A stretch of DNA of 64,000 bases from Marinifilum flexuosum (GTDB lineage: Bacteria; Bacteroidota; Bacteroidia; Bacteroidales; Marinifilaceae): assembly GCF_003610555.1 (NCBI RefSeq), contig NZ_RAPQ01000014.1, forward strand, positions 1-64,000, written 5' to 3'. The translations under genes were made by a program, and so were the position numbers. The notes under the pieces are model-generated. The model ran no database searches, had not been told where the DNA came from, and was given only the letters and a program-made list of their open reading frames with translations. Position 1 is the first letter of the stretch; each line of letters opens with the position of its first letter. Below, in pieces: positions 1 to 64,000 of the stretch.

Positions 1-108
1 CAAGTTAAGCCATTATTATTGCTAAGTAAAGTTTTTATTGTTAGATTTATGAACAAGTTATCAAGAGTTGTGCAACAGGCACAAAAGCTAAATTTCATGT
101 GCGGTGAC

Positions 109-205
109 GCCTAACTAGATAATGTAACAAAAACAATAAACCCCAGGCGGTTTTGATAAGACGGTAGCTTTAAATCGCCCTCAAATTTTAGCAAAACCGT
201 TAGGC
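109..205. repeat. attC-like imperfect inverted repeat
   Basis: The outer 7-mers are GCCTAAC (109-115) and GTTAGGC (199-205). They are exact reverse complements and fit the RYYYAAC / GTTRRRY pattern of integron attC sites. A second inverted pair, CGGTTTTG (148-155) and CAAAACCG (192-199), nests inside. The 97-nt length is within the range known for attC sites. No integrase gene is visible, so this may only be a dispersed intergenic repeat of the Bacteroidota. It lies just upstream of the DUF2157 trio. Confidence 0.4.
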
Positions 206-229
206 GAAATTTAAGACAGCAACCTGCAA

Positions 230-1201
230 ATGTTGAACAGTCAAAAACAAAATATGGAAAGAAAGGATATTGAAATAATAAGTAGACATAGCAATTGGAC
301 TGAAAAGGGGATTGATAAGGTACTTAAGGAAGAAGTATACTCTGACTCAAAATCGTGGAAAGGATTTTTGAATTTGTTATTTATAAGTCTTGGAGTTGGT
401 TTTACAGTATCGGGGATTGTTTTCTTTTTTGCCTTTAATTGGGCAGACTTGCATAAATTTACAAAAATGGGACTAATTGAAGGTCTGATAATCTTAACGA
501 CAAGTGTGGTTTTGTTCTCAAAACTAAATCTAAACGTTAAAAATATCATTTTGACTGGAACCTCAGTATTAGTTGGTGTTTTGATTGCTGTATTTGGCCA
601 GATTTATCAAACAGGTGCAAATGCTTATGATTTTTTTCTGGGATGGACATTATTCATTAGTTTATGGGTAATTATTTCTAACTTTCCACCTTTATGGTTG
701 GTATTTTTGACTCTGGTAAACACAACTTTTGTTCTCTATTCGCAGCAAGTGGCATCAGATTGGTCAGAGGTTTTTGTTTTTAGTTCTCTCTTCCTTTTCA
801 ATTCGTTAGTATTGGTGATACTCCATTTGCTTTTAAAATTTCGCAATGACATTAAAGTACCTTCTTGGTTTACTTCTATATTAGGTTTTGCAGCTATCGT
901 ATTTTCTACAATAGGAATAATAATGGGTATATTTGACAACCATCAATCCTCTTTCTTACTATTAATACTTTTGTCAATTGTAGCATATGGAGCAGGGATA
1001 ATATATAGTTTTAGGACTAAAAACGGATTCTATCTTTCACTAATTCCATTTAGCATTATTATAATCATCTCATCGTTATTAATAAAAATATCAGAAGATG
1101 CCGCAATGTTTTTTATTGTAAGCCTGTTTATTATTGCAAGTGTTACTTTGCTTATTAAAGGACTTCTTGATATTCAAAAAAAATGGAACAATGGAAAATG
1201 A
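230..1201 (+). CDS. DUF2157 membrane protein
   Basis: Integral membrane protein of 323 residues. A short soluble N-terminus is followed by a series of about nine or ten hydrophobic helices beginning near residue 45. The soluble head followed by paired helices, and the gene order with a DUF4401 protein and a GDYXXLXY protein, match the DUF2157 family that occurs in this trio in many bacteria. The function is unknown; a membrane complex with the two downstream products is the natural inference. The ATG at 254 (MERKDIE) is an alternative start. The stop overlaps the next gene by 11 nt, which implies translational coupling. Confidence 0.75.
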   Translation: MLNSQKQNMERKDIEIISRHSNWTEKGIDKVLKEEVYSDSKSWKGFLNLLFISLGVGFTVSGIVFFFAFNWADLHKFTKMGLIEGLIILTTSVVLFSKLNLNVKNIILTGTSVLVGVLIAVFGQIYQTGANAYDFFLGWTLFISLWVIISNFPPLWLVFLTLVNTTFVLYSQQVASDWSEVFVFSSLFLFNSLVLVILHLLLKFRNDIKVPSWFTSILGFAAIVFSTIGIIMGIFDNHQSSFLLLILLSIVAYGAGIIYSFRTKNGFYLSLIPFSIIIIISSLLIKISEDAAMFFIVSLFIIASVTLLIKGLLDIQKKWNNGK

Positions 1202-2267
1202 TATAAATATTAGGAAGAATATTGAATATATAAGCAAACTAGAGGGTAATCGCTTTAAATTCAATGAAAACAAAATTGAAAAAGAGTATGCAGACTCACA
1301 AAAAGAAAAATCGAGTATTGCGATTAAAATACTTTCTATAATAGGTGGCTTTTTAGCAACTCTGGCTTTTTTAGGTTTTTTATTAATTGCTGGTTTGTAT
1401 GATTCAGAAGCTGGGCTAGTTATTACAGGTTCACTTTTTACTGGTATTGCAATTTGGTTGAATGTAGAATATAAAAAATTGATTATTGACACTTTAAGTG
1501 TCTCTGCTTATGCCATTGGATTATTCTTGATTGTTTTTGGTTTAACAGCATTGGATATTGGAGGCATTACTATTTGTATTCTATTAATTCTAATTGCACT
1601 ACTTACAATCGGCATCACAAAAAGTTATATTCTTTCATTTATTTCGGTTTTAACAATTAATGGTTGTTTCATTTATTTAATATTTGATAACGATGTATAT
1701 GGTTTGATTCATGTTTATGATGCTATTTTATTAGTTCTACTAACTTATGTGTTTCTTAATGAAGCAAAGTTATTAGCTGATAAAAGATTTCCTTCCAAGC
1801 TATATAACCCAATTCGCATAGGTTTAATGATATCTTTGATAACAGGTTTAGTCTTTGTTGGGCAGAGAGGGATTTTTGATTTTGGGATAAAACACATTTG
1901 GGCATCGTCAATTATTACAATTCCTTTAACTATCTATCTGATTTCAATAATTGTAAAAATAATTGGGATAACTAATACGAAATTATTGTATTTAATCTAT
2001 ACGCTTTCTATTTTATTTTTAATACCAACTGCTCTATCACCAGCTATATCAGGAGCATTGTTAATTATTCTTCTTAGTTTTTTGGTTAATTACAAAACTG
2101 GATTAGTAATTGGAATCATATCATTTATCTATTTCATTTCTCAATATTATTATGACCTAAACTATACTTTGTTAACGAAGTCAATAATACTGTTTGTATC
2201 TGGTATTATATTCTTGTTATTCTATTTATTTACACACAAAAAACTTGGACAAAATGAAAAAGTATAA
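1191..2267 (+). CDS. DUF4401 membrane protein
   Basis: Polytopic membrane protein of 358 residues with a charged head of about 45 residues (MENDINIRKN...) followed by roughly ten hydrophobic segments to the C-terminus. It fits the DUF4401 family by its position as the middle gene of the DUF2157/DUF4401/GDYXXLXY trio and by its helix-rich make-up. I chose the ATG at 1191 over the in-frame one at 1134 because 1134 lies deep inside the previous gene, whereas 1191 gives a short overlap of 11 nt. The function of the family is not established. Confidence 0.7.
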   Translation: MENDINIRKNIEYISKLEGNRFKFNENKIEKEYADSQKEKSSIAIKILSIIGGFLATLAFLGFLLIAGLYDSEAGLVITGSLFTGIAIWLNVEYKKLIIDTLSVSAYAIGLFLIVFGLTALDIGGITICILLILIALLTIGITKSYILSFISVLTINGCFIYLIFDNDVYGLIHVYDAILLVLLTYVFLNEAKLLADKRFPSKLYNPIRIGLMISLITGLVFVGQRGIFDFGIKHIWASSIITIPLTIYLISIIVKIIGITNTKLLYLIYTLSILFLIPTALSPAISGALLIILLSFLVNYKTGLVIGIISFIYFISQYYYDLNYTLLTKSIILFVSGIIFLLFYLFTHKKLGQNEKV

Positions 2268-2739
2268 ATGGGTTGTTATTGGCTTTAATTTGATACTGGT
2301 ACTTTTTCTTTTTAATAAATCAATTATTGAAAAGGAGAAAATATTAAGTGACGGTAAATTGGTTTTATTGCGACTTGCACCCGTTGACCCTCGTTCATTG
2401 ATGCAAGGTGACTATATGCGTCTGAACTATGAGATTTCAAGGAATATATCAATTGCAAATATTCCTAAGCGTGGATTTTGTATTGTAAGATTGGATGAAA
2501 ATGGAATTGGAACTAAAGTAAGGCTTCAAAATGATGTAAAACCGATAAGTGACGGTGAATATGCAATAGAATATACTACCAGTAATCGGAGAATAAATAT
2601 TGGAGCAGAATCCTATTTTTTTGAAGAAGGACAAGCCGAAAAATATGACTCAGCAAAATATGGAGGGCTGAAAATTTACAATCAAGGGAGCAGCATATTG
2701 ATTGGGTTATATGATGAAAATCTTAGAAAAATTGAATAA
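2254..2739 (+). CDS. GDYXXLXY-domain protein
   Basis: Membrane-anchored protein of 161 residues. One N-terminal helix (residues 5-22) is followed by an extracytoplasmic domain containing the family-defining GDYMRLNY motif (GDYxxLxY) near residue 50. It is the third member of the DUF2157/DUF4401/GDYXXLXY trio and overlaps the preceding gene by 14 nt, so the three are very likely co-translated. The family function is unknown; the soluble domain probably works outside the membrane with the two polytopic partners. The ATG at 2254 (MKKYKW) gives a normal anchor; the earlier start at 2194 is inside the upstream gene. Confidence 0.85.
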   Translation: MKKYKWVVIGFNLILVLFLFNKSIIEKEKILSDGKLVLLRLAPVDPRSLMQGDYMRLNYEISRNISIANIPKRGFCIVRLDENGIGTKVRLQNDVKPISDGEYAIEYTTSNRRINIGAESYFFEEGQAEKYDSAKYGGLKIYNQGSSILIGLYDENLRKIE

Positions 2740-2746
2740 AAATCTT

Positions 2747-2866
2747 GCCTAGCAATGTATAAAACAATCGCCGAAATAGTAGTAAATTCAAGGATTGTAG
2801 CCTGCTTCAATATCGTAACGGCTTGATGAGTTCGATACTCGCAATCGCCTACTTTGTATATACTCA
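2747..2866. repeat. Intergenic element, cassette-end-like
   Basis: Gene-free sequence directly after the trio. It starts GCCTAGCAATGTATA, carries CAATCGCC twice (2765-2772 and 2842-2849) and closes with TTGTATATAC, so the ends can partly pair. It resembles, in a degraded form, the intergenic inverted repeats at 109-205, 62655-62720 and 63853-63990. Whether it is a recombination site or a neutral repeat cannot be told from this window. Confidence 0.3.
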
Positions 2867-2967
2867 AGGTTGAATCATACTAAGATGAAATTTTAAATCA
2901 TACAATTCAGACAAACTTGCCCCAACAATAATGACATTACATTTACTAACCCATAACTACACACACT

Positions 2968-3483
2968 ATGAAAACAAAATTCTTATTGGTCTTCGCATTT
3001 CTTTTATTTTCAATTCCAACAATTACAAATGCACAAAAGTGCAAGTATACTCACGAAAAAGTAGATGAATTTTCGGGGAAAGTGGAAAGAAGAATCGTGC
3101 AGAAGCATAACTTCTATTTCACCTTTGCTTTTTACAGATTAGGCGATGAGTATAGACTGGAATCCTATGTAAACATTCCTGGCGATCAGGCCTTTTTAAT
3201 TCCTGAAGGGAGCAAACTGAATTTGAAATTGGGTGATAAGTCTATCATGGAACTCACTTCTGTTAAAAATGCAAGTCCTCAGTCCTTTGTATCAAATAGT
3301 CAAATCTATTCAGGCTTTGCAATGACCTATCCCATTAGCAAAGAACAACTGAAGAAAATTGAAGAAGCGGGCATCAAATTCATTAGAACTTATTTGAAAG
3401 ATGAATCATACTACGACATGGCTTTAAAGAAGAAAAAGATTGAAAAGACCAAAAACTATGCTAGTTGCATTGTTAAAGATTAA
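2968..3483 (+). CDS. Secreted protein of unknown function
   Basis: Protein of 171 residues with a clear Sec signal peptide (MKTKFLLVFAFLLFSIPTIT, cleavage probably after NAQ-type sequence near residue 22). The mature part is a soluble, Lys- and Tyr-rich domain of about 145 residues with no family I recognise. It has its own 228-nt upstream region and no close downstream partner, so it is probably monocistronic. Export to the periplasm is well supported; function is not. Confidence 0.7.
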   Translation: MKTKFLLVFAFLLFSIPTITNAQKCKYTHEKVDEFSGKVERRIVQKHNFYFTFAFYRLGDEYRLESYVNIPGDQAFLIPEGSKLNLKLGDKSIMELTSVKNASPQSFVSNSQIYSGFAMTYPISKEQLKKIEEAGIKFIRTYLKDESYYDMALKKKKIEKTKNYASCIVKD

Positions 3484-3596
3484 AGTTTTTGATTCGTAGC
3501 TAAAAAACAAAACCTAAGGGCTGAACTATAAAGCTTAGCCCATAGCCTACACTAATCCAAGATTAAAAATATCAAAGGCAATTTAAGAATTAACCT

Positions 3597-4316
3597 ATGG
3601 AAAAATCAGAATCGGGATCACCCATTTACAGATACGAAGATGTTCAACCCAAAGAATTTGAACCTGCAACAGGAGATTCTTCTATTGAAGAAATCTCGAA
3701 TCATATAGAAAAATACGTTGGGAAGATCGAAACGGTATTCCACGAAATTATTTCAGACCTGGTTCATATTGACATACATTGGGTAAAGCCTACAAAAGAA
3801 AGACCTTTCCATACATTGATTACATCTGGCATGAGTGATAAGCCCATGACAACTCCCGAAGATGTGGAAGATGCGAACTTTGCCGAATTAAGCATCTGCT
3901 TGCCTGAAGAATGGAAAATTTCGGAAAAAGATTTTAAAGATGAAAAGAATTATTGGCCCATTAGGTGGTTAAAATATATGGCAAGGTTTCCTCATGAATA
4001 TGACACTTGGTTGGGATGGGGACATACACTACCCAATGGAGATCCGGCTGAACCTTTTGCTGAAAATACTGAGTTAAACACAATGCTCCTACTCCCTACT
4101 ATTGTATTGGGTGAAGGTTTTCATGAATTAAAGCTCAAAGAAAAATCGATTAATTTTTACACCTTAATTCCCCTTTACAACGAGGAAGTTGAGTTGAAAA
4201 TGAGAAAAGGCGTTGAAGCCTTATTCGATGGATTTGACAAGCATGCAGTATCAGACATATTAGATATTCATAGACCCAATACAGCTGAGAAAAAGAAATG
4301 GTTTGGACTTTTTTAA
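3597..4316 (+). CDS. Suppressor-of-fused (SUFU) domain protein
   Basis: Cytoplasmic protein of 239 residues. The stretch around residues 70-105 (FHTLITSGMSDKPM, then AELSICLPEEW) is the conserved core of bacterial SUFU-domain proteins. A second conserved part follows with TWLGWGHTLPNGDP near residues 139-152. Bacterial SUFU proteins are often found near toxin/immunity loci, but no toxin gene is seen beside this one. The start ATG at 3597 is preceded by AT-rich sequence without a strong ribosome site, as usual in Bacteroidota. Confidence 0.8.
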   Translation: MEKSESGSPIYRYEDVQPKEFEPATGDSSIEEISNHIEKYVGKIETVFHEIISDLVHIDIHWVKPTKERPFHTLITSGMSDKPMTTPEDVEDANFAELSICLPEEWKISEKDFKDEKNYWPIRWLKYMARFPHEYDTWLGWGHTLPNGDPAEPFAENTELNTMLLLPTIVLGEGFHELKLKEKSINFYTLIPLYNEEVELKMRKGVEALFDGFDKHAVSDILDIHRPNTAEKKKWFGLF

Positions 4317-4386
4317 AGAAAATAAGGTTTAAGAAATTGACATTTACACACAATAAGATTTGGCAGAAATATACTGGCAATAAACT

Positions 4387-4884
4387 ATGAAGAATTACAA
4401 TAGACCAATCAAATTATTATACTTTAAATGGCTACGATTGAAACCCATAAAATTCATCGTGGCTACCACTTTGCTGGGTATTCTATTCACAATTCCGATT
4501 AAACTGATTCTTGATTTTACAGGTGTTGGCGATAGTGATATAGGTGGTTTCGATTTTGAGAGGTCTTCACAATGGGAAATGATCATTACTGTTATCATTT
4601 TAGCTCCTTTGATTGAAACATTGTTGTGTCAGTTGTTACCCATTAAATTGATTCAAGTATTTAAAAGAAATCATTCCAATTTGATTGCCTTATTGGTTTC
4701 TTCTCTGGTTTTTTCCTTGGCTCATTACTCCTATAGCGTTTGGTATAGTCTTATGGTTTTACCAATGGGATTCTTTCTTGCTAAAACCTACTTGGTGTTT
4801 CAAAGAAGAAAAGAATCCAGTTTTTGGATGACAACAGCTGTTCATGCGTCAAGAAACCTGATTGCTTTAATGGTAATCTTATAA
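4387..4884 (+). CDS. CPBP-like intramembrane protein, degenerate motif 1
   Basis: Small membrane protein of 165 residues with about four helices, organised like CPBP (CAAX protease/Abi) intramembrane metalloproteases. Motif 2 (FSLAH, residues 109-113) and motif 3 (HASRN, residues 153-157) are intact. Motif 1, normally EExxxR, reads ETLLCQ at residues 77-82, so the second Glu and the Arg are replaced. The first Glu and both histidines remain, so loss of activity is likely but not certain. It could be a non-catalytic family member. It starts 70 nt after the SUFU gene on the same strand. Confidence 0.65.
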   Translation: MKNYNRPIKLLYFKWLRLKPIKFIVATTLLGILFTIPIKLILDFTGVGDSDIGGFDFERSSQWEMIITVIILAPLIETLLCQLLPIKLIQVFKRNHSNLIALLVSSLVFSLAHYSYSVWYSLMVLPMGFFLAKTYLVFQRRKESSFWMTTAVHASRNLIALMVIL

Positions 4885-5013
4885 TGTTGGAATATTTTAA
4901 GTTGGTAAGGTAGTGTGAATTCAATATCATTAAATTAAATGATGAATCCAATTGATAAACATTGCCAAATTACCTCCGCTGGTGTGCGATTCCATCGCGT
5001 TCCTTTTTAGAAA

Positions 5014-5057
5014 ACCACACGAGAGGATTGATTTCATCGAACTTCGTTTCGTGTGGT
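5014..5057. repeat. Hairpin in intergenic repeat region
   Basis: Inverted repeat with arms ACCACACGA (5014-5022) and TCGTGTGGT (5049-5057). It lies in the 323-nt gap between 4885 and 5207, which holds no gene; the rest of that gap is GC-richer than its surroundings and carries a CCCCTAAAGGGG palindrome. It looks like dispersed repeat DNA rather than a terminator, since no T-run follows. Confidence 0.5.
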
Positions 5058-5070
5058 AGCTGGGGGCAAA

Positions 5071-5100
5071 TTACCCCAAACCCCTAAAGGGGCTTATCCA
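5071..5100. repeat. Short CCCCT-type palindromic repeat
   Basis: The core CCCCTAAAGGGG sits within a run that resembles the dispersed palindromes at 25571-25645, 29951-29996, 35987-36030 and 61870-61911. All share C-run/G-run arms around a 2-4 nt centre and lie between genes. Probable REP-like dispersed element. Confidence 0.45.
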
Positions 5101-5207
5101 ATGCACTATTCCCTAATAAAAGGATGAGCATAGGATGTAGTCTGCTAGCTCAACGAGATTGAGCGCGAGCTTGCAATACGATACAAATCATTAAGAAAAC
5201 ATTGATA

Positions 5208-5828
5208 ATGAAATTTAAACTTTTGGTTCTGGCTTTATTCTTAAGCCATCTCACCTACTCACAATCTGTAAAAGATTCTCTATTGAAGAAAGACATTGTA
5301 AACTTGGTTGAGGAAATGGAGTTTATGTATGGTTACGACCAAACTTTACGCGAGTATACTATTTACAAGACTTTCGATAAGTGTGAAACCAACAGAATTG
5401 AAAATCTAAGGGATAGTTTAAAAATGGAAGAGCTCTCTAACAGACAATTTGAATCGGATGATGTGAAGAAGCTTATTTGGGAAAAATACATCAACCCCAA
5501 GGATGCTGAGCATACCGAGAGAATGATTGAAATTACCAAGAAATATGGTTTCCCAAGAGTGAAACGAATTAGAGATTATTATAAAAAAGAATTTATTGCC
5601 CCAGAGTTTAATCCTCTGATCATATTTGTGCATTCGCCAAAAGAATATTGGGAAGAGCTAAAAGGATTGATGCTTAATGAATACAAGCAAGAGCGCATTA
5701 ACCAATGTCAGTATGGCTATTTGCTATGGCATTTTACGGGACGCAAAAGCTTCAAACCAATGCTTGACAATGGATTCGAAATGGTTACGGAAAATGGGAA
5801 AACACAACTAAAATCGACTTGTGATTAG
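5208..5828 (+). CDS. Secreted protein of unknown function
   Basis: Protein of 206 residues with a Sec signal peptide (MKFKLLVLALFLSHLTYSQ). The mature region is charged and helical, rich in Glu, Lys, Arg and aromatic residues, with no family recognised. The ATG at 5208 is preferred to the in-frame TTG six bases upstream. No close neighbour is co-transcribed: a repeat-filled gap lies on each side. Periplasmic or extracellular location is the only firm inference. Confidence 0.65.
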   Translation: MKFKLLVLALFLSHLTYSQSVKDSLLKKDIVNLVEEMEFMYGYDQTLREYTIYKTFDKCETNRIENLRDSLKMEELSNRQFESDDVKKLIWEKYINPKDAEHTERMIEITKKYGFPRVKRIRDYYKKEFIAPEFNPLIIFVHSPKEYWEELKGLMLNEYKQERINQCQYGYLLWHFTGRKSFKPMLDNGFEMVTENGKTQLKSTCD

Positions 5829-5885
5829 CTCAAATCCCAAATAAAGAAAGCTTGTAACCAAACAATATCTCATCTATTTTGTGTA

Positions 5886-6014
5886 TTATTAATACCGATT
5901 ACTATTCAATCCCGACAACAATCGGGAGCGCCTTTAGAACGTTTCACTTCTAAAAGCACGTTGAATATGTATCGGCATTATACCAGCTCATTTTTATATT
6001 TAATATGGTATAAT
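5886..6014. repeat. Structured intergenic repeat, copy 1
   Basis: One of three copies in the window (others at 15455-15566 and 17634-17763). The outer frame is conserved (TAATACCGAT ... ATCGGCA ... TACCA ... TGGTATAAT), whereas the stem sequence inside differs. Here TATTCAA pairs with TTGAATA, with smaller hairpins CCCGA/TCGGG and CTTTTAGAA/TTCTAAA-type inside. The conserved frame with self-complementary variable arms indicates selection on folding. It lies directly before the ABC exporter gene, probably in its 5' leader. Confidence 0.65.
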
Positions 6015-6038
6015 ACTAAAACCAAATAGTACTACAGA

Positions 6039-7835
6039 ATGGCAAGATCACACGGCTCCGATACCTCTAATGTTCCGAAAGGAAAGATTAACCGCAGTGG
6101 ATTAAGCAGCGCTTTGCGTTTGTACAAATACATTAAACCCTATAGAGGTCAATATTTCTTAGGGATGTTTTTCCTTTTGGGATCGAGTTTGGCAAGTCTG
6201 GCTTTCCCAAAACTGTTGGGCGATTTGGTGAATACAGGAAACAGTACCACCTTGGGGCAAAGCCTGAACCAAACCGTTATCTTGATTGCCATTATTCTGG
6301 TAGTGCAAGCAACCTTTGCCTACTTTCGCATTGTGCTCTTTGTAAATGTTACTGAAAAATCCTTAGCTGCCTTGCGTCAGGCCAGTTATCGCCATTTGAT
6401 TAAGCTGCCCTTGCAGTTTTTCGAAAAAAGAAGAGTTGGTGAACTAAACAGCAGAATATCGGCAGATGTAATCCAGTTGCAAGAAACCATGACCAGTACT
6501 CTGGCCGATTTTATTCGACAAATTATTGTAATTACAGGTGGAATCATACTATTGGCGGTGATTTCCATCAAGCTAACAGCTTTTATGCTGATTACACTCC
6601 CTCCTACCATGATAGCCGCGAGGTTCTTTGGTCGATTTATCCGTAAATTCTCCAAAGAGGTGCAAACCAAGGTTGCCGATTCGAATACAATTATCGAGGA
6701 AACCCTGCAAGGCATACAGAGTGTGAAGGCCTTTACCAATGAGTTTCTTGAGATTGCCCGTTACAAGAAGAAAACTCTGGAAATTGCCGATTTGGGCATG
6801 ACTCGGGGGAAGTATCGTGGTGCATTTTCTTCTTTTATCATATTGGGATTGTTTGGCGCCATTGCCGCCATGGTTTGGCAAGGATCGAGATTGCTGCAGG
6901 CAGGAGAAATGGCTGCAGGAGACCTCTTCTCCTTTGTTATCTATTCGGTTTTTGTGGGTGGAACCATCAGCGGATTGGCCAACGTGTATACCAATATCCA
7001 GAAATTTATTGGAGCTACCGAAGACCTTTTTAAAATATACGATGAAGTTCCCGAGGAAATTGAGGAAATCAAGAAGATCGCATCCAAATACAAAATGAAT
7101 GGTTCCATACAGCTTAAAAAGCTAAGTTTCGCCTATCCTTCCCGATTGGAACAAAAGGTTCTGAATAATATCGACCTTGAGATTAGAAGCAATCAAATGG
7201 TGGCCTTGGTTGGACATAGTGGTGCTGGTAAAAGTACCTTGGCTTCCCTCCTCTTAATGCTGCATCAACCACCTGGCAATAGTTTGTTTTACGATGAGCT
7301 CGATTGCCACGCTTATCCCTTATCGGCTTTAAGAAATCAGATTTCGCTGGTACCACAGGACATTTTTCTTTTCGGAGGAAGTATCAAGGAGAATATTGGC
7401 TACGGGAAACCCGATGCCAGCGATCAGGAAATATTCGAAGCCGCACAAAAAGCCAATGCCATGGAGTTTATCGATCGTTTTCCTGAAAAATTCGATACCA
7501 TTGTTGGTGAACGAGGCACTCAGCTTTCGGGTGGTCAGCGCCAAAGAATTGCCATCGCTCGTGCCATCTTGAACGACCCAAAAATTCTAATTCTGGATGA
7601 AGCTACCTCATCCTTGGATTCAGAATCGGAACAGTTGGTGCAAGAAGCATTAGAAAAGCTGATGCAAGGTAGAACTTCAATAGTAATTGCTCATCGCTTG
7701 TCTACCATCAGAAAAGCTGATGAAATAGTTGTGCTCGAGCATGGTGAAATTGTAGAGAAAGGAAATCATGAAGAGTTAATGAGGCTATCAAACGGACAGT
7801 ACAAAAAGTTAATTGAATTGCAGTACTCCTCATAG
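6039..7835 (+). CDS. ABC exporter, fused permease-ATPase (MsbA/Atm1-like)
   Basis: Half-transporter of 598 residues. An N-terminal permease domain (residues 30-340) with six hydrophobic segments is followed by a nucleotide-binding domain. Walker A is GHSGAGKST near residue 394, the signature motif is LSGGQRQR, Walker B is ILILDEATSS, and the H-loop lies in AHRLS. The type is the homodimeric exporter of lipids, drugs or peptides; the substrate cannot be deduced. It stands alone between a structured repeat (5886-6014) and a 478-nt gap, so it is probably monocistronic. Confidence 0.93.
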   Translation: MARSHGSDTSNVPKGKINRSGLSSALRLYKYIKPYRGQYFLGMFFLLGSSLASLAFPKLLGDLVNTGNSTTLGQSLNQTVILIAIILVVQATFAYFRIVLFVNVTEKSLAALRQASYRHLIKLPLQFFEKRRVGELNSRISADVIQLQETMTSTLADFIRQIIVITGGIILLAVISIKLTAFMLITLPPTMIAARFFGRFIRKFSKEVQTKVADSNTIIEETLQGIQSVKAFTNEFLEIARYKKKTLEIADLGMTRGKYRGAFSSFIILGLFGAIAAMVWQGSRLLQAGEMAAGDLFSFVIYSVFVGGTISGLANVYTNIQKFIGATEDLFKIYDEVPEEIEEIKKIASKYKMNGSIQLKKLSFAYPSRLEQKVLNNIDLEIRSNQMVALVGHSGAGKSTLASLLLMLHQPPGNSLFYDELDCHAYPLSALRNQISLVPQDIFLFGGSIKENIGYGKPDASDQEIFEAAQKANAMEFIDRFPEKFDTIVGERGTQLSGGQRQRIAIARAILNDPKILILDEATSSLDSESEQLVQEALEKLMQGRTSIVIAHRLSTIRKADEIVVLEHGEIVEKGNHEELMRLSNGQYKKLIELQYSS

Positions 7836-8313
7836 GCAAAGAACTTTCTAGCAGTCATTCTTTTTATAACACGGTCATTTAAAGTGATACCCTAGTTAGT
7901 TGTGTTAAAAAGTGTTTTATATAAATACTCATTCCTCTTAAATTCTCGCAAACGATTTAGCATCTGATAATCTGCACTTAACATTTTTTCCTGATTCGAA
8001 TGATTCCATAACAAATGTTAAAAAGCCTGAAAAAGTACTAAACTTATTGTATTTTTTATCTCCATTTCATCTATCCAATTATATTTGTCTATGTCAAAAG
8101 ACAATTGGCGACAAAAGAATGCTTACAATTACTTATAGAGATTTCCTCCCACACTTTCTCCATACAGTAAGCAAGAATAACTAGGTATAACATTATTGAA
8201 AATCGAAATGCTTCAAAGAAGGAAGTTCATTTTTTGTTCATTTCTTGAACCAAACGAACTATTTGAGTCTATTTTGATACAGGATGTAATTGATAATTTA
8301 TTTCAAATCCAAT
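7836..8313. other. Gene-free leader region of V-ATPase operon
   Basis: 478 nt of AT-rich sequence without a plausible gene. It contains a TAnnTTTG box at 8080-8087 that could drive the V-ATPase operon, leaving a leader of more than 200 nt. I see no clear terminator for the ABC exporter and no repeat. Confidence 0.5.
8080..8087 (+). promoter_or_regulatory. Possible Bacteroidota -7 box
   Basis: TATATTTG matches the TAnnTTTG consensus of Bacteroidota sigma-ABfr promoters. No good TTTG -33 box is seen at the expected distance, so this is a weak call based on one box upstream of the V-ATPase operon. Confidence 0.25.
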
Positions 8314-10083
8314 ATGATGAAAAATAAACGAACAGGAACTCTTATCTCTATACAAGATTCGCTGGTAAAAGCACGATTCTATGGGGATGTTATAATGGGA
8401 GAAACCGCTGAAATTACGGTGGATGGAAAAAAACTACAGGCCGAGGTATTACAGATTACTGCTGATCCCAAAAATGAAGATGCAGGAATTGCAGAGATGC
8501 AGGTGTTTGAAGATTTAACTGGTGCTAGAATTGGTGATACCGTTGAATTTAAAAATGATGCATTATCAGTACTACTTGGACCAGGTTTGCTAACCAGTAT
8601 CTGGGATGGATTGCAAAACTCTTTGTATCCTTTAAGCGAACAGGATTCTTACCTGAAGCCAGGATTAAAAGCACCAGCATTGGATGAAGAAAAATTGTGG
8701 GAATTTACACCCACTGCAAAAATTGGAGATACTTTAAAAGGAGGAAGTGCCATTGGATGGGTTATGGAAGGTCGCTTTGAACACAAAATACTCGTACCAT
8801 TCACCATTGGCAAGTGTATACTGGAAAGTATCATCGATAAACAATCTCTTACCATTAAAGAAGTGGTAGCTGTTGTTAAAGATGAACAAGGTATTCGACA
8901 CGAATTGAAATTGGTATTCAGACAGGCTGTAAAAAGCCCGATCCCATTTAAAGACCGAAGCATTCCCAATAAAACCATCTCTACTGGTGTAAGAGTAATT
9001 GATCTATTGGCTCCGGTAAGTTATGGAGGAACGGTAGGAAATCCAGGACCATTTGGTGCAGGTAAAACCGTAATGCAACACTCTTTGTGTAAATATGCTT
9101 TAGCTGATATCATTATTATGGCAGCTTGTGGGGAGCGTGCTGGTGAAGCGGTAGAGGTGTTTAAAGATTTTGCAGAGCTATCTGATCCATCAACCGGAGA
9201 ATCCTTGATGAACCGAATGTGTATTTTCGGAAATACCAGTTCGATGCCGGTTGCTGCTCGTGAAGCCAGTGTTTTTATTGCCTTAACCGTTGGCGAATAC
9301 TATCGCTATCAAGGATACAATGTGATTTTATTAGCGGATTCTACTTCAAGATGGGCTCAAGCACTTCGTGAAAGAAGTGGTCGCCAGGGAGATATTCCAG
9401 GACCAGAAGCATTCCCAATGGATATTCCTGATCAGATCAAAGGAATGTACCAAAGAGCTGGAGCCGATTCGGCAACAGGAGGATCATTAACCTTTATTGG
9501 AACCGTATCGCCAGCCGGAGGTAACTTTCAGGAACCGGTAACCCAGGCAACCATGGATGCAACAGGTGGATTCTGGGGATTATCGCAAGACCGTGCTGAT
9601 GCCAAGAAATATCCCGCAATTGATCCTTTGGTTTATACTACTTCGGTATACGATAGTTTTATCTCGTGGGAAGACCGAGAAAAGATCTTACAAATTTTAA
9701 ATGAAGCAAATGGGATTGATCAAACCATTAGTACCATTGGTCTTAAGAAAGTTCCTGTAGAGAAATATGAATTGTATCAAAAAGGACAAACCATTGATTT
9801 TTGTGTGCTTCAGCAAGATGCATTTCATGAATTGGATGCCTGTACCCGACCTGAGCGTTTGCAAATTATCAATCAAGCAATACAAAAATTGATTGATCAA
9901 CCAATGCAATATTCAACCGACGGAATGGATGATGAAGAGGTGAAAGAGATGATTAAATCGAAATTTGACAATCTACGTCAGTGGTGGAGAGAATGGAACA
10001 CTTATGCTCAGGATGAAGAGCAAATCGAAACGCTAGCCATCAAAATCGATCAATTTATTTTACAAGAAGAATACGCATCATGA
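8314..10083 (+). CDS. atpA: V-type ATP synthase subunit A (catalytic)
   Basis: Catalytic subunit of the V/A-type rotary ATPase, 589 residues, normal for the family. Walker A is GPFGAGKTV near residue 245, with the long non-homologous insertion before it that distinguishes V-type A from F-type beta. Typical downstream stretches such as LADSTSRWAQALRE and PAGGNFQEPV are present. In the complex it hydrolyses or makes ATP in the A3B3 head. The start is one of two adjacent ATGs (8314 or 8317); the earlier TTG at 8290 is unlikely. The last bases overlap the start of atpB (ATGA), so the two are coupled. Confidence 0.97.
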   Translation: MMKNKRTGTLISIQDSLVKARFYGDVIMGETAEITVDGKKLQAEVLQITADPKNEDAGIAEMQVFEDLTGARIGDTVEFKNDALSVLLGPGLLTSIWDGLQNSLYPLSEQDSYLKPGLKAPALDEEKLWEFTPTAKIGDTLKGGSAIGWVMEGRFEHKILVPFTIGKCILESIIDKQSLTIKEVVAVVKDEQGIRHELKLVFRQAVKSPIPFKDRSIPNKTISTGVRVIDLLAPVSYGGTVGNPGPFGAGKTVMQHSLCKYALADIIIMAACGERAGEAVEVFKDFAELSDPSTGESLMNRMCIFGNTSSMPVAAREASVFIALTVGEYYRYQGYNVILLADSTSRWAQALRERSGRQGDIPGPEAFPMDIPDQIKGMYQRAGADSATGGSLTFIGTVSPAGGNFQEPVTQATMDATGGFWGLSQDRADAKKYPAIDPLVYTTSVYDSFISWEDREKILQILNEANGIDQTISTIGLKKVPVEKYELYQKGQTIDFCVLQQDAFHELDACTRPERLQIINQAIQKLIDQPMQYSTDGMDDEEVKEMIKSKFDNLRQWWREWNTYAQDEEQIETLAIKIDQFILQEEYAS

Positions 10084-11387
10084 TAAGAAAAGAGATAAAT
10101 AAAATTAGTGAGGTTGGAAAAGCTTTGATCTCTGTAGAAGGAAATCCAGGTGTAGCATTGAATCATGTGGTTGAACTTTTACATGCGGATTCGAATCAAA
10201 GTCTGTCTTTTGCCAAAGCAATCAACATTAGCGAAGATTCAACAAGATTCCAGGTATTTAATGGCACACAGGGTTTAAGTACCAGAACAAAAATCAGAAT
10301 TCATGAACGTCCGTTAACTGCAGGCTTTTCGAAAAATATGCTTGGCAGATCTTTCGATGGAATTGGAGAAGTGAACGATGGTGGTCCTGAAATCATCTAC
10401 GAGAAGCAATTGTCAACTCGTTTGGATACCTTAAATCCAACGGTTCGTTTGGTACCCAAGCAAGCTTTGTGGACAGGTATTCCAATGATTGATGTATTCA
10501 ACACACTGGTGAAATCGCAGAAGATTCCAATTTTTGCCGGTCCTACCGAACCCTACAACAAGCTACTATCCCAAATTGCACAAGGAGCCAAGGCCGATGT
10601 GATCATATTTGCAGGAATCGGTCTGAAGTTCGACGAGTACCAATACTTTAAAGATGAGCTGTCGAAATCGGGTAATATGGACAAAACCATCATGTTTTCG
10701 CACCTGGCAGGTGAATCGCAAATTAAGGGTTTGATGTTGCCTGATGTTGCCTTGAGTGTATCCCGCGAGTTTGCCGATCAAGGAAAAGATGTTTTGGTAT
10801 TGCTTACCGATATGACCAACTGGTCGAATATCTTAAGAAACGTTGCCAACTATCAGGATATGATTCCTTCCCTTCAGGGATATCCGGGATCCTTATATTC
10901 TGAGCTGGCCAAAAGATACGAGGTAGCTGCCGATATCGAAGGTGCTGGATCCATTACCATTATTGGGGCCACTACCTTGGAATCGCTTGAAGATCCGGTA
11001 CCTGATAACACAGGATACATTACGGAAGGGCAATTCTTTCTTGAAAATGGAAAGCTGAAACTTGCCCGTTCCCTATCGCGATTAAAACAACAGGTTAATG
11101 GAGACACCAGGAATGATCACAGGGCTATCATGACTGCCATGGCTTCCCTACTGGCTGAAGCAGAAAAAGCTTATGAAGCGGCAGAAGTTGGTGCTGCCAA
11201 CGACCCTTTCTCACAGAAATTACTTGGCTACAGGAAAGATTTTATCGAGAAAGTAGAAGAGCCATTTGGCAAGCCAGTTCAGTTGGAAGAGGCTTTGGAT
11301 CTGTGTTGGGATATCTTACGCAAACACTTTGATGCTGCGGAAACCGGTTTAAGTACAAAGTTAATCGATCAGTACTGGAATAAGTAA
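10080..11387 (+). CDS. atpB: V-type ATP synthase subunit B (regulatory)
   Basis: Non-catalytic partner of subunit A in the A3B3 head, 435 residues, usual length. The sequence has the family landmarks LGRSFDGIGEVNDGGPE, FAGPTEPYNK in place of a P-loop, and LLTDMTNWSNILRNV. The start codon overlaps the stop of atpA by four bases. The C-terminal region follows the family pattern (SLSRLKQQVNG, then a helical tail). Confidence 0.97.
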   Translation: MIRKEINKISEVGKALISVEGNPGVALNHVVELLHADSNQSLSFAKAINISEDSTRFQVFNGTQGLSTRTKIRIHERPLTAGFSKNMLGRSFDGIGEVNDGGPEIIYEKQLSTRLDTLNPTVRLVPKQALWTGIPMIDVFNTLVKSQKIPIFAGPTEPYNKLLSQIAQGAKADVIIFAGIGLKFDEYQYFKDELSKSGNMDKTIMFSHLAGESQIKGLMLPDVALSVSREFADQGKDVLVLLTDMTNWSNILRNVANYQDMIPSLQGYPGSLYSELAKRYEVAADIEGAGSITIIGATTLESLEDPVPDNTGYITEGQFFLENGKLKLARSLSRLKQQVNGDTRNDHRAIMTAMASLLAEAEKAYEAAEVGAANDPFSQKLLGYRKDFIEKVEEPFGKPVQLEEALDLCWDILRKHFDAAETGLSTKLIDQYWNK

Positions 11388-11408
11388 AACCAATAAAAAA
11401 ACTCAAAT

Positions 11409-12011
11409 ATGAACAATATAGAAAATCTTGAAGGCATTGTTTTAAAGCTAAAAGAGCAAGGAATTGAAGCTGGCGAATCAGAAAAAAAGCAGATTATTGA
11501 AAATGCGAAGCAACAGGCCGATGATTTAATCTCAATTGCCAAATTGGAAAGTGATAATATTCTTAGAAAAGCCAAGAACGATGCTGCTCTTCTGCAACAA
11601 AACACGCAAGCTGCCTTAAAACAGGCTTCGCGCGATATGATTGAAGCTACAAAGGTATCGGTGCTGGAACACCTAAAACAGATATTTGGAAAGCAGTGTA
11701 ACAATTTATTCACCCAGGAACAATACATGCAGGAAATATTAAATGCTGCTGTTAAAAGTATTCCTGGCGACAAAGAGGTAGCTGTGCCGGATCAAGTTGC
11801 TCAAAGCATGGAGAACTACCTGATTGATCAATCGCTTCAGGAAGAGATAAAGCTTAAGCCCTTACAAACGAGTGAATCTAAAATTGAAATTCATCCAAAA
11901 ATGGAAAAGGGTATGCAATATGTGGTGAGTTCGCAAGATATAGAGAATGGTTTGTTCTCACTATTAAATAAGGATTTGGTAGAATTATTAAGTCACAATG
12001 GGGAGGAATAA
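11409..12011 (+). CDS. atpE: V-type ATP synthase subunit E (peripheral stalk)
   Basis: Stator subunit, 200 residues. It has a long N-terminal alpha-helical part rich in Ala, Lys, Gln and Glu (residues 10-90) that forms a coiled coil, and a C-terminal globular part ending in EIHPKMEKGMQYVVSS and a short helix, as in subunit E. It follows atpB by 21 nt. In many bacterial operons of this type E precedes A; here it follows B. A separate subunit G or H partner is not visible. The next gene starts 2 nt after its stop, with GGAGG within the last codons. Confidence 0.88.
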   Translation: MNNIENLEGIVLKLKEQGIEAGESEKKQIIENAKQQADDLISIAKLESDNILRKAKNDAALLQQNTQAALKQASRDMIEATKVSVLEHLKQIFGKQCNNLFTQEQYMQEILNAAVKSIPGDKEVAVPDQVAQSMENYLIDQSLQEEIKLKPLQTSESKIEIHPKMEKGMQYVVSSQDIENGLFSLLNKDLVELLSHNGEE

Positions 12012-12013
12012 TC

Positions 12014-12514
12014 ATGGCTAACATAACCTATTTATTATGCAGCCTGCCATCCTTAAGTTTTGCTCAACACCCTCCCATTACAATGGATGATTTTTTATCG
12101 GATGCCAAAGCACAATTGGCTACGGGAAGATTTCAAAAACTGGAGAGTTTAAATTTTAGGGAAGTTGATACATTCAATAAAGATTTAAAGGGATTTAAAG
12201 ATATCATGTTTCAATACCGGGAAGATGTGAAAGAGATCCGCAAAGCAAAGGCTGAGAAACGAAGCCCAAACTTAATGGTTTTGCCAAATGAAGTGGTATC
12301 GAAAGATCCTTTGGTATGTGAAAAAGCAATTATGAAATGGCAATGGGACGAACTTTCGTCTCTCGAAGTAGGAGAGCATTTCACATTTACCGAGCTTCTG
12401 GTTTACAAGCTCAAACTGCAAATGTTGAGCAGGCTGGAATCCTTCCAGGCAGAAAAAGGCAGACAGGTGCTTCAAGCAATTGTTAATCCAAAAATGAAGG
12501 AGGACAATTCGTAA
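12014..12514 (+). CDS. DUF2764 protein of the V-ATPase operon
   Basis: Protein of 166 residues, mostly helical, starting MANITYLLCSLPSLSF, which is the conserved start of the DUF2764 family. In Bacteroidota and Chlamydiae this family is found next to V-ATPase subunit E. The operon lacks recognisable C and F subunits, so the protein may fill part of the central-stalk adaptor role; that is inference. It is coupled to atpD by a TAATG overlap. Confidence 0.8.
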   Translation: MANITYLLCSLPSLSFAQHPPITMDDFLSDAKAQLATGRFQKLESLNFREVDTFNKDLKGFKDIMFQYREDVKEIRKAKAEKRSPNLMVLPNEVVSKDPLVCEKAIMKWQWDELSSLEVGEHFTFTELLVYKLKLQMLSRLESFQAEKGRQVLQAIVNPKMKEDNS

Positions 12515-13122
12515 TGGCAGGGATTAAAATTAAGTATACAAAAACAGAGCAGGCTCGTCAAAAAAAGGTATTAAAAGTATCCTTAAGAATGCTGCCCCTT
12601 TTCGAGGCAATGGAAAAATCCTTAATGGCAACCATTAACACCATTGGAGAAAAAATCCTTCACATCAGGGAAAGCATTGAGCAAAACGAAAAGCAAGCCG
12701 AAAGCTGGATAGCCGTTTTAAATGACTCCTGGGTAGATCTTGACCATTTTATTTCGGTAAACGAGATTATAACCAAACAGGTAGATGTTGCCGGAGTTAG
12801 GGTAAGACAATTTGAGCGTGTGGATTTTAATGTAAATCCGATTCATGATGATGCTCCGCTTTGGTTGGACCATGCCATTGAGCTGATGAAAGAACAGCTT
12901 CAGTTGCTTGCCGAAATTGATTGTTTGCAAAAGCAAATTGAGATTCTGGAAGAGGAGTTGATGGAAGTGAGAGCTCGTGTTAAACTGTTCGAGAATCGTA
13001 GGATTCCCAATGCCAAAATGGCCATCCGAAAAATCGGACAGAAATTGCAAGACGATGAGCGCTTAACAATTGCAACTGCAAAAGTGGTTAAAACCAAAAA
13101 ATTAGAGGAGGCAGTATCATGA
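12514..13122 (+). CDS. atpD: V-type ATP synthase subunit D (central shaft)
   Basis: Central rotor shaft subunit, 202 residues. It starts with the characteristic KIKYTKTEQARQKKVLKVS segment and ends with a second long helix (LEEELMEVRARVKLFENRRI, then KAVVKTKKL-like residues). Both termini form the antiparallel coiled coil that inserts in the A3B3 head. Its start overlaps the DUF2764 stop and its stop overlaps the atpI start by four bases, so it is tightly coupled in the operon. Confidence 0.93.
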   Translation: MAGIKIKYTKTEQARQKKVLKVSLRMLPLFEAMEKSLMATINTIGEKILHIRESIEQNEKQAESWIAVLNDSWVDLDHFISVNEIITKQVDVAGVRVRQFERVDFNVNPIHDDAPLWLDHAIELMKEQLQLLAEIDCLQKQIEILEEELMEVRARVKLFENRRIPNAKMAIRKIGQKLQDDERLTIATAKVVKTKKLEEAVS

Positions 13123-14936
13123 TTATAAAAATGAAAAAGTTACTCTTGTTCCTGCCTAATTCGGAAAGAGATATCAACACGAACCTTACCATTTTAGGTG
13201 AACTGGGCATGGTACACATTGCTCCTTTTCAGTTGCCTAAAGATGGGTCTATTGATAAAGTTGGTTACCGGGTAAAGCAATTAAAAAAGGCAATCAACAT
13301 TCTGAACCAATACAAAAGCAGGGAAAACCATCCAATTGCCAACACGAATCGAATCGATAAGCTTGCGAAGGATGAAAATGCTTTGCTGGAAAAGGTATTG
13401 AACACGGAGAAAGAATATCAGAATCTGCTACGAGAAAAAGAGCAATTGAATGAAAACCTGAATTGGTTTAAGGATTGGGGAAATATTGCATTAGATGATT
13501 TTAAACTATTGCAGCAAAAGGAAGTTTTCGTTCGATTGTATTTGGCTAAGGATAAAGATGTACGAGTTATTTCGGAACAGGAGCAGATTTCCATTGTTGG
13601 GAAATTAAACGACCTGCATCAAATTGTTTTTGTAGCAGAAAATGAAGATCAGAAATTAAATCTTACTGAAGTTAAGCTTCCTGAATACGGAATAAATGAG
13701 GTGGTGGATCTGATCAATCAAAATGATGCCATCATTAAGCAATGTGAAGATTTGCTTACTACCCTTTCTCAACATCAAGCTATTCTTGTAAAAGCTTTGG
13801 CAGATGAAAGCAAATGTTTGGATCTAAAAAAGGTAGCGTTTAGTGGTCATAAGTTGGATGATCAAATTGTATACTGGAAGGGTTTTATTCCCGAAGAATC
13901 GGTTGAGAACTTGATTCGGGTTGCTGAAGAATATTCCTGGGGATATGTAATTCAGGATCCCAATGATGAGGAAGCAGATGAAGTTCCAACTTTATTTAAA
14001 ACAGCCAAATGGGCCGAAAAAATTAAGCCTGTAATGAATTTTATGGGTTTGGTTCCGGGTTACAAAGAGCTGGATGTATCGAAGATATTCATGATCTTCT
14101 TTACCTTTTTTACAGGAATATTGGTTGGTGATGCCGGATATGGATTGGTATTCTTACTAATCACCTTTCTGGTGCACCGCAAAAAGAAGTTTGCTTCCAT
14201 TATCGAATTTCAATTGATGTATACGCTTTCAGCATCCATCATGATCTGGGGAATTTTAACGGGTACCTATTTTGGTTCAGCGGCCATTGCTGAAATATCA
14301 ATTTTAAATCAGCTTAGAATTGAGAAAATCGCAAGCTTTGGTGGCGATAGCATCTTCATTCAAAAATTGATGTTTGTAATTGGCGCCATTCATTTAAGCA
14401 TTGGACATCTGCAAACTGCATGGAAATACAACAATAGCATTAGAGCGATAGGACAATTGGGTTGGGTAGCCATTATATGGGGATTGTTTGGCGTAGTAAA
14501 CAATTTGGTGCTGGGATTGGAAGCTCAGCCAATTACCCCCTATCTGTTCGCAATAGGTATCAGTATGGTGGCTTTGTTTTCCCATACAGGTTCAAATTTC
14601 TTTAAAGGAATGCTTTCTTCCATAGGAAATCTGCCCCTTAGCATTATCAATGGATTTTCGGATATCATTTCTTACATCAGACTTTATGCCGTTGGATTAT
14701 CAACCGTATTAATGGCTACAAGCTTTAACAATATGGCCATTGGCGATGGTGTTACAACCATAGCTTCAGGCATCAGTGCAATAATGGTTCTAATATTGGG
14801 ACACGGACTAAATATGGTTCTTGCGGGCATGGCAGTATTGGTTCATGGTGTACGATTAAACATGCTGGAATATGCCGGACATGCTAATGTTGAATTCTCG
14901 GGAAGAGAATTTAAACCTTTCAAATTAAAAAAGTAA
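13119..14936 (+). CDS. atpI: V-type ATP synthase subunit I (membrane stator, a-like)
   Basis: Subunit I/a of 605 residues. The N-terminal half is a soluble coiled-coil arm starting MIIKMKKLLLFLPN. The C-terminal half has about seven or eight membrane helices, beginning after KPVMNFMGLVPGYKELD near residue 305. The helix with SIINGFSDIISYIRLYAVGL carries the essential Arg facing the K ring. It forms the ion half-channels. It overlaps atpD by four bases and is followed by atpK after 26 nt. Confidence 0.95.
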   Translation: MIIKMKKLLLFLPNSERDINTNLTILGELGMVHIAPFQLPKDGSIDKVGYRVKQLKKAINILNQYKSRENHPIANTNRIDKLAKDENALLEKVLNTEKEYQNLLREKEQLNENLNWFKDWGNIALDDFKLLQQKEVFVRLYLAKDKDVRVISEQEQISIVGKLNDLHQIVFVAENEDQKLNLTEVKLPEYGINEVVDLINQNDAIIKQCEDLLTTLSQHQAILVKALADESKCLDLKKVAFSGHKLDDQIVYWKGFIPEESVENLIRVAEEYSWGYVIQDPNDEEADEVPTLFKTAKWAEKIKPVMNFMGLVPGYKELDVSKIFMIFFTFFTGILVGDAGYGLVFLLITFLVHRKKKFASIIEFQLMYTLSASIMIWGILTGTYFGSAAIAEISILNQLRIEKIASFGGDSIFIQKLMFVIGAIHLSIGHLQTAWKYNNSIRAIGQLGWVAIIWGLFGVVNNLVLGLEAQPITPYLFAIGISMVALFSHTGSNFFKGMLSSIGNLPLSIINGFSDIISYIRLYAVGLSTVLMATSFNNMAIGDGVTTIASGISAIMVLILGHGLNMVLAGMAVLVHGVRLNMLEYAGHANVEFSGREFKPFKLKK

Positions 14937-14962
14937 AAATCAACAAATAAAACTTTAAAAAC

Positions 14963-15421
14963 ATGACTTTATTAACAGTAGTATCAGGATTTGGTGGACA
15001 TGCAATCGCTTTAGGAATCGCAGGAGTTGGATCGGCAATTGGAACAGGAATTGCAGCAATGGGTGCAATGGGTCTTTGGAAACAATCGATCAAAGACAAG
15101 AAGAAACTTCCTTCATTGGCTCTTGCAATGGTTGGTATGCCATTAAGCCAGGTAATTTATGGTATGATTTTCATGAATTCGATGATTGGAGCAAACCTTA
15201 ATCCTGATAGTTATGGCAATCAAATGATTTGGGCATTTTTTGTAGGTCTTGCTATTGCTGCATCTGCTATTATGCAGGGAAAAGTTGGAGCTGCTGCTTG
15301 TGCTAACCTGGCTGTAGACGACAAACAAGGATCGGGAATGTACATCGCCGCTATGGGGGTTATCGAAACAGTAGCGCTACTTGCAATGGTATTTGGAATG
15401 GGTGGCATTCCAAGTGTTTAA
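14963..15421 (+). CDS. atpK: V-type ATP synthase subunit K (rotor ring)
   Basis: Proteolipid of 152 residues with four membrane helices (two hairpins). The ion-binding Glu is E135 in VIETVALL. The other positions that bind sodium in the Enterococcus hirae NtpK ring have equivalents here: S62-Q63 in PLSQVIYG (Thr-Gln in NtpK) and Q105 in AIMQGKVG. This suggests a sodium-coupled rotor, by comparison and not by experiment. It is the last gene of the operon; a structured repeat and a terminator follow. Confidence 0.95.
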   Translation: MTLLTVVSGFGGHAIALGIAGVGSAIGTGIAAMGAMGLWKQSIKDKKKLPSLALAMVGMPLSQVIYGMIFMNSMIGANLNPDSYGNQMIWAFFVGLAIAASAIMQGKVGAAACANLAVDDKQGSGMYIAAMGVIETVALLAMVFGMGGIPSV

Positions 15422-15454
15422 TACCTCAACAGGTATTAATAAAAACTCAATAAT

Positions 15455-15566
15455 TAATACCGATTAGTTGCTAAGTTTACTCACTTATTTCGCTACACTC
15501 ATAACTGAGTGTTAGCAATCTATCGGCACTATACCCATGAGTAAATTAACATCTAAAATGGTATAA
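15455..15566. repeat. Structured intergenic repeat, copy 2
   Basis: Second copy of the element at 5886-6014. The frame TAATACCGAT ... TATCGGCA ... ATACC ... ATGGTATA is retained. The internal arms are different but again complementary: GTTGCTAA pairs with TTAGCAA-type sequence, with ACTCA/TGAGT inside. It starts 33 nt after atpK and ends where the operon terminator begins. Confidence 0.65.
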
Positions 15567-15606
15567 AAAGGCCAGGTCAAGCTTATTGCTGATTTGGCCT
15601 TTGTTG
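15566..15606 (+). terminator. Intrinsic terminator of V-ATPase operon
   Basis: Arms AAAGGCCA (15567-15574) and TGGCCTTT (15595-15602) around a 20-nt loop, followed by a T-rich tract. Placed 145 nt after atpK, just past repeat copy 2. Confidence 0.6.
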
Positions 15607-15629
15607 TATTCTTACCATAAGAAATTGCT

Positions 15630-16040
15630 ACCGTGGATAGCAAATTTGGGGTCACGGATAGCAAATTTCCTATCCCAAATAGCAATATTCCTATCCAGAA
15701 CCTCGGCCTTGGGCAAAACAACAGCAAATTTGCTATTGACATACGTCAAACTTTCTATCTGCTAGAGCAAATTTTCCCTACTTGCACACCAAATTGCTAT
15801 ATTAAAGCTCGAGTTTTCCCCCAGAAAGGTCTAAATTGACCTAAAAATAATCGAGCCTCTTAAAAAAATGATAGCAATTTGCTATCCGTGACCCCAATTT
15901 TTCCCTCCAGAATAGAAATGTCGAGGGTACGAACCCCAATATTGACCTATTGCAGACCTCTTTTCCTATCGGCGATAGCAAATTTGCTATCCCGCACCCC
16001 TTTTTTGAGCCTTTTAAGGGAAAAATCGAGGGTAAAATCA
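15630..16040. repeat. Periodic AGCAAATT word array, about 21-bp period
   Basis: Gene-free block with a recurring word (ATAGCAAATTT or its palindromic form AGCAAATTTGCT). The AG of the word starts at 15639, 15660, 15681, 15723, 15766, 15873 and 15977. The gaps 21, 21, 42, 43, 107 and 104 are all near multiples of 21. TCGAG (at about 15808, 15851, 15921, 16027) and C-run/T-run words recur too. No open frame with family resemblance covers it. Short degenerate repeats and absence of cas genes argue against CRISPR. Confidence 0.6.
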
Positions 16041-16162
16041 GCTACATCGTTCTGGTAAATAGAAATTAAGAGGTTTTATGAAGAAATGTAGATCTCCCTT
16101 ATAGAAAACTTGTAATCCTGAAGGGTATTCATAACGTAACACAATTCATATCTCCAAACAAA

Positions 16163-16188
16163 AAAGGCAACACCCATGTGCTGCCTTT
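16163..16188 (-). terminator. Terminator of M18 aminopeptidase gene
   Basis: Arms AAAGGCA and TGCCTTT with an inner CAC/GTG stem. Read on the minus strand the hairpin is followed by a T-run. It lies 22 nt past the stop of the aminopeptidase gene. Confidence 0.75.
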
Positions 16189-16210
16189 CAAATATCATAT
16201 TTAGTAGATC

Positions 16211-17512
16211 TTACAATCCGAAGAAGTAAGTAAATACTTTACGAACGTAAGCATTGTCTTCTACTCCACCTGTTTCGCGAACCGAGTGCATTCCGAACAT
16301 TGGGTTTCCTATGTCAACAGTACGAATATCAACCTGACCCGTAGATACATTACCCAGTGTGCTACCTCCAACTAAATCGGAACGATTCACAAACTTTTGA
16401 TAAGGAACATCAGCATTCTTACACAAGGTTTCGAATACTGTACCCGAATCACCATCGGTAGTATATTTTTGGTTAGCGTGGATCTTGATTACCGGTCCTT
16501 TGTTGATGAACGGACGGTTGGTAGGATCATGCTTCTCACCAATATTAGGGTGTACAGCGTGAGCCATATCTGCCGAAATCATGAACGAGCTGTAGATGGC
16601 ACGGTGCAATGCTTCCATATCTTTACCCAATTTGAAAACAATACGCTGCAAAATGTGACGCAATACCGGAGAACCTGCTCCCTGCTTGGTAACACTTCCC
16701 ACCTCTTCGTTATCGAAAATGGCAAGCATTTGGGTTTTCTTAGAGTTGCCAACCGATAACAGAGCCTTTAAACCAGCATGAGCCATTGCCAAATCATCCA
16801 AACGAGGTGAAGAGATGAACTCATCATTCAATCCAAAGATGCATCCTTTTTCAAGCTCAAATAAGTTTACGTCAAAATCGATAATTGCTTCAGCATCAAT
16901 CTTCAATTCGTTGGCAATCAATTTCACCAAACAATTGTCCTTTTCCATCTCTTCTGTAATCATAGAAAGCAATGGAAGCATATCTTTCTGCTTGTTCAAT
17001 GCAACACCATCGTTCACTGCACGGTTCAAGTGAATTGCCAGGTTAGGAATCACCATCAACGGACGATCAATCTTTACATACAAATGCTCTGGATGCAAAG
17101 GATCGTTTGATTTTACCGATACACGACCTGCGATAGAAAGAGGACGATCCATCCAAGTATTCAAGATTGGACCACCATAAACTTCTGTATTTAATTTGAT
17201 ATAGTTTCCTTCAACTTCAATTTCAGGATTTGGTTTGATTTTAAAACCTGGTGCATCAGAGTGAGCACAAATCATTTGGAACCCTTCCTCTTCAATCTCT
17301 CCCGTTCCAATTTGAAAAGCGAAAATAGCTGATCCATTCTTTGTTGTAAAGTACTTTCCTCCCTTTGCAACTTCCCATTCTTCGCGAAGATCTAATTCCT
17401 GAAAACCAGCCTCGTTTAACTCCTTTCTGATGTTATTAACGGCATGGTAAGTACTCGGACTTCCATGAATAAAATCGATTAATTCTTGTGCTTGTTGTTT
17501 TGAATTACTCAT
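16211..17512 (-). CDS. apeB: M18 family aminopeptidase (aspartyl aminopeptidase-like)
   Basis: Zinc metalloaminopeptidase of 433 residues, normal for M18. Ligand regions are visible: HSDAPGFKIKP near residue 85, FDNEEVGS near residue 266, and DMAHAVHPN near residue 314. M18 enzymes remove acidic or neutral N-terminal residues from peptides in the cytoplasm as large homo-oligomers. The gene is alone, with its own terminator at 16163-16188 and a 277-nt divergent region upstream shared with the exonuclease-fold/BRCT gene. Confidence 0.93.
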   Translation of the reverse strand: MSNSKQQAQELIDFIHGSPSTYHAVNNIRKELNEAGFQELDLREEWEVAKGGKYFTTKNGSAIFAFQIGTGEIEEEGFQMICAHSDAPGFKIKPNPEIEVEGNYIKLNTEVYGGPILNTWMDRPLSIAGRVSVKSNDPLHPEHLYVKIDRPLMVIPNLAIHLNRAVNDGVALNKQKDMLPLLSMITEEMEKDNCLVKLIANELKIDAEAIIDFDVNLFELEKGCIFGLNDEFISSPRLDDLAMAHAGLKALLSVGNSKKTQMLAIFDNEEVGSVTKQGAGSPVLRHILQRIVFKLGKDMEALHRAIYSSFMISADMAHAVHPNIGEKHDPTNRPFINKGPVIKIHANQKYTTDGDSGTVFETLCKNADVPYQKFVNRSDLVGGSTLGNVSTGQVDIRTVDIGNPMFGMHSVRETGGVEDNAYVRKVFTYFFGL

Positions 17513-17622
17513 AGTGTATGTTTTAATATTGTCTTCGAAATTTGAGTTTCAAATCTACATTATTTTTTAGGTTTGGCAAGTACTTTAGGCACTATATGAA
17601 TTCATTTTTCGCTCAATAGTTT

Positions 17623-17630
17623 TATATTTG
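17623..17630 (+). promoter_or_regulatory. Possible Bacteroidota -7 box
   Basis: TATATTTG matches TAnnTTTG. It sits just before structured repeat copy 3, so a transcript started here would carry the whole repeat as the leader of the gene at 17790. The -33 box is not convincing. Confidence 0.25.
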
Positions 17631-17633
17631 CTC

Positions 17634-17763
17634 TAATACCGATTATTAATTATTATGCGCCATTTGTTCATTCACTCCAAATGCCTAACTAATTATATAT
17701 CGGCATTTCATTTTAATATTTCACAGTTTCGCCTAAGCTCACTCTGAAATTTAAATGGTATTA
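17634..17763. repeat. Structured intergenic repeat, copy 3
   Basis: Third copy of the 5886-6014 element. The frame TAATACCGAT ... TATCGGCA ... AAATGGTATTA is kept, with yet another set of complementary internal arms (TTAATTA/TAATTAT and CATTTG/CAAATG). The second stem has ATTTCACAG-type and CTCTGAAATT-type arms. It ends 26 nt before the gene at 17790. Confidence 0.65.
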
Positions 17764-17789
17764 TCTGATTACCCTAATAAAAACTAACT

Positions 17790-19088
17790 ATGACAAACGA
17801 TCCAATACTGGAACTTTATAATCATCAATTTGCCATTATCTCACTCGAAACAACCGGTATTTCGCCACAACATGGCGATCATTTGGTTGAACTGGCTATA
17901 CAAACGGTGAATTGGAATGGTGAACTACTGGACAGTTACGAAACATTAGTACATCCAGGAAAAGACATTGAAGGCTTTCAAATTCACGGCATAACCGATG
18001 ATATGGTGAAGAATGCTCCTTCGGCTTCGGAAATTGTTCCTGATATTCTTTCTCGCTTAAATGGCAAAACCCTGGTAGCTCACGATTTTGATTTTGCTGT
18101 TCGCTTTTTAGAACCAATTCTAAATGGTAACATGCCTAAATTGGAAGGTATCTGTACTTTAAAACTGTTCGACTTGGTGGCTCCGGATTCGGGTCTGCGT
18201 AGATTGGAACAATTGTGTACTTATTACGATATTGAATTTTCGGTACGCCATTCTGCCAAGTCTGATTCTTTGGCAACGGCCAAGCTTTTCTCCATACTGA
18301 AGAATTTATATGCTCAGCAAAACGAGATTGAAGACTTCGTTGAAAACTTCCTTCACCTGATTAAAATTGAAGATTGCCCGAAAGAGCGCAATATTTTCAT
18401 GAAGCGAAAGGAAGCTAAAAACATCGCCAACATCCAGAAAAACAAACTTTACGATTTACTAAACAGGTTAACTTCAAGTGCTGGAGATTCTGTTCCTGTA
18501 CGTCAGTATTTGAATGTTTTGGATCGTGCTTTGGCGGATCGCATTTTAGAAGAAAAAGAGATTTTCTCACTGGTAGATTTGGCAACAGACTACAAACTTT
18601 CGAAAAAACAGGTGATGGAAATTCATGAGGAATACTTGCGCAAGCTGATTCGCATTTACCTATTGGATGAAATTTTAACAAATGCCGAAATGGATGATCT
18701 TCATTTGGTCTCCGATTTGCTTTGTATTCTTCCCAAAGAATTGGATTTGTTAATTAAATACGAGCGCACCAAAATTCCAATTACCACACCTGGAGTTCAA
18801 AAACAATTGAAATCATTGACAGGAAAAAGCGTTTGTTTCTCTGGTCATCTTAACTGCAAGATCAACGGCCAAAGAATCGATCGTGAATTGGCTCAACAGT
18901 TGGTTAAAGAGCGTGGCCTGATCGTTAAAAGAGTAGTCTCTAAAAATGTAGATTACCTAATCACGGCTCATGCAGAGCAATTCTCTGGAAAAGGTCGCAA
19001 GAACCGAAAAGCCATGGAATATCATGTAAATGTAATGGATGAGAAGATCTTTTGGGAGATGATAGGCGTAGTTGTAGACAATGAATAA
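17790..19088 (+). CDS. DEDDh exonuclease-fold/BRCT protein with altered active site
   Basis: Protein of 432 residues. Residues 10-170 have the DnaQ-type exonuclease fold, a middle helical region spans about 190-345, and the C-terminal 85 residues form a BRCT domain (LTGKSVCFSGHL, then VDYLITA). The family needs four acids. Here ExoI reads SLETTG (S18 instead of Asp; E20 kept), and ExoII reads AHDFDFAVRFL with Ala103 where Asp is expected, though D99 and D101 are close. ExoIII H154 and D159 are intact. So catalysis is doubtful; a DNA-binding or scaffold role with the BRCT domain is possible. It is monocistronic, followed by a strong terminator. Confidence 0.8.
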   Translation: MTNDPILELYNHQFAIISLETTGISPQHGDHLVELAIQTVNWNGELLDSYETLVHPGKDIEGFQIHGITDDMVKNAPSASEIVPDILSRLNGKTLVAHDFDFAVRFLEPILNGNMPKLEGICTLKLFDLVAPDSGLRRLEQLCTYYDIEFSVRHSAKSDSLATAKLFSILKNLYAQQNEIEDFVENFLHLIKIEDCPKERNIFMKRKEAKNIANIQKNKLYDLLNRLTSSAGDSVPVRQYLNVLDRALADRILEEKEIFSLVDLATDYKLSKKQVMEIHEEYLRKLIRIYLLDEILTNAEMDDLHLVSDLLCILPKELDLLIKYERTKIPITTPGVQKQLKSLTGKSVCFSGHLNCKINGQRIDRELAQQLVKERGLIVKRVVSKNVDYLITAHAEQFSGKGRKNRKAMEYHVNVMDEKIFWEMIGVVVDNE

Positions 19089-19110
19089 CTATCAATTAGT
19101 AATGAATAAT

Positions 19111-19134
19111 AAAGGCGCGAATGATTCGCGCCTT
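19111..19134. terminator. Bidirectional terminator between convergent genes
   Basis: Perfect palindrome AAAGGCGCGAAT/ATTCGCGCCTTT, flanked by T- and A-rich sequence. It separates the convergent genes ending at 19088 (+) and 19146 (-). Confidence 0.85.
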
Positions 19135-19145
19135 TGTTATTATTC

Positions 19146-19766
19146 TTAGTCGATGATCAGATCTTCCATCTTCATTCTCTTTCTGGCTTTTGGATGTTCA
19201 TCAGGATAACCAATTGGCAACACCGCTACCGGATACAGGTTCTCATCCCATCCAAACAGTTCGCTAATTGCTTTCTCATCTATTAACCTCATCCAACAGG
19301 TTCCTAAACCAAAATCCAATGCTCTCAAAGCAATATGCTCTACTGCAATCGCGATATTAAATGCTACTGACTTGGCTAAATCTTCCTTTTTTAATAATGA
19401 TTTTGCTTTTGTCGTTTTATTCAAAATTTCGCAAATCTCATTATCGAAAGCTCCTATTTCTCCCAGATCCTGAACTCCTGAAACACGACCATCAATGTAG
19501 CCCTGAACATCTGCACAAATAACCAAAACAACTGGTGCTTGACTCACAAATTTTTGATTGTATGAATATTCTTGAAGCTTTTTCTTGTTTTCGATATCGC
19601 GAACGATTTTAAATCTCCATGGCTGGGAGTTACATCCTGAAGGAGCAAGCCTAGCAGCATCCAGCAATTCCATTAAAATCTCATCTGAAAAATCGCCAGG
19701 CTTAAATTTGCGAATACTCCTTCTTTCTTGAATGGCTTCTTTTGTACTTAATTCTCTATATTTCAT
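19146..19766 (-). CDS. Nitroreductase family flavoprotein
   Basis: FMN-dependent nitroreductase-family protein of 206 residues. Landmarks are ERRSIRKF at residues 14-21, DAARLAPSGCNSQPW near residues 37-51, and the C-terminal PIGYPDEHPKARKRM. The family reduces nitro compounds, quinones or enones with NAD(P)H; the substrate is unknown. The ATG at 19766 (MKYRELS) is preferred to an upstream TTG. It lies 86 nt downstream of the terpene-cyclase-like gene on the same strand and may be the last gene of that operon, which would add a flavoenzyme to it, but this is not certain. Confidence 0.9.
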   Translation of the reverse strand: MKYRELSTKEAIQERRSIRKFKPGDFSDEILMELLDAARLAPSGCNSQPWRFKIVRDIENKKKLQEYSYNQKFVSQAPVVLVICADVQGYIDGRVSGVQDLGEIGAFDNEICEILNKTTKAKSLLKKEDLAKSVAFNIAIAVEHIALRALDFGLGTCWMRLIDEKAISELFGWDENLYPVAVLPIGYPDEHPKARKRMKMEDLIID

Positions 19767-19852
19767 CTGTGTGTTTGCATTATTTTTTAAGGGTGGCAAA
19801 ACTAACAATAACAGATTAAAGTATTTAAACTTTTAATGAGAATCTCAAAGCA

Positions 19853-21658
19853 TTATGCCTCACTCGCAATTATTAATTCGTAATTCGTGATTGATTTATG
19901 CACTTCATATAATGCAGAGCTTGCAAATACCAATGGATACATATCCTCGAAGTACCAAAGTGAGGCAAAATACAATCCTATAGGAGTAGCTTTGATGTCA
20001 TTCAAATCATTAGGAAGGTGAAGATGTAACCACTTCAATCCATTATTTATTTCTTCCTGATTTTGAATTGAGGCCAACGCTCGTATTGCCAAGGAAGTTT
20101 CTTCAATGGTAGAGATTAGACTCGCATTTCCTCCCCATCCTCCATCTTCATTTTGAACAGATTGCAGAAAGGCAATAGCTTTGTTTTTAACTTCACGTAA
20201 TCCTTTTAAAACATCTGGATTTAAACCACTTATAGAATACAGCACTATTGAAGTTCCATATACAGGATTTTCATGCTGCAAATCGTCCTCATTTCCAAAC
20301 CATAGTGGTAACCATGAGCCATTATCGAATTGTGAATTCTGCAAATACCTCCATGCCTTCTGAATACATTTATCCACTTTGCTTCTGGTCTGAGCATCCA
20401 ATTTATCTCGCCAAAGAGATAATGCTTTTATGGCATGTGCTGCAATATCAGGACAGGAGCAGTCGAAAGGCAATTTCCCCCAACCTTTACAAAAGGTAGG
20501 CAAGCCTCCATCATTATTCTGAAGTTCAATTAACCAGTTCACACCATTCTTTATTGCCTCAATGGGAATATCCTGGTATTCGTTCAATTTATGTAATGCA
20601 ATCAATGCTCCCGAAGTATCATCGGCATCCGGCACTCCTCCTTGTAAATGAGTCCATGCCCAACCTCCTGGTTTTGCCTTTGTAAATGGGTGAATATTCT
20701 TTAACTGGTGATCCAGGTAATAAGAAACAAACTTCTCTCTATCAGTAATTTCAGACAAAAAACTATGATCCAATGCATTTACTGATAATGATGTTACCCA
20801 AGTGGCCAAATGTGTGTCAATAGGCCAGGATCCATCCTCACGAATCGAATGCTCCAAAAAGTTTGCTGCCTTTTTACAAACTTCAAGCTCTCTCTCTCCT
20901 GCTCCAATCAAGCTCATTAGTACAAATCCCGTTAAAGGTGCAGCTTCTAAAAAGCCACCATTGCCAGGCTGTTTTTCCGATAGAATTTGTAGAACTTTGG
21001 GTTTTACGGATTGGTTTAGCTTCTTTGTTAACTTATTTGGTTTGCTATGTTGTGCTTTTACCAAGCCAATCGCAATCAATGCCGGAATGGCATAGCTTAC
21101 CACTGATAAGTTCAGAAACTTAAAGAGCTGATCGGGAAATACTGCCATTTGAAATGGAAGTTGTGGAACCAATTTCCATCCATTTTCTCCTAACCTTCCT
21201 GATAGTGCACACATGGAAAGGATAGGTACCGAAAAGGTTTGATCGCTTTGATAATGATTCAATATGGCAGTACTTATAGATTCAGGATCCAATTTCTTCA
21301 ATCGATCTGTCAACCAATTCTCAGCATTTTGAATGCACTCAGCAAACTCAGGACGATCTTTGGCAATCGAAAAACAAGCCCATGTAAGTAAAGTGGTACT
21401 CAAATTACTTTTGCTTCTTATGGTATCTCCCCATCCACCATCCAAATTGACATTTTGAACCAGCCAGAACAGACCTTTGTTGATCTGAAAGGCGTATTTC
21501 TTTTTATCGTATTTCCATAATGCAAAAACTGCTACAGCAGTTGACAGGGCACTACTGGATAATTTTCCATCCCAGTATCCATTTTCATTTCGAAGTGAAA
21601 GGATATGATTGTCCAGTCTTTCTTTTAGGCTTTGTACGTGGTTGTAATTGGAAATCAT
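19853..21658 (-). CDS. Squalene-hopene cyclase-like class II terpene cyclase
   Basis: Protein of 601 residues, near the usual length of squalene-hopene cyclases. It has several QW-type repeats (LDGGWGD, DGSWPI, NGSWLPLWFGN, DGGWGGN) and the catalytic DADDT at residues 344-348, matching the DxDDTA acid motif that protonates the polyene. The region with GSWLPLWFGN and VYGTS also follows the cyclase pattern. It would cyclise a polyprenyl substrate at the membrane; the substrate is unknown. Its neighbours are a smaller repeat protein and a DUF116-polyprenyl synthase fusion, so a dedicated terpenoid product is likely. The C-terminus (ITNYELIIASEA) is encoded by an AT-rich repeat. Start ATG at 21658 is preferred to a TTG at 21670. 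Confidence 0.85.
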   Translation of the reverse strand: MISNYNHVQSLKERLDNHILSLRNENGYWDGKLSSSALSTAVAVFALWKYDKKKYAFQINKGLFWLVQNVNLDGGWGDTIRSKSNLSTTLLTWACFSIAKDRPEFAECIQNAENWLTDRLKKLDPESISTAILNHYQSDQTFSVPILSMCALSGRLGENGWKLVPQLPFQMAVFPDQLFKFLNLSVVSYAIPALIAIGLVKAQHSKPNKLTKKLNQSVKPKVLQILSEKQPGNGGFLEAAPLTGFVLMSLIGAGERELEVCKKAANFLEHSIREDGSWPIDTHLATWVTSLSVNALDHSFLSEITDREKFVSYYLDHQLKNIHPFTKAKPGGWAWTHLQGGVPDADDTSGALIALHKLNEYQDIPIEAIKNGVNWLIELQNNDGGLPTFCKGWGKLPFDCSCPDIAAHAIKALSLWRDKLDAQTRSKVDKCIQKAWRYLQNSQFDNGSWLPLWFGNEDDLQHENPVYGTSIVLYSISGLNPDVLKGLREVKNKAIAFLQSVQNEDGGWGGNASLISTIEETSLAIRALASIQNQEEINNGLKWLHLHLPNDLNDIKATPIGLYFASLWYFEDMYPLVFASSALYEVHKSITNYELIIASEA

Positions 21659-21712
21659 GATATGGTTCAATTTAGCAATTGGTTATCTCTTGCATTAAGG
21701 GTGCAGTCCTAA

Positions 21713-22687
21713 TTAAGACAGAACACCCAAACCTAGAAGAGCATAATAGGTATATTCCACATCACAGGACATATCAGCAATGCTACCGAAAAAGCCACCC
21801 GACTCATCCCAATGAAGGTTGATGAAATTTAAGGAATTTTCGGCAAACGAGTCCATATTTTCTCCAGACAATTTCAAGGCCAATAATGCAGTTGCTGTTG
21901 ATAAAAGATCTGAAACAGGTACATCTTTAGCTGCGATGAATCCCCCTCTCTTCGATCTCATTTGAAGTAACCAATCTTTACTTTTTCCACGATCCAAATT
22001 CATAATCATACCAGCTGCAGTAGCTGAAGTTACCCCATCTGAACTGTTACTTTCATTCGCATAAGAACCATTATCCAATATTAATGACTGATTTGCATCT
22101 TGAATTTCTTCAATTGAATCCGCTTCTATTTGCAAATCTTGATATAAAGTCCACATTAAATAATTGGCATAAACGGTAGAGTGTTCTGAGTCTTTTGCAT
22201 TGTGATTGTAACCTTCATCCTTAGAGATATAACTTTCTATTTCCCATAGAACTTCCGAGCAATCATTCATTGTTTTTTTTGCCAGTTTTCCTATAATAAG
22301 ATCTTTAGCAAATCCTATTCTTAAATATTTGGTGGACTTAAAACCTGTTTTTTGCTTTAAATCTATAAGATGCAGCAAATAGAAAGCCCTTACCAAACAT
22401 ACTGAATGTACAAAATCAAGATTTTTCTGTTCAAATTGTTGCAGGTATTTTTTCTCATCAGCTATATTCAATTTCAAATCCAAAATTAAGGCAAGTGTAT
22501 ATCCAAAAACCGAGTAGTACAAATCTGATTTGCCAGCCTTATCGATAAATCCTCCTGAATCACATTTTTGGGAACGCAAAAACGAAATAATATGATTTTT
22601 AGCATCTTCACTTAAAGCCTCTTTTGCACTTAGCAAGCTTTCCAGTATGAATTGGTTACAATTGATTGATTTTTTAGACAATGTCAT
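21713..22687 (-). CDS. Prenyltransferase/terpene-cyclase repeat protein, short
   Basis: Protein of 324 residues built of alpha/alpha-barrel repeats like those of terpene cyclases and of protein prenyltransferase beta subunits (CDSGGFIDK near 42, RSKRGGFIA near 245, ESGGFFGS near 292). It ends DVEYTYYALLGLGVLS, a typical family ending. It has no DxDD motif that I can see, so it is not an obvious class II cyclase; it could be a second domain-like partner of the 601-residue cyclase or a prenyltransferase-type protein. Its start follows the stop of the polyprenyl synthase gene by 2 nt, so it is in the same operon. Confidence 0.75.
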   Translation of the reverse strand: MTLSKKSINCNQFILESLLSAKEALSEDAKNHIISFLRSQKCDSGGFIDKAGKSDLYYSVFGYTLALILDLKLNIADEKKYLQQFEQKNLDFVHSVCLVRAFYLLHLIDLKQKTGFKSTKYLRIGFAKDLIIGKLAKKTMNDCSEVLWEIESYISKDEGYNHNAKDSEHSTVYANYLMWTLYQDLQIEADSIEEIQDANQSLILDNGSYANESNSSDGVTSATAAGMIMNLDRGKSKDWLLQMRSKRGGFIAAKDVPVSDLLSTATALLALKLSGENMDSFAENSLNFINLHWDESGGFFGSIADMSCDVEYTYYALLGLGVLS

Positions 22688-22689
22688 AT

Positions 22690-24270
22690 TTATTCAGGTA
22701 CGATCCTATTCAATAGGCGTGTTAATAATATCTTTAAGTTTGAATTGGACAGCCTACAAAGACTTTTCATAGCTTTTTGCTTGTATTCACTTAGCATTTC
22801 TTCTGCTTCTTGCATTGCCTCTTTGGTTTCATCCCATTTCAAAATGTCTGAGTCCTGATTTCGCCTCCACTCCTTGATCTTTTCAGGATATTTTTCATTC
22901 AGAATACATGAAATCATCGACGGTTGAACTGTATTAAATCCACTGGCAATTTCATTCTGTCTGAAATCATCCAAATCATCATTAATCTGATAAGCAATGC
23001 CGAGTGCTATGCTATATTCCGAAATCACCTCGGTAACATCGGCACCCGCATTTGCCTGGATGGCACCAAATTGCAATGCAACTTCAAAAGCTGGTGAAGT
23101 TTTATTACTAAAGATTCGAATGATTTCTTCTCTGCTAAGCAATTTCCCATTCGATCTCCAAAGCAACTCTTCACCTTGCCCCAATGACAAATCGCGATGA
23201 GCACAAGAAGCTACCTTTAGTAAACTTTTAATATGCTTTGCCCCTGATTCAGCAATCATTTGGTAACCATATCCTACGATTAAATCTCCAACATTTAAGG
23301 CTACCGGAACATCAAATTCCTTGTGTAAGCTCGGTTTACCATATCTTTTATCATCATCATCGGCAATGTCATCGTGCACCAGTGATGCTTTATGAAAGCA
23401 CTCTATCGAAACTGCTAATTTTTGGATTGTTTCATTATACTCTCCTGATTTTCCCATCAAAGCATCATAAACTGCAGTCATCATTAAAGGACGCCAGCGT
23501 TTTCCATCCTTTTCAATCCAATTGATGGCAATATCAACCGTGTCATCCTGGTAATCGAAAAACTCCTGCAAATTCTCCCTGTTAAACCATGATTTTACAG
23601 ATTTTTTTAGCTGATCCAAATCGATCCAGCCATGCCAATTGCTTTCCTTTCGATTGGCAAGAACCTCATTCAACCAAACATCATCAACTTTGGAATCTTT
23701 ACAATCGTTATTGTACAATGGAATCGCAATGGATGGAACAGCTTCTCTTACAGCCAAAGGAAAAGATCTTTCGAAAGAGTGCAAACAACCAACGCCAATT
23801 ACACATTCCACCTGACCAGATGAAAGTAACACACTTGCCGATGTTGTTCCCTCGCTTACAATGGTGTGATAGCCCAAATCATCGGCTTTAGAAATAATAT
23901 CGGCCAAATCGCATCGACCACATTGTTCGCATAATAAACCCAATTCATCGAACTTTGCAGGACAATCGGCATGACTAAAGCACTTGGGGAGTAGTAATAT
24001 TCGGCGATTGAAAGGAATGCCAGCCACGATATTTTGCCATGCAAAATTATTAATCATTACAGCCAGTAGTTTCTGATAAAGAAACAATTCAGGATGCATT
24101 TTGATTAGTTCTCCTGAATGAAAAATCACCTCCGATTCCTGCAAAGGCGGTATGATTTCCGTTTCAGCAGCATAATCACGAATCAAATCCCTGATTTGCT
24201 TTAGCTTCTCAGGAGTTTGTGGTAGTGCATTACCCAAGTTTGTATTTATTTGATCTTTCCTTAATATCAT
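22690..24270 (-). CDS. DUF116-polyprenyl synthase fusion
   Basis: Two-domain protein of 526 residues. Residues 40-200 form a DUF116-like domain with Cys at 97, 103, 114, 117 and 120 (pattern PKCFSHADC, then LLCEQCGRC), likely metal- or FeS-binding. Residues 235-520 form a trans-isoprenyl diphosphate synthase: GKRWRP at 256-261, first Asp-rich motif HDDIADDDD at 299-307, second DDLDD at 431-435. Both motifs are complete, so it should condense IPP onto an allylic diphosphate; chain length is unknown. Fusion to DUF116 is unusual. The following genes are terpene-cyclase-like, which suggests it supplies their substrate. An AT-rich repeat and a palindrome lie upstream. Confidence 0.85.
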   Translation of the reverse strand: MILRKDQINTNLGNALPQTPEKLKQIRDLIRDYAAETEIIPPLQESEVIFHSGELIKMHPELFLYQKLLAVMINNFAWQNIVAGIPFNRRILLLPKCFSHADCPAKFDELGLLCEQCGRCDLADIISKADDLGYHTIVSEGTTSASVLLSSGQVECVIGVGCLHSFERSFPLAVREAVPSIAIPLYNNDCKDSKVDDVWLNEVLANRKESNWHGWIDLDQLKKSVKSWFNRENLQEFFDYQDDTVDIAINWIEKDGKRWRPLMMTAVYDALMGKSGEYNETIQKLAVSIECFHKASLVHDDIADDDDKRYGKPSLHKEFDVPVALNVGDLIVGYGYQMIAESGAKHIKSLLKVASCAHRDLSLGQGEELLWRSNGKLLSREEIIRIFSNKTSPAFEVALQFGAIQANAGADVTEVISEYSIALGIAYQINDDLDDFRQNEIASGFNTVQPSMISCILNEKYPEKIKEWRRNQDSDILKWDETKEAMQEAEEMLSEYKQKAMKSLCRLSNSNLKILLTRLLNRIVPE

Positions 24271-24303
24271 TGCACATTATCTTAATCTTCTTTTTTTTCC
24301 TCG

Positions 24304-24360
24304 TACAGACGCACGGCTGTGCGTCTCTACACTATATCAAAATCAGCCGTGCGTCTCTAC
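24304..24360. repeat. GACGCACGGC palindrome with extra half copy
   Basis: An inverted repeat with arms GTACAGACGCAC and GTGCGTCTCTAC (24304-24330) is followed by a half copy AGCCGTGCGTCTCTAC (24345-24360). It fills most of the 91-nt gap between the radical SAM and DUF116-synthase genes. The form is that of a dispersed REP-like element. Confidence 0.6.
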
Positions 24361-24361
24361 T

Positions 24362-25555
24362 TTACCCATATGCACCAAATCCAAAGAATGAATATTTCTT
24401 TGCAAATCGGTACACCCACGATTTTTCGGGAATTTCTTTTCCAGGGATATGATGACCAGCACATGGTCTCATTTTTTGTAATTCTTCGAATGCCTTACTT
24501 CTTTTCGATGAATCGTATGCATCAGCCTCTTTCAGCATGGTATGTAATTGCTCTGGAGCATCCAACAAAATGCATCCTTGTGTACAATCAGTTATCCCAT
24601 TTCTTAAACCTGAAATGTATTTTGAATTTTCAATTAATTCAGGAATATTGGAATCCACCTCAATTTTTTCACCTGCAAATTGTATTGGCGGACAAAATTC
24701 AATATCTCCGTAAGGATTAATATGATGCGATAAACCTATTGCACCCGGACAAAGCGCATTTCCTTTCTCATCCCAATAGGTATCGATAATCATTAATGGT
24801 GCTTTTACACGAATGTCAACCATAAATTGTCTCAGCTCCAGAATTTCTTTTTCCGACAAAGCTAATTCAGTGGTTGGACGCTCTCCCACTGGACGATAAA
24901 TATAATACCATAAATAATGAACGCCCTTTTTAATGCAAGAGTTCACAAATTCTTCGCTCACCAAATCTTTAAAATTCGATTTACAAACACTTGTAGCAAC
25001 ACCTGTAAATAGTTTGTTATTAATGGCAGAGTCTATTCCCGTCATGGTTCGACCATAAACATTGTTCGCTCCCCTTCTGATGTCACTTACATCCTGTAAG
25101 CCTTCCACACTAATTAAAGGAGATACATTCCCCAACTTTCTCAAGCGTTGAGCCACTTCGTCAGTCAGCAAAGTTCCATTGGTAAACATTTGAAAGTAAC
25201 AATCGGAATGGCGTTCTATTACATCAAACAATTGAGGGTACATCAATGGTTCTCCACCTAAAAGACCAAAAAAGTATGATCCTTTTTTCTTACTGGAATT
25301 GATGATATTTTCCAGTGTTTCCACATCCATTCCCTTGGAAGTATTATTAATGGTTACCCAACAGCCCTGGCAATTCAAGTTACAGTTATCCGTGACGGAA
25401 ATCATCATGAAAGCCGGATACAATTCTCCATTCTTTAAACGCTTTTTGTGCTTTGCAACTGCTTTCATGCCTTTAAAGCCAAGGTTATAGCCTAATTTCC
25501 AAAGCAACTTTAAATCAACAGTACGTAATATTCTTGATCCTAATGAAAATATCAT
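24362..25555 (-). CDS. Radical SAM protein with SPASM-like C-terminus
   Basis: Protein of 397 residues. The 4Fe-4S motif for S-adenosylmethionine is CNLNCQGC, with Cys at 58, 62 and 65 (CxxxCxxC). GGEP follows at 100-103. Further Cys at 269, 288, 324, 328 and 365 suggest one or more auxiliary clusters, as in SPASM/twitch enzymes. It should do a radical reaction in the cytoplasm; the substrate is not known. Its place directly upstream of the DUF116-synthase gene suggests it acts on the same compound or on an associated cofactor. It is not clearly HpnH. Confidence 0.85.
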   Translation of the reverse strand: MIFSLGSRILRTVDLKLLWKLGYNLGFKGMKAVAKHKKRLKNGELYPAFMMISVTDNCNLNCQGCWVTINNTSKGMDVETLENIINSSKKKGSYFFGLLGGEPLMYPQLFDVIERHSDCYFQMFTNGTLLTDEVAQRLRKLGNVSPLISVEGLQDVSDIRRGANNVYGRTMTGIDSAINNKLFTGVATSVCKSNFKDLVSEEFVNSCIKKGVHYLWYYIYRPVGERPTTELALSEKEILELRQFMVDIRVKAPLMIIDTYWDEKGNALCPGAIGLSHHINPYGDIEFCPPIQFAGEKIEVDSNIPELIENSKYISGLRNGITDCTQGCILLDAPEQLHTMLKEADAYDSSKRSKAFEELQKMRPCAGHHIPGKEIPEKSWVYRFAKKYSFFGFGAYG

Positions 25556-25570
25556 TCTTTTGTTTTTTTA

Positions 25571-25645
25571 TTCCCCTCTCGAGAGGGGATGAAGGGGAGT
25601 GTTCTAATTACATCCCCCTAAATCCCCCTTGAAAGGGGGACTTGA
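25571..25645. repeat. Two CCCCT-type palindromes
   Basis: CCCCTCTCGAGAGGGG (25573-25588) and CCCCCTTGAAAGGGGG (25624-25639) stand in the 103-nt gap between the radical SAM and ferredoxin genes, with further C-run and G-run segments between. They belong to the same dispersed family as 29951-29996 and 61870-61911. The perfect stem could also slow transcription. Confidence 0.6.
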
Positions 25646-25658
25646 AATACTTAATGCA

Positions 25659-26525
25659 TTAACAACAACATGAATTGGAATTGGCATCACCATCTTTACA
25701 ATCACAATCGCAACTTGCTTCCGGTTCCTCTTTGCAATTGCAGTCGCAAGCACATTTCTCTTCTTTTTTCTCTTCTACTTTATCCGCTCCACTGCAACAA
25801 GCTCGACGCTCTTCCTCTGCCATTTGTAATTGATCTTTCTTCAATAATGACACCTGGAAATTCTTTCTTCTTGCACTCAGTACCGAATAAACATCATCAT
25901 TCTGAATTTGTTCGAGTATATCCGTTTTTTTATTTTCAGAACCATCTCCATCTCCTCCATCAATCGGACTTTCGGCATATTTAGGAAAAATGATTGCATT
26001 TTGTGAACAAACCCTGGCACAGGCAGGACACATGTCTTTGCAATTTGCCGAAGCTGATACTACAACTGTTCCATCATCTTCAACCGAGTAAACGCTAAAC
26101 AAACAGAAGTTCAAACACTTTCTACAGCCGTTGCAACGTTCATAATCGATTACCGGATACCAAGGTTTCCACTCATCAGAATATTTAATCTTTAGTGGTT
26201 CACCTGTTCCCGATTCCAAACTTGAAATCAATTCCTCCTTTTCATCATCAATATGAAGATATTCGGTTGCCAGTTCTTCATTCCTGCGACCCGTATTATC
26301 TACCAAGTGTTGCATGGCACGAGCCTGACAGCCAAAAACAAGAGCATCCTTGGCTGTGTACAGACTTTCCAAATCATCCGGGTTCTTAAGAATTGTACCA
26401 CACATATCTTCAATATAAGTGAAGCCAATATTCTTCTCTTCCAGAGTCTCTATCAATTTTTGAACAGACCCTTTTTCGATTTTTCCATCTTTCTCACAAC
26501 CACATATAAATATTTGCTTACTCAT
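25659..26525 (-). CDS. Ferredoxin-domain protein with Cys-rich tail
   Basis: Protein of 288 residues. The N-terminal 105 residues start IFICGCEKDG and carry scattered Cys (8, 10, 42, 66). Two 4Fe-4S clusters are predicted from Cys at 131, 134, 137, 141 and at 162, 166, 169, 173. The last 46 residues hold twelve Cys (C243, C244, C258 to C264 alternating, C272 to C276 alternating, then CCC at the end) in an acidic, Lys-rich context. This tail looks like a metal-binding or cluster-carrying region and is unusual for a ferredoxin. No signal peptide, so cytoplasmic. Likely electron carrier for the neighbouring radical SAM or flavin enzymes; that is inference. Confidence 0.75.
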   Translation of the reverse strand: MSKQIFICGCEKDGKIEKGSVQKLIETLEEKNIGFTYIEDMCGTILKNPDDLESLYTAKDALVFGCQARAMQHLVDNTGRRNEELATEYLHIDDEKEELISSLESGTGEPLKIKYSDEWKPWYPVIDYERCNGCRKCLNFCLFSVYSVEDDGTVVVSASANCKDMCPACARVCSQNAIIFPKYAESPIDGGDGDGSENKKTDILEQIQNDDVYSVLSARRKNFQVSLLKKDQLQMAEEERRACCSGADKVEEKKEEKCACDCNCKEEPEASCDCDCKDGDANSNSCCC

Positions 26526-26589
26526 AGTCTAAGTTTTAAGTAACAGAAAACATTCATTTAAAAAAACAAGTGCCTCAACTTTTGGTTCG

Positions 26590-26640
26590 ATTCTTAACAA
26601 TTAATAATTACTCATTGTTAATTATTAATTGCCTTAATAT
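26590..26640. repeat. AT-rich TTAATTATTAAT repeat at gene end
   Basis: An AT-rich stretch (ACTCATTGTTAATTATTAATTGCC-like) covers the last codons and the stop of the propeller lipoprotein gene (stop at 26618). Very similar stretches cover the 3' ends of the genes ending at 19853, 30066 and 36113. Dispersed repeat that supplies stop codons. Confidence 0.5.
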
Positions 26641-27841
26641 CATATGCCATTAATGCATCGCCATGACGGATATACAATATCCCATTATTGATAACAGGTT
26701 GAGCAAAGTGCTCTTTAGTTCCTTTGGTAATTTTAAATTGACTTACCAATTCCATTTTTTCCGGACTTACTTCTACCAATCCAACTTGTCCTCTCTCGTT
26801 ATAACAATACAGCATACCATCGGCAGCAATACTCGAGCCTCTACCAAATTTCAAAGTATCTCTGGTTTTACCAGTTTCTGCATCAACACTCTTCCAAGAT
26901 TTCTTGCGATGTGCCGAAGCAATGATTTTACCATTAAGCTTCACAACACCACCCATGATGTTATCCAATTCTTCATTTCTCCACACCTCAGTAATCTTAG
27001 TACCCTCGTCTTCCAGTTTCAATTTCACAGTACCATTTCCACATCCGGTAACGTAATACAAATATCCATCTTCATAAATCGGTGTATTTCCATTTACATC
27101 ACCTTTGGTAGTATCCTGCTGGTGAGTCCATAAGGTTTTACCTGTTTGCGATTCCACGGCTAACAAAGCATGTTCCGAGAAGGTTACCAATACATTTCTT
27201 GTTGGATATTCAATCAATAAAGGAGAACAATATGCAGGCATTTCACCAACACCCGAATTGATCCATTTGGTTTCTCCTGTAAATCGATCCAGTGCAATAA
27301 TGTTTTTTTCTTTCCCTCCTGGAGCAGCAAAAACCAAATCGCCATCTACCAAAAGAGACTGAGAATATCCAAAACGTGTATTTTTACCTTCAAATTTTTC
27401 CAACATATTGATTTTCCACTTCAATTTACCTGTTTCAGCATGGATACAAGCAACATCTCCCAAACCAGAAGCTACGTAAACCAAACTATCAACAACAGTT
27501 GGAGCAGAACGAGATCCGATAAAATTCTTCATCCAATCTTTACCAAATTCTGTTTTCCAAAGCATCTTCCCTTCCAAATCCATTGCAATTAAATAAGCAA
27601 TGCTATCCACCTCTCCATTCAAATAAATGTTATTATCAGTAACAACAGGCGATCCATAACCATTTCCAACACCTTCTGCATCCCAAAGAAGCTTTGGACC
27701 ATCCTTCGGCCACTCTTTTAAAAGATTCGTTTCCGCATAAATTCCCGAGCGGTTTTCACCTCTCCATTCGCTTACTTTTTTCTGTTTCGATGTACATGAA
27801 AACAGCGACAATGCCATTAAGATTAAGACGTAGTTCTTCAT
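26618..27841 (-). CDS. PQQ-like beta-propeller lipoprotein
   Basis: Protein of 407 residues with a lipoprotein signal (MKNYVLILMALSLFSC, lipobox LFSC). The mature part is a seven- or eight-bladed propeller with PQQ-type repeats (AxTGKLxW-like turns) and opens with WRGENRSGIY and LLKEWPKDGPKLLW. Two more genes in the cluster (40630-41877 and 41910-43121) share this opening. None shows the active-site residues of true PQQ dehydrogenases that I could point to, so a binding or scaffold role is as likely as an enzyme role. The start at 27841 is preferred to a TTG at 27880. It follows the ABC ATPase gene by 10 nt. Confidence 0.85.
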   Translation of the reverse strand: MKNYVLILMALSLFSCTSKQKKVSEWRGENRSGIYAETNLLKEWPKDGPKLLWDAEGVGNGYGSPVVTDNNIYLNGEVDSIAYLIAMDLEGKMLWKTEFGKDWMKNFIGSRSAPTVVDSLVYVASGLGDVACIHAETGKLKWKINMLEKFEGKNTRFGYSQSLLVDGDLVFAAPGGKEKNIIALDRFTGETKWINSGVGEMPAYCSPLLIEYPTRNVLVTFSEHALLAVESQTGKTLWTHQQDTTKGDVNGNTPIYEDGYLYYVTGCGNGTVKLKLEDEGTKITEVWRNEELDNIMGGVVKLNGKIIASAHRKKSWKSVDAETGKTRDTLKFGRGSSIAADGMLYCYNERGQVGLVEVSPEKMELVSQFKITKGTKEHFAQPVINNGILYIRHGDALMAYDIKAINN

Positions 27842-27851
27842 TTGTGTGGGT

Positions 27852-28532
27852 TTAGATTTTAGATAATTTTCCGTTATCAAGTTTGTATATATTCTTCATT
27901 TTTTTTGCCAGATCCATTGAATGGGTAACCACTACAAGTGTTACTTTTTGTTTTTCGTTGATCGATACCAATAAATCTCCAAGTTGATCAGCCGATTGCT
28001 TGTCCAAGGAACCTGTTGGCTCATCGGCCAATAACAATCCTGGTTGATGAATTAAAGCACGCACTACAGCAGTTCTTTGACACTCTCCACCCGACATTTG
28101 TCCAGGCAATTGACTTATTTGACCTGACAAACCAACAAAATCAATCAATTCCTGAGCTCTTTGTTCTGCCTCAACTTTTAACTTCTTATCTTTTTCAGGG
28201 ATCAAGGGCACCAATACATTCTCAATTAAACTCAATTGAGGCAATAGGTGATGCGATTGAAAAATGAATCCTAGATTTCTGTTTCTGAATTGAGCTATTT
28301 TATCTTCTGCCAGCTTCCCAATTTCTCTTTCGCCATGAAAAATTACTCCCGAATTGGCATGATCCAACGAACTAATCAAATTCAACAAAGTACTCTTACC
28401 AGAACCCGATGGTCCAACAATTGCAATCGAATCACCCGATTCTATTTTTAAGGATAAATCGTCAAGAACCATTCTCTTTTCCTTGCCCGAAACCTGATAG
28501 TATTTTGAAATTTGCTTTAACTCTATTTCCAT
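27852..28532 (-). CDS. ABC transporter ATP-binding protein (LolD/MacB-like)
   Basis: ATPase of 226 residues. Walker A is GPSGSGKST near residue 40, signature MSGGECQR near residue 146, Walker B LLLADEPTGSLD near residue 167, and the H-loop lies in VVVTHS. This is the LolD/MacB/FtsE group, which normally works with a FtsX-type permease. No such permease lies in this window; the nearest membrane proteins in the cluster are the NapH-like protein and the anchored propeller. It may use a distant permease. The upstream 300 nt contain a periodic TTCTCC array. Confidence 0.92.
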   Translation of the reverse strand: MEIELKQISKYYQVSGKEKRMVLDDLSLKIESGDSIAIVGPSGSGKSTLLNLISSLDHANSGVIFHGEREIGKLAEDKIAQFRNRNLGFIFQSHHLLPQLSLIENVLVPLIPEKDKKLKVEAEQRAQELIDFVGLSGQISQLPGQMSGGECQRTAVVRALIHQPGLLLADEPTGSLDKQSADQLGDLLVSINEKQKVTLVVVTHSMDLAKKMKNIYKLDNGKLSKI

Positions 28533-28626
28533 GCTTGTTATCTTTTCGAATCCTTAAAATATTACTATTCGCTTTTTAAATCACTTTTTTTCGCTCTATG
28601 CCCCAATTTTCCTGATAAAATCTACT

Positions 28627-28845
28627 TTCTCCGCAAATTGTTATTGGTTCATCATTATTTAAAAGCTCTCACCGCCTCCATGGGGTCTTTCTCCATCACA
28701 ATAATCCATTCTCCAGGTAAATGACTCATTTCTCCAGCATTTTTTCACGTTCTCCAAGTCATTTACCCAATTCTCCGGCAAAACAACCCGTTCTCCAGCA
28801 AAAAATCCGTTCTCCACGGGGCTTTCATAAGATTTACCTTTCTCC
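28627..28845. repeat. Periodic TTCTCC array, about 20.5-bp period
   Basis: The word TTCTCC starts at 28627, 28689, 28709, 28730, 28750, 28771, 28791, 28810 and 28840. The intervals 20, 21, 20, 21, 20 and 19 in the central part are strikingly even, and 28627 to 28689 is close to three periods. The sequence between words varies. It fills the 301-nt gap before the ABC ATPase gene and runs into the end of the propeller gene at 28834. A single short open frame across it (28659-28865) looks like chance. Regular spacing of two helical turns suggests protein binding or a decayed tandem array. Confidence 0.65.
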
Positions 28846-29943
28846 AAAAACATAAACAGATCCATCCATTGATGTCACCACAATCATTCCTTCCACCACG
28901 GCCGGTGTTCCAATTAATGCCCTTCCAATTTCATATGACCAGATTTTCTGACCATTCTCTTTATTTAGCAAATACACTCTTCCATCACCTGAAGCCATTA
29001 CCACTGCATTGGTAGCAATTACAGGTGATGCCTCTATCTTGTTTCTGGTTTTAAATTGCCATTTTATTTTTCCCGATTTCTTATCAAAACAGTACACCTG
29101 TCTGTTCTCTGCTCCAATAATCACGATATCATTGGCAATGGCAGGCGATCCCAAATATGAAATTGCTCCTTCTTTCTTCCAGTTCACCTGATTTTTCTTA
29201 AAATCCACACAGTAAAACTCACCATCGTGATTTCCGAAGAATGCATGATTCCCATCCAAGGCAACTGATGAAGCGATATAGGTCTGGATATCCAACTTAT
29301 TCTTCGATTTTCCTGTCTTCACATCCACTTGATGCAAAAATCCGTCACAACCACCAAACATGGCAATTTCGCCATTGCATGATGCTGCTCCATTAATGTA
29401 GTTATCCGATTCATACTCCCACAACTTCTTTCCAGACTTCGCATCCATGCAATACAATTTAAAATCGTAGGAACCGAATAGGATTCTTTTCTGCTTGCTA
29501 GTTTTATCGTAAAACCAATTTGCCGATCCTGAAACTTGACCTTCAGTTACAAACTTCCATTTCACCTCGCCAGTACCGGCATTCAGGCAATAGAAAGTCC
29601 CATCCAAAGCTCCAAAATATACATTTCCATCCAAGTATAAAGGCGATGCTTCTACCGAAGTCTCCGCATTGAACTTCCACTTCAACTCTCCCTCATTACT
29701 TAAGGCATACAGGTTACCATCATTCGATCCAACATAAATGATCCCATTGCGAACAATGGGCGATGATTTAATGGCATCACCAGTTTTGTACGACCACAAA
29801 AGAGATGGATTCTTAGGCAATTCTGCTTGAGTGATACCCCTCAACTGCGCATTCCCGCGAAAAGAAAGCCAGTTGTGTTTGTTTTGAGCTATTGATGATA
29901 GACTCAAAGCGATTGTTAATATGGTTAAGAATAGTTGTTTCAT
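28834..29943 (-). CDS. Exported PQQ-like beta-propeller protein
   Basis: Protein of 369 residues with a Sec signal peptide (MKQLFLTILTIALSLSSIAQ). The mature part is a regular propeller with blades such as YALSNEGELKWKFN, YCLNAGTGEVKWKF and YCMDAKSGKKLWEYE, the PQQ-type repeat also seen in BamB. It opens with WLSFRGNAQLRG. No lipobox is seen, so it may be a soluble periplasmic protein. It sits between the GltD-like gene and the ABC ATPase gene on the same strand, with gaps filled by repeats on both sides. Function unknown. Confidence 0.85.
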   Translation of the reverse strand: MKQLFLTILTIALSLSSIAQNKHNWLSFRGNAQLRGITQAELPKNPSLLWSYKTGDAIKSSPIVRNGIIYVGSNDGNLYALSNEGELKWKFNAETSVEASPLYLDGNVYFGALDGTFYCLNAGTGEVKWKFVTEGQVSGSANWFYDKTSKQKRILFGSYDFKLYCMDAKSGKKLWEYESDNYINGAASCNGEIAMFGGCDGFLHQVDVKTGKSKNKLDIQTYIASSVALDGNHAFFGNHDGEFYCVDFKKNQVNWKKEGAISYLGSPAIANDIVIIGAENRQVYCFDKKSGKIKWQFKTRNKIEASPVIATNAVVMASGDGRVYLLNKENGQKIWSYEIGRALIGTPAVVEGMIVVTSMDGSVYVFGER

Positions 29944-29950
29944 ATGTTTT

Positions 29951-29996
29951 CCTCATCCCCTAAACCCTTCTCCTTGAGAAGAAGGGGAATGGAGCT
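29951..29996. repeat. CCCTTCTCC-type palindromic repeat
   Basis: CCCTTCTCC and GAGAAGAAGGGG arms around TTGA. The copy at 61870-61911 has the same arms in near-perfect form. It lies between the propeller gene and the GltD-like gene. Confidence 0.55.
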
Positions 29997-30065
29997 GCTA
30001 TTATTTAATTTCTTATCTCAATCCCTCTACTTGAGGTGATATTATTAATTGTTAATTACCAATTC

Positions 30066-31601
30066 TTAATTAGAGCGAAGCGATAATGCTCCCGTTGGAC
30101 ATGCCTCCGCACATTCCTTTCCTGCAATGCTTAATGCTTGTTTCAATTGCTGATTAAAAGGAACAGCCACTTTCACCGTAAAACCTCTGCCAACATTGGT
30201 CAATCCGGTTTTCTCTCCATGCCTTTCGGCGATTTCAATACACAATCCACATTTGATACATTTTTCCGGTTCATAAATCACCGAATCATGGTTGAAGTAT
30301 TTCACTACAGAATTTCTTTCGCCTAGAGCAAATCTTCTGCGATCTATCTTGTATTCTTCTGCACAATCTCTCAAACGGCAATTGTCCAACTTACGACAAT
30401 CGCAATGCATGCAACGCTTTGCTTCTGCAATGGCTTCTTCTTTTGTAAATCCTTTTGGAGATTTTGCTTCCACCCGATCTCCCTCAACCGATTCCTTCAA
30501 ATATTCAGCCAATTCCTCTTTACGAAGGGTTCCAAATCGTGAGTTGAATAATCTCTCAGTTGCCTTGGCCTTGCCTTCATTTAAATAAGCATCAACCGAC
30601 CAGGCAGCTTCCTTACCCATAGCAATGGCTTTCACTGCCATTTTCTGAGTTCGAATTACACTACCACATGCAAATACCTTTGGATGGGATGTAGCATAAG
30701 TTCCGGCATCCACGTTCAGTCCAGTCTTTCCAGCTTCCAGACCAAATTTTTCTCCATCCGTTCCATTAGCAAGAATCACCGCATCGTACTCTTGCTTTAG
30801 GGATTCAAACTTCTCTTTTGAAACTTCAGTATTGCAATTCTTTACCAATCCTAGTTGATCTAAAACAGCAACTTCTCTTGCTATCACTTCTGTTGGCAAG
30901 TCACCATTTAAGACTGATGCCAATAACATTCCGCCAACACCTTCATATTTTTCAAACAGCTCACAATCGTGTCCTTTCAACAATAAATGATAAGCGGCTG
31001 AAAGTCCGGATGCGCCTCCTCCAACAATTGCAACTTTCTTGCCGCTTGCCTTCTTTTTTTCAAGCAAATAATCTTGAGTTTCCTCTTCCGAGAATCGCTT
31101 CAACAAACAAATGGATACAGATTGGTCCACATCTTTCCTGCGACAGACTTTTTCGCAAGGAGCCGAGCATACATATCCCAAAATCCCTGGAAGGGCAATT
31201 TCCTCTTTTACAATTCTCAATGCCTTATCGAACTGATTATTGGCAATAAATCGATTCATTTTAGGAATATCCATATATGCTGGACAAGCCACACGACATG
31301 GAGCCTCGCAATCACCAACATGATCACTCATTAAAAGCTCAATGGCTTCCTTTCTGGCTTCTTTTACCTCTGAATCCTCACTTGCCAAATCCATTCCATC
31401 CACTACCTTGGTAGCACAAGAAGGAATCATTTGCTGATTGGCATTGTTTTTCACCATACAAACCATACAGGTAGGATGATTGCTACATCCTTCCATATAG
31501 CACATGCTTGGAATATGAATCCCTGCAGAACGGGCTGCATTTAAAATGCTAGTTCCCTCCGCAACTGTAATGGTCTGATTGTCTATTTTAATTGTTGGCA
31601 T
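30066..31601 (-). CDS. FeS flavoprotein, GltD/NuoG-like, lacking NAD(P)H domain
   Basis: Protein of 511 residues. Residues 1-80 are a NuoG-type 2Fe-2S domain (Cys 34, 45, 48, 62 likely ligands; MPTIKIDNQTITVAEG start). Residues 95-175 carry the GltD-type Cys set (98, 102, 106, 145, 149, 153). An FAD Rossmann motif, VGGGASG, is at 193-199. In GltD the phrase YDAVILANGT (272-281) is followed by an NAD(P)H-binding Rossmann domain of about 120 residues; here it passes within about 25 residues to the last FAD part (HPKVFACGSV at 306-315). Two more FeS motifs follow near the end. So electrons must come from a partner, probably the NuoE-NuoF fusion encoded just upstream. The ATG at 31601 is preferred to one at 31637. 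Confidence 0.82.
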   Translation of the reverse strand: MPTIKIDNQTITVAEGTSILNAARSAGIHIPSMCYMEGCSNHPTCMVCMVKNNANQQMIPSCATKVVDGMDLASEDSEVKEARKEAIELLMSDHVGDCEAPCRVACPAYMDIPKMNRFIANNQFDKALRIVKEEIALPGILGYVCSAPCEKVCRRKDVDQSVSICLLKRFSEEETQDYLLEKKKASGKKVAIVGGGASGLSAAYHLLLKGHDCELFEKYEGVGGMLLASVLNGDLPTEVIAREVAVLDQLGLVKNCNTEVSKEKFESLKQEYDAVILANGTDGEKFGLEAGKTGLNVDAGTYATSHPKVFACGSVIRTQKMAVKAIAMGKEAAWSVDAYLNEGKAKATERLFNSRFGTLRKEELAEYLKESVEGDRVEAKSPKGFTKEEAIAEAKRCMHCDCRKLDNCRLRDCAEEYKIDRRRFALGERNSVVKYFNHDSVIYEPEKCIKCGLCIEIAERHGEKTGLTNVGRGFTVKVAVPFNQQLKQALSIAGKECAEACPTGALSLRSN

Positions 31602-31689
31602 TATATTTCTTTTTGAAATCCATGAGTTAAAACTCATGGCAATTCATTTTATTTCTGATACCACGAACTAAAGTTGCATGGCTGTTCAT

Positions 31690-34029
31690 CTATTTTATTT
31701 CCACTGCATCCACCGGGCAAATCTGTTTACAGATATCGCATTTGATACACAACTCATTGTCTACAGTATGTAATTCATATGGCTTGGCCTGTATGGCATC
31801 TACCGGACAGCGTTGAGCACATTTGGTGCATCCTGTACAATCATCGTTAATTTCGTAGCGAATCAAGTTTTCACACTTTCCGGCAGGGCATTCGCCTTTA
31901 ATGTGAGCCTCATATTCATTACGGAAGTACTTTAATGTTGACAGTACAGGATTTGGCGCTGTTTTTCCCAAACCACAAATACTTCCCTTTTGAGTATTAA
32001 TGGCCAATTGCTCCAACAAATCCAAATCACTCAGTTTTCCCTTGCCTGACTTGATCTTTTCCAAAATCTCAAGCATTCGTCTTGTACCAATTCTACAGAA
32101 AGTACATCTACCACATGATTCTTCCTGGGTAAAAGACAAGAAATAATGAGCGATATCCACCATACAATCGGATTCGTCCAAGACGATCAATCCTCCAGAT
32201 CCCATCATGGCTCCTACTTCTTTTAAAGAATCAAAATCAATGGTTGTATCCGCCATTTCAGCAGGAATACACCCTCCTGATGGTCCACCAATTTGCACTG
32301 CCTTAAATTTCTTTCCATTGGCAATTCCTCCACCAATCTCTTCCACAATCTGACGAATGGTGATTCCCATTGGCACCTCAATCAAACCTCCTCGATTGAT
32401 CTTGCCTGCCAAAGCAAATACCTTGGTTCCCTTGCTGTTTTCTGTTCCAATCTCCTTGAAACTTTCTGCGCCATTGCGAATGATAAATGGCACCAACGAA
32501 AGGGTTTCAGTATTGTTGATTAAGGTTGGTTTATCCCACAAACCTTTTTCCGCCGGGTATGGCGGACGCAATTCAGGAATACCACGTTTCCCTTCAATAG
32601 AAGCAATTAATGCAGTTTCTTCTCCACATACAAAAGCTCCCGCTCCTTCGAACACCTTTAAATCGAAAGAAAAATCACTACCAAGGATATTCTCCCCAAT
32701 TAAGCCTTCTTTCTTGCAGATTTCCAGTCCTTCTTTTATGCGGGTTACTGCCAAAGGATACTCTGCACGAATGTACAAACGCCCTTCACTGGCACCTACA
32801 GCATAAGCTGCAATCAAAATCCCTTCAATAACTCTGAATGGGTAGGATTCCAATAACATTCTATCCATAAATGCTCCCGGATCTCCCTCATCTCCATTAC
32901 AGATGATGTATTTTTTATCGGCTTGGGCATTTTTCACCAAATTCCATTTGATAAAGGATGGAAAACCTGCTCCCCCACGGCCTTTTAATCCACTTTCTTC
33001 TATCTGAGCGATAATCTCATCCGGCGAAAGCTCTTTCAAACATTTTACAAATGCCTCAAAACCATTTTTCGATTTGTATTCTTCAAAATCTGATGGCTTA
33101 ATTTCTCCTCTATATTCAGTGGCAATGTTTACTTGTCCCTTTAAAAACTCTGCAATAGGTGTATCTTTTTCATTTGCATTGTACCTACTTGAGCTGATCG
33201 GAACATCCGAAAATGTTAAATTCTCAGCATAATTGTAGAATCTATTTTTGAAACGACTCATCCAATTTTCGGAGCGAAAGTGGTTTTTAATGATCTCACT
33301 TACCTCATTCGCTTTAATTTTTGTGTAAAAAGCGGGCTCTTCACCATCCTTGTGAATCTCCAACATTGGCACCTGGTTGCAAACACCAACACAGCCAACC
33401 TGTTTTACATCTACTTTTATCTGGTTATCGGCAAGTGTTCTTTCCAACTCTTCCTTTACTCCCGAACTACCACTTGCAATACAACAGGAACCTAATCCGA
33501 TTCGAATTTCTCCCTGTGAGATTCCATCTTCGGTAAGTTCACGTACCTGCTTTTCTTCGCTTGGAGCAAGATTTTTGAAATCTTCGATGATCTCAGCAAC
33601 CTTGCCGGTTTCTACATGTCCGTAGGTCACATCATCAATCTGTACAACAGGAGCAATGGTACAACATCCCAAACAAGCCACTTCTTCAATAGTAAATAGC
33701 TTATCCGCATCGGTATCACCTTCAGTAATTTTCAATTCACGTTTAAAACTATCGTAAACCTGCTTGGCTCCTTTTACGTGACAAGCCGTTCCAACACATA
33801 CTTTTACAATGTGCTTTCCTACTGGATGGTGTCGAAATTGAGAATAAAAAGTAGAGATTCCCGTAATCTGGGATTCCGTAATTTCCGTCGTATCGCAAAC
33901 TCTTTTCAAAGCCTCTTCAGGCAAATAGTTGAATTTCCCTTGAATGGCCTGAAGAATTGGAATCACTTTATCAGAATCTTTCCCTTTTTCAGCAATTATC
34001 TTGTCAACAATATTTTGAATCTCACTCAT
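31690..34029 (-). CDS. NuoE-NuoF fusion (HydC-HydB-like NADH module)
   Basis: Protein of 779 residues. Residues 1-160 are NuoE-like with a 2Fe-2S set (Cys 78, 83, 119, 123). Residues 170-255 are a second thioredoxin-like 2Fe-2S domain (Cys 182 or 183, 213, 217). Then comes NuoF: GRGGAGFPSF and GDEGDPGAFMDR for NADH and FMN, then CGRCTFCRIGTRR with the later GSICGLG Cys for a 4Fe-4S cluster. The C-terminal 60 residues hold two 4Fe-4S motifs (CTGCTKCAQRCP, CIKCDICKQICP). The order equals HydC joined to HydB of electron-bifurcating hydrogenases. No hydrogenase catalytic subunit is present, so it likely feeds NADH electrons to a different partner. The ATG at 34029 is preferred to a TTG at 34047. 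Confidence 0.93.
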   Translation of the reverse strand: MSEIQNIVDKIIAEKGKDSDKVIPILQAIQGKFNYLPEEALKRVCDTTEITESQITGISTFYSQFRHHPVGKHIVKVCVGTACHVKGAKQVYDSFKRELKITEGDTDADKLFTIEEVACLGCCTIAPVVQIDDVTYGHVETGKVAEIIEDFKNLAPSEEKQVRELTEDGISQGEIRIGLGSCCIASGSSGVKEELERTLADNQIKVDVKQVGCVGVCNQVPMLEIHKDGEEPAFYTKIKANEVSEIIKNHFRSENWMSRFKNRFYNYAENLTFSDVPISSSRYNANEKDTPIAEFLKGQVNIATEYRGEIKPSDFEEYKSKNGFEAFVKCLKELSPDEIIAQIEESGLKGRGGAGFPSFIKWNLVKNAQADKKYIICNGDEGDPGAFMDRMLLESYPFRVIEGILIAAYAVGASEGRLYIRAEYPLAVTRIKEGLEICKKEGLIGENILGSDFSFDLKVFEGAGAFVCGEETALIASIEGKRGIPELRPPYPAEKGLWDKPTLINNTETLSLVPFIIRNGAESFKEIGTENSKGTKVFALAGKINRGGLIEVPMGITIRQIVEEIGGGIANGKKFKAVQIGGPSGGCIPAEMADTTIDFDSLKEVGAMMGSGGLIVLDESDCMVDIAHYFLSFTQEESCGRCTFCRIGTRRMLEILEKIKSGKGKLSDLDLLEQLAINTQKGSICGLGKTAPNPVLSTLKYFRNEYEAHIKGECPAGKCENLIRYEINDDCTGCTKCAQRCPVDAIQAKPYELHTVDNELCIKCDICKQICPVDAVEIK

Positions 34030-34031
34030 AG

Positions 34032-35930
34032 TTATTTCCCTATACAATAAAGGTGTTTCTCTCCGCGGATATATACTCTTCCATCAGCAAATGCCGGTGT
34101 CATATCTGATTTCTCTCCTAGTGCAGGAGCTGCTATCTCCTGATATTCCTTATCAGCTTTAAAAATGTGCATCACCCCTTCTCTGTCAAGCAGATATACA
34201 TCCCCATTGGCAAGAATTGGAGATGCATAAAATCCACTACCGAATTCCTGCTCCCAACGTATTTCTCCGGATTTGGCATCATAACATACCACGGCTCCAT
34301 AACTGGTAACAATTATCAAATTATCTCCTGAAATAACAGGGCTAGGAACATCCGACAAGTAATCATATGCTTCCCATAGAATTTCTGGATTTGCTCCCGG
34401 TTTAATGGCTACAAGACTAGCATATTCATTCAAAGCAAACACAATTCCATCACCCACAGCCACCGATGGTCCAACTTCTCCGGTAATACAATCCAACTTC
34501 CAAAGCTCTTTTCCTGTATTTACATCGTATGAAGCTACACAAGGATCTGCTGCCAGAATAACTTCCGTATTTCCACCTATCTCTGCAATCACAGGCGACG
34601 CCCATGATACACGAACCTTTCTCTTGGTACTCCACAATTCATCACCATTAGCAGTTGAAAGTGCCATAAGGCTGGCCGATTTTTTATGGTCGTACTGCAC
34701 AATTAGTTTATCCTGATATACCAACAAGGATGAAGAGTGCCCATAATGATTATGAGGAACTCCAAGGTTCTTTGCCCATTTCTGTTTTCCATTAAAATCC
34801 AAAGCAGTGATATCGCCATTGGCAAATATTGCAAATACTGATTTTCCATCCGTAGTAAGCGTAGAAGCAGCATGTCCTGTATCAGGAGTTACTTCAGGCG
34901 ATTTTGCCGGAGAACCTGCAATGCCTTCCACCTTAGCAGTCCAGAGTAGCTTCCCATTATTTCTATCATAGCAGTATACTTCTCTTTGAGTAGCATTGGC
35001 TCCTGACAAAAACAGCTTATCTCCCCAAATTACAGGGGAGTTGTAGGCATGAATCGGAACCTGAACTTTCCACAGTACATTTTTACCACTTGCGCCATCC
35101 CAATCGGTTGGGATGTTTTTTTGATAAGATACTCCCTGTCCAGCAGCTCCACGGAATGCCGGAAAGTTTGCCATCATTTCTTTTGTAGGGTATGATACAC
35201 CGCCAGTAACTTTTGGGGCGGGAGTTTCCTTTTTGATCTCTGGTTCTTTCTTCTCAACTGCCTCTTCTTTCTTATCTTCAACAACAGGTTCAGCAGGCTT
35301 TTCATTCTCCTTTTTCACCTCTTCTGCAGCTTTCTCTACCTTAACCTCTTCCTTAACTTCTTCTTTAATTGGCTCCACCACCTCAACATCGCTTTTTTCT
35401 TCAGGAGTTGATTGTGCTACCAGTGCTGCTTGTGTAAATTGATTTCCCAATTCCTTGTGAGTCAAAAAAGCTACTAATAATGTAATTGCCACCAAGCCAA
35501 AACCGCCAAGGCCAATCCACTCACGAGCTTTCTCTTTGAATAAAACAATATTCTCTTGTTCACTTTCTGTTACTTCCGGTAGTTTTTGCTTGCCTGCATA
35601 AAACATCTGTAAAGCAATTGCTGTAACAATAACACCTAATAACAAAAGATAACCACCAGCTTTCACCTGCCATTGATTGGTGAAGTAGGCTTTACGCACC
35701 AAAAGATCCATTTCACGAATCTGCTCTCGCAATTGATTGTCATTTGGATTTTCTTCCAATCGCTGCACCAATGAGTTGATTAATTCTGTATTTACAGGAT
35801 CAATTCGATTGATTTGTATGTAATTCACCAAAACCAACATGCAGATGATAAAGGAGAAAGTTCCCGCTACAATCGCGATATTTCTCCATAGAAATTGGTT
35901 GGTTTTTCTTAATTTGAATTTGTTATTCAT
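34032..35930 (-). CDS. Membrane-anchored PQQ-like beta-propeller protein
   Basis: Protein of 632 residues. Three membrane helices (about 17-38, 91-112, 139-157) are followed by a charged Glu/Lys/Val/Pro-rich linker (about 175-245), then a PQQ-type propeller from about residue 255 to the end (YCYDRNNGKLLWTAK, VAIKPGANPEILWEAY). Three helices put the propeller outside the membrane if the N-terminus is inside. The linker looks like a spacer able to cross part of the periplasm. Its stop is 2 nt before the NuoE-NuoF start, so the two are co-translated, which links a cytoplasmic NADH enzyme with an envelope propeller. Confidence 0.88.
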   Translation of the reverse strand: MNNKFKLRKTNQFLWRNIAIVAGTFSFIICMLVLVNYIQINRIDPVNTELINSLVQRLEENPNDNQLREQIREMDLLVRKAYFTNQWQVKAGGYLLLLGVIVTAIALQMFYAGKQKLPEVTESEQENIVLFKEKAREWIGLGGFGLVAITLLVAFLTHKELGNQFTQAALVAQSTPEEKSDVEVVEPIKEEVKEEVKVEKAAEEVKKENEKPAEPVVEDKKEEAVEKKEPEIKKETPAPKVTGGVSYPTKEMMANFPAFRGAAGQGVSYQKNIPTDWDGASGKNVLWKVQVPIHAYNSPVIWGDKLFLSGANATQREVYCYDRNNGKLLWTAKVEGIAGSPAKSPEVTPDTGHAASTLTTDGKSVFAIFANGDITALDFNGKQKWAKNLGVPHNHYGHSSSLLVYQDKLIVQYDHKKSASLMALSTANGDELWSTKRKVRVSWASPVIAEIGGNTEVILAADPCVASYDVNTGKELWKLDCITGEVGPSVAVGDGIVFALNEYASLVAIKPGANPEILWEAYDYLSDVPSPVISGDNLIIVTSYGAVVCYDAKSGEIRWEQEFGSGFYASPILANGDVYLLDREGVMHIFKADKEYQEIAAPALGEKSDMTPAFADGRVYIRGEKHLYCIGK

Positions 35931-35986
35931 GGGTTAGTAATTTACTACTGAATAAGTTTTAATATAAATGATTCTCTTCTTGTAAA

Positions 35987-36030
35987 ACCCCTCTGCCAGT
36001 TGGCATCTCCCCTAAAAGGGAGAAACCCAA
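35987..36030. repeat. CCCCT-type palindromic repeat
   Basis: Imperfect palindromic pair (CCCCTCTGCCAGTTGGCA, then CTCCCCTAAAAGGGAG) in the 182-nt gap between the NapH-like and propeller genes. Same dispersed family as 25571-25645. Confidence 0.45.
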
Positions 36031-36083
36031 AATTGTAGCATTGCTCGATACAATCGATCCATCTCGAAAATTTAATTCGGAAT

Positions 36084-36122
36084 CCTAATTACTCATTATT
36101 AATTGTTAATTCTTAATTGCTT
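36084..36122. repeat. AT-rich repeat supplying the stop of the NapH-like gene
   Basis: TTACTCATTATTAATTGTTA followed by ATTCTTAATTGC covers the stop codon of the gene ending at 36113. Near-identical AT stretches are at 26590-26640 and 30040-30072 (which gives the stop of the GltD-like gene), and a variant is at the end of the terpene-cyclase-like gene (19853-19890). Confidence 0.5.
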
Positions 36123-37375
36123 TCCACCGGACAATATTTTAAACATCTGGCACAGCTTACACATTCCCCTTTATCTGGCTCATAATCTTCTCGATATTTG
36201 TATCTTGTTAATCCTGCCAAAGACAATCCAAATACCAAACCAATAAAGGCTCCTAGCATCCACGATCCATAATAAAACTGCTTTAATATAGCTGCTGATT
36301 CCAGATATAGTTCCTCCTTGGTTTTACCAGAGGTTCTGAATCCTTCAATCTCCAAGCTTTCCTTCATCGTATTCGAATCGAAATGAAGCAATTCATTGGC
36401 CAAACGTACTTTCGAATTCACCATTGCCAAATTTTCATGGAAATTTGAAACCACCCAGCCTCCAATAATCATTAAGGCAGGAATTATCATTCCCAAAAGG
36501 ATGAAACGTCTCGTTGCAGATCTTTTACCCTCCATTTGTTTGACTTCAACAGGCTTATTGATGGCATCCAATGGACATGAATTCTCGCATAGTTTACACT
36601 GAATACAACTTGCCGGAGTAATGCTTAAATGATTTTTGGAAACTCTGCTCACCAAGTTCAGAATCACACCGTAAGGACATAAAAATCGACAGTAAGGGCG
36701 TGCAATAAAAACACTAATCAGCAGAAATGCAGCACCAATGGCAAACATAAAAAAGGTTGCATTGAACCTGAATATTCCAACAAAAGGATCATATCTACAG
36801 ATAATAAAATCGGTCCCCGTTGCTGCATAAAGAATCGCTAAACCAAGATATATCCATGGAATCAATCCCAAAACTTTCTGTAGCCATTTCTTCAAATTCA
36901 CCGGTCTCAACAGAAAAACATCCTGTACCGCCCCCAAAGGACATACTCCAGCACAAAAGGTTCTTCCGAAAAACAATGTATAAACCAACGGAATAACGAA
37001 AAATGCTAATGCTGAAAGTGGAATATGGTATCCTGGATTGAATAAAGCCAATACAACATTTTGAACCGATCCAACTGAACATACACACCCCTCTCTAAGA
37101 AATCCAAAATATACAATGGAAAATAGTGAAGTAATTACAACACCTGTACGTGAACGTTTCCTATGAATAAACCAGGTAATCAAGCTTAAAGCTGCAATTA
37201 AAAGCAATACGTCCACCAATGCGAATATTCCCGCACGAGGTTCTGGCATGGAAGCTACTGGTTGCGTATAGCCCGATTCAAATTCTGGTCTTGGAAATCG
37301 TTGAGTTTGCGCAAAAGCTGCAAAATCGATGATCAATAGCACAAACAGAGAGAATATCGAAAAGATTTTCTTCAT
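36113..37375 (-). CDS. NapH-like membrane polyferredoxin
   Basis: Membrane protein of 420 residues. After a signal-like first helix come about five more helices, with two Cys motifs inside helices (FCAGVCPLGAVQD and CRFLCPYGV) typical of NapH/CcoG-type proteins, then 4Fe-4S motifs CIQCKLCENSCP near residue 260 and CVSCARCLKYCP at the very end. Such proteins pass electrons between the quinol pool and periplasmic FeS partners. Its gene is 3 nt after the Tat 4Fe-4S gene, so a NapG-NapH-like pair is likely. There is no nitrate reductase here. Confidence 0.88.
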   Translation of the reverse strand: MKKIFSIFSLFVLLIIDFAAFAQTQRFPRPEFESGYTQPVASMPEPRAGIFALVDVLLLIAALSLITWFIHRKRSRTGVVITSLFSIVYFGFLREGCVCSVGSVQNVVLALFNPGYHIPLSALAFFVIPLVYTLFFGRTFCAGVCPLGAVQDVFLLRPVNLKKWLQKVLGLIPWIYLGLAILYAATGTDFIICRYDPFVGIFRFNATFFMFAIGAAFLLISVFIARPYCRFLCPYGVILNLVSRVSKNHLSITPASCIQCKLCENSCPLDAINKPVEVKQMEGKRSATRRFILLGMIIPALMIIGGWVVSNFHENLAMVNSKVRLANELLHFDSNTMKESLEIEGFRTSGKTKEELYLESAAILKQFYYGSWMLGAFIGLVFGLSLAGLTRYKYREDYEPDKGECVSCARCLKYCPVESN

Positions 37376-37378
37376 TTC

Positions 37379-37939
37379 TTAAATCTTTTTATTGGTTTTG
37401 AAGCCGGCAAACTGGTAGGCTTCTTCAAGAGGAACTCGTTTAAATGCATCTGATGGACAATCGCGTGCAATGGCGCATTCGTTGCAATTCACACATAAAT
37501 CGTGACTGACTTGTAATTGTAGTGAACCATTTCCGAAGGCACCACAACCTTTTACACATTTACCACAACCAATGCACAACTCATCAATGATCTCATACTT
37601 AAAATAAGGATCTTCTACATAAGTACGTTTGATGGCTCCTGTTGGACAAAGCATATTTTCTGCACCCGTAGATAGATTCTTTACATTCGGTCGAAAATAT
37701 CCACCACACAAATCACAATAGCCACACATGTCGTAAACATGAATGCATTTTACTGCCGATGGTGTTACAACACAACTTGTTGCACAACGTCCACATTGTG
37801 TACATTTGGTTGGATCAAGTTGCCAAAGGTAATCTCCTTTTACACTTTTGTTCGCCAGAACTCCTGCAACTCCAATAATGCTTGCTCCCGCCGCAAAACG
37901 AAAGCATGTATTTATAAATTCTCTTCTGTCTTTTTTCAT
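37379..37939 (-). CDS. Tat-exported 4Fe-4S ferredoxin protein (NapG-like)
   Basis: Protein of 186 residues with a twin-arginine signal (KKDRREFINTCFRFAAGASI). The mature part has four Cys groups: CTQCGRCATSC, a CGYCDLCGG region with a CP motif further on, CIGCGKCVKGC, and CVNCNECAIARDCP. This resembles NapG, a four-cluster periplasmic ferredoxin. With the Tat signal it should be folded with its clusters before export and then work on the outer face next to the NapH-like protein. It is preceded by the small Tat protein gene (19-nt gap). Confidence 0.9.
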   Translation of the reverse strand: MKKDRREFINTCFRFAAGASIIGVAGVLANKSVKGDYLWQLDPTKCTQCGRCATSCVVTPSAVKCIHVYDMCGYCDLCGGYFRPNVKNLSTGAENMLCPTGAIKRTYVEDPYFKYEIIDELCIGCGKCVKGCGAFGNGSLQLQVSHDLCVNCNECAIARDCPSDAFKRVPLEEAYQFAGFKTNKKI

Positions 37940-37958
37940 GCTTACTAGTAATTAGCAA

Positions 37959-38168
37959 CTAGTTTTTAGAAGCTTGTTGATCTCTTTTGAATTTTAAGCC
38001 TTCTGGTTTTTTACAACTTTTTAACTGCTTACAATCCTGACATGGAGTGGTAAACTCACAAGTCTCTTTCGTTGTATAGTTTCTATAAACAAATACCCCG
38101 CTAATTGCAGCCAATCCCGCGATTATTAATCCTCTCAACCCACTTCTTAAAAAATCTCTTCTTTCCAT
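37959..38168 (-). CDS. Small Tat-signal Cys protein
   Basis: Protein of 69 residues. It begins MERRDFLRSGLRG, a twin-arginine motif followed by a hydrophobic helix (residues 12-28). The short mature part carries four Cys (CEFTTPCQDCKQLKSC), enough for one cluster or metal site. It is probably membrane-held by the uncleaved Tat segment. The ATG at 38168 is preferred to a TTG at 38183. It is packed between the NHL-like and NapG-like genes with gaps of 1 and 19 nt, so it is very likely a real part of the complex. I recognise no family. Confidence 0.7.
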   Translation of the reverse strand: MERRDFLRSGLRGLIIAGLAAISGVFVYRNYTTKETCEFTTPCQDCKQLKSCKKPEGLKFKRDQQASKN

Positions 38169-38169
38169 T

Positions 38170-39132
38170 CTATTTTGCTTCAAAAATTCTGATTAATCTT
38201 TTTACTGGATCCAAAACCAAGATCCTATCTTCTGAATCTACAGCCAAATCAATACCAACCGTTCCTGGTTCAAACAAATCCGGAGCAGCCACTACCGATT
38301 TAAAATCTCCTGAAGGGAGATGTATTTTTACTCTTTCCAATCCTTTTTCAGCGGTCACAAAAGAACCATCAGATAAGATGGCAATATTCGACGGATTGCA
38401 ACATCCACTAAAGCCTTCCACACTCATCGAGGTTCTGTTCCAACTTGATATTTGTTCTCCTTTAAAGTTGTATGCCTCAAAAGCATGTCGGCCCGGATTT
38501 ACCGCCCATAATTCACCTTGTCTACCAATCAGCAAATCAAAATATGGACTAGGAATTACAAAACCTTTTATTCCTTCTGCCCGATTTTCTTCACCAATTT
38601 CCTTTATTTTAATTCCATCAATACTGTAATGATGAATGATTTTCTGACCAGCATCGGCGATAAAAACATTGGTATCCTGAACGGCAATTGAAGTAATGTA
38701 AGTTCGATCTCCTTTTACAACAAAGCTGTTTCTTAAACTCCCATTGGGTTTCCTGATATCGATACGATTACTCATTCCTACCAGAATATTACCATTCTCC
38801 ATTACTGTGATACAAGATGCTGCCTGTCTTAATTTCAAACTGTTAATTTGCTTGCCCTCCGAGTTGAGTACAAGTACATTTTTGTCTGTTCCTACATAAA
38901 TATTATCATCCTGATCTACGGCAATGGTATGAATTTCATCTGCATCAATTTTGATTTGCTTGCTCTCTTTATGACTGATTTTTGATGCATCTACATGGCG
39001 TAAAGAATTCAAATCATACTCATAAACATTCTCCTGGCTCACATTACCTGTTTTAAACAGATCTTTTGCCATGAATGCTATCAATACGATTAGCAAAACA
39101 ACAGACAACCATAAAATCAATTTATTCTTCAT
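38170..39132 (-). CDS. NHL-like six-bladed beta-propeller, membrane-anchored
   Basis: Protein of 320 residues with an N-terminal helix (residues 4-22, no clear cleavage site) and a six-bladed propeller. The blades have the pattern AVDQDDNIYVGTDKN, AVQDTNVFIADAGQK and AVDSEDRILVLDPVKR, as in NHL/SGL-type domains rather than PQQ-type. Function unknown; by position it belongs to the NapG-NapH-like block. The gene runs into the small Tat protein gene with 1 nt between them. Confidence 0.8.
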   Translation of the reverse strand: MKNKLILWLSVVLLIVLIAFMAKDLFKTGNVSQENVYEYDLNSLRHVDASKISHKESKQIKIDADEIHTIAVDQDDNIYVGTDKNVLVLNSEGKQINSLKLRQAASCITVMENGNILVGMSNRIDIRKPNGSLRNSFVVKGDRTYITSIAVQDTNVFIADAGQKIIHHYSIDGIKIKEIGEENRAEGIKGFVIPSPYFDLLIGRQGELWAVNPGRHAFEAYNFKGEQISSWNRTSMSVEGFSGCCNPSNIAILSDGSFVTAEKGLERVKIHLPSGDFKSVVAAPDLFEPGTVGIDLAVDSEDRILVLDPVKRLIRIFEAK

Positions 39133-39143
39133 ATCTGAATTCT

Positions 39144-40571
39144 TTAATAGGCTCTCACATCAATACATACCATATGTTTGTCATCTCTCATTAACAAACG
39201 TCCATCAACAACAACCAAAGGTCCCCAAGCATCGTGTCCATCCATAATTTTGGCTTTATCCAAAAACTGGAAACTCTTTGATGTAGCCTTAGCAATGCTT
39301 ATGGTTCCATCATCTTTAAGGATAAAGAATTTACCATCTGCAACTACATATGGTCCCAAACCAAATCGATGTGCTGAACCACTATCCCAAAGTATCTTTT
39401 GACTATCATTTGGATCAACACAAACAAAACGATTTCTTAAACCACCGGCATCCTTAGGAAGAATACTAAACATGTGTCCATCATATAAAATAGGCGTTTG
39501 CTGTTCTGATGCTATTCCATCTTTAGGCTTGAATTTTTGTAAGGTTTCAACCGAATATTTATTACCTGATTTTTTTACCTGCAACAAAATTCCTCCTGCA
39601 CCATATCCTGCTGTCATGTATACTTTGCCATTGCCAAAAACAATTGGCGAAGGAGCCACAACCGAAGGAGCAAAATCTTTTGTTTTCCATAAGATCTCTC
39701 CCAAGTCATCACCTTCTGCAGAAACACCAACAATACCACCTACTGCGGCATATACCCACATTTTTTTACCATTAAAATTCATTGGCATAACAGATGAATG
39801 AGACATCTTCCATCCATCAGGATTTGGGGTTTCCCAAACTACTTTTCCCGTAGCACAATCCACACCCATTAGTAAAGATGATCCTCCTGGAGCAATAATG
39901 GCAATATTGTCGACGATAATCGGACACTGACCGGTATACCAAAAAGGTATTTCAGACATGTAATCCTTAACCAAATCAATTCCCCATAAGAAATCTCCCG
40001 TATTTGGATCGGTACACATCACGTGACATCGAGGTCCAATCGTAATTAAATACTTATCATTGATAGCTGGAACAGTTCTGGATATACCATGATTTCGTTT
40101 GATACGCACTCGATACCACCTTCTCCACAACTCTTCTCCTGTTTCCAATGAAAAGCATCTTAAAGCATCTGCTTTTTTCACCTCATCGTAATCCAGCACA
40201 TATACCTTTCCATTGTAGACCACAGGAGCAGCATGACCTTCTCCCAGTTCTACCTGCCAATCAATTTTAGGTCTGTTTCCCCATGAATTAATCAATTTTG
40301 TTTGGTCTGCTGAAATATTATCTGAATTGGCTCCGCGAAACTGAACCCATTTACCTTTCAAGTCAGTAGATAACTCTTTAAAGAAATCAAACCCTTCACC
40401 AATCTTAACCTTTCCTCCACTGGATTCACTTTCCTTCGGACGATTGTCCATTCCCGGAATACTTGCATGAATATCTTTAACCGGATTGTATAATAACCAA
40501 TACACAAACAATACTGTTGCCACAACAACAGCCAAGAGAATTAATCCTTTTTCGCTTCTTTTCGACAGCAT
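39144..40571 (-). CDS. PQQ-like beta-propeller protein, membrane-anchored
   Basis: Protein of 475 residues with one N-terminal membrane helix (about residues 9-27). A propeller with PQQ-type blades follows (CFSLETGEELWRRW, CTDPNTGDFLWGIDL, GVDCATGKVVWETP). The opening of the propeller, WVQFRGANSDN, follows the form seen in other members of the cluster. The stretch RVRIKRNHG in a loop is unusual for the group. It is separated from the NHL-like gene by 11 nt. Confidence 0.85.
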   Translation of the reverse strand: MLSKRSEKGLILLAVVVATVLFVYWLLYNPVKDIHASIPGMDNRPKESESSGGKVKIGEGFDFFKELSTDLKGKWVQFRGANSDNISADQTKLINSWGNRPKIDWQVELGEGHAAPVVYNGKVYVLDYDEVKKADALRCFSLETGEELWRRWYRVRIKRNHGISRTVPAINDKYLITIGPRCHVMCTDPNTGDFLWGIDLVKDYMSEIPFWYTGQCPIIVDNIAIIAPGGSSLLMGVDCATGKVVWETPNPDGWKMSHSSVMPMNFNGKKMWVYAAVGGIVGVSAEGDDLGEILWKTKDFAPSVVAPSPIVFGNGKVYMTAGYGAGGILLQVKKSGNKYSVETLQKFKPKDGIASEQQTPILYDGHMFSILPKDAGGLRNRFVCVDPNDSQKILWDSGSAHRFGLGPYVVADGKFFILKDDGTISIAKATSKSFQFLDKAKIMDGHDAWGPLVVVDGRLLMRDDKHMVCIDVRAY

Positions 40572-40586
40572 ATACTTATTCGTAAG

Positions 40587-40620
40587 AAACCTGTCAGGTT
40601 TTTAAAACCCAACAGGTTTA
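40587..40620. repeat. AACCTGTCAGGTT-type palindrome
   Basis: AAACCTGTCAGGTTTTTAAA followed by ACCCAACAGGTTTA forms nested arms AAACCTGT/ACAGGTTT. It lies in the 58-nt gap between two propeller genes. Probably a dispersed repeat that may also attenuate transcription. Confidence 0.5.
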
Positions 40621-40629
40621 ACATTTACA

Positions 40630-41877
40630 TTACTCTTTTATTGAATAGGCCATTAATGCATTTTCATGACGCACATACATCACCCCATCTTTTATTACCA
40701 AATGAGACCAGTGAGGACCTTTTCCATATGGCACTTTAAATTCACTGATGATTTTGAATTCATTAGGATCAGCTTTCACCAAAGCAATATTCCCACCTTT
40801 TTCATCATAGCAATACAACATGCCTTCTGCCGAGATAATAGAGCCCTTGGTTTGCCATTTGGTTTCATACATTTTTTCTCCCGTATTCCAATCCAAACAG
40901 CACCAGTTTCCCATTCTATTATTCACCCAGTTTGCACCATAAATGTATCCATCTAACAATACGGCTCCGCCATGATGCACATCAAGCAAAGAATCCACAT
41001 AGGCCAATTCAACCCCTGATGCATCTTCGTTTAAGTTCAGCATTACCGATTTGTGATCATATCCATTGGTCACATAAATCTTACCATCTTTGTACAAAGG
41101 TGTATTGGTATTGATATTTGCTTTCCATTTTCCGCCAGCGTAAGCTCCGTAGTCAAATTTCCATTCTATTTTTCCATTATCCGGATTTACACCAAACACA
41201 TTCTTTTCAATTACCGTAACAATCTGATTCTTGCCATTTCGATTAATCATTAATGGCGATACATATCCGGGCTTGTCATTCAAACTTTCCGATTTCCAAA
41301 TGGTTTCTCCCGTCATCTTATCCAAAGCAACCATGGTGGTTTCATCTCCACAAGGAGTATAATAAACCATATTTTTATAGAGTAGAATCGATTCGGAAAT
41401 TCCCCAAGTACCAAAAGTTCCACCAAATTTTTCGCTGGCATTTACTTTCCAGTTGATATCTCCACTTAAAGCATTTACACAAGCAACATCTCCCTTTCCA
41501 CTTGAAAGGTATATTCTATCATCTTCAATGGTTGGAGTAGCACGACTATCTATAAATGAAGCATCCCATCCTTTACCATAAGGTGTTTGCCACTTTTTAT
41601 TGCCATCCATATCAAAAGCCAAAAGATAATCTGTAGAATCAATTAAGCCTGTCAGGTAAATTGTATTGTGTGCAATGGCAACCGAAGAATATCCTACAGG
41701 AATACTATCCTTGTGCCATAACATTTTTGGCCCTTCCTCAGGCCATTTTTTCAACAGTCCTGTTTCATTGTATACTCCTGTTCTGTTTGGGCCTCTCCAC
41801 TCTGTAAACACTCTTTCTTGTTTACATTGAGTTAAGGCAAAACAAGCAATAAGACCAAGTCCTAGTAATCGTTTCAT
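40630..41877 (-). CDS. PQQ-like beta-propeller, probable lipoprotein
   Basis: Protein of 415 residues. The N-terminus (MKRLLGLGLIACFALTQC) looks like a lipoprotein signal, although Gln before the Cys is not the usual residue. The propeller opens with WRGPNRTGVY and LLKKWPEEGPKMLWH, as in 26618-27841 and 41910-43121. PQQ-type blade turns follow (NALSGDINWK, DKMTGETIWK, NPDNGKIEWK). The three proteins with this opening are clear paralogues. No enzyme residue could be assigned. Confidence 0.85.
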   Translation of the reverse strand: MKRLLGLGLIACFALTQCKQERVFTEWRGPNRTGVYNETGLLKKWPEEGPKMLWHKDSIPVGYSSVAIAHNTIYLTGLIDSTDYLLAFDMDGNKKWQTPYGKGWDASFIDSRATPTIEDDRIYLSSGKGDVACVNALSGDINWKVNASEKFGGTFGTWGISESILLYKNMVYYTPCGDETTMVALDKMTGETIWKSESLNDKPGYVSPLMINRNGKNQIVTVIEKNVFGVNPDNGKIEWKFDYGAYAGGKWKANINTNTPLYKDGKIYVTNGYDHKSVMLNLNEDASGVELAYVDSLLDVHHGGAVLLDGYIYGANWVNNRMGNWCCLDWNTGEKMYETKWQTKGSIISAEGMLYCYDEKGGNIALVKADPNEFKIISEFKVPYGKGPHWSHLVIKDGVMYVRHENALMAYSIKE

Positions 41878-41909
41878 AGTTTAATTGGTTATATGTAGTG
41901 TTATCGTTT

Positions 41910-43121
41910 TTACTTTGCAATTGAATACACCATTAATGAACTTCCATGGCGCACATACAGTTTCTTGTTGTGAATTACCAAATGCGCCCAATGTTGCTTT
42001 TCACCATAAGGAACACGGAAGGAACTCACCTTATTAAATGATCCATTGCTTACATCAACCAAAGCAACTTCTCCGCTATCTCCGTAACAGTATAACATCC
42101 CGTCAGCATAAATCACATTTCCACGACTCAACATTTTCGCTGAATAAAGAGTCTCTCCGGTTTTCCAATCCAAACAAAACCATTCGCGGTTTACATGACC
42201 TGATCCGTAAATCTTACCATCCAATAAGATCACACCTCCCATTTGGTTGTCCAGTTTCTCATTTCTCCAAAGTTCTTTCACACTTGAACCATCATCTGCC
42301 AATTGCAACATTACACCACCTTTGCCATATCCGCTAAAGCAGTACAGCATTCCATCCTGGTATACTGGCGTATTCGGATGAATCGAATATCTGTTGGGAT
42401 GATCAACGCTCCATAACATTTTACCATTTTTTGTATCAATACCTACAATTGAATTTTGAGTATGTGTAACCAATAAACTTCTGTTATTCAATTGTATTAA
42501 AGCAGGCGAGCAATAAGCTGATTTCTCTCCCTTTGCAGCAGATTTCCAGATTAACTTACCATCATTTTTATTCAATGCAATTACACTAGCCTGACTTCCA
42601 CCAGGTGTACAAAAAAGCTTTTCTCCTTCAACCAACAAGTTTTCAGTTACACCCCAACGAATATTACTTCCTTCATATTCATCTATAATATTCTTCTTCC
42701 AAACAACATCTCCATTTTCTGCATTCATGGCAACAAGCTCTCCAAGTCCGCTTAATACATATAACATTCCATCGTTAACCATAGGAGTAGTTCTTACACC
42801 ATCATAAGAATCCATCCATTCTTTGCCATAAATTTGTTTCCAAACTTGTTTTCCTGAATGATCAAATGCAATCACAAAACCTTCATCTCCTTCTGTTCCT
42901 CCGGTATAAACATACTTTTCAGTAACAGCAGCAGATGCATGACCATCTCCCAGTTGATCGAAATGCCATAGCATATTAGGACCTTCGGCAGGCCATGTCT
43001 TTAAAAGATTAGAGTCTGGATATTTACCGTCTCTGTTTTCTCCGCGCCATTGAGCGTTATTCTGTGCAAAACCAGTAAAACTTGAGATAAGAATTACCAG
43101 GGATAAAAAAATACGTAGCAT
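41910..43121 (-). CDS. Exported PQQ-like beta-propeller, first gene of the cluster
   Basis: Protein of 403 residues with a Sec signal peptide (MLRIFLSLVILISSFTGFAQ). The mature part opens QWRGENRDGKY and LLKTWPAEGPNMLWH, then a propeller with blades such as NAENGDVVWKK, NKNDGKLIWK and DTKNGKMLWS. It is the most upstream gene of the 23-kb minus-strand cluster, behind a 430-nt divergent region. It lies 32 nt before its paralogue at 40630. Confidence 0.87.
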   Translation of the reverse strand: MLRIFLSLVILISSFTGFAQNNAQWRGENRDGKYPDSNLLKTWPAEGPNMLWHFDQLGDGHASAAVTEKYVYTGGTEGDEGFVIAFDHSGKQVWKQIYGKEWMDSYDGVRTTPMVNDGMLYVLSGLGELVAMNAENGDVVWKKNIIDEYEGSNIRWGVTENLLVEGEKLFCTPGGSQASVIALNKNDGKLIWKSAAKGEKSAYCSPALIQLNNRSLLVTHTQNSIVGIDTKNGKMLWSVDHPNRYSIHPNTPVYQDGMLYCFSGYGKGGVMLQLADDGSSVKELWRNEKLDNQMGGVILLDGKIYGSGHVNREWFCLDWKTGETLYSAKMLSRGNVIYADGMLYCYGDSGEVALVDVSNGSFNKVSSFRVPYGEKQHWAHLVIHNKKLYVRHGSSLMVYSIAK

Positions 43122-43551
43122 GCTTGAATCATTTATATAAGTTAAAACACTATAAAGATAATTGCTATGAGTTTTATTAAAGACAAATTCACCCCTGCAC
43201 CTTCAAATATGTTTTAGGTCTAAATAAAAATGCAGTTCCACAAGCATTTTTTATACCAAACATGAAAAACAACTACTACCCACCACTGTAAGCAATCAAA
43301 CACTATTTAGAATCACTCTAACATTGTCCGATTTCGTTACATCACCGTCCGTTATTGTACTTTTCAGACTAAATAGTCTTTCTTAAATTTACAATAACAA
43401 GTTAAACTCACCTAAAGCAAATAAAAAGCATTATTAATTCGGACTATATAATTAAAACTGTTTTAACAAGTTTTTAACTTTCATCCTCCCTCACATTAGA
43501 GCTGATCAAAATAAAACCACTATCTTGTATATCAAACTAAGACATACACCT
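43122..43551. other. Divergent regulatory region
   Basis: 430 nt between the start of the large minus-strand cluster and the plus-strand OB-fold lipoprotein gene. No gene is supported in it. A small hairpin (GACTAAATAGTC at 43369-43380) is visible. A TATCTTTA box on the minus strand about 35 nt upstream of 43121 weakly resembles a -7 box. It must contain the promoters of both units. Confidence 0.5.
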
Positions 43552-44265
43552 ATGAAAAATCTATTATTATCCTCCCTCTTTATGATTGCCATATTATTAT
43601 CGGCTTGCAAAAACGAAAGACAAAGTAAATCTATTGACGTCCCTGATGGAAAAGAAAAAATCACAGTAACAGAATTGATTAATGGCAATACATACTCATA
43701 CATCAAAGGGAACAATGAGAATAGTGAAATTTGGGTTGCAATAAGAAAACAGCCAATTGAAATTGGCAAAACCTATTTTTACAAAGATGCTTTGCCAATG
43801 AAAGATTTTCACAGCAAGGAATTAAACAGAACTTTCCCTTTAATCTATTTCTTAAACTCCATCTCATCTGAGACTTCTAAAAAAGCAGATTTTAATCATG
43901 GATCACAAATGAAAAAACCAACTGCTGTTAAAGTTGAAGTAGACATTAAGGCCAGCGAAGACTTTACGAATATTGAAAACATCTACAAAAAGAAAGATCA
44001 ACTAGTCAATTCAATTATTAAAGTAAAAGGAAAAGTAACCAAGTTCAACAAGAATATATTAAACAAAAATTGGATCCATATCCAAGATGGAACAGAGTAC
44101 AATGGCAATTTTGATTTAACCATTACTTCGACCCAAACGGTTAGCACTGGTGAAGTAGTTGAATTCAAAGGCGTTCTAATTACCAATAAAGATTTTGGAG
44201 CTGGATACAAATATGATGTTCTTTTAGAAAAAGCAGTAAAATTAAACAATACAAAACATCAATAA
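43552..44265 (+). CDS. OB-fold lipoprotein
   Basis: Protein of 237 residues with a lipoprotein signal (MKNLLLSSLFMIAILLSAC). The C-terminal 90 residues follow a pattern common in Bacteroidota envelope proteins with an OB-fold: VKGKVTKFNKNILNKNWIHI, then DGTE, then TGEVVEFKG and KDFGAGYKYDVLLEKA. Such proteins are often loosely called DNA-binding, but an envelope location makes that doubtful. The ATG at 43552 is preferred to a TTG at 43525. A terminator with a UUCG loop follows 95 nt downstream. Confidence 0.78.
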   Translation: MKNLLLSSLFMIAILLSACKNERQSKSIDVPDGKEKITVTELINGNTYSYIKGNNENSEIWVAIRKQPIEIGKTYFYKDALPMKDFHSKELNRTFPLIYFLNSISSETSKKADFNHGSQMKKPTAVKVEVDIKASEDFTNIENIYKKKDQLVNSIIKVKGKVTKFNKNILNKNWIHIQDGTEYNGNFDLTITSTQTVSTGEVVEFKGVLITNKDFGAGYKYDVLLEKAVKLNNTKHQ

Positions 44266-44359
44266 ATTTTATAATAAACTTTTGATTATTTGATTTATTT
44301 TATATAATTTTAATATCAATCTCAATTACTACATACAACATTACTTTTTACCCACTATG

Positions 44360-44386
44360 AAAAAACGGCTTCGGTCGTTTTTTTTT
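44360..44386 (+). terminator. Intrinsic terminator with UUCG loop
   Basis: AAAAAACGGC, loop TTCG, then GTCGTTTTTTTTT. The arms pair fully, with one G-U pair, around a stable tetraloop and run straight into a T tract. It ends the OB-fold lipoprotein transcript. Confidence 0.85.
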
Positions 44387-44480
44387 ATCACATTATCACA
44401 TACAATCGCTCTAAAACATACGATAACAATTTCAATTAAAGATCGATTTGTTAATTTTAATGCTGATTCAAAACGAAGCT

Positions 44481-46676
44481 ATGCAAAAATATCAGCTAAA
44501 TCAATACATACATTTTATACTTATTCTCCTTGCGACAGTGAATATGCTTGGCTGTAAATCGGACAACAATTTAATCTTTAAGTCTGATCAATTTTACATC
44601 TACCCAAATCGTGTTGAACAGGGCGAATTCCTTGCAATTGCCAAAAACAAAAAGGAAATTAACTCCTCATACCCTTACCTGCAAAACAACAAGTGGAAAC
44701 TAAAACGCAGTTTGTTTCATTATCCCGCATACCAATCGAATCACGATATTTTAAATGCGATATACAATTTATCTTTAGAAGAGATAGACCGCAAAATTTT
44801 GAATGACAGTATCTTTTCTAAAGAAAATATTTCAAGCACTACCTTGGGGTATTCGGGCATGCTATCATTGGCAATGCTTCATCCTAAAGCATGCCAAAAT
44901 AGTCTTATGCAAAGGGTCAAGAATGATAGAATCATTCAAGATTCAGGAACCGGAGGCTCCTGGCCTATTAGTTCGGACCGTTTGATATGGGCTACAGCCG
45001 CATGGGATATCTACAAAGTAACTGGCGATACTGATTGGCTTCGAAGAACCTACTTCATTATAAAAAACAGCATTGATGATGACATCAATTTAATTTGGAA
45101 TTATCATTCTCATCTATTTAAAGGAGAAGCATCATTCCTAAATCGCCAGGAACAATCCTACCCCAAATGGATGTCGCCTACTGACATATACGAAACCTAC
45201 TCTTTATCTAACCAAGTGGTTCACTACAAGGCTTTGCTGATACTTATTGAAATGGGAAACCTTCTTAGCAAGGATACACAAAAGTACAATCACATCTCCG
45301 AAGCTTTAAAAAAGAGCATCAAAAGCAAATTTAAAATAGAAGGTAAAAAATACCTTAGTCAATTTCATTACAGCAACTACAATTTGGTATCACAACATTC
45401 CGACGCGCTTGGAGAATCTCTTGCCAACATCTGGAATATAAGTGAGAATACTGTTGAGAACATTCCAATACATCAATTTGGAGTAGCTTGTTTTCATCCT
45501 CAAATTCCCAACATTGCCAATTATCACAACAACAGCATTTGGCCATTTATTCAAGCAACATGGAATTGGGCAGCAGCGGAAAACCAAAATACAAAAGCTG
45601 TACTTTGGGGGCTTGCCTCTTCAATCCGATCTACAGCACTATTCCTAACAAACAAAAGAAGCTTTTCTATTGAGAATGGAGACTTCCAGCACACCGAAAA
45701 CGATTCTTATTCAAACCTTTTAAGTGCATCCGCCAACATCTCCAATTTTCTTCATGTTCTAATGGGAATCAATCTCACAACAGAAGAATTGGAATTTAAA
45801 CCAGTTATTCCGCGAGAATTCAAAGGAAAACAAGTGCTAAGCAACCTTAAATACAACAAGGCAATTCTTCATATCGAAATACTCGGATTTGGAAATAAGA
45901 TTAGTTCATTCACTTTTGACGGAACGCCCTACAAAAGAGCCGTTGTCCCTAAAAACATCGAAGGGCATCACAAAATTGTGATTAAAATGAACAATGAAAT
46001 CCCAGTTGATGAAAAAATAAATGTAGTTGAACATTTGTATTCACCCGAAACTCCAAGCTTATCCTACACAAACAATCAATTACAATGGAATAAAATCAAG
46101 AACGCAACTCATTATAAGGTTTATCAAAACGGAGAACTTTTACTTGAAACAAAAGACAACCACATGGTTGAAGTAAACTTCTCTCAACCTGTTGAATTTT
46201 GCGTACAAGCAGTGGATAGCTTAAATCAACACTCCTTTCTTTCCGAACCAGTTCTTCTTTATGAAAGCAAGTATGAAAAATTCCTGGAAGCAGAAGTATT
46301 TCAAAGCAAGCCAAAAGCAGCTTATGTCGTACTAAAGAAGACCGATAAGGAACCATACTACTTCCAGGTTAAAGCACCTAGAAAAGGAAGCTACAAACTA
46401 AGCTTCCTTTATACAAACGGGAATGGAGATATTAAAACCGGAGACAAATGCGCCAGCAGAAGTCTCTGGCAAAACAGTGGATACATTGGTTCGATTGTTT
46501 TCCCTCAAAGAGGAAAAGGCAAGTGGAATGATTACGGATACTCCAATTCTTTTTATGTAGATCTAAAAAAAGGTTATAACTTCTTCAAAATTAGTTTTGA
46601 AGAATTCAACAACAACATGAATGGTGAACGCAATGATGTTCGCATTGATAAAATTAGATTGCTGAGAATAGAATAA
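44481..46676 (+). CDS. Six-hairpin glycosidase-like lipoprotein
   Basis: Protein of 731 residues with a lipoprotein signal (ending NMLGC). Residues 60-450 form a helical barrel like glycogen-debranching/GH63-type or MGH1-like hydrolases (SWPISSDRLIWATAAWDIYK, then YHNNSIWPFIQATWNWAAA). The C-terminal part has a beta-rich domain with a fibronectin-like region (LSYTNNQLQWNKIKNATHYK) and a carbohydrate-binding-like end. It is probably a surface or periplasmic glycan enzyme; the linkage is unknown, and catalytic acids are not assigned. The ATG at 44481 puts the lipobox in place. Confidence 0.72.
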   Translation: MQKYQLNQYIHFILILLATVNMLGCKSDNNLIFKSDQFYIYPNRVEQGEFLAIAKNKKEINSSYPYLQNNKWKLKRSLFHYPAYQSNHDILNAIYNLSLEEIDRKILNDSIFSKENISSTTLGYSGMLSLAMLHPKACQNSLMQRVKNDRIIQDSGTGGSWPISSDRLIWATAAWDIYKVTGDTDWLRRTYFIIKNSIDDDINLIWNYHSHLFKGEASFLNRQEQSYPKWMSPTDIYETYSLSNQVVHYKALLILIEMGNLLSKDTQKYNHISEALKKSIKSKFKIEGKKYLSQFHYSNYNLVSQHSDALGESLANIWNISENTVENIPIHQFGVACFHPQIPNIANYHNNSIWPFIQATWNWAAAENQNTKAVLWGLASSIRSTALFLTNKRSFSIENGDFQHTENDSYSNLLSASANISNFLHVLMGINLTTEELEFKPVIPREFKGKQVLSNLKYNKAILHIEILGFGNKISSFTFDGTPYKRAVVPKNIEGHHKIVIKMNNEIPVDEKINVVEHLYSPETPSLSYTNNQLQWNKIKNATHYKVYQNGELLLETKDNHMVEVNFSQPVEFCVQAVDSLNQHSFLSEPVLLYESKYEKFLEAEVFQSKPKAAYVVLKKTDKEPYYFQVKAPRKGSYKLSFLYTNGNGDIKTGDKCASRSLWQNSGYIGSIVFPQRGKGKWNDYGYSNSFYVDLKKGYNFFKISFEEFNNNMNGERNDVRIDKIRLLRIE

Positions 46677-46688
46677 TATATACCGCTT

Positions 46689-47504
46689 ATGTATTACGAC
46701 ATAGTTAATAATATGGATGATGATAAGGCAACGGAATACGATTGGGAAATTGTTATTGGTAAACCACGATATCGTTGGTACAAATATGCCCTCAACTCCG
46801 TTTACATGATTTCTTCCGTGGATGAAAAATTTGATATCGAAGATGTATCTTTCGATGATCTTGATCCATGGTATGAATGTGTCGACTGGGTTGCTAAAAA
46901 TGATCCTGAAGCTTTAGCACACATCATGAGCAAGTTGGTAGATCCTGTAAATACAATCGTAAAGAAAAAACTTTTGGAAAACCTGGAGATAAAAGAATAC
47001 TATTCAGCCTGTCTAATTGTAGACATCAATCTTAGATCAAAGCCTGAACCTAAAAAAAGAAACTTAAATCGTAAAAAAGAAAAGTACCACAAAATTGTAA
47101 GCAAAGACATCGTAAACCAACTGGAAGGCATGTCGCAAATGCTTTATAATATAAAAACAACTGCCAAAGAAAAATTACACAAAAAAGATCTACAAGAACC
47201 TTTAAGCTATCTACTCAACACCGAAAAATTTGCAGGCACTAAAATTGATCTTTACATAGAAGCTTTAGTATGGATGCATACAAATACTCCTGATGAGTTA
47301 AGAAAATTGTTCGATTTTGAAATCCTTATCGAGATTAAAGACAATTTTATAAACTATCTGGCAACAAAAGAACTCTACAAGCTATGTTCATTCTTAAAAA
47401 AATACATTCCTGCTAAGGAAATGGATTTCTACTTTGATATCCCTCCTTACAGCGAAGAATTTCTAGATGAAGATTCAGACAGTAATTCATATGAAGATGA
47501 ATAA
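46689..47504 (+). CDS. Protein of unknown function
   Basis: Cytoplasmic protein of 271 residues with no recognised family. Mostly helical, with an Arg/Lys-rich loop (PKKRNLNRKKEKYH near residue 120) and an acidic end (EEFLDEDSDSNSYEDE). It starts 12 nt after the glycosidase-like gene and overlaps the acetyltransferase start, so the three may be transcribed together, though their roles seem unrelated. Confidence 0.6.
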   Translation: MYYDIVNNMDDDKATEYDWEIVIGKPRYRWYKYALNSVYMISSVDEKFDIEDVSFDDLDPWYECVDWVAKNDPEALAHIMSKLVDPVNTIVKKKLLENLEIKEYYSACLIVDINLRSKPEPKKRNLNRKKEKYHKIVSKDIVNQLEGMSQMLYNIKTTAKEKLHKKDLQEPLSYLLNTEKFAGTKIDLYIEALVWMHTNTPDELRKLFDFEILIEIKDNFINYLATKELYKLCSFLKKYIPAKEMDFYFDIPPYSEEFLDEDSDSNSYEDE

Positions 47505-48018
47505 AAAACAAAACCTGAAAGCAATATTAGAAACCAAGCGATTACAATTAAGAGAATTGACACCTGAGGATGCACAAAGCATGTTTGATCTAAATTCCGA
47601 TCCTGAGGTGATTAAGTATACCGGAGACCCACCATTCGAATCTGTCGAGCAGACCAAAGTATTTCTTCAGAACTACGACGACTACAAAAAGAATGGCTTT
47701 GGAAGATGGGCCATGATAAGCAAAGCTGAAAACGAATTCATTGGCTGGTGTGGATTAAAACTAAACGAAGAAAAACTCATCGATCTTGGCTTTAGAGTCT
47801 TCAGGAAACATTGGAACAAAGGATACGCCAGCGAAGCAGCAAAAGCTTGCATACACTATGGCTTTGAAACATTAGGATTCGATCAAATCACAGGAAGAGT
47901 TCTTTCTGAAAACACAGCCTCCATTAAAGTTCTTGAAAAGTTAGGAATGCAATATTGGAAAAGTGGTACATGCCACGGATTTGAAAATGCCAGGTACTAC
48001 CGAATTATTAAAGCATAA
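47491..48018 (+). CDS. GNAT family N-acetyltransferase
   Basis: Acetyltransferase of 175 residues of the RimJ/RimL type: LETKRLQLRELTPEDAQSMF at the start, GFGRWAMI, then LGFRVFRKHWNKGYASEA, the acetyl-CoA-binding stretch, and ENTASIKVLEKLGM. It transfers an acetyl group to an amine of a protein or small molecule; substrate unknown. The start could be 47491 or 47497; either overlaps the previous gene's end by a few codons. It is followed by a hairpin at 48020-48052. Confidence 0.9.
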   Translation: MKMNKKQNLKAILETKRLQLRELTPEDAQSMFDLNSDPEVIKYTGDPPFESVEQTKVFLQNYDDYKKNGFGRWAMISKAENEFIGWCGLKLNEEKLIDLGFRVFRKHWNKGYASEAAKACIHYGFETLGFDQITGRVLSENTASIKVLEKLGMQYWKSGTCHGFENARYYRIIKA

Positions 48019-48019
48019 A

Positions 48020-48052
48020 AACATCCCTGCAAATCAAAACTCGCAGGGATAA
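48020..48052. terminator. Terminator between convergent genes
   Basis: Arms ATCCCTGC (48023-48030) and GCAGGGAT (48043-48050). The T-run is on the minus-strand side (GTTTTTATGC), so it fits best as terminator of the minus-strand genes, but can serve both. Confidence 0.65.
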
Positions 48053-48185
48053 GTTCGATTAGCTAGTGTAGTGCTTAGCTGAACTCACACTTAATTTGTC
48101 TCTTTACAAAACAACATGTTTTTCAATCTAAAGTAAGTTAATATTACCCCAATTAAATTTAATCCAGGTTAAATATTCATACTTA

Positions 48186-48398
48186 TCACTCTCCCAAAAA
48201 CCAAGATATATGCGTACAATTCGCACACACAAGACAAGTAGCCGAACGATTTGCCCAATCAAAATTAAAGAAAGAAGCCACTGCCGTATTCAATTGCGCT
48301 TCTCGTTCATAAAATAATTCCGCTCCACATATCGGACACTTCAGCAGATGTCCCTTTATTTCTACTCTCTGTGGTTCTGATTTTTTAAATAATCCCAT
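48186..48398 (-). CDS. Small zinc-ribbon protein
   Basis: Protein of 70 residues. It has CPIC (residues 21-24) and CLVCANC (residues 55-61), giving a four-Cys zinc ribbon, with the conserved middle AELFYEREAQLNT and FNFDWANRSATC. The same small protein is common in Bacteroidota, where it is often called a DNA-binding or zinc-ribbon protein without proof of role. It starts MGLFKKSEPQ. Confidence 0.8.
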   Translation of the reverse strand: MGLFKKSEPQRVEIKGHLLKCPICGAELFYEREAQLNTAVASFFNFDWANRSATCLVCANCTHISWFLGE

Positions 48399-48425
48399 AA
48401 CTATTAAATTTTAGATATCATCACA

Positions 48426-48887
48426 TTAACTGTCAACACATTGATTTTCCAATTGCAAATCCTCTTTTCTCTTTATATCAAAATATGCCTTTTTATCAAG
48501 GAACTGCTTTAAGGTAAAAAACATAGCAAGTATCAATGGAGAACAATTCAATCCTAAATTATAATAGGCATCGGCACTTTCATTAGTACCAAACCACTTT
48601 AAACTCATAAAGAACAATGTCATAAAAACAGTCATTATCCCACATGCTGCAATGTATATTACCTGACTTTTAAATTTCTTTTCATCCAAAAACAATTTCT
48701 CTTCTCTCTTCGAAATATCTGAGACATCACCCATGCTACTAAATCCAAATGCAATTCCCATGAACAAAACACCCAGACTAACATCGTTAAGATTAGGCTC
48801 AAAAACAGAACCTTTAATAATATAGAAAACTGTTAAGGCAAAAAATGGCCAAAACAAATACTGCGAATAATAAAACAATCTAATCAT
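48426..48887 (-). CDS. Four-helix membrane protein of unknown function
   Basis: Protein of 153 residues. Hydrophobic segments at about 10-27, 38-55, 77-100 and 112-130 suggest four membrane helices. A charged loop (DVSDISKREEKLFLDEKKF) is between helices 2 and 3. No family recognised. The ATG at 48887 (MIRLFYYS) is preferred to a TTG further upstream. Confidence 0.6.
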   Translation of the reverse strand: MIRLFYYSQYLFWPFFALTVFYIIKGSVFEPNLNDVSLGVLFMGIAFGFSSMGDVSDISKREEKLFLDEKKFKSQVIYIAACGIMTVFMTLFFMSLKWFGTNESADAYYNLGLNCSPLILAMFFTLKQFLDKKAYFDIKRKEDLQLENQCVDS

Positions 48888-49044
48888 GTCTTTAATTATT
48901 TTGTGAAACGATACAATTCGATATTTTACAAACAATTATTACTTCGAGAGATACTCCAGTGCACAATCCAACATCATATCAATACCTTTTTCCCATTCTT
49001 TTTTTCAAGCGCTTATCATTTTTGTTTCCGTATCTGCAAAAGAG

Positions 49045-49779
49045 CTATAAGATCTTCTCTATCTCTTTCCTGATTTCATCACCCTTACCCAAAACGACTT
49101 CTCCATTTTCACTCACCATACTTTCAACACAATCCATCACTTGTCGAACAATGCCATTTCTATCTATTACAATGGTTTTAGGGTAAGCAGTTATTCCTAT
49201 TTGATCGATAAGTTCTTTTCCCTCCACCAAATGATAAAAATCAAATGGATAATCTTGTAATACCTTCTTTACCTGATCTGCACTATTAAAAGTAATGGAT
49301 ACAAAGCGTACTTTTCCCTCATACTCCTTCTTAATCTGATTCAAAACTGGCATCTCTCTTTTACAGGGTCTACAGCCATTAAACCAAAAGTTCAGTACCA
49401 AAGGAGCATTCAATAAGCTATCAGAACTGCAAGCATTACCTTCCAAATCACGGAACACAAAGTTTGGAAACTTTTTCCCCACCATTTCATACACCTTCTC
49501 GGTACCCGACAAATTAATCTTAACGCCTCCATTCATAACCATTTGCCTTTTGTAGACAATCACAAGAGAATCATTTCGTCTTGTTTCCTCCACAACAATC
49601 AAATTCACATTGATATTAGGTTTTGATTTGTTCTTATGAAGCAACACATCTTTTATCTGATCATACTCGGTTTGATCGACAATTCTGCTTTTGCCGAACT
49701 CCTTGTAATATTTGGTTTGCGATAAAGCACCAAACGAAATTGCCATAAAGGATAACAGAAATAATGTAATTCTTTTCAT
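49045..49779 (-). CDS. TlpA-like thioredoxin family protein, exported
   Basis: Protein of 244 residues with a Sec signal peptide (MKRITLFLLSFMAISFGALS). The C-terminal 140 residues are a TlpA/ResA-type thioredoxin fold with active site CRPC (C136, C139) in WFNGCRPCKREMP and the cis-Pro region ITAYPKTIVID. It should reduce or oxidise disulfides in the periplasm. The N-terminal 100 residues are of unknown fold. It lies 14 nt downstream of the serine hydrolase gene. Confidence 0.88.
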   Translation of the reverse strand: MKRITLFLLSFMAISFGALSQTKYYKEFGKSRIVDQTEYDQIKDVLLHKNKSKPNINVNLIVVEETRRNDSLVIVYKRQMVMNGGVKINLSGTEKVYEMVGKKFPNFVFRDLEGNACSSDSLLNAPLVLNFWFNGCRPCKREMPVLNQIKKEYEGKVRFVSITFNSADQVKKVLQDYPFDFYHLVEGKELIDQIGITAYPKTIVIDRNGIVRQVMDCVESMVSENGEVVLGKGDEIRKEIEKIL

Positions 49780-49793
49780 ATTGCTTTACTTTA

Positions 49794-50888
49794 TCAATTC
49801 ATTTTACATTCAGGATGCAGCTCCGTCAACGCCTTTACCAGATATTCCAAGGGAATACATTCATCTTTTGGAATCCTTCTATTATCAGCATTGATTACAA
49901 TTACCAAATCCAATTCAGGAACAACATTTATGATCTGCCCCCCATTTCCTGGAATAAACCACGAATTAAATCCATATTCCGTTTCTATCATCCGCCATTG
50001 GTAACAACTGTACAAAGGATGCTTGATTTCAATATATGGCTCAAATATTTTGCCCATCCACTCCGACGAAACCACTTGTTTGCCTTGCCACTTTCCCTGA
50101 TTCAGATGCAACAAACCATATTTTGCAATATCTCTCACTTTCAGTTTCAAGCCTCCACTAATATCACATACACCATTCTTGAAAAACCAGTCATACTCTT
50201 TAATACCCAATGCTTCAAACAGGTTTTCATTGGCAAACTCATCCACATTCTGCCCCGTTGCTCTTCTGATGATTTCGCCCACAATAATATTATTGGGCCC
50301 ACTATATACATACCGAGTTCCTGGCATGGTATCCATTGGCAATTCCAACGATTCCTTCAACCAATCCTCCTTCTTGTCCATCTGCACACCCATATTTTGC
50401 GGATCATCAACAGCCAAAGCGTGCTCGTCCCATTTAAATCCAGATGTATTGGTTAACAAATGCTTTATACTAACTCTCTGCTTTAATGAATCAGCAGCTA
50501 AAACGGAATATTCGGGAAAGAAATTCAACATCTTTTCATGCTCACTATTAATCCTTCCTTGCTCAATGGCAATACCCGTTAATATGGCAGAAAAACTCTT
50601 TGTGGTTGAGGCTAAAAAATGCATCTCATTTTCATCCCAGTCATTGTAATACTGCTCTACCAACAATTCATTTTTGTGAAGAAGCAAAACCGAATGAACA
50701 TTTCCATATTTCCCTTTACAAATGTCTGCATTCACCTGCTCGAATCTAATAGTATCAAAAGCATGCTTTTCCAGTGTCGACACCATCAGACCATCACCCT
50801 TATCTTCCGGAATGCGATAAGAGTAATCCATCTTCTCTTTGCATCCTGTAAAACCAAAAATGATCAAAACAACAATTAGGATTCTCAT
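49794..50888 (-). CDS. Serine hydrolase lipoprotein (class C beta-lactamase fold)
   Basis: Protein of 364 residues with a lipoprotein signal (MRILIVVLIIFGFTGC). The SxxK motif is STTK at residues 94-97, the YxN-type motif is YSGPNN near residue 197, and the third motif is degenerate (GNGGQ near residue 315 rather than KTG or HxG). The family includes esterases, D-amino peptidases and beta-lactamase-like enzymes. Likely envelope esterase or peptidase; substrate unknown. Confidence 0.88.
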   Translation of the reverse strand: MRILIVVLIIFGFTGCKEKMDYSYRIPEDKGDGLMVSTLEKHAFDTIRFEQVNADICKGKYGNVHSVLLLHKNELLVEQYYNDWDENEMHFLASTTKSFSAILTGIAIEQGRINSEHEKMLNFFPEYSVLAADSLKQRVSIKHLLTNTSGFKWDEHALAVDDPQNMGVQMDKKEDWLKESLELPMDTMPGTRYVYSGPNNIIVGEIIRRATGQNVDEFANENLFEALGIKEYDWFFKNGVCDISGGLKLKVRDIAKYGLLHLNQGKWQGKQVVSSEWMGKIFEPYIEIKHPLYSCYQWRMIETEYGFNSWFIPGNGGQIINVVPELDLVIVINADNRRIPKDECIPLEYLVKALTELHPECKMN

Positions 50889-50919
50889 GAATTTATTTTT
50901 AAATGAAGCGATCCAAGCT

Positions 50920-51564
50920 TTATTTTACTTCAAATGTCACAGGCGTAATTTTGATTTGATCCGGCAGATTCACGAACATACTCCTGTTCATTTCAAACAC
51001 ACCTCTTTTCTTCAGGACCACGCTATATTCCGAAGTTGTTGAAGCCACTCCATCTACAACGGTGGTATTTATTGTACTTCCATTCACTTTAAAAATATCA
51101 GTCTCCTTTAATACTGCGTTAAAAGAGGCATTTGAAACCCCACTAATTTTAATCTTTATCTCTTCTCCCACTCTTCCTTCCTTGGGCATTTTAATTTCGA
51201 ATGACTCCTCAGGCTGTTCTATCACCTCAACACTTACTGTATTCGAAACAAACTCCCTGCCCATCATCTTTATGGTATAAGGCCCCAATACATTCTTTCC
51301 TAACTCATTGGGCACTTCGCTTACAAAAGTTCTAAAGTCATGATTCTGATGATAGTCACCAAAGAAACCATCACTACTTTTTGTATTTCTACCTTTGAAA
51401 ATATCACTATCGATTCCTTCCAGTGTCAAACGCACCTTTACACTCTTGCCCACTATAATAGTATCACTTAAGGCTTTCGCTTTCAAACTAACATCCCTTT
51501 GTGCACATGCTACCATGCTACAGCAAACGAGCATCAACAACAGTAAATTCAATTTATTTTTCAT
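50920..51564 (-). CDS. BatD-like envelope protein, probable lipoprotein
   Basis: Protein of 214 residues with a lipoprotein-like signal ending MVAC. The mature part consists of two Ig-like beta domains; the first (ALSDTIIVGKSVKVRLTLEG, then SDGFFGDYHQ) follows the pattern of the N-terminal part of BatD. It is much shorter than BatD and has no C-terminal membrane helix, and no bat genes are near. Start could be 51564 or 51579. Confidence 0.55.
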   Translation of the reverse strand: MKNKLNLLLLMLVCCSMVACAQRDVSLKAKALSDTIIVGKSVKVRLTLEGIDSDIFKGRNTKSSDGFFGDYHQNHDFRTFVSEVPNELGKNVLGPYTIKMMGREFVSNTVSVEVIEQPEESFEIKMPKEGRVGEEIKIKISGVSNASFNAVLKETDIFKVNGSTINTTVVDGVASTTSEYSVVLKKRGVFEMNRSMFVNLPDQIKITPVTFEVK

Positions 51565-51624
51565 TCTATACAGTTTCATTAGCCAATCATTCTATTTTAA
51601 TACACTTTACACAAGAAAGGATCT

Positions 51625-52578
51625 TTAATGTGTGTTCTTCTTAATTCCAAACCTCTTGTTCTGATAATCAATCACGACTACATCACTTAGAAAGAGAGCA
51701 TTGCCAGTCAAACCAAACACATTGTTCGATTCATAGAAAAAATCATACTTGTTCGACGGATCATAGTACACCTTAAGCTGAGGCAATACTTTCTCCCCAA
51801 ATCTCAACTCAACATTGGATTCCAAACCAATGATTTTTTTCTTCTCACCCCAAGAATTGATTAATAATGAATCAACAGCCTGGCTATCGCAAATCATTTT
51901 GGCATTCTTCTCGGGTGCTGACAATTGAAACATACTTGCTCCAGTATCAAACATCACTCTCAACTCCTGTCCATTCGCAGTAAATGGTAACAATAACCTG
52001 TTGTCTTCATTTTCCTTTAAAAACTGAAAAGGGATAAATGAATAATCTGAGGCATTCATTTCCGAAGCATCAGTTATACTCATTCTACTGTTCGGATAAT
52101 CGATAACCAACACCTTATCCTTCAGAACATCTGTTCCAATACTGCCAATCAATATTTCAACTTCAGGACTGAGCGAATCTACTGGAACCTTCACTCCATA
52201 GCCTTGCAAGCTTGCTGCATTCACATTGCAATCAAATACGTCACCTATCTTTATATCCAAATTGTTGATTTGAGGGTATTCACGCATATGAAACTTGCAC
52301 AAATTAATGGTATCCAACTTCCTCTTTAAATCAGGATACTTCTGATAAAAGCTACCAATGGTATTGCCCCTAATTACCGACTGAGTGGAACCAAGATCCA
52401 ACTGCATTAAAAATCGATTTGGCAAATTTTCAATCTGCACAGGCAACAGAATAGCCAATTTCTCAATATACCTTCCCGAAACACTATCGTTTACCCATTT
52501 AAACTCAGCAAATTTCTGTCCATTAGCATTATTTAATAGTAAAACAATAGCAACAATTATAAATACAAGTCTTTTCAT
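51625..52578 (-). CDS. Retropepsin-like aspartyl protease, exported
   Basis: Protein of 317 residues with a Sec signal peptide (MKRLVFIIVAIVLLLNNANG). Two motifs of the aspartyl protease fold are seen: LDLGSTQS near residue 62, where the usual DTG is DLG, and MFDTGASMF near residue 208, intact. So one half of the site is altered. Bacterial retropepsin-like proteins may work as dimers or monomers, and some are inactive. No neighbours suggest a substrate. Confidence 0.7.
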   Translation of the reverse strand: MKRLVFIIVAIVLLLNNANGQKFAEFKWVNDSVSGRYIEKLAILLPVQIENLPNRFLMQLDLGSTQSVIRGNTIGSFYQKYPDLKRKLDTINLCKFHMREYPQINNLDIKIGDVFDCNVNAASLQGYGVKVPVDSLSPEVEILIGSIGTDVLKDKVLVIDYPNSRMSITDASEMNASDYSFIPFQFLKENEDNRLLLPFTANGQELRVMFDTGASMFQLSAPEKNAKMICDSQAVDSLLINSWGEKKKIIGLESNVELRFGEKVLPQLKVYYDPSNKYDFFYESNNVFGLTGNALFLSDVVVIDYQNKRFGIKKNTH

Positions 52579-52820
52579 TCATTAATAATTTACACAACAC
52601 TCTAAGAAAATGGGCTCCGTAAGAATTATAATAGATACCCTTTGATTTACCTCTACTTTTATTGAGTTATTCCAATACCCTAGATCTTTTGCATCCTTTC
52701 CCATCGGTGAGAAAAGGATGAGCCATGCGGCTTGAGCAAATCAAAATAGGTATATAGAAAATAGTATTCCATTTTATTTAAATTAATCTAATGACTCATT
52801 ATATTCCATATAGATCTAAT

Positions 52821-53354
52821 TTACTTTACTCTTTTCCCAAACTCTTCCATCAGTAATTTTTCCAAATCATCGTACTTAATTTTTAACGAATTGGAAGTAA
52901 TCAAAATCGGCGTACCATACATTTTATAGTTTGCCTTCATGGCTCTACTTATTAATCCATTCTTGGCACGTTCAATATACTTTTCAGGTTTACTGGTTTC
53001 AACTAATAAAATTTTATTCGATGCAATTTGTATCGTTTTAATATCTGTAATGTCTTCCCAATCTATCAACCCAACACTTGTTGCATTTGAATTATCTATT
53101 ATTCCATTTTCATAGATACGTAGACCAACTTTGCTGTCGAATAATTTTGTTGCGATATACACAAAGCACAATCCGAAGAATACAAGCGAAACTACACCCA
53201 CAATTCGAATGAACTCTAGATTACCAAACAGGTCACTCTGAATGCTTGCTGGATTTAGAACAAATAAAATCCCCAAGGCTACAAATACCGCCGAACCCAA
53301 TAAGAGAAAAAGCAATTTTTTCTTGCTCAATTCTATCTCAATCGTATTTTCCAT
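52821..53354 (-). CDS. STM3941 family membrane protein
   Basis: Protein of 177 residues with two membrane helices (about 12-33 and 46-66) and a cytoplasmic domain. The sequence follows the STM3941 family: IEIELSKKKLLFLLLGSAVF, GLIDWEDI, and KANYKMYGTPILITSNSLKI. The family function is unknown. I chose the ATG at 53354 (MENTIEIEL); one at 53363 is also possible. It follows the gene at 53365 directly. Confidence 0.85.
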   Translation of the reverse strand: MENTIEIELSKKKLLFLLLGSAVFVALGILFVLNPASIQSDLFGNLEFIRIVGVVSLVFFGLCFVYIATKLFDSKVGLRIYENGIIDNSNATSVGLIDWEDITDIKTIQIASNKILLVETSKPEKYIERAKNGLISRAMKANYKMYGTPILITSNSLKIKYDDLEKLLMEEFGKRVK

Positions 53355-53364
53355 ATGCTTCATT

Positions 53365-54411
53365 TTAAAAATCAAAATCAAATCCACCATCCGAAACAGA
53401 ATCAAACCAGCCACCGCTGTCCGATTCAAATGCCGATTCAAACACACCACTATCACTGGTATCCAAAAACGAATCACCTTCAAGCAAAGTACTTCCATCA
53501 GAAGCCGATAAGTCTTCAATGCTTACATCCTTATCAAAAATGCTTCCTTCGACAGCATCCATTCCCGATTCTCCAATCTCACCAAACAAATGCCCATCTT
53601 CATTAATGATTTCCGCATCAGAAACATGAATATTTCGGTCAAAACAAAGCTCCGACCACAGCACAGAGTACAACAAGAAATCACTAAATCCATAGTATGC
53701 ATAAGGAGTTCCCGCATAACTTGATGGCTTAGCCTCTTCTCTGCTCTTTTTCGCCTGCACTTTCTGAACAATCAATCGGTTGGTCGATTGAATCTTCACA
53801 TCATCCACTCGAATTCGCTTTTGCAACTCAAAACTCATGTTGTTTAAGAATGAATCAAACTTCTGCTTGCTATCATTGATATAGCGGTCGTAACGCTTTT
53901 GATTCTTAAACACGCCATTCAGCTTATTTTTCAGCTGTTCACCCTTCAAATCACCAAACTCCTTCAACAATCCACTTACAATAATCTCAATAGGATATTC
54001 ATTTACCTTGTGGTTTCGATTCACACTAATCTCAATCAAATACTTAAACTCCTCATCTTCGTGCTCCAACACCATCCACAAAGAATCAAAGTATTTCGAC
54101 ATGGTCTCATCAATCTCAATGGAGTACTTGTCCATGGCAAAATCCAAATCAGCTTTCTCTCCTTTGGTATCGAAATAGATCTCGATATCATCATGATTAA
54201 TTCGAATCACATTATCAATTCCCATGCATGCAAATGTGGAATGCATCTGCTGTATGATCGAAATGGCTTTTAAAGTTTCAATCTCTTTCTTATCTCCAAC
54301 TTTTCCGCCTGTAATATGGTAAAACAGCTTCCTGAAACTTCCCTCAGGCTTCTCAACCTTGATGTGAGTCAATTGCTCCGGATCTACTGTTACTTTTCCT
54401 CTTAAAAACAT
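53365..54411 (-). CDS. Protein of unknown function with acidic Ser/Asp/Gly tail
   Basis: Cytoplasmic-looking protein of 348 residues, no family recognised. It starts MFLRGKVTVDPEQLTHIKVE. The first 230 residues are mixed helix and strand with many charged residues. The last 85 residues are acidic and rich in Ser, Asp, Gly and Phe (DTSDSGVFESAF, SDGGFDFDF at the end), probably unstructured, with a short aromatic region before (AYYGFSDFLLYSVLW). The start at 54411 avoids a hydrophobic upstream extension. The next gene (STM3941) starts within about 10 nt. Confidence 0.6.
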   Translation of the reverse strand: MFLRGKVTVDPEQLTHIKVEKPEGSFRKLFYHITGGKVGDKKEIETLKAISIIQQMHSTFACMGIDNVIRINHDDIEIYFDTKGEKADLDFAMDKYSIEIDETMSKYFDSLWMVLEHEDEEFKYLIEISVNRNHKVNEYPIEIIVSGLLKEFGDLKGEQLKNKLNGVFKNQKRYDRYINDSKQKFDSFLNNMSFELQKRIRVDDVKIQSTNRLIVQKVQAKKSREEAKPSSYAGTPYAYYGFSDFLLYSVLWSELCFDRNIHVSDAEIINEDGHLFGEIGESGMDAVEGSIFDKDVSIEDLSASDGSTLLEGDSFLDTSDSGVFESAFESDSGGWFDSVSDGGFDFDF

Positions 54412-54631
54412 ATCTAATTTCTTTTGATTTTCAACAATTAAGCATCCTGATATACAATAACACAGCACACAAAACAACAGCTATAACATTTTAGCATTAC
54501 ATAAATCCCCACTAATTTAAATAACATTAATTATACTTCTAATCCATTTCCCTATAGATTCATTTTAAATTAGTAAACAGTAACACATCTATTGCTAATT
54601 AAATTCTCCACATCCAATCCCCAGAACAATA
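54412..54631. other. Gene-free AT-rich region
   Basis: Between the unknown gene starting at 54411 and the terminator at 54632. Very AT-rich; nothing recognisable apart from a likely promoter for the minus-strand gene pair. Confidence 0.4.
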
Positions 54632-54660
54632 AAAAAGAGCCTCCTTATTCGGAGACTCTT
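54632..54660 (-). terminator. Terminator of VIT-vWA gene
   Basis: Arms AAGAGCCTCC and GGAGACTCTT with an ATTC-type loop. On the minus strand the hairpin is followed by TTTTTTATTG. It lies about 80 nt past the stop at 54738. Confidence 0.8.
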
Positions 54661-54737
54661 CCTATTCTTTATCTTCTAAACTTGATAAACATCCTATGCC
54701 TTTAATCAATCACCTCTAACTAGAGCCTGAAGACCGA

Positions 54738-57092
54738 TCAACTTCCAAGCTTAAATTCAATCGGCAATGTGTAGCTTACTCTTACAGGCTTTCCTCTTTG
54801 TTTACCTGCTTTCCATTTGGGCATTGCCTTTATAACACGTAAGGCTTCTGCATCAAGCAAGGCATGAACTCCTCTTACAATTTTCACATCTACAACACTT
54901 CCATCTGTATCAATCACGAAATTCACGAACACTCTTCCTTGAATCCCATTTTTACGAGCTGCTTCAGGATATTTTACATTTTCATTTAAATACTTGGTCA
55001 GAGCAGCAATTCCTCCAGGAAAGGACGGCATATCTTCAACCAGCACAAATGGCAAATCCTCATCTTCCTCCTCCTCTTCTTCATACACCTCTTTCATCTC
55101 AACCACATACTCTTCATCTGCATCTGAATCCTCAATCTCTAAACAATCCTCTAAAGCGGCACCTTTTACACCAGGTTTGGTCATTCCTCCAATAGCTGAA
55201 TTAGAAACACCTTGAGGAAGTGGAATAGGTTGTTTCACACTGTTTTGTTTCCCTCCTTTATTCGAGACAATGGTATCGACTGCAATAAACGAAGTGTATT
55301 CGGTTAAAAGATTATATTTCAAGCCCAGATCTGTAATTACTCTTTTTAAGCTATCCCTGTTAACATTATTACTCCAACCATCTTTACCCAAATTATTATA
55401 ATCCCCCAGAAGGCGAATTTTCTCCCTTGCCCAAAGATATTTTAAAGCTCTGTTTTCACTCTTATCATTCTTAATCTCTATGGATTGGGAAATGGCTTTT
55501 CCTCCACTTACTCCATTAACAATCAACTTTCCTTTGGCACTTCCTCTGTACTTTCCCGAGATCACAATAGGACGCTCTGCAAACAGATCCGGCACCACCT
55601 CAGGCATAACATCATAAGCATTAAAACCATCAAATCGATAAGTGACATTGGTCAGAACCGGCTGCGAAATATATTTTTGAAACTTTTCTGCTACAGACTT
55701 TGCCTCCTTTTCGTTTATGGCAACAAATGGTTCCCCATAGCCCACATGCGCCATGCCTTCAATAATGTATCGATTCACACCGCTTCCAATTCCAAAAGAG
55801 AAAAAGTTAGCATTCCCCAAATTCTGACGAATGTAATCGTAGGTTTGCTTTTCCACACTAACATAGCCATCAGTCAAAATCACAAACGAACGGGCAAAAT
55901 CATCTTTCCGATTCATACCCATTGCGGTCTGCAATGCATTTAACAACTCGGTCCCTCCATATCCATTACTATTGTCCATAAAATGGATAGCCTTCTCAAT
56001 GTTTTCTTGTGTAACAGGCAAGGATTCTTTAGCATAGGTCTGCGAGCCACCCGCAAAAAATACGATATTGAACAGATCGCTTGGTCTCAATCCCCCTAGC
56101 AGGTTTCGCATCAACTCCTTAGAAATATCCAATGGAAAACCATTCATCGAACCCGATACATCTACAATAAAAATATACTCACGCGCAGGTATATTTTCAG
56201 ACTTTACCCTTGCTGGTGGTTGCAACATGGCCAGAAAGAACTTTTCTCCTTCGGCATTGTCATATACCAACACGCCCGTTTCAATCTGCTCACCAGCCAA
56301 TTTGTACTGCAATATAAAATCCCGATCACCACCATATGGATCAGCCATTGTAATACTTGCGCTGCTCTTTCCTGTATATCCAACTTTATTTTCGTGCGTT
56401 TCACAAAGTACACTTTGAATTGCAATACCAGCATTCAAATTCACTTTCAAATCAAGTCTCGATCTTGGTTCAACACCCTCCTTTAAATAAGGATTACCAT
56501 TCCAATTGCTCTTGTTTCCGGATCGATACTCTTCCTTACTAACATATCTGGGACCAACAACTGTAGGATATACAAACTCATAAACCTTATCGGTAGGAAC
56601 AAGCAACTCTGTATACGACATGTCTACCTCAACAGTAGCTCCAGGCACAATATTGGCCACACTCATTTTAAAAACATTGGCACGCTCTTCTTCTAGCAAG
56701 GATGCTGTTTTCCCCTTCTTCTTTGCTTTATCGTACATCTTTCTGGCCTTCTTCTTCTCCTCTATCTTTGCCCTGATCTTTCTATCACCAATGCTCATCT
56801 CCATATCATAAACCGCAGCTCGCGTTGATGCCGGAAAAACATAAATGGCTTCAATGGTCGACTTCCCTGTATTTGTATAGATTTGCTTTACATTTACGTC
56901 GGCAATTACCCCCGATACATTCACATCTACTTTCGTAGATTTCAAGGGCAATCTAGCAAGCTCTCCCTCTCCGGTAAGCACAACAAAGTAAGGCGATTCT
57001 CCTTTGCCTGTATCTTTTGCAAAAACAATACAAATACAATTAATCATTATCAAAGCCAGCAATACAATCTTCCTTTTCCAGTTCATCTTCAT
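54738..57092 (-). CDS. VIT-vWA-TonB C-terminal fusion protein
   Basis: Exported protein of 784 residues. Signal peptide (about residues 5-25), VIT domain (about 35-165, with the Lys-rich EEKKKARKMYDKAKKKGK segment), vWA domain with MIDAS motif DVSGS at 311-315, a linker with a poly-Glu run near residue 680, and a TonB C-terminal domain (about 690-784, MPSFPGGIAALTKYL, then GRVFVNFVIDTDG). The vWA site binds divalent metal and ligand; the TonB domain normally touches outer-membrane receptors, but there is no TonB transmembrane energy helix of the usual kind. So it is likely an envelope adhesion or scaffold protein with an outer-membrane contact. It has its own terminator. Confidence 0.88.
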   Translation of the reverse strand: MKMNWKRKIVLLALIMINCICIVFAKDTGKGESPYFVVLTGEGELARLPLKSTKVDVNVSGVIADVNVKQIYTNTGKSTIEAIYVFPASTRAAVYDMEMSIGDRKIRAKIEEKKKARKMYDKAKKKGKTASLLEEERANVFKMSVANIVPGATVEVDMSYTELLVPTDKVYEFVYPTVVGPRYVSKEEYRSGNKSNWNGNPYLKEGVEPRSRLDLKVNLNAGIAIQSVLCETHENKVGYTGKSSASITMADPYGGDRDFILQYKLAGEQIETGVLVYDNAEGEKFFLAMLQPPARVKSENIPAREYIFIVDVSGSMNGFPLDISKELMRNLLGGLRPSDLFNIVFFAGGSQTYAKESLPVTQENIEKAIHFMDNSNGYGGTELLNALQTAMGMNRKDDFARSFVILTDGYVSVEKQTYDYIRQNLGNANFFSFGIGSGVNRYIIEGMAHVGYGEPFVAINEKEAKSVAEKFQKYISQPVLTNVTYRFDGFNAYDVMPEVVPDLFAERPIVISGKYRGSAKGKLIVNGVSGGKAISQSIEIKNDKSENRALKYLWAREKIRLLGDYNNLGKDGWSNNVNRDSLKRVITDLGLKYNLLTEYTSFIAVDTIVSNKGGKQNSVKQPIPLPQGVSNSAIGGMTKPGVKGAALEDCLEIEDSDADEEYVVEMKEVYEEEEEEDEDLPFVLVEDMPSFPGGIAALTKYLNENVKYPEAARKNGIQGRVFVNFVIDTDGSVVDVKIVRGVHALLDAEALRVIKAMPKWKAGKQRGKPVRVSYTLPIEFKLGS

Positions 57093-57270
57093 ACCAATCT
57101 GTTTTTAGTTCAACTCTCGATACCCTCACCCCTTTTCCCTTCACTCAACGGTATCCTACCACTAATATAAATATTATAAACTAAACTTTTAGTTTAAACT
57201 CTTGTAAGAATCATTTTAAATAAACACCAACACATCTTTTGATAAATCACAATCCTTTTAATACATTACA
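57093..57270. other. Gene-free region upstream of VIT-vWA gene
   Basis: AT-rich, no gene and no repeat seen. Likely holds the promoter of the minus-strand VIT-vWA gene. With the terminator and the bases to 57424 the gap is 332 nt. Confidence 0.4.
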
Positions 57271-57301
57271 AAAAAAGAGCTTCATTACTGAAGCTCTTTT
57301 C
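57271..57301. terminator. Strong hairpin terminator
   Basis: AAAAAAGAGCTTCA, loop TTAC, TGAAGCTCTTTT. A perfect stem with T-runs on both strands. It ends the minus-strand unit whose last gene stops at 57425. Confidence 0.85.
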
Positions 57302-57424
57302 GTATTTATTCAAATTATAATTCCTATCGTATCAATTTTATTTGCAGCCATTTAAAACCGTGAAATATCAGAACCAAGGAGCTGAAACTTAAGCTCAAAA
57401 CATCCCTCATCCATCAACTTCATG

Positions 57425-58213
57425 TTAACTGGTACCCATTGCACTTTTCTCAACAATATAATCTCTCATTCTAATCGGCAAATCCTCAAGAACAACTGCC
57501 TGGGTATGATTATGCGAATCAACAAGCATAGTACTCATACGAATCCTACTCATACTATATTCATCCTGAATCGCATAAAGCTCTTTCGTGTAGACAGAAC
57601 CCGAAACTTCATAAGAATACTGTAATCGGTAAAATGATTTAGAATTTCCAATCTGAAAACTTGGTAACTTAATCTCCGACTGAATCTTTGCAGGTAGTAT
57701 TTTGAATCCAGACTTTAGCGTTTTTAACAACATCACCTTTTTATAGATTGGAACACTAACAATCACAAAACCAGGCGCTATCAAAACAAACAAAAGACTG
57801 ATAATATCAATTCCAAAAGCACCATTCTTTGTTCCATTAATTCTTGATATATCCAACTCATCCTTTACATACACAACAGCAACCGTATCCCCCACACCAA
57901 TCGATTCTTCGTAGCCAAACGATTCTCCTGTAACTCTAGCATCCTCTAGGTAAAACTCATACTTGTATTTCAAAGCCCTTTTACCATTCAGCGAAGAATT
58001 CGTTTCCTGCACAGCCAACACAACTCCTTTTGTTTCAGATACCGATTCAGCATCATACTTTGAATCTTGAAAATCAACACTAGGCAAAAAAGCCATTAAT
58101 ATGATCGTTGGTACAAATAATACAAACAATCCCATTGTAACCAACTTTCCTGAAAACAATGTCTTCACTTTTAATCCAAATGGAATTTTATTCAATTGCT
58201 TCACTTTTTGCAT
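57425..58213 (-). CDS. DUF3592-like membrane protein
   Basis: Protein of 262 residues with two membrane helices (about 27-47 and 133-155) and an extracytoplasmic domain between them (residues 50-130: KGVVLAVQETNSS, KYKYEFYLEDARVTGESF, VGDTVAVVYVKDE) that follows the DUF3592 pattern, a domain of unknown function. A second soluble domain (YRLQYSYEVSGSVYTKEL) repeats the same beta-strand scheme. It follows the DUF3298-like gene by 14 nt. Confidence 0.7.
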   Translation of the reverse strand: MQKVKQLNKIPFGLKVKTLFSGKLVTMGLFVLFVPTIILMAFLPSVDFQDSKYDAESVSETKGVVLAVQETNSSLNGKRALKYKYEFYLEDARVTGESFGYEESIGVGDTVAVVYVKDELDISRINGTKNGAFGIDIISLLFVLIAPGFVIVSVPIYKKVMLLKTLKSGFKILPAKIQSEIKLPSFQIGNSKSFYRLQYSYEVSGSVYTKELYAIQDEYSMSRIRMSTMLVDSHNHTQAVVLEDLPIRMRDYIVEKSAMGTS

Positions 58214-58227
58214 TTCTTCCTTTCTCC

Positions 58228-59364
58228 TTATTCCCTTCTCTTCAATTCAACCTTTAAGGATTTTCCTTCAGTATTGGTCCAAACCCCTACAATACTTTTG
58301 TTGTCATCCGATACACTTAAACTAAACTCTCCTGTATTATCATCATTCTCATTGTACTCACTTAAAACAAGCCCATTATCTTTCGCTTCTCCGCTCAAGT
58401 GAATTGTTCTGCCTACATTATTGTACAAATAAACCCCACTCACATATTCATCCGAATACTTATCAAGCACCAATGTAATAGGATACTTTCCAGCAATATG
58501 ACCGTAGAATATTTTATCAGAGTAATGCGTTTCAAAATCCCCAGGCTTTTCATCGAAAAGAAGATTCAAACCATACTTCGACAAAAGCGGCTTAATCAGT
58601 GAATATTTCATTGTATTTTCAAAATCTCCAATAGCATCCAAGGCTCTCATGGCATGGTTCGAACATCTTCCACGATAAACAACCAACTCCTCTTTCTTTA
58701 AACAAAACTCTTTTGAGAAGCTATATTCTTCAATTGTCTTTATACAATCCTCATAAATGGAAACTTCATCATAAGAGTCTTCAAGATCACTTTTTAAACT
58801 CTCAATTAAGCTTTCATCATTTGATGCTTGAATTTCTTTATAGATTTCCGAAATCCCCTGGTAAGAAGATGCAATAGCAGCCTGAAGACTCAACTTCCTC
58901 TCATTATTGATCATCTTCTTAAAAATTTCATAACCATCTACAGTAAAAAGATCCGGCAGATAAACCACCTCTCCATTGCGCAAATCAAAATTCTCATGAT
59001 CAGTAGAATAAGAGCTATAAGCCCCCATAAACTCTTCATTCAATTCAACTGACAAGAACGCCTTATTATTCTCAATAATTCTATAATCAACCGATTGCCT
59101 CCCATGAAAACGATCTTCTTGTGGCCAATCCTTTTCAAACACATGCTCTTTCTCTTTCCCAACAAGCAGACCAAGTCTATTCATCTGAAGAAACTGATTA
59201 ACAGCATTCGACACCTTTGAATCTTCCGAAGCCCCAAAAACAGGAAAGGATGATGTCATTCGATTATAAGCATTTTGCTTACGATAAACCTTCTCCACTT
59301 TCAATTGTGCAATACCTACAGCAGAATAACACAACAAAACCATTAGCATTAAATTATATTTCAT
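58228..59364 (-). CDS. Exported DUF3298-like protein
   Basis: Protein of 378 residues with a Sec signal peptide (MKYNLMLMVLLCYSAVGIAQ). The middle (SVDYRIIENNKAFLSVELNE, YSSYSTDHENFDLRNGEVV, LPDLF) follows the DUF4163/DUF3298 pair seen in PdaC- and RsiV-type proteins, which bind or act on peptidoglycan or lysozyme in some bacteria. The C-terminal 90 residues are a small beta domain (ITLVLDKYSDEYVSGVYLY). Whether it binds glycans is unknown. The ATG at 59364 is preferred to a TTG upstream. Confidence 0.65.
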   Translation of the reverse strand: MKYNLMLMVLLCYSAVGIAQLKVEKVYRKQNAYNRMTSSFPVFGASEDSKVSNAVNQFLQMNRLGLLVGKEKEHVFEKDWPQEDRFHGRQSVDYRIIENNKAFLSVELNEEFMGAYSSYSTDHENFDLRNGEVVYLPDLFTVDGYEIFKKMINNERKLSLQAAIASSYQGISEIYKEIQASNDESLIESLKSDLEDSYDEVSIYEDCIKTIEEYSFSKEFCLKKEELVVYRGRCSNHAMRALDAIGDFENTMKYSLIKPLLSKYGLNLLFDEKPGDFETHYSDKIFYGHIAGKYPITLVLDKYSDEYVSGVYLYNNVGRTIHLSGEAKDNGLVLSEYNENDDNTGEFSLSVSDDNKSIVGVWTNTEGKSLKVELKRRE

Positions 59365-59425
59365 TCTATTTAAAATTATCAACTCATCCCATTACTCAAA
59401 TTCTTGCAGTTACCTCCCCTTCTCC

Positions 59426-59473
59426 TTTCTCCTTATTACTTTCTCCTTATTACTTTCTCCTTATTACTTTCTC
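59426..59473. repeat. 14-bp tandem repeat at gene end
   Basis: Three full copies of TTTCTCCTTATTAC (59426, 59440, 59454) and a partial fourth. The stop codon of the membrane protein gene (stop at 59450) lies inside it. A 14-bp unit is not a multiple of three, so changes in copy number would alter the C-terminus. Confidence 0.85.
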
Positions 59474-59773
59474 TTTCTCCAACATCAAAAGAGCAAATAC
59501 TACAACACCCAAGAGCGGATAAAACAGTGCAGCAACACAAGCCAAGACCACATGCTTCAAATTCTCCTTTCTAAAGTCTACAATCAACAAAACAATCACA
59601 ATCAGGCGAATTAAATAATTAACGAAATTAGGAATGCTTTGAAGCAAGTCATAAGTTGCACGATCTAAAGAATCCAATATGAAAACATTAACATAGATCC
59701 ACGGTATTACAAATAGAGATGAAATGATTAATAAAATGATATACTTATTCAATACTTTCAATAACTTACTCAT
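59450..59773 (-). CDS. Small membrane protein, tandem paralogue 2
   Basis: Protein of 107 residues with three or four hydrophobic segments. It aligns by eye with the product of the preceding gene in the C-terminal half (YLIRLIVIVLL against YLINIAFVVLL; RKENLKHV against KKENIKSI; EKEK against YEKM). No family recognised. The start overlaps the end of its paralogue by 8 nt, so it is coupled. Its 3' end lies in a tandem repeat. Confidence 0.6.
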   Translation of the reverse strand: MSKLLKVLNKYIILLIISSLFVIPWIYVNVFILDSLDRATYDLLQSIPNFVNYLIRLIVIVLLIVDFRKENLKHVVLACVAALFYPLLGVVVFALLMLEKEKVIRRK

Positions 59774-60110
59774 AACGATTATATTTAACCAAACCCATTT
59801 TCTCATAGGCCACAACAAACAGAAAGAACAACACTCCCATTAAGGATGAAAAGAAAGTCAATACCAGAATAGGAATGGATTTGATATTTTCTTTTTTCAT
59901 TTCCTTATACAACAAAACCACAAAGGCAATATTGATTAAATACTCTATTGTCGAAAACAAGAATCCCGTTCCTAAACTTTTCACTATTCCCCCTGGCAAT
60001 TCCCTTGACAATAGATCTGGCCAAATCGTCATTATAACGTTGGGCAATAAATGAGATAGAATCAACGCAGACACCAATAAAATGGCATACTTTTTAATGT
60101 ATGGTATCAT
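59766..60110 (-). CDS. Small membrane protein, tandem paralogue 1
   Basis: Protein of 114 residues with four hydrophobic segments (about 8-28, 45-70, 72-92, 84-106 overlapping). Similar to the next gene product as noted there, suggesting a recent local duplication. It follows the 363-residue membrane protein gene by 3 nt, so the three form an operon. Function unknown. Confidence 0.6.
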   Translation of the reverse strand: MIPYIKKYAILLVSALILSHLLPNVIMTIWPDLLSRELPGGIVKSLGTGFLFSTIEYLINIAFVVLLYKEMKKENIKSIPILVLTFFSSLMGVLFFLFVVAYEKMGLVKYNRYE

Positions 60111-60113
60111 ATT

Positions 60114-61205
60114 TTAGCTTAAATTTCGTCTATATTCTTGTCCGCCTTGAATTCCGCCAATCGCCTCCATCACCATTTCTTGTTCCAAATCACTTTTCCA
60201 GCCCATTTTCGACAATTCATGCTTTACAGCCAGTTCATTTTTTCCTTTCACAAAATGATACATTGCATAATCAATCACCTCAACAGGTACTCTCTCGATA
60301 GAAATGTTTACGATAGCAGCAACTGTTCTTAAAAATCCAATCAAGTATGATAGGCCAATCTGAATAGCCCACGAAACAACAAGACCAATAGCACCAACAT
60401 TCATACTTTTGATTGTTAAACCTTGTTCCATGCGCAATTTTATAAATTCAAAGAATCCAATCGGATCATTTCCATACCTTGTCAGTACAAGCTGATACTG
60501 AAACACCTGATTCATCAAAAAGGTAAGAACAATCCCACCGATCAACACATATTTAATTTTGCCCCAATCAGTATAATTACCCTGTTTCATTAAAAGCTTC
60601 AAAACAAATGCAAGACTAACGCCCACGCCCAATTCAAATAAAAAGATCACGTACATTCCTTCAAGCGACAACAGCGCAATCACAAATGCCAGGAATAACG
60701 ATACAACACCAACTCCAAGCAAAGGCACCCATAACTGTGGCTCTTTGTATTTTTCAGGAACAGGCAAAGATTCAGGCACTTCATAATCATCCCAATTGTC
60801 CTTTCTCTCAACCTCTTTCTCAAGCTCAACAAGTTTGTCAGCATCGTAGTCTTTCAAAACTTCATTAAAGGCGAAAATAAACAGCTTCACTCTTTTTGAG
60901 TTTTTACCCATATCCCACATTTCATTCCCAAGCGATTCACTCTTTACCTCTACTTCGCCCGAATGATTGGCTTTGGCAACAATACTATGTGTCGAACTTC
61001 CAAAGCTATTAGCCCTTTTGGCTTCAATCTGATGGTCATCAAAATAAACAAGCTCCCAGTCCAAAGCTTCAAAAGCCATTTTCGCAATCTCAACAAAAAC
61101 CCTTGCTTTTATCCCTATCCTAAACTCTTCTTTATACTTCGGCGTAAAAGCAAACGAATGCTTTCCCTTTATATCAGCTTCAAAATCTTTATACTTCTTA
61201 TCCAT
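60114..61205 (-). CDS. Membrane protein of unknown function
   Basis: Protein of 363 residues. A soluble N-terminal domain of about 150 residues (MDKKYKDFEADIKGKHSFAF) is followed by about five membrane helices (from LWVPLLGVGVVSLFLAF on) and a C-terminal cytoplasmic part with a helix (KNELAVKHELSKMGWKSDLE) that looks like a short UBA-type or similar three-helix unit. No family recognised. It leads an operon with the two small paralogues. Confidence 0.6.
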   Translation of the reverse strand: MDKKYKDFEADIKGKHSFAFTPKYKEEFRIGIKARVFVEIAKMAFEALDWELVYFDDHQIEAKRANSFGSSTHSIVAKANHSGEVEVKSESLGNEMWDMGKNSKRVKLFIFAFNEVLKDYDADKLVELEKEVERKDNWDDYEVPESLPVPEKYKEPQLWVPLLGVGVVSLFLAFVIALLSLEGMYVIFLFELGVGVSLAFVLKLLMKQGNYTDWGKIKYVLIGGIVLTFLMNQVFQYQLVLTRYGNDPIGFFEFIKLRMEQGLTIKSMNVGAIGLVVSWAIQIGLSYLIGFLRTVAAIVNISIERVPVEVIDYAMYHFVKGKNELAVKHELSKMGWKSDLEQEMVMEAIGGIQGGQEYRRNLS

Positions 61206-61268
61206 TTGTGATATCTGTTTTTTTAATTAGCGGTGAATATTCCTTCAAACTCTGACATAAACATTAGC

Positions 61269-61724
61269 TCATTCCTTTGCATAGATTCTAATCATTCCTC
61301 CAACTTTTTTCATGCCATGCTTCATCACTGCTTTAAGCGGAGGAACAACAATTATTGAATCAACCAATTCTGGATTAACAGCATTAAAACCATTTGGTCC
61401 ACTTGCTTTATCATTAATAAACACATCAGGATTGGCTTTAAAATAAAGAATAGGAAAAACTTGTTTCATAATCACTTTCTTAGGCAATCTTGTTTGAATC
61501 ACATACAATCCCCCCTTGCCATAATCGCCCATGAACACACAAGCCGAATCTGGTTCAATAAAAAAGCTTTCTACAATATCACTTTCATTAAAATCTTTCA
61601 GGAATTCTTCTTTCGATAGATTGATAAAATATCCATCAACAGCCACAATCGGCACTTCTTGCGAATATGCAATAACGGATACAAACAAAAATAAAATCGT
61701 GTAAACTTGTTTCGTAAAATTCAT
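61269..61724 (-). CDS. Exported TonB-plug-like small protein
   Basis: Protein of 151 residues with a Sec signal peptide (MNFTKQVYTILFLFVSVIAYS). The mature part resembles the plug of TonB-dependent receptors (FINLSKEEFLKDFNESDIVE, then FMGDYGKGGLYVIQTRL and, later, KVGGMIRIYAKE), without any barrel. Bacteroidota have such stand-alone plug-like domains. Function unknown. Confidence 0.6.
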   Translation of the reverse strand: MNFTKQVYTILFLFVSVIAYSQEVPIVAVDGYFINLSKEEFLKDFNESDIVESFFIEPDSACVFMGDYGKGGLYVIQTRLPKKVIMKQVFPILYFKANPDVFINDKASGPNGFNAVNPELVDSIIVVPPLKAVMKHGMKKVGGMIRIYAKE

Positions 61725-61869
61725 ATGCTAATTATTTTCAATCATTCTGCTCGGTTAAAACCTGTGCCTTATTACTCACAACCCTCTTTGCAATAAAATC
61801 ACAAAGCACTCTTCTCATGCCACTTTAACATCTCATCCCCTTCTAACCCTAACTCAATTTGTTGCGGTC

Positions 61870-61911
61870 AACTCCCCTTCTCCTCGAGGAGAAGGGGCTG
61901 GGGGTTGAGGT
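61870..61911. repeat. CCCCTTCTCC-TCGA-GGAGAAGGGG palindrome
   Basis: Perfect inverted repeat with arms CCCCTTCTCC and GGAGAAGGGG. Best-conserved copy of the dispersed family also at 29951-29996 and, in shorter form, at 5071, 25571 and 35987. Confidence 0.7.
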
Positions 61912-61936
61912 ATTTTCCCAACACAAAATCAAACAA

Positions 61937-62644
61937 CTACTCTTCTTCATCCAAATCAATTAAAAAGTCGATGCAAAGCTCAACTGTTTCTTTTTGGTCA
62001 TTATACCCCCAATAAGTTGGATAGTAACCATCACCCCAACCTGATGCAAACATCATAACATTCATTTCTGATTCACCGCTAAGAACATGGTTGTTCCAAT
62101 CTCCTAAATCTCTTGAATATTGATGCGAAGCAGAGTACTTCTCAAACTCCTGAGCCAATAAATCATCGTAATAGTTTTGATCCGGATTCTTTTCATAGAA
62201 CTCATCCATCTTATTCAGATACCTTACATTGGTTTCCTCATCAAGAAAACAAGCCAAGCCAGCATCAACAGGAAAGCCAAAGTATTCACCATCCTTTATA
62301 CTGCTTAAATCATCAATCTTCATATCATCAGTCACAGCAAGTATCCAGCTTGTAGCTTTCTCTGCTCGGAACTTAATTTTAGCAAAAGCCACTCTGTAAT
62401 GTTCAGGTTCAACTTCAGCAATATAAATACACACAGGATATGTACCCGGATGAACCGTACGAGAAAACGGCTTTATGCTATGAGTAAAAAAAGGATCGCT
62501 TGCTATAATTCTACCTGTAGGCAAATGAATATTTCCAATCTCTATTTCCTTCAGCTCATCCGAATTCGAATCAGACAATTCATAACGAATCTCCAAGTCG
62601 CGATGTGCTAACTTCTGTTTTTTAAATAAATCGAATAATCCCAT
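61937..62644 (-). CDS. DUF4241 protein
   Basis: Protein of 235 residues with the DUF4241 pattern: GNIHLPTGRIIASDPFF, VHPGTYPVCIYIAE, VAFAKIKF, and the end ASGWGDGYYPTYWGYN. DUF4241 domains occur in proteins of polymorphic-toxin immunity loci, but no toxin is seen here. Acidic, cytoplasmic. Starts MGLFDLFKKQK, similar to the small zinc-ribbon protein's start at 48398, which is a minor coincidence. Confidence 0.82.
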   Translation of the reverse strand: MGLFDLFKKQKLAHRDLEIRYELSDSNSDELKEIEIGNIHLPTGRIIASDPFFTHSIKPFSRTVHPGTYPVCIYIAEVEPEHYRVAFAKIKFRAEKATSWILAVTDDMKIDDLSSIKDGEYFGFPVDAGLACFLDEETNVRYLNKMDEFYEKNPDQNYYDDLLAQEFEKYSASHQYSRDLGDWNNHVLSGESEMNVMMFASGWGDGYYPTYWGYNDQKETVELCIDFLIDLDEEE

Positions 62645-62654
62645 GTTTTCTGAT

Positions 62655-62720
62655 TAGGACTAACACTGCGTATATGCACAGTATGCCTTTGTTGCACCTG
62701 CGGCAGGCATATTGGTTATA
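62655..62720. repeat. Intergenic inverted repeat, cassette-end-like
   Basis: CTAACACTGCGTATATG near one end, GGTTATATACATTATAGGC at the other; GTATGCC and GGCATA in the middle pair. Like 2747-2866 and 63853-63990, it lies at the edge of a single gene. Not a strict attC match. Confidence 0.35.
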
Positions 62721-62737
62721 TACATTATAGGCAAGCT

Positions 62738-63808
62738 TTATATTTTAATTAGTTTAATCACGTCTTTGTTAATAAATGGTCCTCCTGGGTAATTTTTTGT
62801 ATAGTCAAAACTTAACCAAATACCATCTTCATTTTGTACTACACCAAAATCATCGTCATAAATATCAGTGAAAAGCTTATTTAAAAGAGGTTTAACTTTC
62901 AAATTGAAATCGTATTTATTTTCAGCAACAAGAACCACAGGAAAAGCGTGTTGTTCAACCCAAACTATCCTTGTTTTTCCACCTACTGCTTTTATACACG
63001 CTGACATTAAAATTGAATAGTCATCACAATCTCCAGCCATTGAATTTAAACTTTCGGAAGCTTTTGCGTAATGCTCTACCTCTGATGGGTCTGAAACATA
63101 TTTCCATGAACCATTAATTGTTTTAAATACAGAAAAATACCTTATAATATCTCCATAGTTTTTAAACAATTCATCTTCATTCTCAGAAAAATATTCAATC
63201 GATGCCTTATTCGAAAACTGTTTAATTTCAGAACTATTATAGTCAACTGAACTTACTAAGTCACTTTCGACACTTAAAACAATAGCTTCATTAACATCCT
63301 TAATCAGATTTGGATTGTTCTCAAATTTCTTTTCTACTAATGATAAATAACTTCTAAAAGCTTTCTCATAAGTTAATCCTCTTTTGTTAAAATATTGATT
63401 ATATCCCATTTTCAAAAGCATGAAAACTAATAAACCAAATGCAAACCTTTTAAACTTATAAACAATGAAGTATAATACTAAAGCAAAAATAATAGCAATC
63501 ACAATCATTCTGGTCTCTATCGATTCAATAGGTATCCACATTAGATATTGGTAATAACCAACGACTAAAGGAATAGCTATAACTAAGGCTATTAAAAGCA
63601 GAACAACATGTCCGAAACAACCTATACCATTTTTGTTCTCCTCAATAATTGTCTCATTTTCTGATTTATCCTGTATATCACACTCTAGTCTATCGTTATA
63701 TTCTAGTTCTTCGTTGCAAGAAGGACATGTGAATTTCACACGTTTACCAGTTGGTACGTTAACTTTCTTTGAACACTTTGGGCAACTAACTACTTTTTTT
63801 TCTGTCAT
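62738..63808 (-). CDS. Zinc-ribbon/transglutaminase-like membrane protein
   Basis: Protein of 356 residues. The N-terminus is a zinc ribbon (CPKC at 9-12, CPSC at about 28-31). Two or three membrane helices follow (about 68-90, 100-130). The C-terminal half is a transglutaminase-like domain with probable triad Cys in GDCDDYS, His in EQHAFP and Asp in FDYTKNYPGG. Such domains can be peptidases or non-catalytic. The gene is bracketed by two intergenic inverted repeats, like a cassette, but no recombinase is seen. Confidence 0.75.
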   Translation of the reverse strand: MTEKKVVSCPKCSKKVNVPTGKRVKFTCPSCNEELEYNDRLECDIQDKSENETIIEENKNGIGCFGHVVLLLIALVIAIPLVVGYYQYLMWIPIESIETRMIVIAIIFALVLYFIVYKFKRFAFGLLVFMLLKMGYNQYFNKRGLTYEKAFRSYLSLVEKKFENNPNLIKDVNEAIVLSVESDLVSSVDYNSSEIKQFSNKASIEYFSENEDELFKNYGDIIRYFSVFKTINGSWKYVSDPSEVEHYAKASESLNSMAGDCDDYSILMSACIKAVGGKTRIVWVEQHAFPVVLVAENKYDFNLKVKPLLNKLFTDIYDDDFGVVQNEDGIWLSFDYTKNYPGGPFINKDVIKLIKI

Positions 63809-63852
63809 TTATTTTAAATCTATTGTTTTTATTAGGTTGTGTTTTTAATGTT

Positions 63853-63990
63853 TGCCAACGGTAAATTGTATAAGTAGTGGCAAATTGCGTGGTATTTTTC
63901 TATCGAATCCCAATGCAGTTTGAGTGGGCTACAAACCATGATATTTACTACATTGCCTATCATTCTTTAAACAAAATGTTAGCGTTTCGT
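63853..63990. repeat. Intergenic element at window end, cassette-end-like
   Basis: Begins GCCAACGG and ends ATGTTAGCG, with AAGTAGTGGCAAATTG and TACTACATTGCC as partly complementary inner parts. It looks related to the elements at 109-205, 2747-2866 and 62655-62720. Strict attC consensus is not met. Confidence 0.35.
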
Positions 63991-64000
63991 ATTTTATTTA

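Follow-up and report, generated by a model that had tools for sequence, protein, structure and literature searches.

A block of about 18 genes on the minus strand of Marinifilum (Bacteroidales), at positions 19853 to 43121 of the 64,000-nucleotide stretch of DNA that was analysed (the window), encodes a terpenoid core and a redox-propeller module, which with a probability of roughly one half work as a single functional system whose two parts are separable. In other families and in a second phylum the same genes remain clustered, with identities of roughly 25-70%, and the block is therefore more than a chance association. As judged by a full-text literature search, whose scope stopped short of subscription journals and bioRxiv, the block is apparently undescribed.

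The genes of the block are listed in Table 1. The terpenoid core is made up of the genes for the Fe-S protein HdrFd, the radical SAM enzyme, the DUF116 fusion, the toroid protein and the DADDT cyclase. The cyclase, toroid, DUF116 fusion, radical SAM, NuoE-NuoF, GltD-like and NapG/NapH-like genes lie where the earlier note on this DNA had placed them, as do the NHL propeller and the six propellers it had assigned to the PQQ type, and its 'small Tat Cys protein' corresponds to the 74-aa ORF. Two genes had been overlooked, namely those for the Fe-S/Cys-rich protein HdrFd and the LolD-like ABC ATPase. The description of many gaps as 1-20 nt was accurate in part, as 7 of 17 spacings, counted by hand with an internal ATG taken as the start of two TTG-start genes, are ≤20 nt (overlap included) and the others measure 32-301 nt. 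Seven minus-strand terminator-like sites were found in a scan of positions 24000-43600, every one of them intragenic and none in a gap, and no RNA element reached the gathering threshold in 19000-44500. The nitroreductase gene at 19146-19808 was rejected as a member of the block, being located beside the core only in L017 and L020 among the loci compared. A defence island was likewise rejected, as 10 of the 18 block proteins were scanned against PADLOC and matches were limited to the radical SAM protein (viperin-type) and weak ones of Rossmann type.

Table 1. Genes of the terpenoid-redox block, in window coordinates.
Feature	Position	Strand	Supporting matches and motifs
Class II terpene cyclase, squalene-hopene cyclase-related, DADDT	19853..21670	-	
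Prenyltransferase-type alpha/alpha-toroid protein	21713..22687	-	PF00432 2.6e-10; conserved C-terminal motif DxEYTxY
DUF116 + trans-polyprenyl diphosphate synthase fusion	22690..24270	-	PF01976 2.8e-26; PF00348 5.3e-40
Radical SAM enzyme, C-terminal auxiliary-cluster-like cysteines	24362..25555	-	PF04055 3.3e-17; C58/C62/C65 and C269/C288/C328 conserved
HdrFd, Fe-S protein (Cys domain at the N-terminus, plus a ferredoxin-like domain)	25659..26525	-	Fer4-type matches below cut-offs
P6, PQQ-type propeller, lipoprotein-like N-terminus from internal ATG (by eye)	26618..27880	-	PF13360 2.1e-24
LolD-like ABC ATPase	27852..28532	-	TIGR02211 233 bits, below cut-off of 307.75
P5, exported ACSF4/BamB-type propeller	28834..29943	-	PF13570 2.3e-78
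GltD-like Fe-S flavoprotein, N-terminal [2Fe-2S] domain	30066..31637	-	PF13510, PF14691, Pyr_redox_2 above cut-off
NuoE-NuoF fusion, C-terminal 2x[4Fe-4S] domain, predicted NADH-oxidising	31690..34047	-	PF01257, PF01512, PF10589, PF14697 above cut-off
P4, propeller with N-terminal transmembrane segments (by eye)	34032..35930	-	PF13360 3.8e-31
NapH-like membrane Fe-S protein	36113..37375	-	PF12801 4e-15
NapG-like Tat-exported Fe-S protein	37379..37939	-	PF12838/PF00037 above cut-off; cluster-type cysteines conserved
74-aa Tat-signal protein, C-x5-C-x2-C-x5-C	37959..38183	-	no Pfam match
NHL propeller	38170..39132	-	PF01436 6e-7
P3, PQQ-type propeller, N-terminal membrane anchor	39144..40571	-	PF13360 1.4e-16
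P2, PQQ-type propeller, lipoprotein-like N-terminus (by eye)	40630..41877	-	PF13360 4.3e-17
P1, exported PQQ-type (BamB-like) propeller, WRGxNRxG	41910..43121	-	PF13360 1.2e-26; signal-peptide-like N-terminus by eye

The earlier note had staked a joint role on the modules being kept together in other genomes, and they were found contiguous in several lineages, including Planctomycetota. A survey of 295 genomes from the order placed the cyclase (E≤1e-20) and the fusion (E≤1e-60) in the identical 13. A NapH-like protein is encoded in 11 of these 13 fusion genomes versus 36 of the 282 others (Fisher odds ratio 37.6, p=3.5e-8, a calculation that assumes an independence the genomes do not have and takes the 295-genome sets for fusion, NapH and cyclase as one set from their equal numbers and handles), and in 9 of the 10 fusion-bearing families. 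In the window's family, for which 32 genomes were searched for both, NapH is present in 14 of 15 DUF116-positive genomes, one of which (G023) is called a fusion from open-frame length only, and in 0 of the 17 others. A profile of the fusion, run over 395 genomes of the phylum, returned only the genome carrying the window; to judge from the rows listed, that set included only 6 genomes of this order, and the 295-genome set was used in its place.

In families other than that of the window, and in some Planctomycetota (G457 and G753), the core lies in a single cluster with the redox-propeller module, often in permuted order. The gene order of the window is repeated in G020, G030, G015 and G012, and in G009 minus P2 and P6, while a core-first order is seen in G055, G636, G687 and a rumen MAG (L037, continued by L084). 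In many relatives, the ABC ATPase gene adjoins a gene for a MacB/FtsX-type permease of ~1090 aa, which was not found in the 64-kb window by tblastn (1e-6). Even where the planctomycete clusters are rearranged, as in G842, G960 and G1003, this ABC-permease pair is found next to the core, which argues for a joint system. A glycosyltransferase gene was also observed near the LolD/FtsX-type transporter in a number of relatives. In G018 and G028, which are members of the window's family, the core and the redox genes both group with those of G055, G636 and G458, with support of 100/100 in each of the three trees (fusion, cyclase, NapH), and thus the two parts were inherited or moved together.

The products of the core genes retain their catalytic motifs. 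The cyclase has the DxDD acid motif and the class II cyclase fold. The synthase half of the fusion scores 137.7 bits against a PF00348 cut-off of 27, with D300, D301, D304 and D431, D432, D435 invariant in 16 sequences, and both Asp-rich motifs of a polyprenyl synthase are intact. The DUF116 half scores 92.3 bits against a cut-off of 25 and has seven Cys invariant in 16 sequences; a fold search with this domain, in which a flavodoxin-like family was considered, gave no significant match, and its resemblance to receiver/Rossmann-like folds is weak. HdrFd has 28 near-invariant residues in 29 sequences. Given the presence of two further polyprenyl synthase genes elsewhere in the genome, the fusion looks dedicated. 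No match to the squalene/phytoene synthase family (SQS_PSY) was found in the genome carrying the window, with the control positive in 7 of 14, and hence a linear polyprenyl should be the expected substrate of the cyclase. Of 18 other genomes with the core, 6 encode a member of this family, and none was found in the remaining 12. In G457, G828, G866 and G1003, the SPASM-like radical SAM gene is exchanged at the locus for a B12-type one, and the chemistry of the core may therefore differ there.

The data show which genes are present, that catalytic motifs are conserved, and that the two parts co-occur, are linked and share clades; the product, the reactions, the substrate of the relay and the direction of electron flow are inferred as follows. 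In the cytosol, the synthase half of the fusion would form a linear all-trans polyprenyl diphosphate, which would be cyclised by the class II enzyme with the DADDT motif, probably together with the toroid protein. The radical SAM enzyme would modify the terpenoid with electrons from HdrFd, and perhaps also from the Cys-rich DUF116 domain, giving a dedicated cyclic terpenoid lipid. At the inner membrane and in the periplasm, NuoEF and the GltD-like protein would oxidise NADH and pass the electrons via NapH, with NapG and the 74-aa Tat Cys protein as acceptors. Partners in the periplasm and at the outer membrane would be provided by the propellers, the LolD/FtsX-type transporter would move a lipid-like cargo, and the relay may act on, or through, the terpenoid in this lineage.

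The NuoE and NuoF domains of a complex I-type NADH module are both recognised in the fused protein, and its score of 479 bits is under the NuoF equivalog cut-off of 559. Cys139, 186, 216 and 469 of P3 are conserved in 27 sequences, and a vicinal pair, Cys244-Cys245 (GCCNP), is conserved in 25 sequences of the NHL propeller. The 74-aa protein is possibly a small Fe-S carrier. A similar ORF directly precedes NapG in 18 of 29 genomes, from both Bacteroidota and Planctomycetota, and was not found by scanning upstream of NapG in the other 11, which include the whole G018/G028/G055/G458/G636 clade. A more specific version of the joint reading, which we regard as doubtful, is that the cyclised isoprenoid is a private redox carrier, or a redox-modified lipid, of a cytochrome-free NADH-to-periplasm chain (NuoEF/GltD to NapH, NapG, Tat Cys protein and propellers) kept in Bacteroidota and Planctomycetota, and that DUF116 reduces the polyprenyl diphosphate in an Fe-S-dependent reaction that replaces one of the squalene-synthase type.

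Alternatively, the NADH branch may feed inward, with NuoEF and the GltD-like protein giving the low-potential electrons that HdrFd, DUF116 and the radical SAM enzyme need to make the terpenoid, and with NapH/NapG and the propellers as a separate matter. In accord with such a route, the HdrFd gene adjoins that of the radical SAM enzyme in every Bacteroidales core compared whose contig reaches so far, though it does not at L030, L032 and L035. NuoEF and the GltD-like protein are, moreover, soluble proteins with Fe-S clusters, and their genes lie near the core in L036/G457. However, the NuoEF and GltD-like genes accompany NapH in genomes that lack the core, and NuoEF is missing from the neighbourhood of many cores, and we therefore consider this explanation unlikely.

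Another explanation is that the block combines two independent envelope functions, brought together by shared regulation or by hitch-hiking on an island and having no common substrate. Each part also occurs alone, and the dependence between them is one-sided. NapH, the marker of the redox module, is more frequent than the core (47 versus 13 of 295 genomes), and 36 of the NapH genomes lack the fusion against 11 that have it. Most or all of the redox module stands without the core in stretches from G039, G042, G046, G054, G551 and G607, and this module must thus have a core-independent job. Conversely, G598 (97% complete) has a core without NapH, NapH is absent at the locus of cores L030-L035 and of many planctomycete cores, and an alternative version of the core in Planctomycetota and Acidobacteria has GcvH-, CobW- and IscS-like partners and no NapH nearby. 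The GcvH of this version retains the EGFK lysine in the 4 sequences aligned. In only 4 of the 11 co-occurring genomes (G000, G055, G636 and G687) do the two parts share a contig; the remaining 7 have them on separate contigs, mostly short, with the core deep within a long contig in G697 and G544. The trees are also discordant for one core clade, as G534, G544, G628, G687 and G697 form a clade in the fusion tree and none in the NapH tree. The exchange of the radical SAM type in four genomes, the 11 genomes in which the small Tat Cys ORF was not found and the FtsX permease not found in the window likewise tell against a joint system. The joint role suggested in the earlier note is thus upheld as to linkage and co-occurrence and weakened by these distributions. 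Independence is nevertheless improbable in our judgement, as it leaves aside the 11 of 13 co-occurrence, the linkage in differing orders in two phyla and the joint grouping of both parts in G018 and G028.

If the joint system is real, the cultured marine Marinifilum and Labilibaculum would produce a new cyclic isoprenoid without a squalene synthase, tied to a cytochrome-free electron path over the inner membrane, and Planctomycetota with related gene sets would do something akin. A function would also be gained for DUF116, for the many propellers of the BamB-like group, and for NapGH relatives that lack a nitrate reductase.

Among known systems, the hopanoid pathway shares with the block the class II cyclase fold, the DxDDT acid motif, an aligned His kept in the block cyclase and a radical SAM gene nearby, whereas the block has a DUF116-fused polyprenyl synthase and a linked electron chain. 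The cyclase scores 87.7 bits against 431 for the hopene-cyclase equivalog TIGR01507, and the radical SAM protein 43.9 against 225 bits for the adenosyl-hopene transferase HpnH (TIGR03470). These scores, with the squalene/phytoene synthase results above, led to the rejection of ordinary hopanoid synthesis and make it very unlikely that the block is a variant structural-lipid pathway, i.e. one for a hopanoid-like membrane stiffener with redox genes that only aid periplasmic tailoring.

The fusion is named only in PMC5898192 within the scope of the literature search; there, a DUF116-polyprenyl synthetase fusion is noted in Psta_0175 of Pirellula staleyi and DUF116 is suggested to be a metal-binding electron-transfer domain, with no mention of the cyclase, the radical SAM enzyme or the redox-propeller linkage in the available portion of the paper (Makarova et al. 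2015). The available portions of PMC12325347 and PMC10390337 hold nothing on a terpenoid-redox system. Drimenyl-PP synthase and ent-CPP synthase, class II enzymes acting on prenyl diphosphates, differ from the block cyclase, which is ~600 aa long, is encoded in a cross-phylum cluster and has toroid and DUF116 partners.

All six PQQ-type propellers score ≤98.7 bits against 480 for TIGR03075, and PQQ dehydrogenases were accordingly rejected. NosGH and MauMN are ferredoxin pairs of the NapGH type. The block shares with all three a polytopic Fe-S membrane protein and a Tat-exported Fe-S protein, and differs in its propellers and 74-aa Tat Cys protein; its NapH-like protein is under the NapH/MauN cut-off (TIGR02163, 51.2 versus 213 bits). 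Nitrate or nitrous-oxide reduction was rejected because the 18 block proteins include no catalytic subunit, with no Pfam match to the NapA, NapB, NosZ or cytochrome c families. Soluble NuoEF-GltD NAD(P)H modules occur in NADH-linked hydrogenases and formate dehydrogenases, and no catalytic subunit of either is among the Pfam matches of the block. The block has the same NuoE, NuoF and GltD/NuoG-like Fe-S flavoprotein components as those modules, but pairs them with NapH/NapG.

Every gene listed in the earlier note is present in the window, and its small Tat Cys protein corresponds to a 74-aa ORF; the genes for an Fe-S protein (HdrFd) and a LolD-like ABC ATPase were absent from its list. The window is located in contig C7 of the 5.17 Mb genome, and named relatives of the DUF116-polyprenyl synthase fusion at 86-98% identity are from Marinifilum. 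The small Tat protein is the only part without a match to a known superfamily, and an Rfam scan matched no families. Seven terminator-like sites on the minus strand between 24000 and 43600 are all intragenic. The claim of many 1-20 nt gaps is partly right, 7 of 17 spacings being ≤20 nt (hand count). A nitroreductase gene lies directly downstream of the cyclase; the only loci that showed it in this position are L017 and L020, both from Marinifilum.

Features of the window and of related loci (L-numbers)
Feature	Coordinates	Remark
Nitroreductase	19146-19808	
HdrFd, Fe-S protein	25659-26525	
LolD-like ABC ATPase	27852-28532	
Small Tat Cys protein	37959-38183	
NHL propeller	38170-39132	
Family-4 glycosyltransferase	L126:359-1654	adjoins ABC/P5 genes of redox clusters
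GcvH-like, CobW/HypB-type GTPase, split HdrFd genes	L031:2142-5003	ahead of fusion; Planctomycetota/Acidobacteria
B12-type radical SAM enzyme	L036:8427-9953	beside fusion, in place of SPASM-like enzyme

The redox module recurs in many Bacteroidales in one order (propellers, NHL, NapG, NapH, P4, NuoEF, GltD-like, P5, ABC), with some propellers absent or duplicated. Cluster-type cysteines are retained in NapG and NapH, and the NHL propeller has a near-invariant vicinal Cys-Cys pair (GCCNP). An ORF like the small Tat protein (Tat-type N-terminus, C-x4/5-C-x2-C-x4/5-C) lies upstream of NapG in 18 of 29 genomes scanned, including three Planctomycetota; the remaining 11 yielded none. Neither an FtsX-type permease partner of the ABC ATPase nor a family-4 glycosyltransferase was found within the window. 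The redox modules of relatives include an additional ~1090-aa FtsX/MacB-type permease, encoded immediately after the ABC ATPase in Labilibaculum-type relatives, and the glycosyltransferase occurs at nine Bacteroidales loci (query's own counted), some with the core and some without.

Among 32 genomes of the window's family searched for DUF116 and NapH, NapH was present in 14 of 15 DUF116-positive genomes, the exception being G004, a MAG-like assembly (80% complete), and in 0 of 17 others. In 295 genomes of the order, fusion-cyclase co-occurrence is perfect (the same 13 genomes), while NapH occurs in 47, 11 of them with the fusion (Fisher OR 37.6, p=3.5e-8, genomes treated as independent); G596 (82% complete) and G598 (97% complete) have the fusion without NapH. 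Co-occurrence of the core with the redox module is strong, yet one-sided. DUF116 matches without a surrounding core were seen in the order at L053 (G046), L054 (G052) and L061 (G050), the last weak (E 6e-4, internal stop). In the phylum sample (n=395), the fusion was found at E≤1e-60 solely in the genome under study. It is present in 68 of 294 Planctomycetota genomes; of 20 neighbourhoods fetched, 14 include the cyclase, and two of the six without it are on contigs <9 kb. Four (G753, G960, G1003, G842) include redox/export genes, leaving out generic ABC matches of 22-26% identity in G1009, G891 and G808.

Linkage of core and redox module is present in two phyla. Four genomes (G020, G030, G015, G012) share the window's gene order, and G009 lacks P2 and P6 from it. 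The core comes first in three genomes of other families (G055, at 30-58% identity, G636 and G687), in a rumen Bacteroidaceae MAG (L037, running on into L084) and in the planctomycete G753. In Phycisphaerae G457 the redox module precedes the core on a single strand within 17 kb, G1003 has a third, shuffled arrangement, and in G028 the parts lie on opposite strands within ~25 kb. The G018 cyclase adjoins redox genes on one contig, the other core genes being at the edge of a second. Of the 11 co-occurring genomes in the order sample, four (G000, G055, G636, G687) have both parts on one contig; in G048, G493, G534, G544, G569, G628 and G697 they are on different, mostly short contigs. The parts are truly separate in G697, whose two contigs measure 467 and 747 kb, and in G544, where at least ~80 kb separates the core from each end of its contig.

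In G018 and G028, from the window's family, fusion, cyclase, radical SAM, NapH, NapG and P3 are closer to those of G636 and G055, from other families, than to Marinifilum-type genomes, and these four with G458 form a clade (support 100/100) in the fusion, cyclase and NapH trees. The two parts were therefore inherited or exchanged jointly. Evidence against such joint descent comes from another core clade (G534, G544, G628, G687, G697), whose genomes are dispersed among redox-only genomes in the NapH tree, indicating that the core of this lineage either became attached to other redox modules or outlasted them; G687 has a contiguous cluster despite this placement. We read this pattern as a separable add-on having repeatedly become associated with a platform.

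A second version of the core is accompanied by a GcvH-like protein and a CobW/HypB-type GTPase (L030-L035, G828, G922, G747, G902, G891). The EGFK lysine is retained in all four GcvH-like sequences that were aligned, out of six loci. A small protein resembling the first part of HdrFd is encoded with this version of the core too, though none was seen in G891, and an IscS-like cysteine desulfurase at L030, L032-L035 (L034 scoring 480 bits against a cut-off of 548) and G922. The L030, L031 and L032 genomes lack NapH, the L034 and L035 genomes gave only weak matches, and the L033 genome has NapH on a different contig from the core. Close to the joint cluster, G458, G018 and G687 likewise carry CobW-like genes. 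At the core locus of G457, G828, G866 and G1003, a B12-type radical SAM enzyme replaces the usual one.

For the system, gene content and intact catalytic motifs are demonstrated. The core would produce a dedicated cyclic terpenoid lipid, NADH would feed an electron relay across the membrane that may act on, or through, this lipid, and the ABC transporter would perform export. The joint terpenoid-redox system of the earlier note agrees with the two-phylum linkage and strong co-occurrence; its picture was too symmetrical, as the redox module often lacks the core and, given the one-sided co-occurrence, must work without the terpenoid lipid in most of the genomes carrying this module.

DUF116 is described as metal-binding, probably flavodoxin-like and likely to function in electron transfer by Makarova et al. 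2015 (PMC5898192), where its fusion to polyprenyl synthetase is already mentioned. Full-text literature searches, with coverage outside subscription journals and bioRxiv, found no paper on the combined core and redox system. The assembly fits none of the kinds tested, namely the hopanoid pathway, Nap, PQQ dehydrogenases and Lol, and is therefore categorically new as a system, with a putative function.
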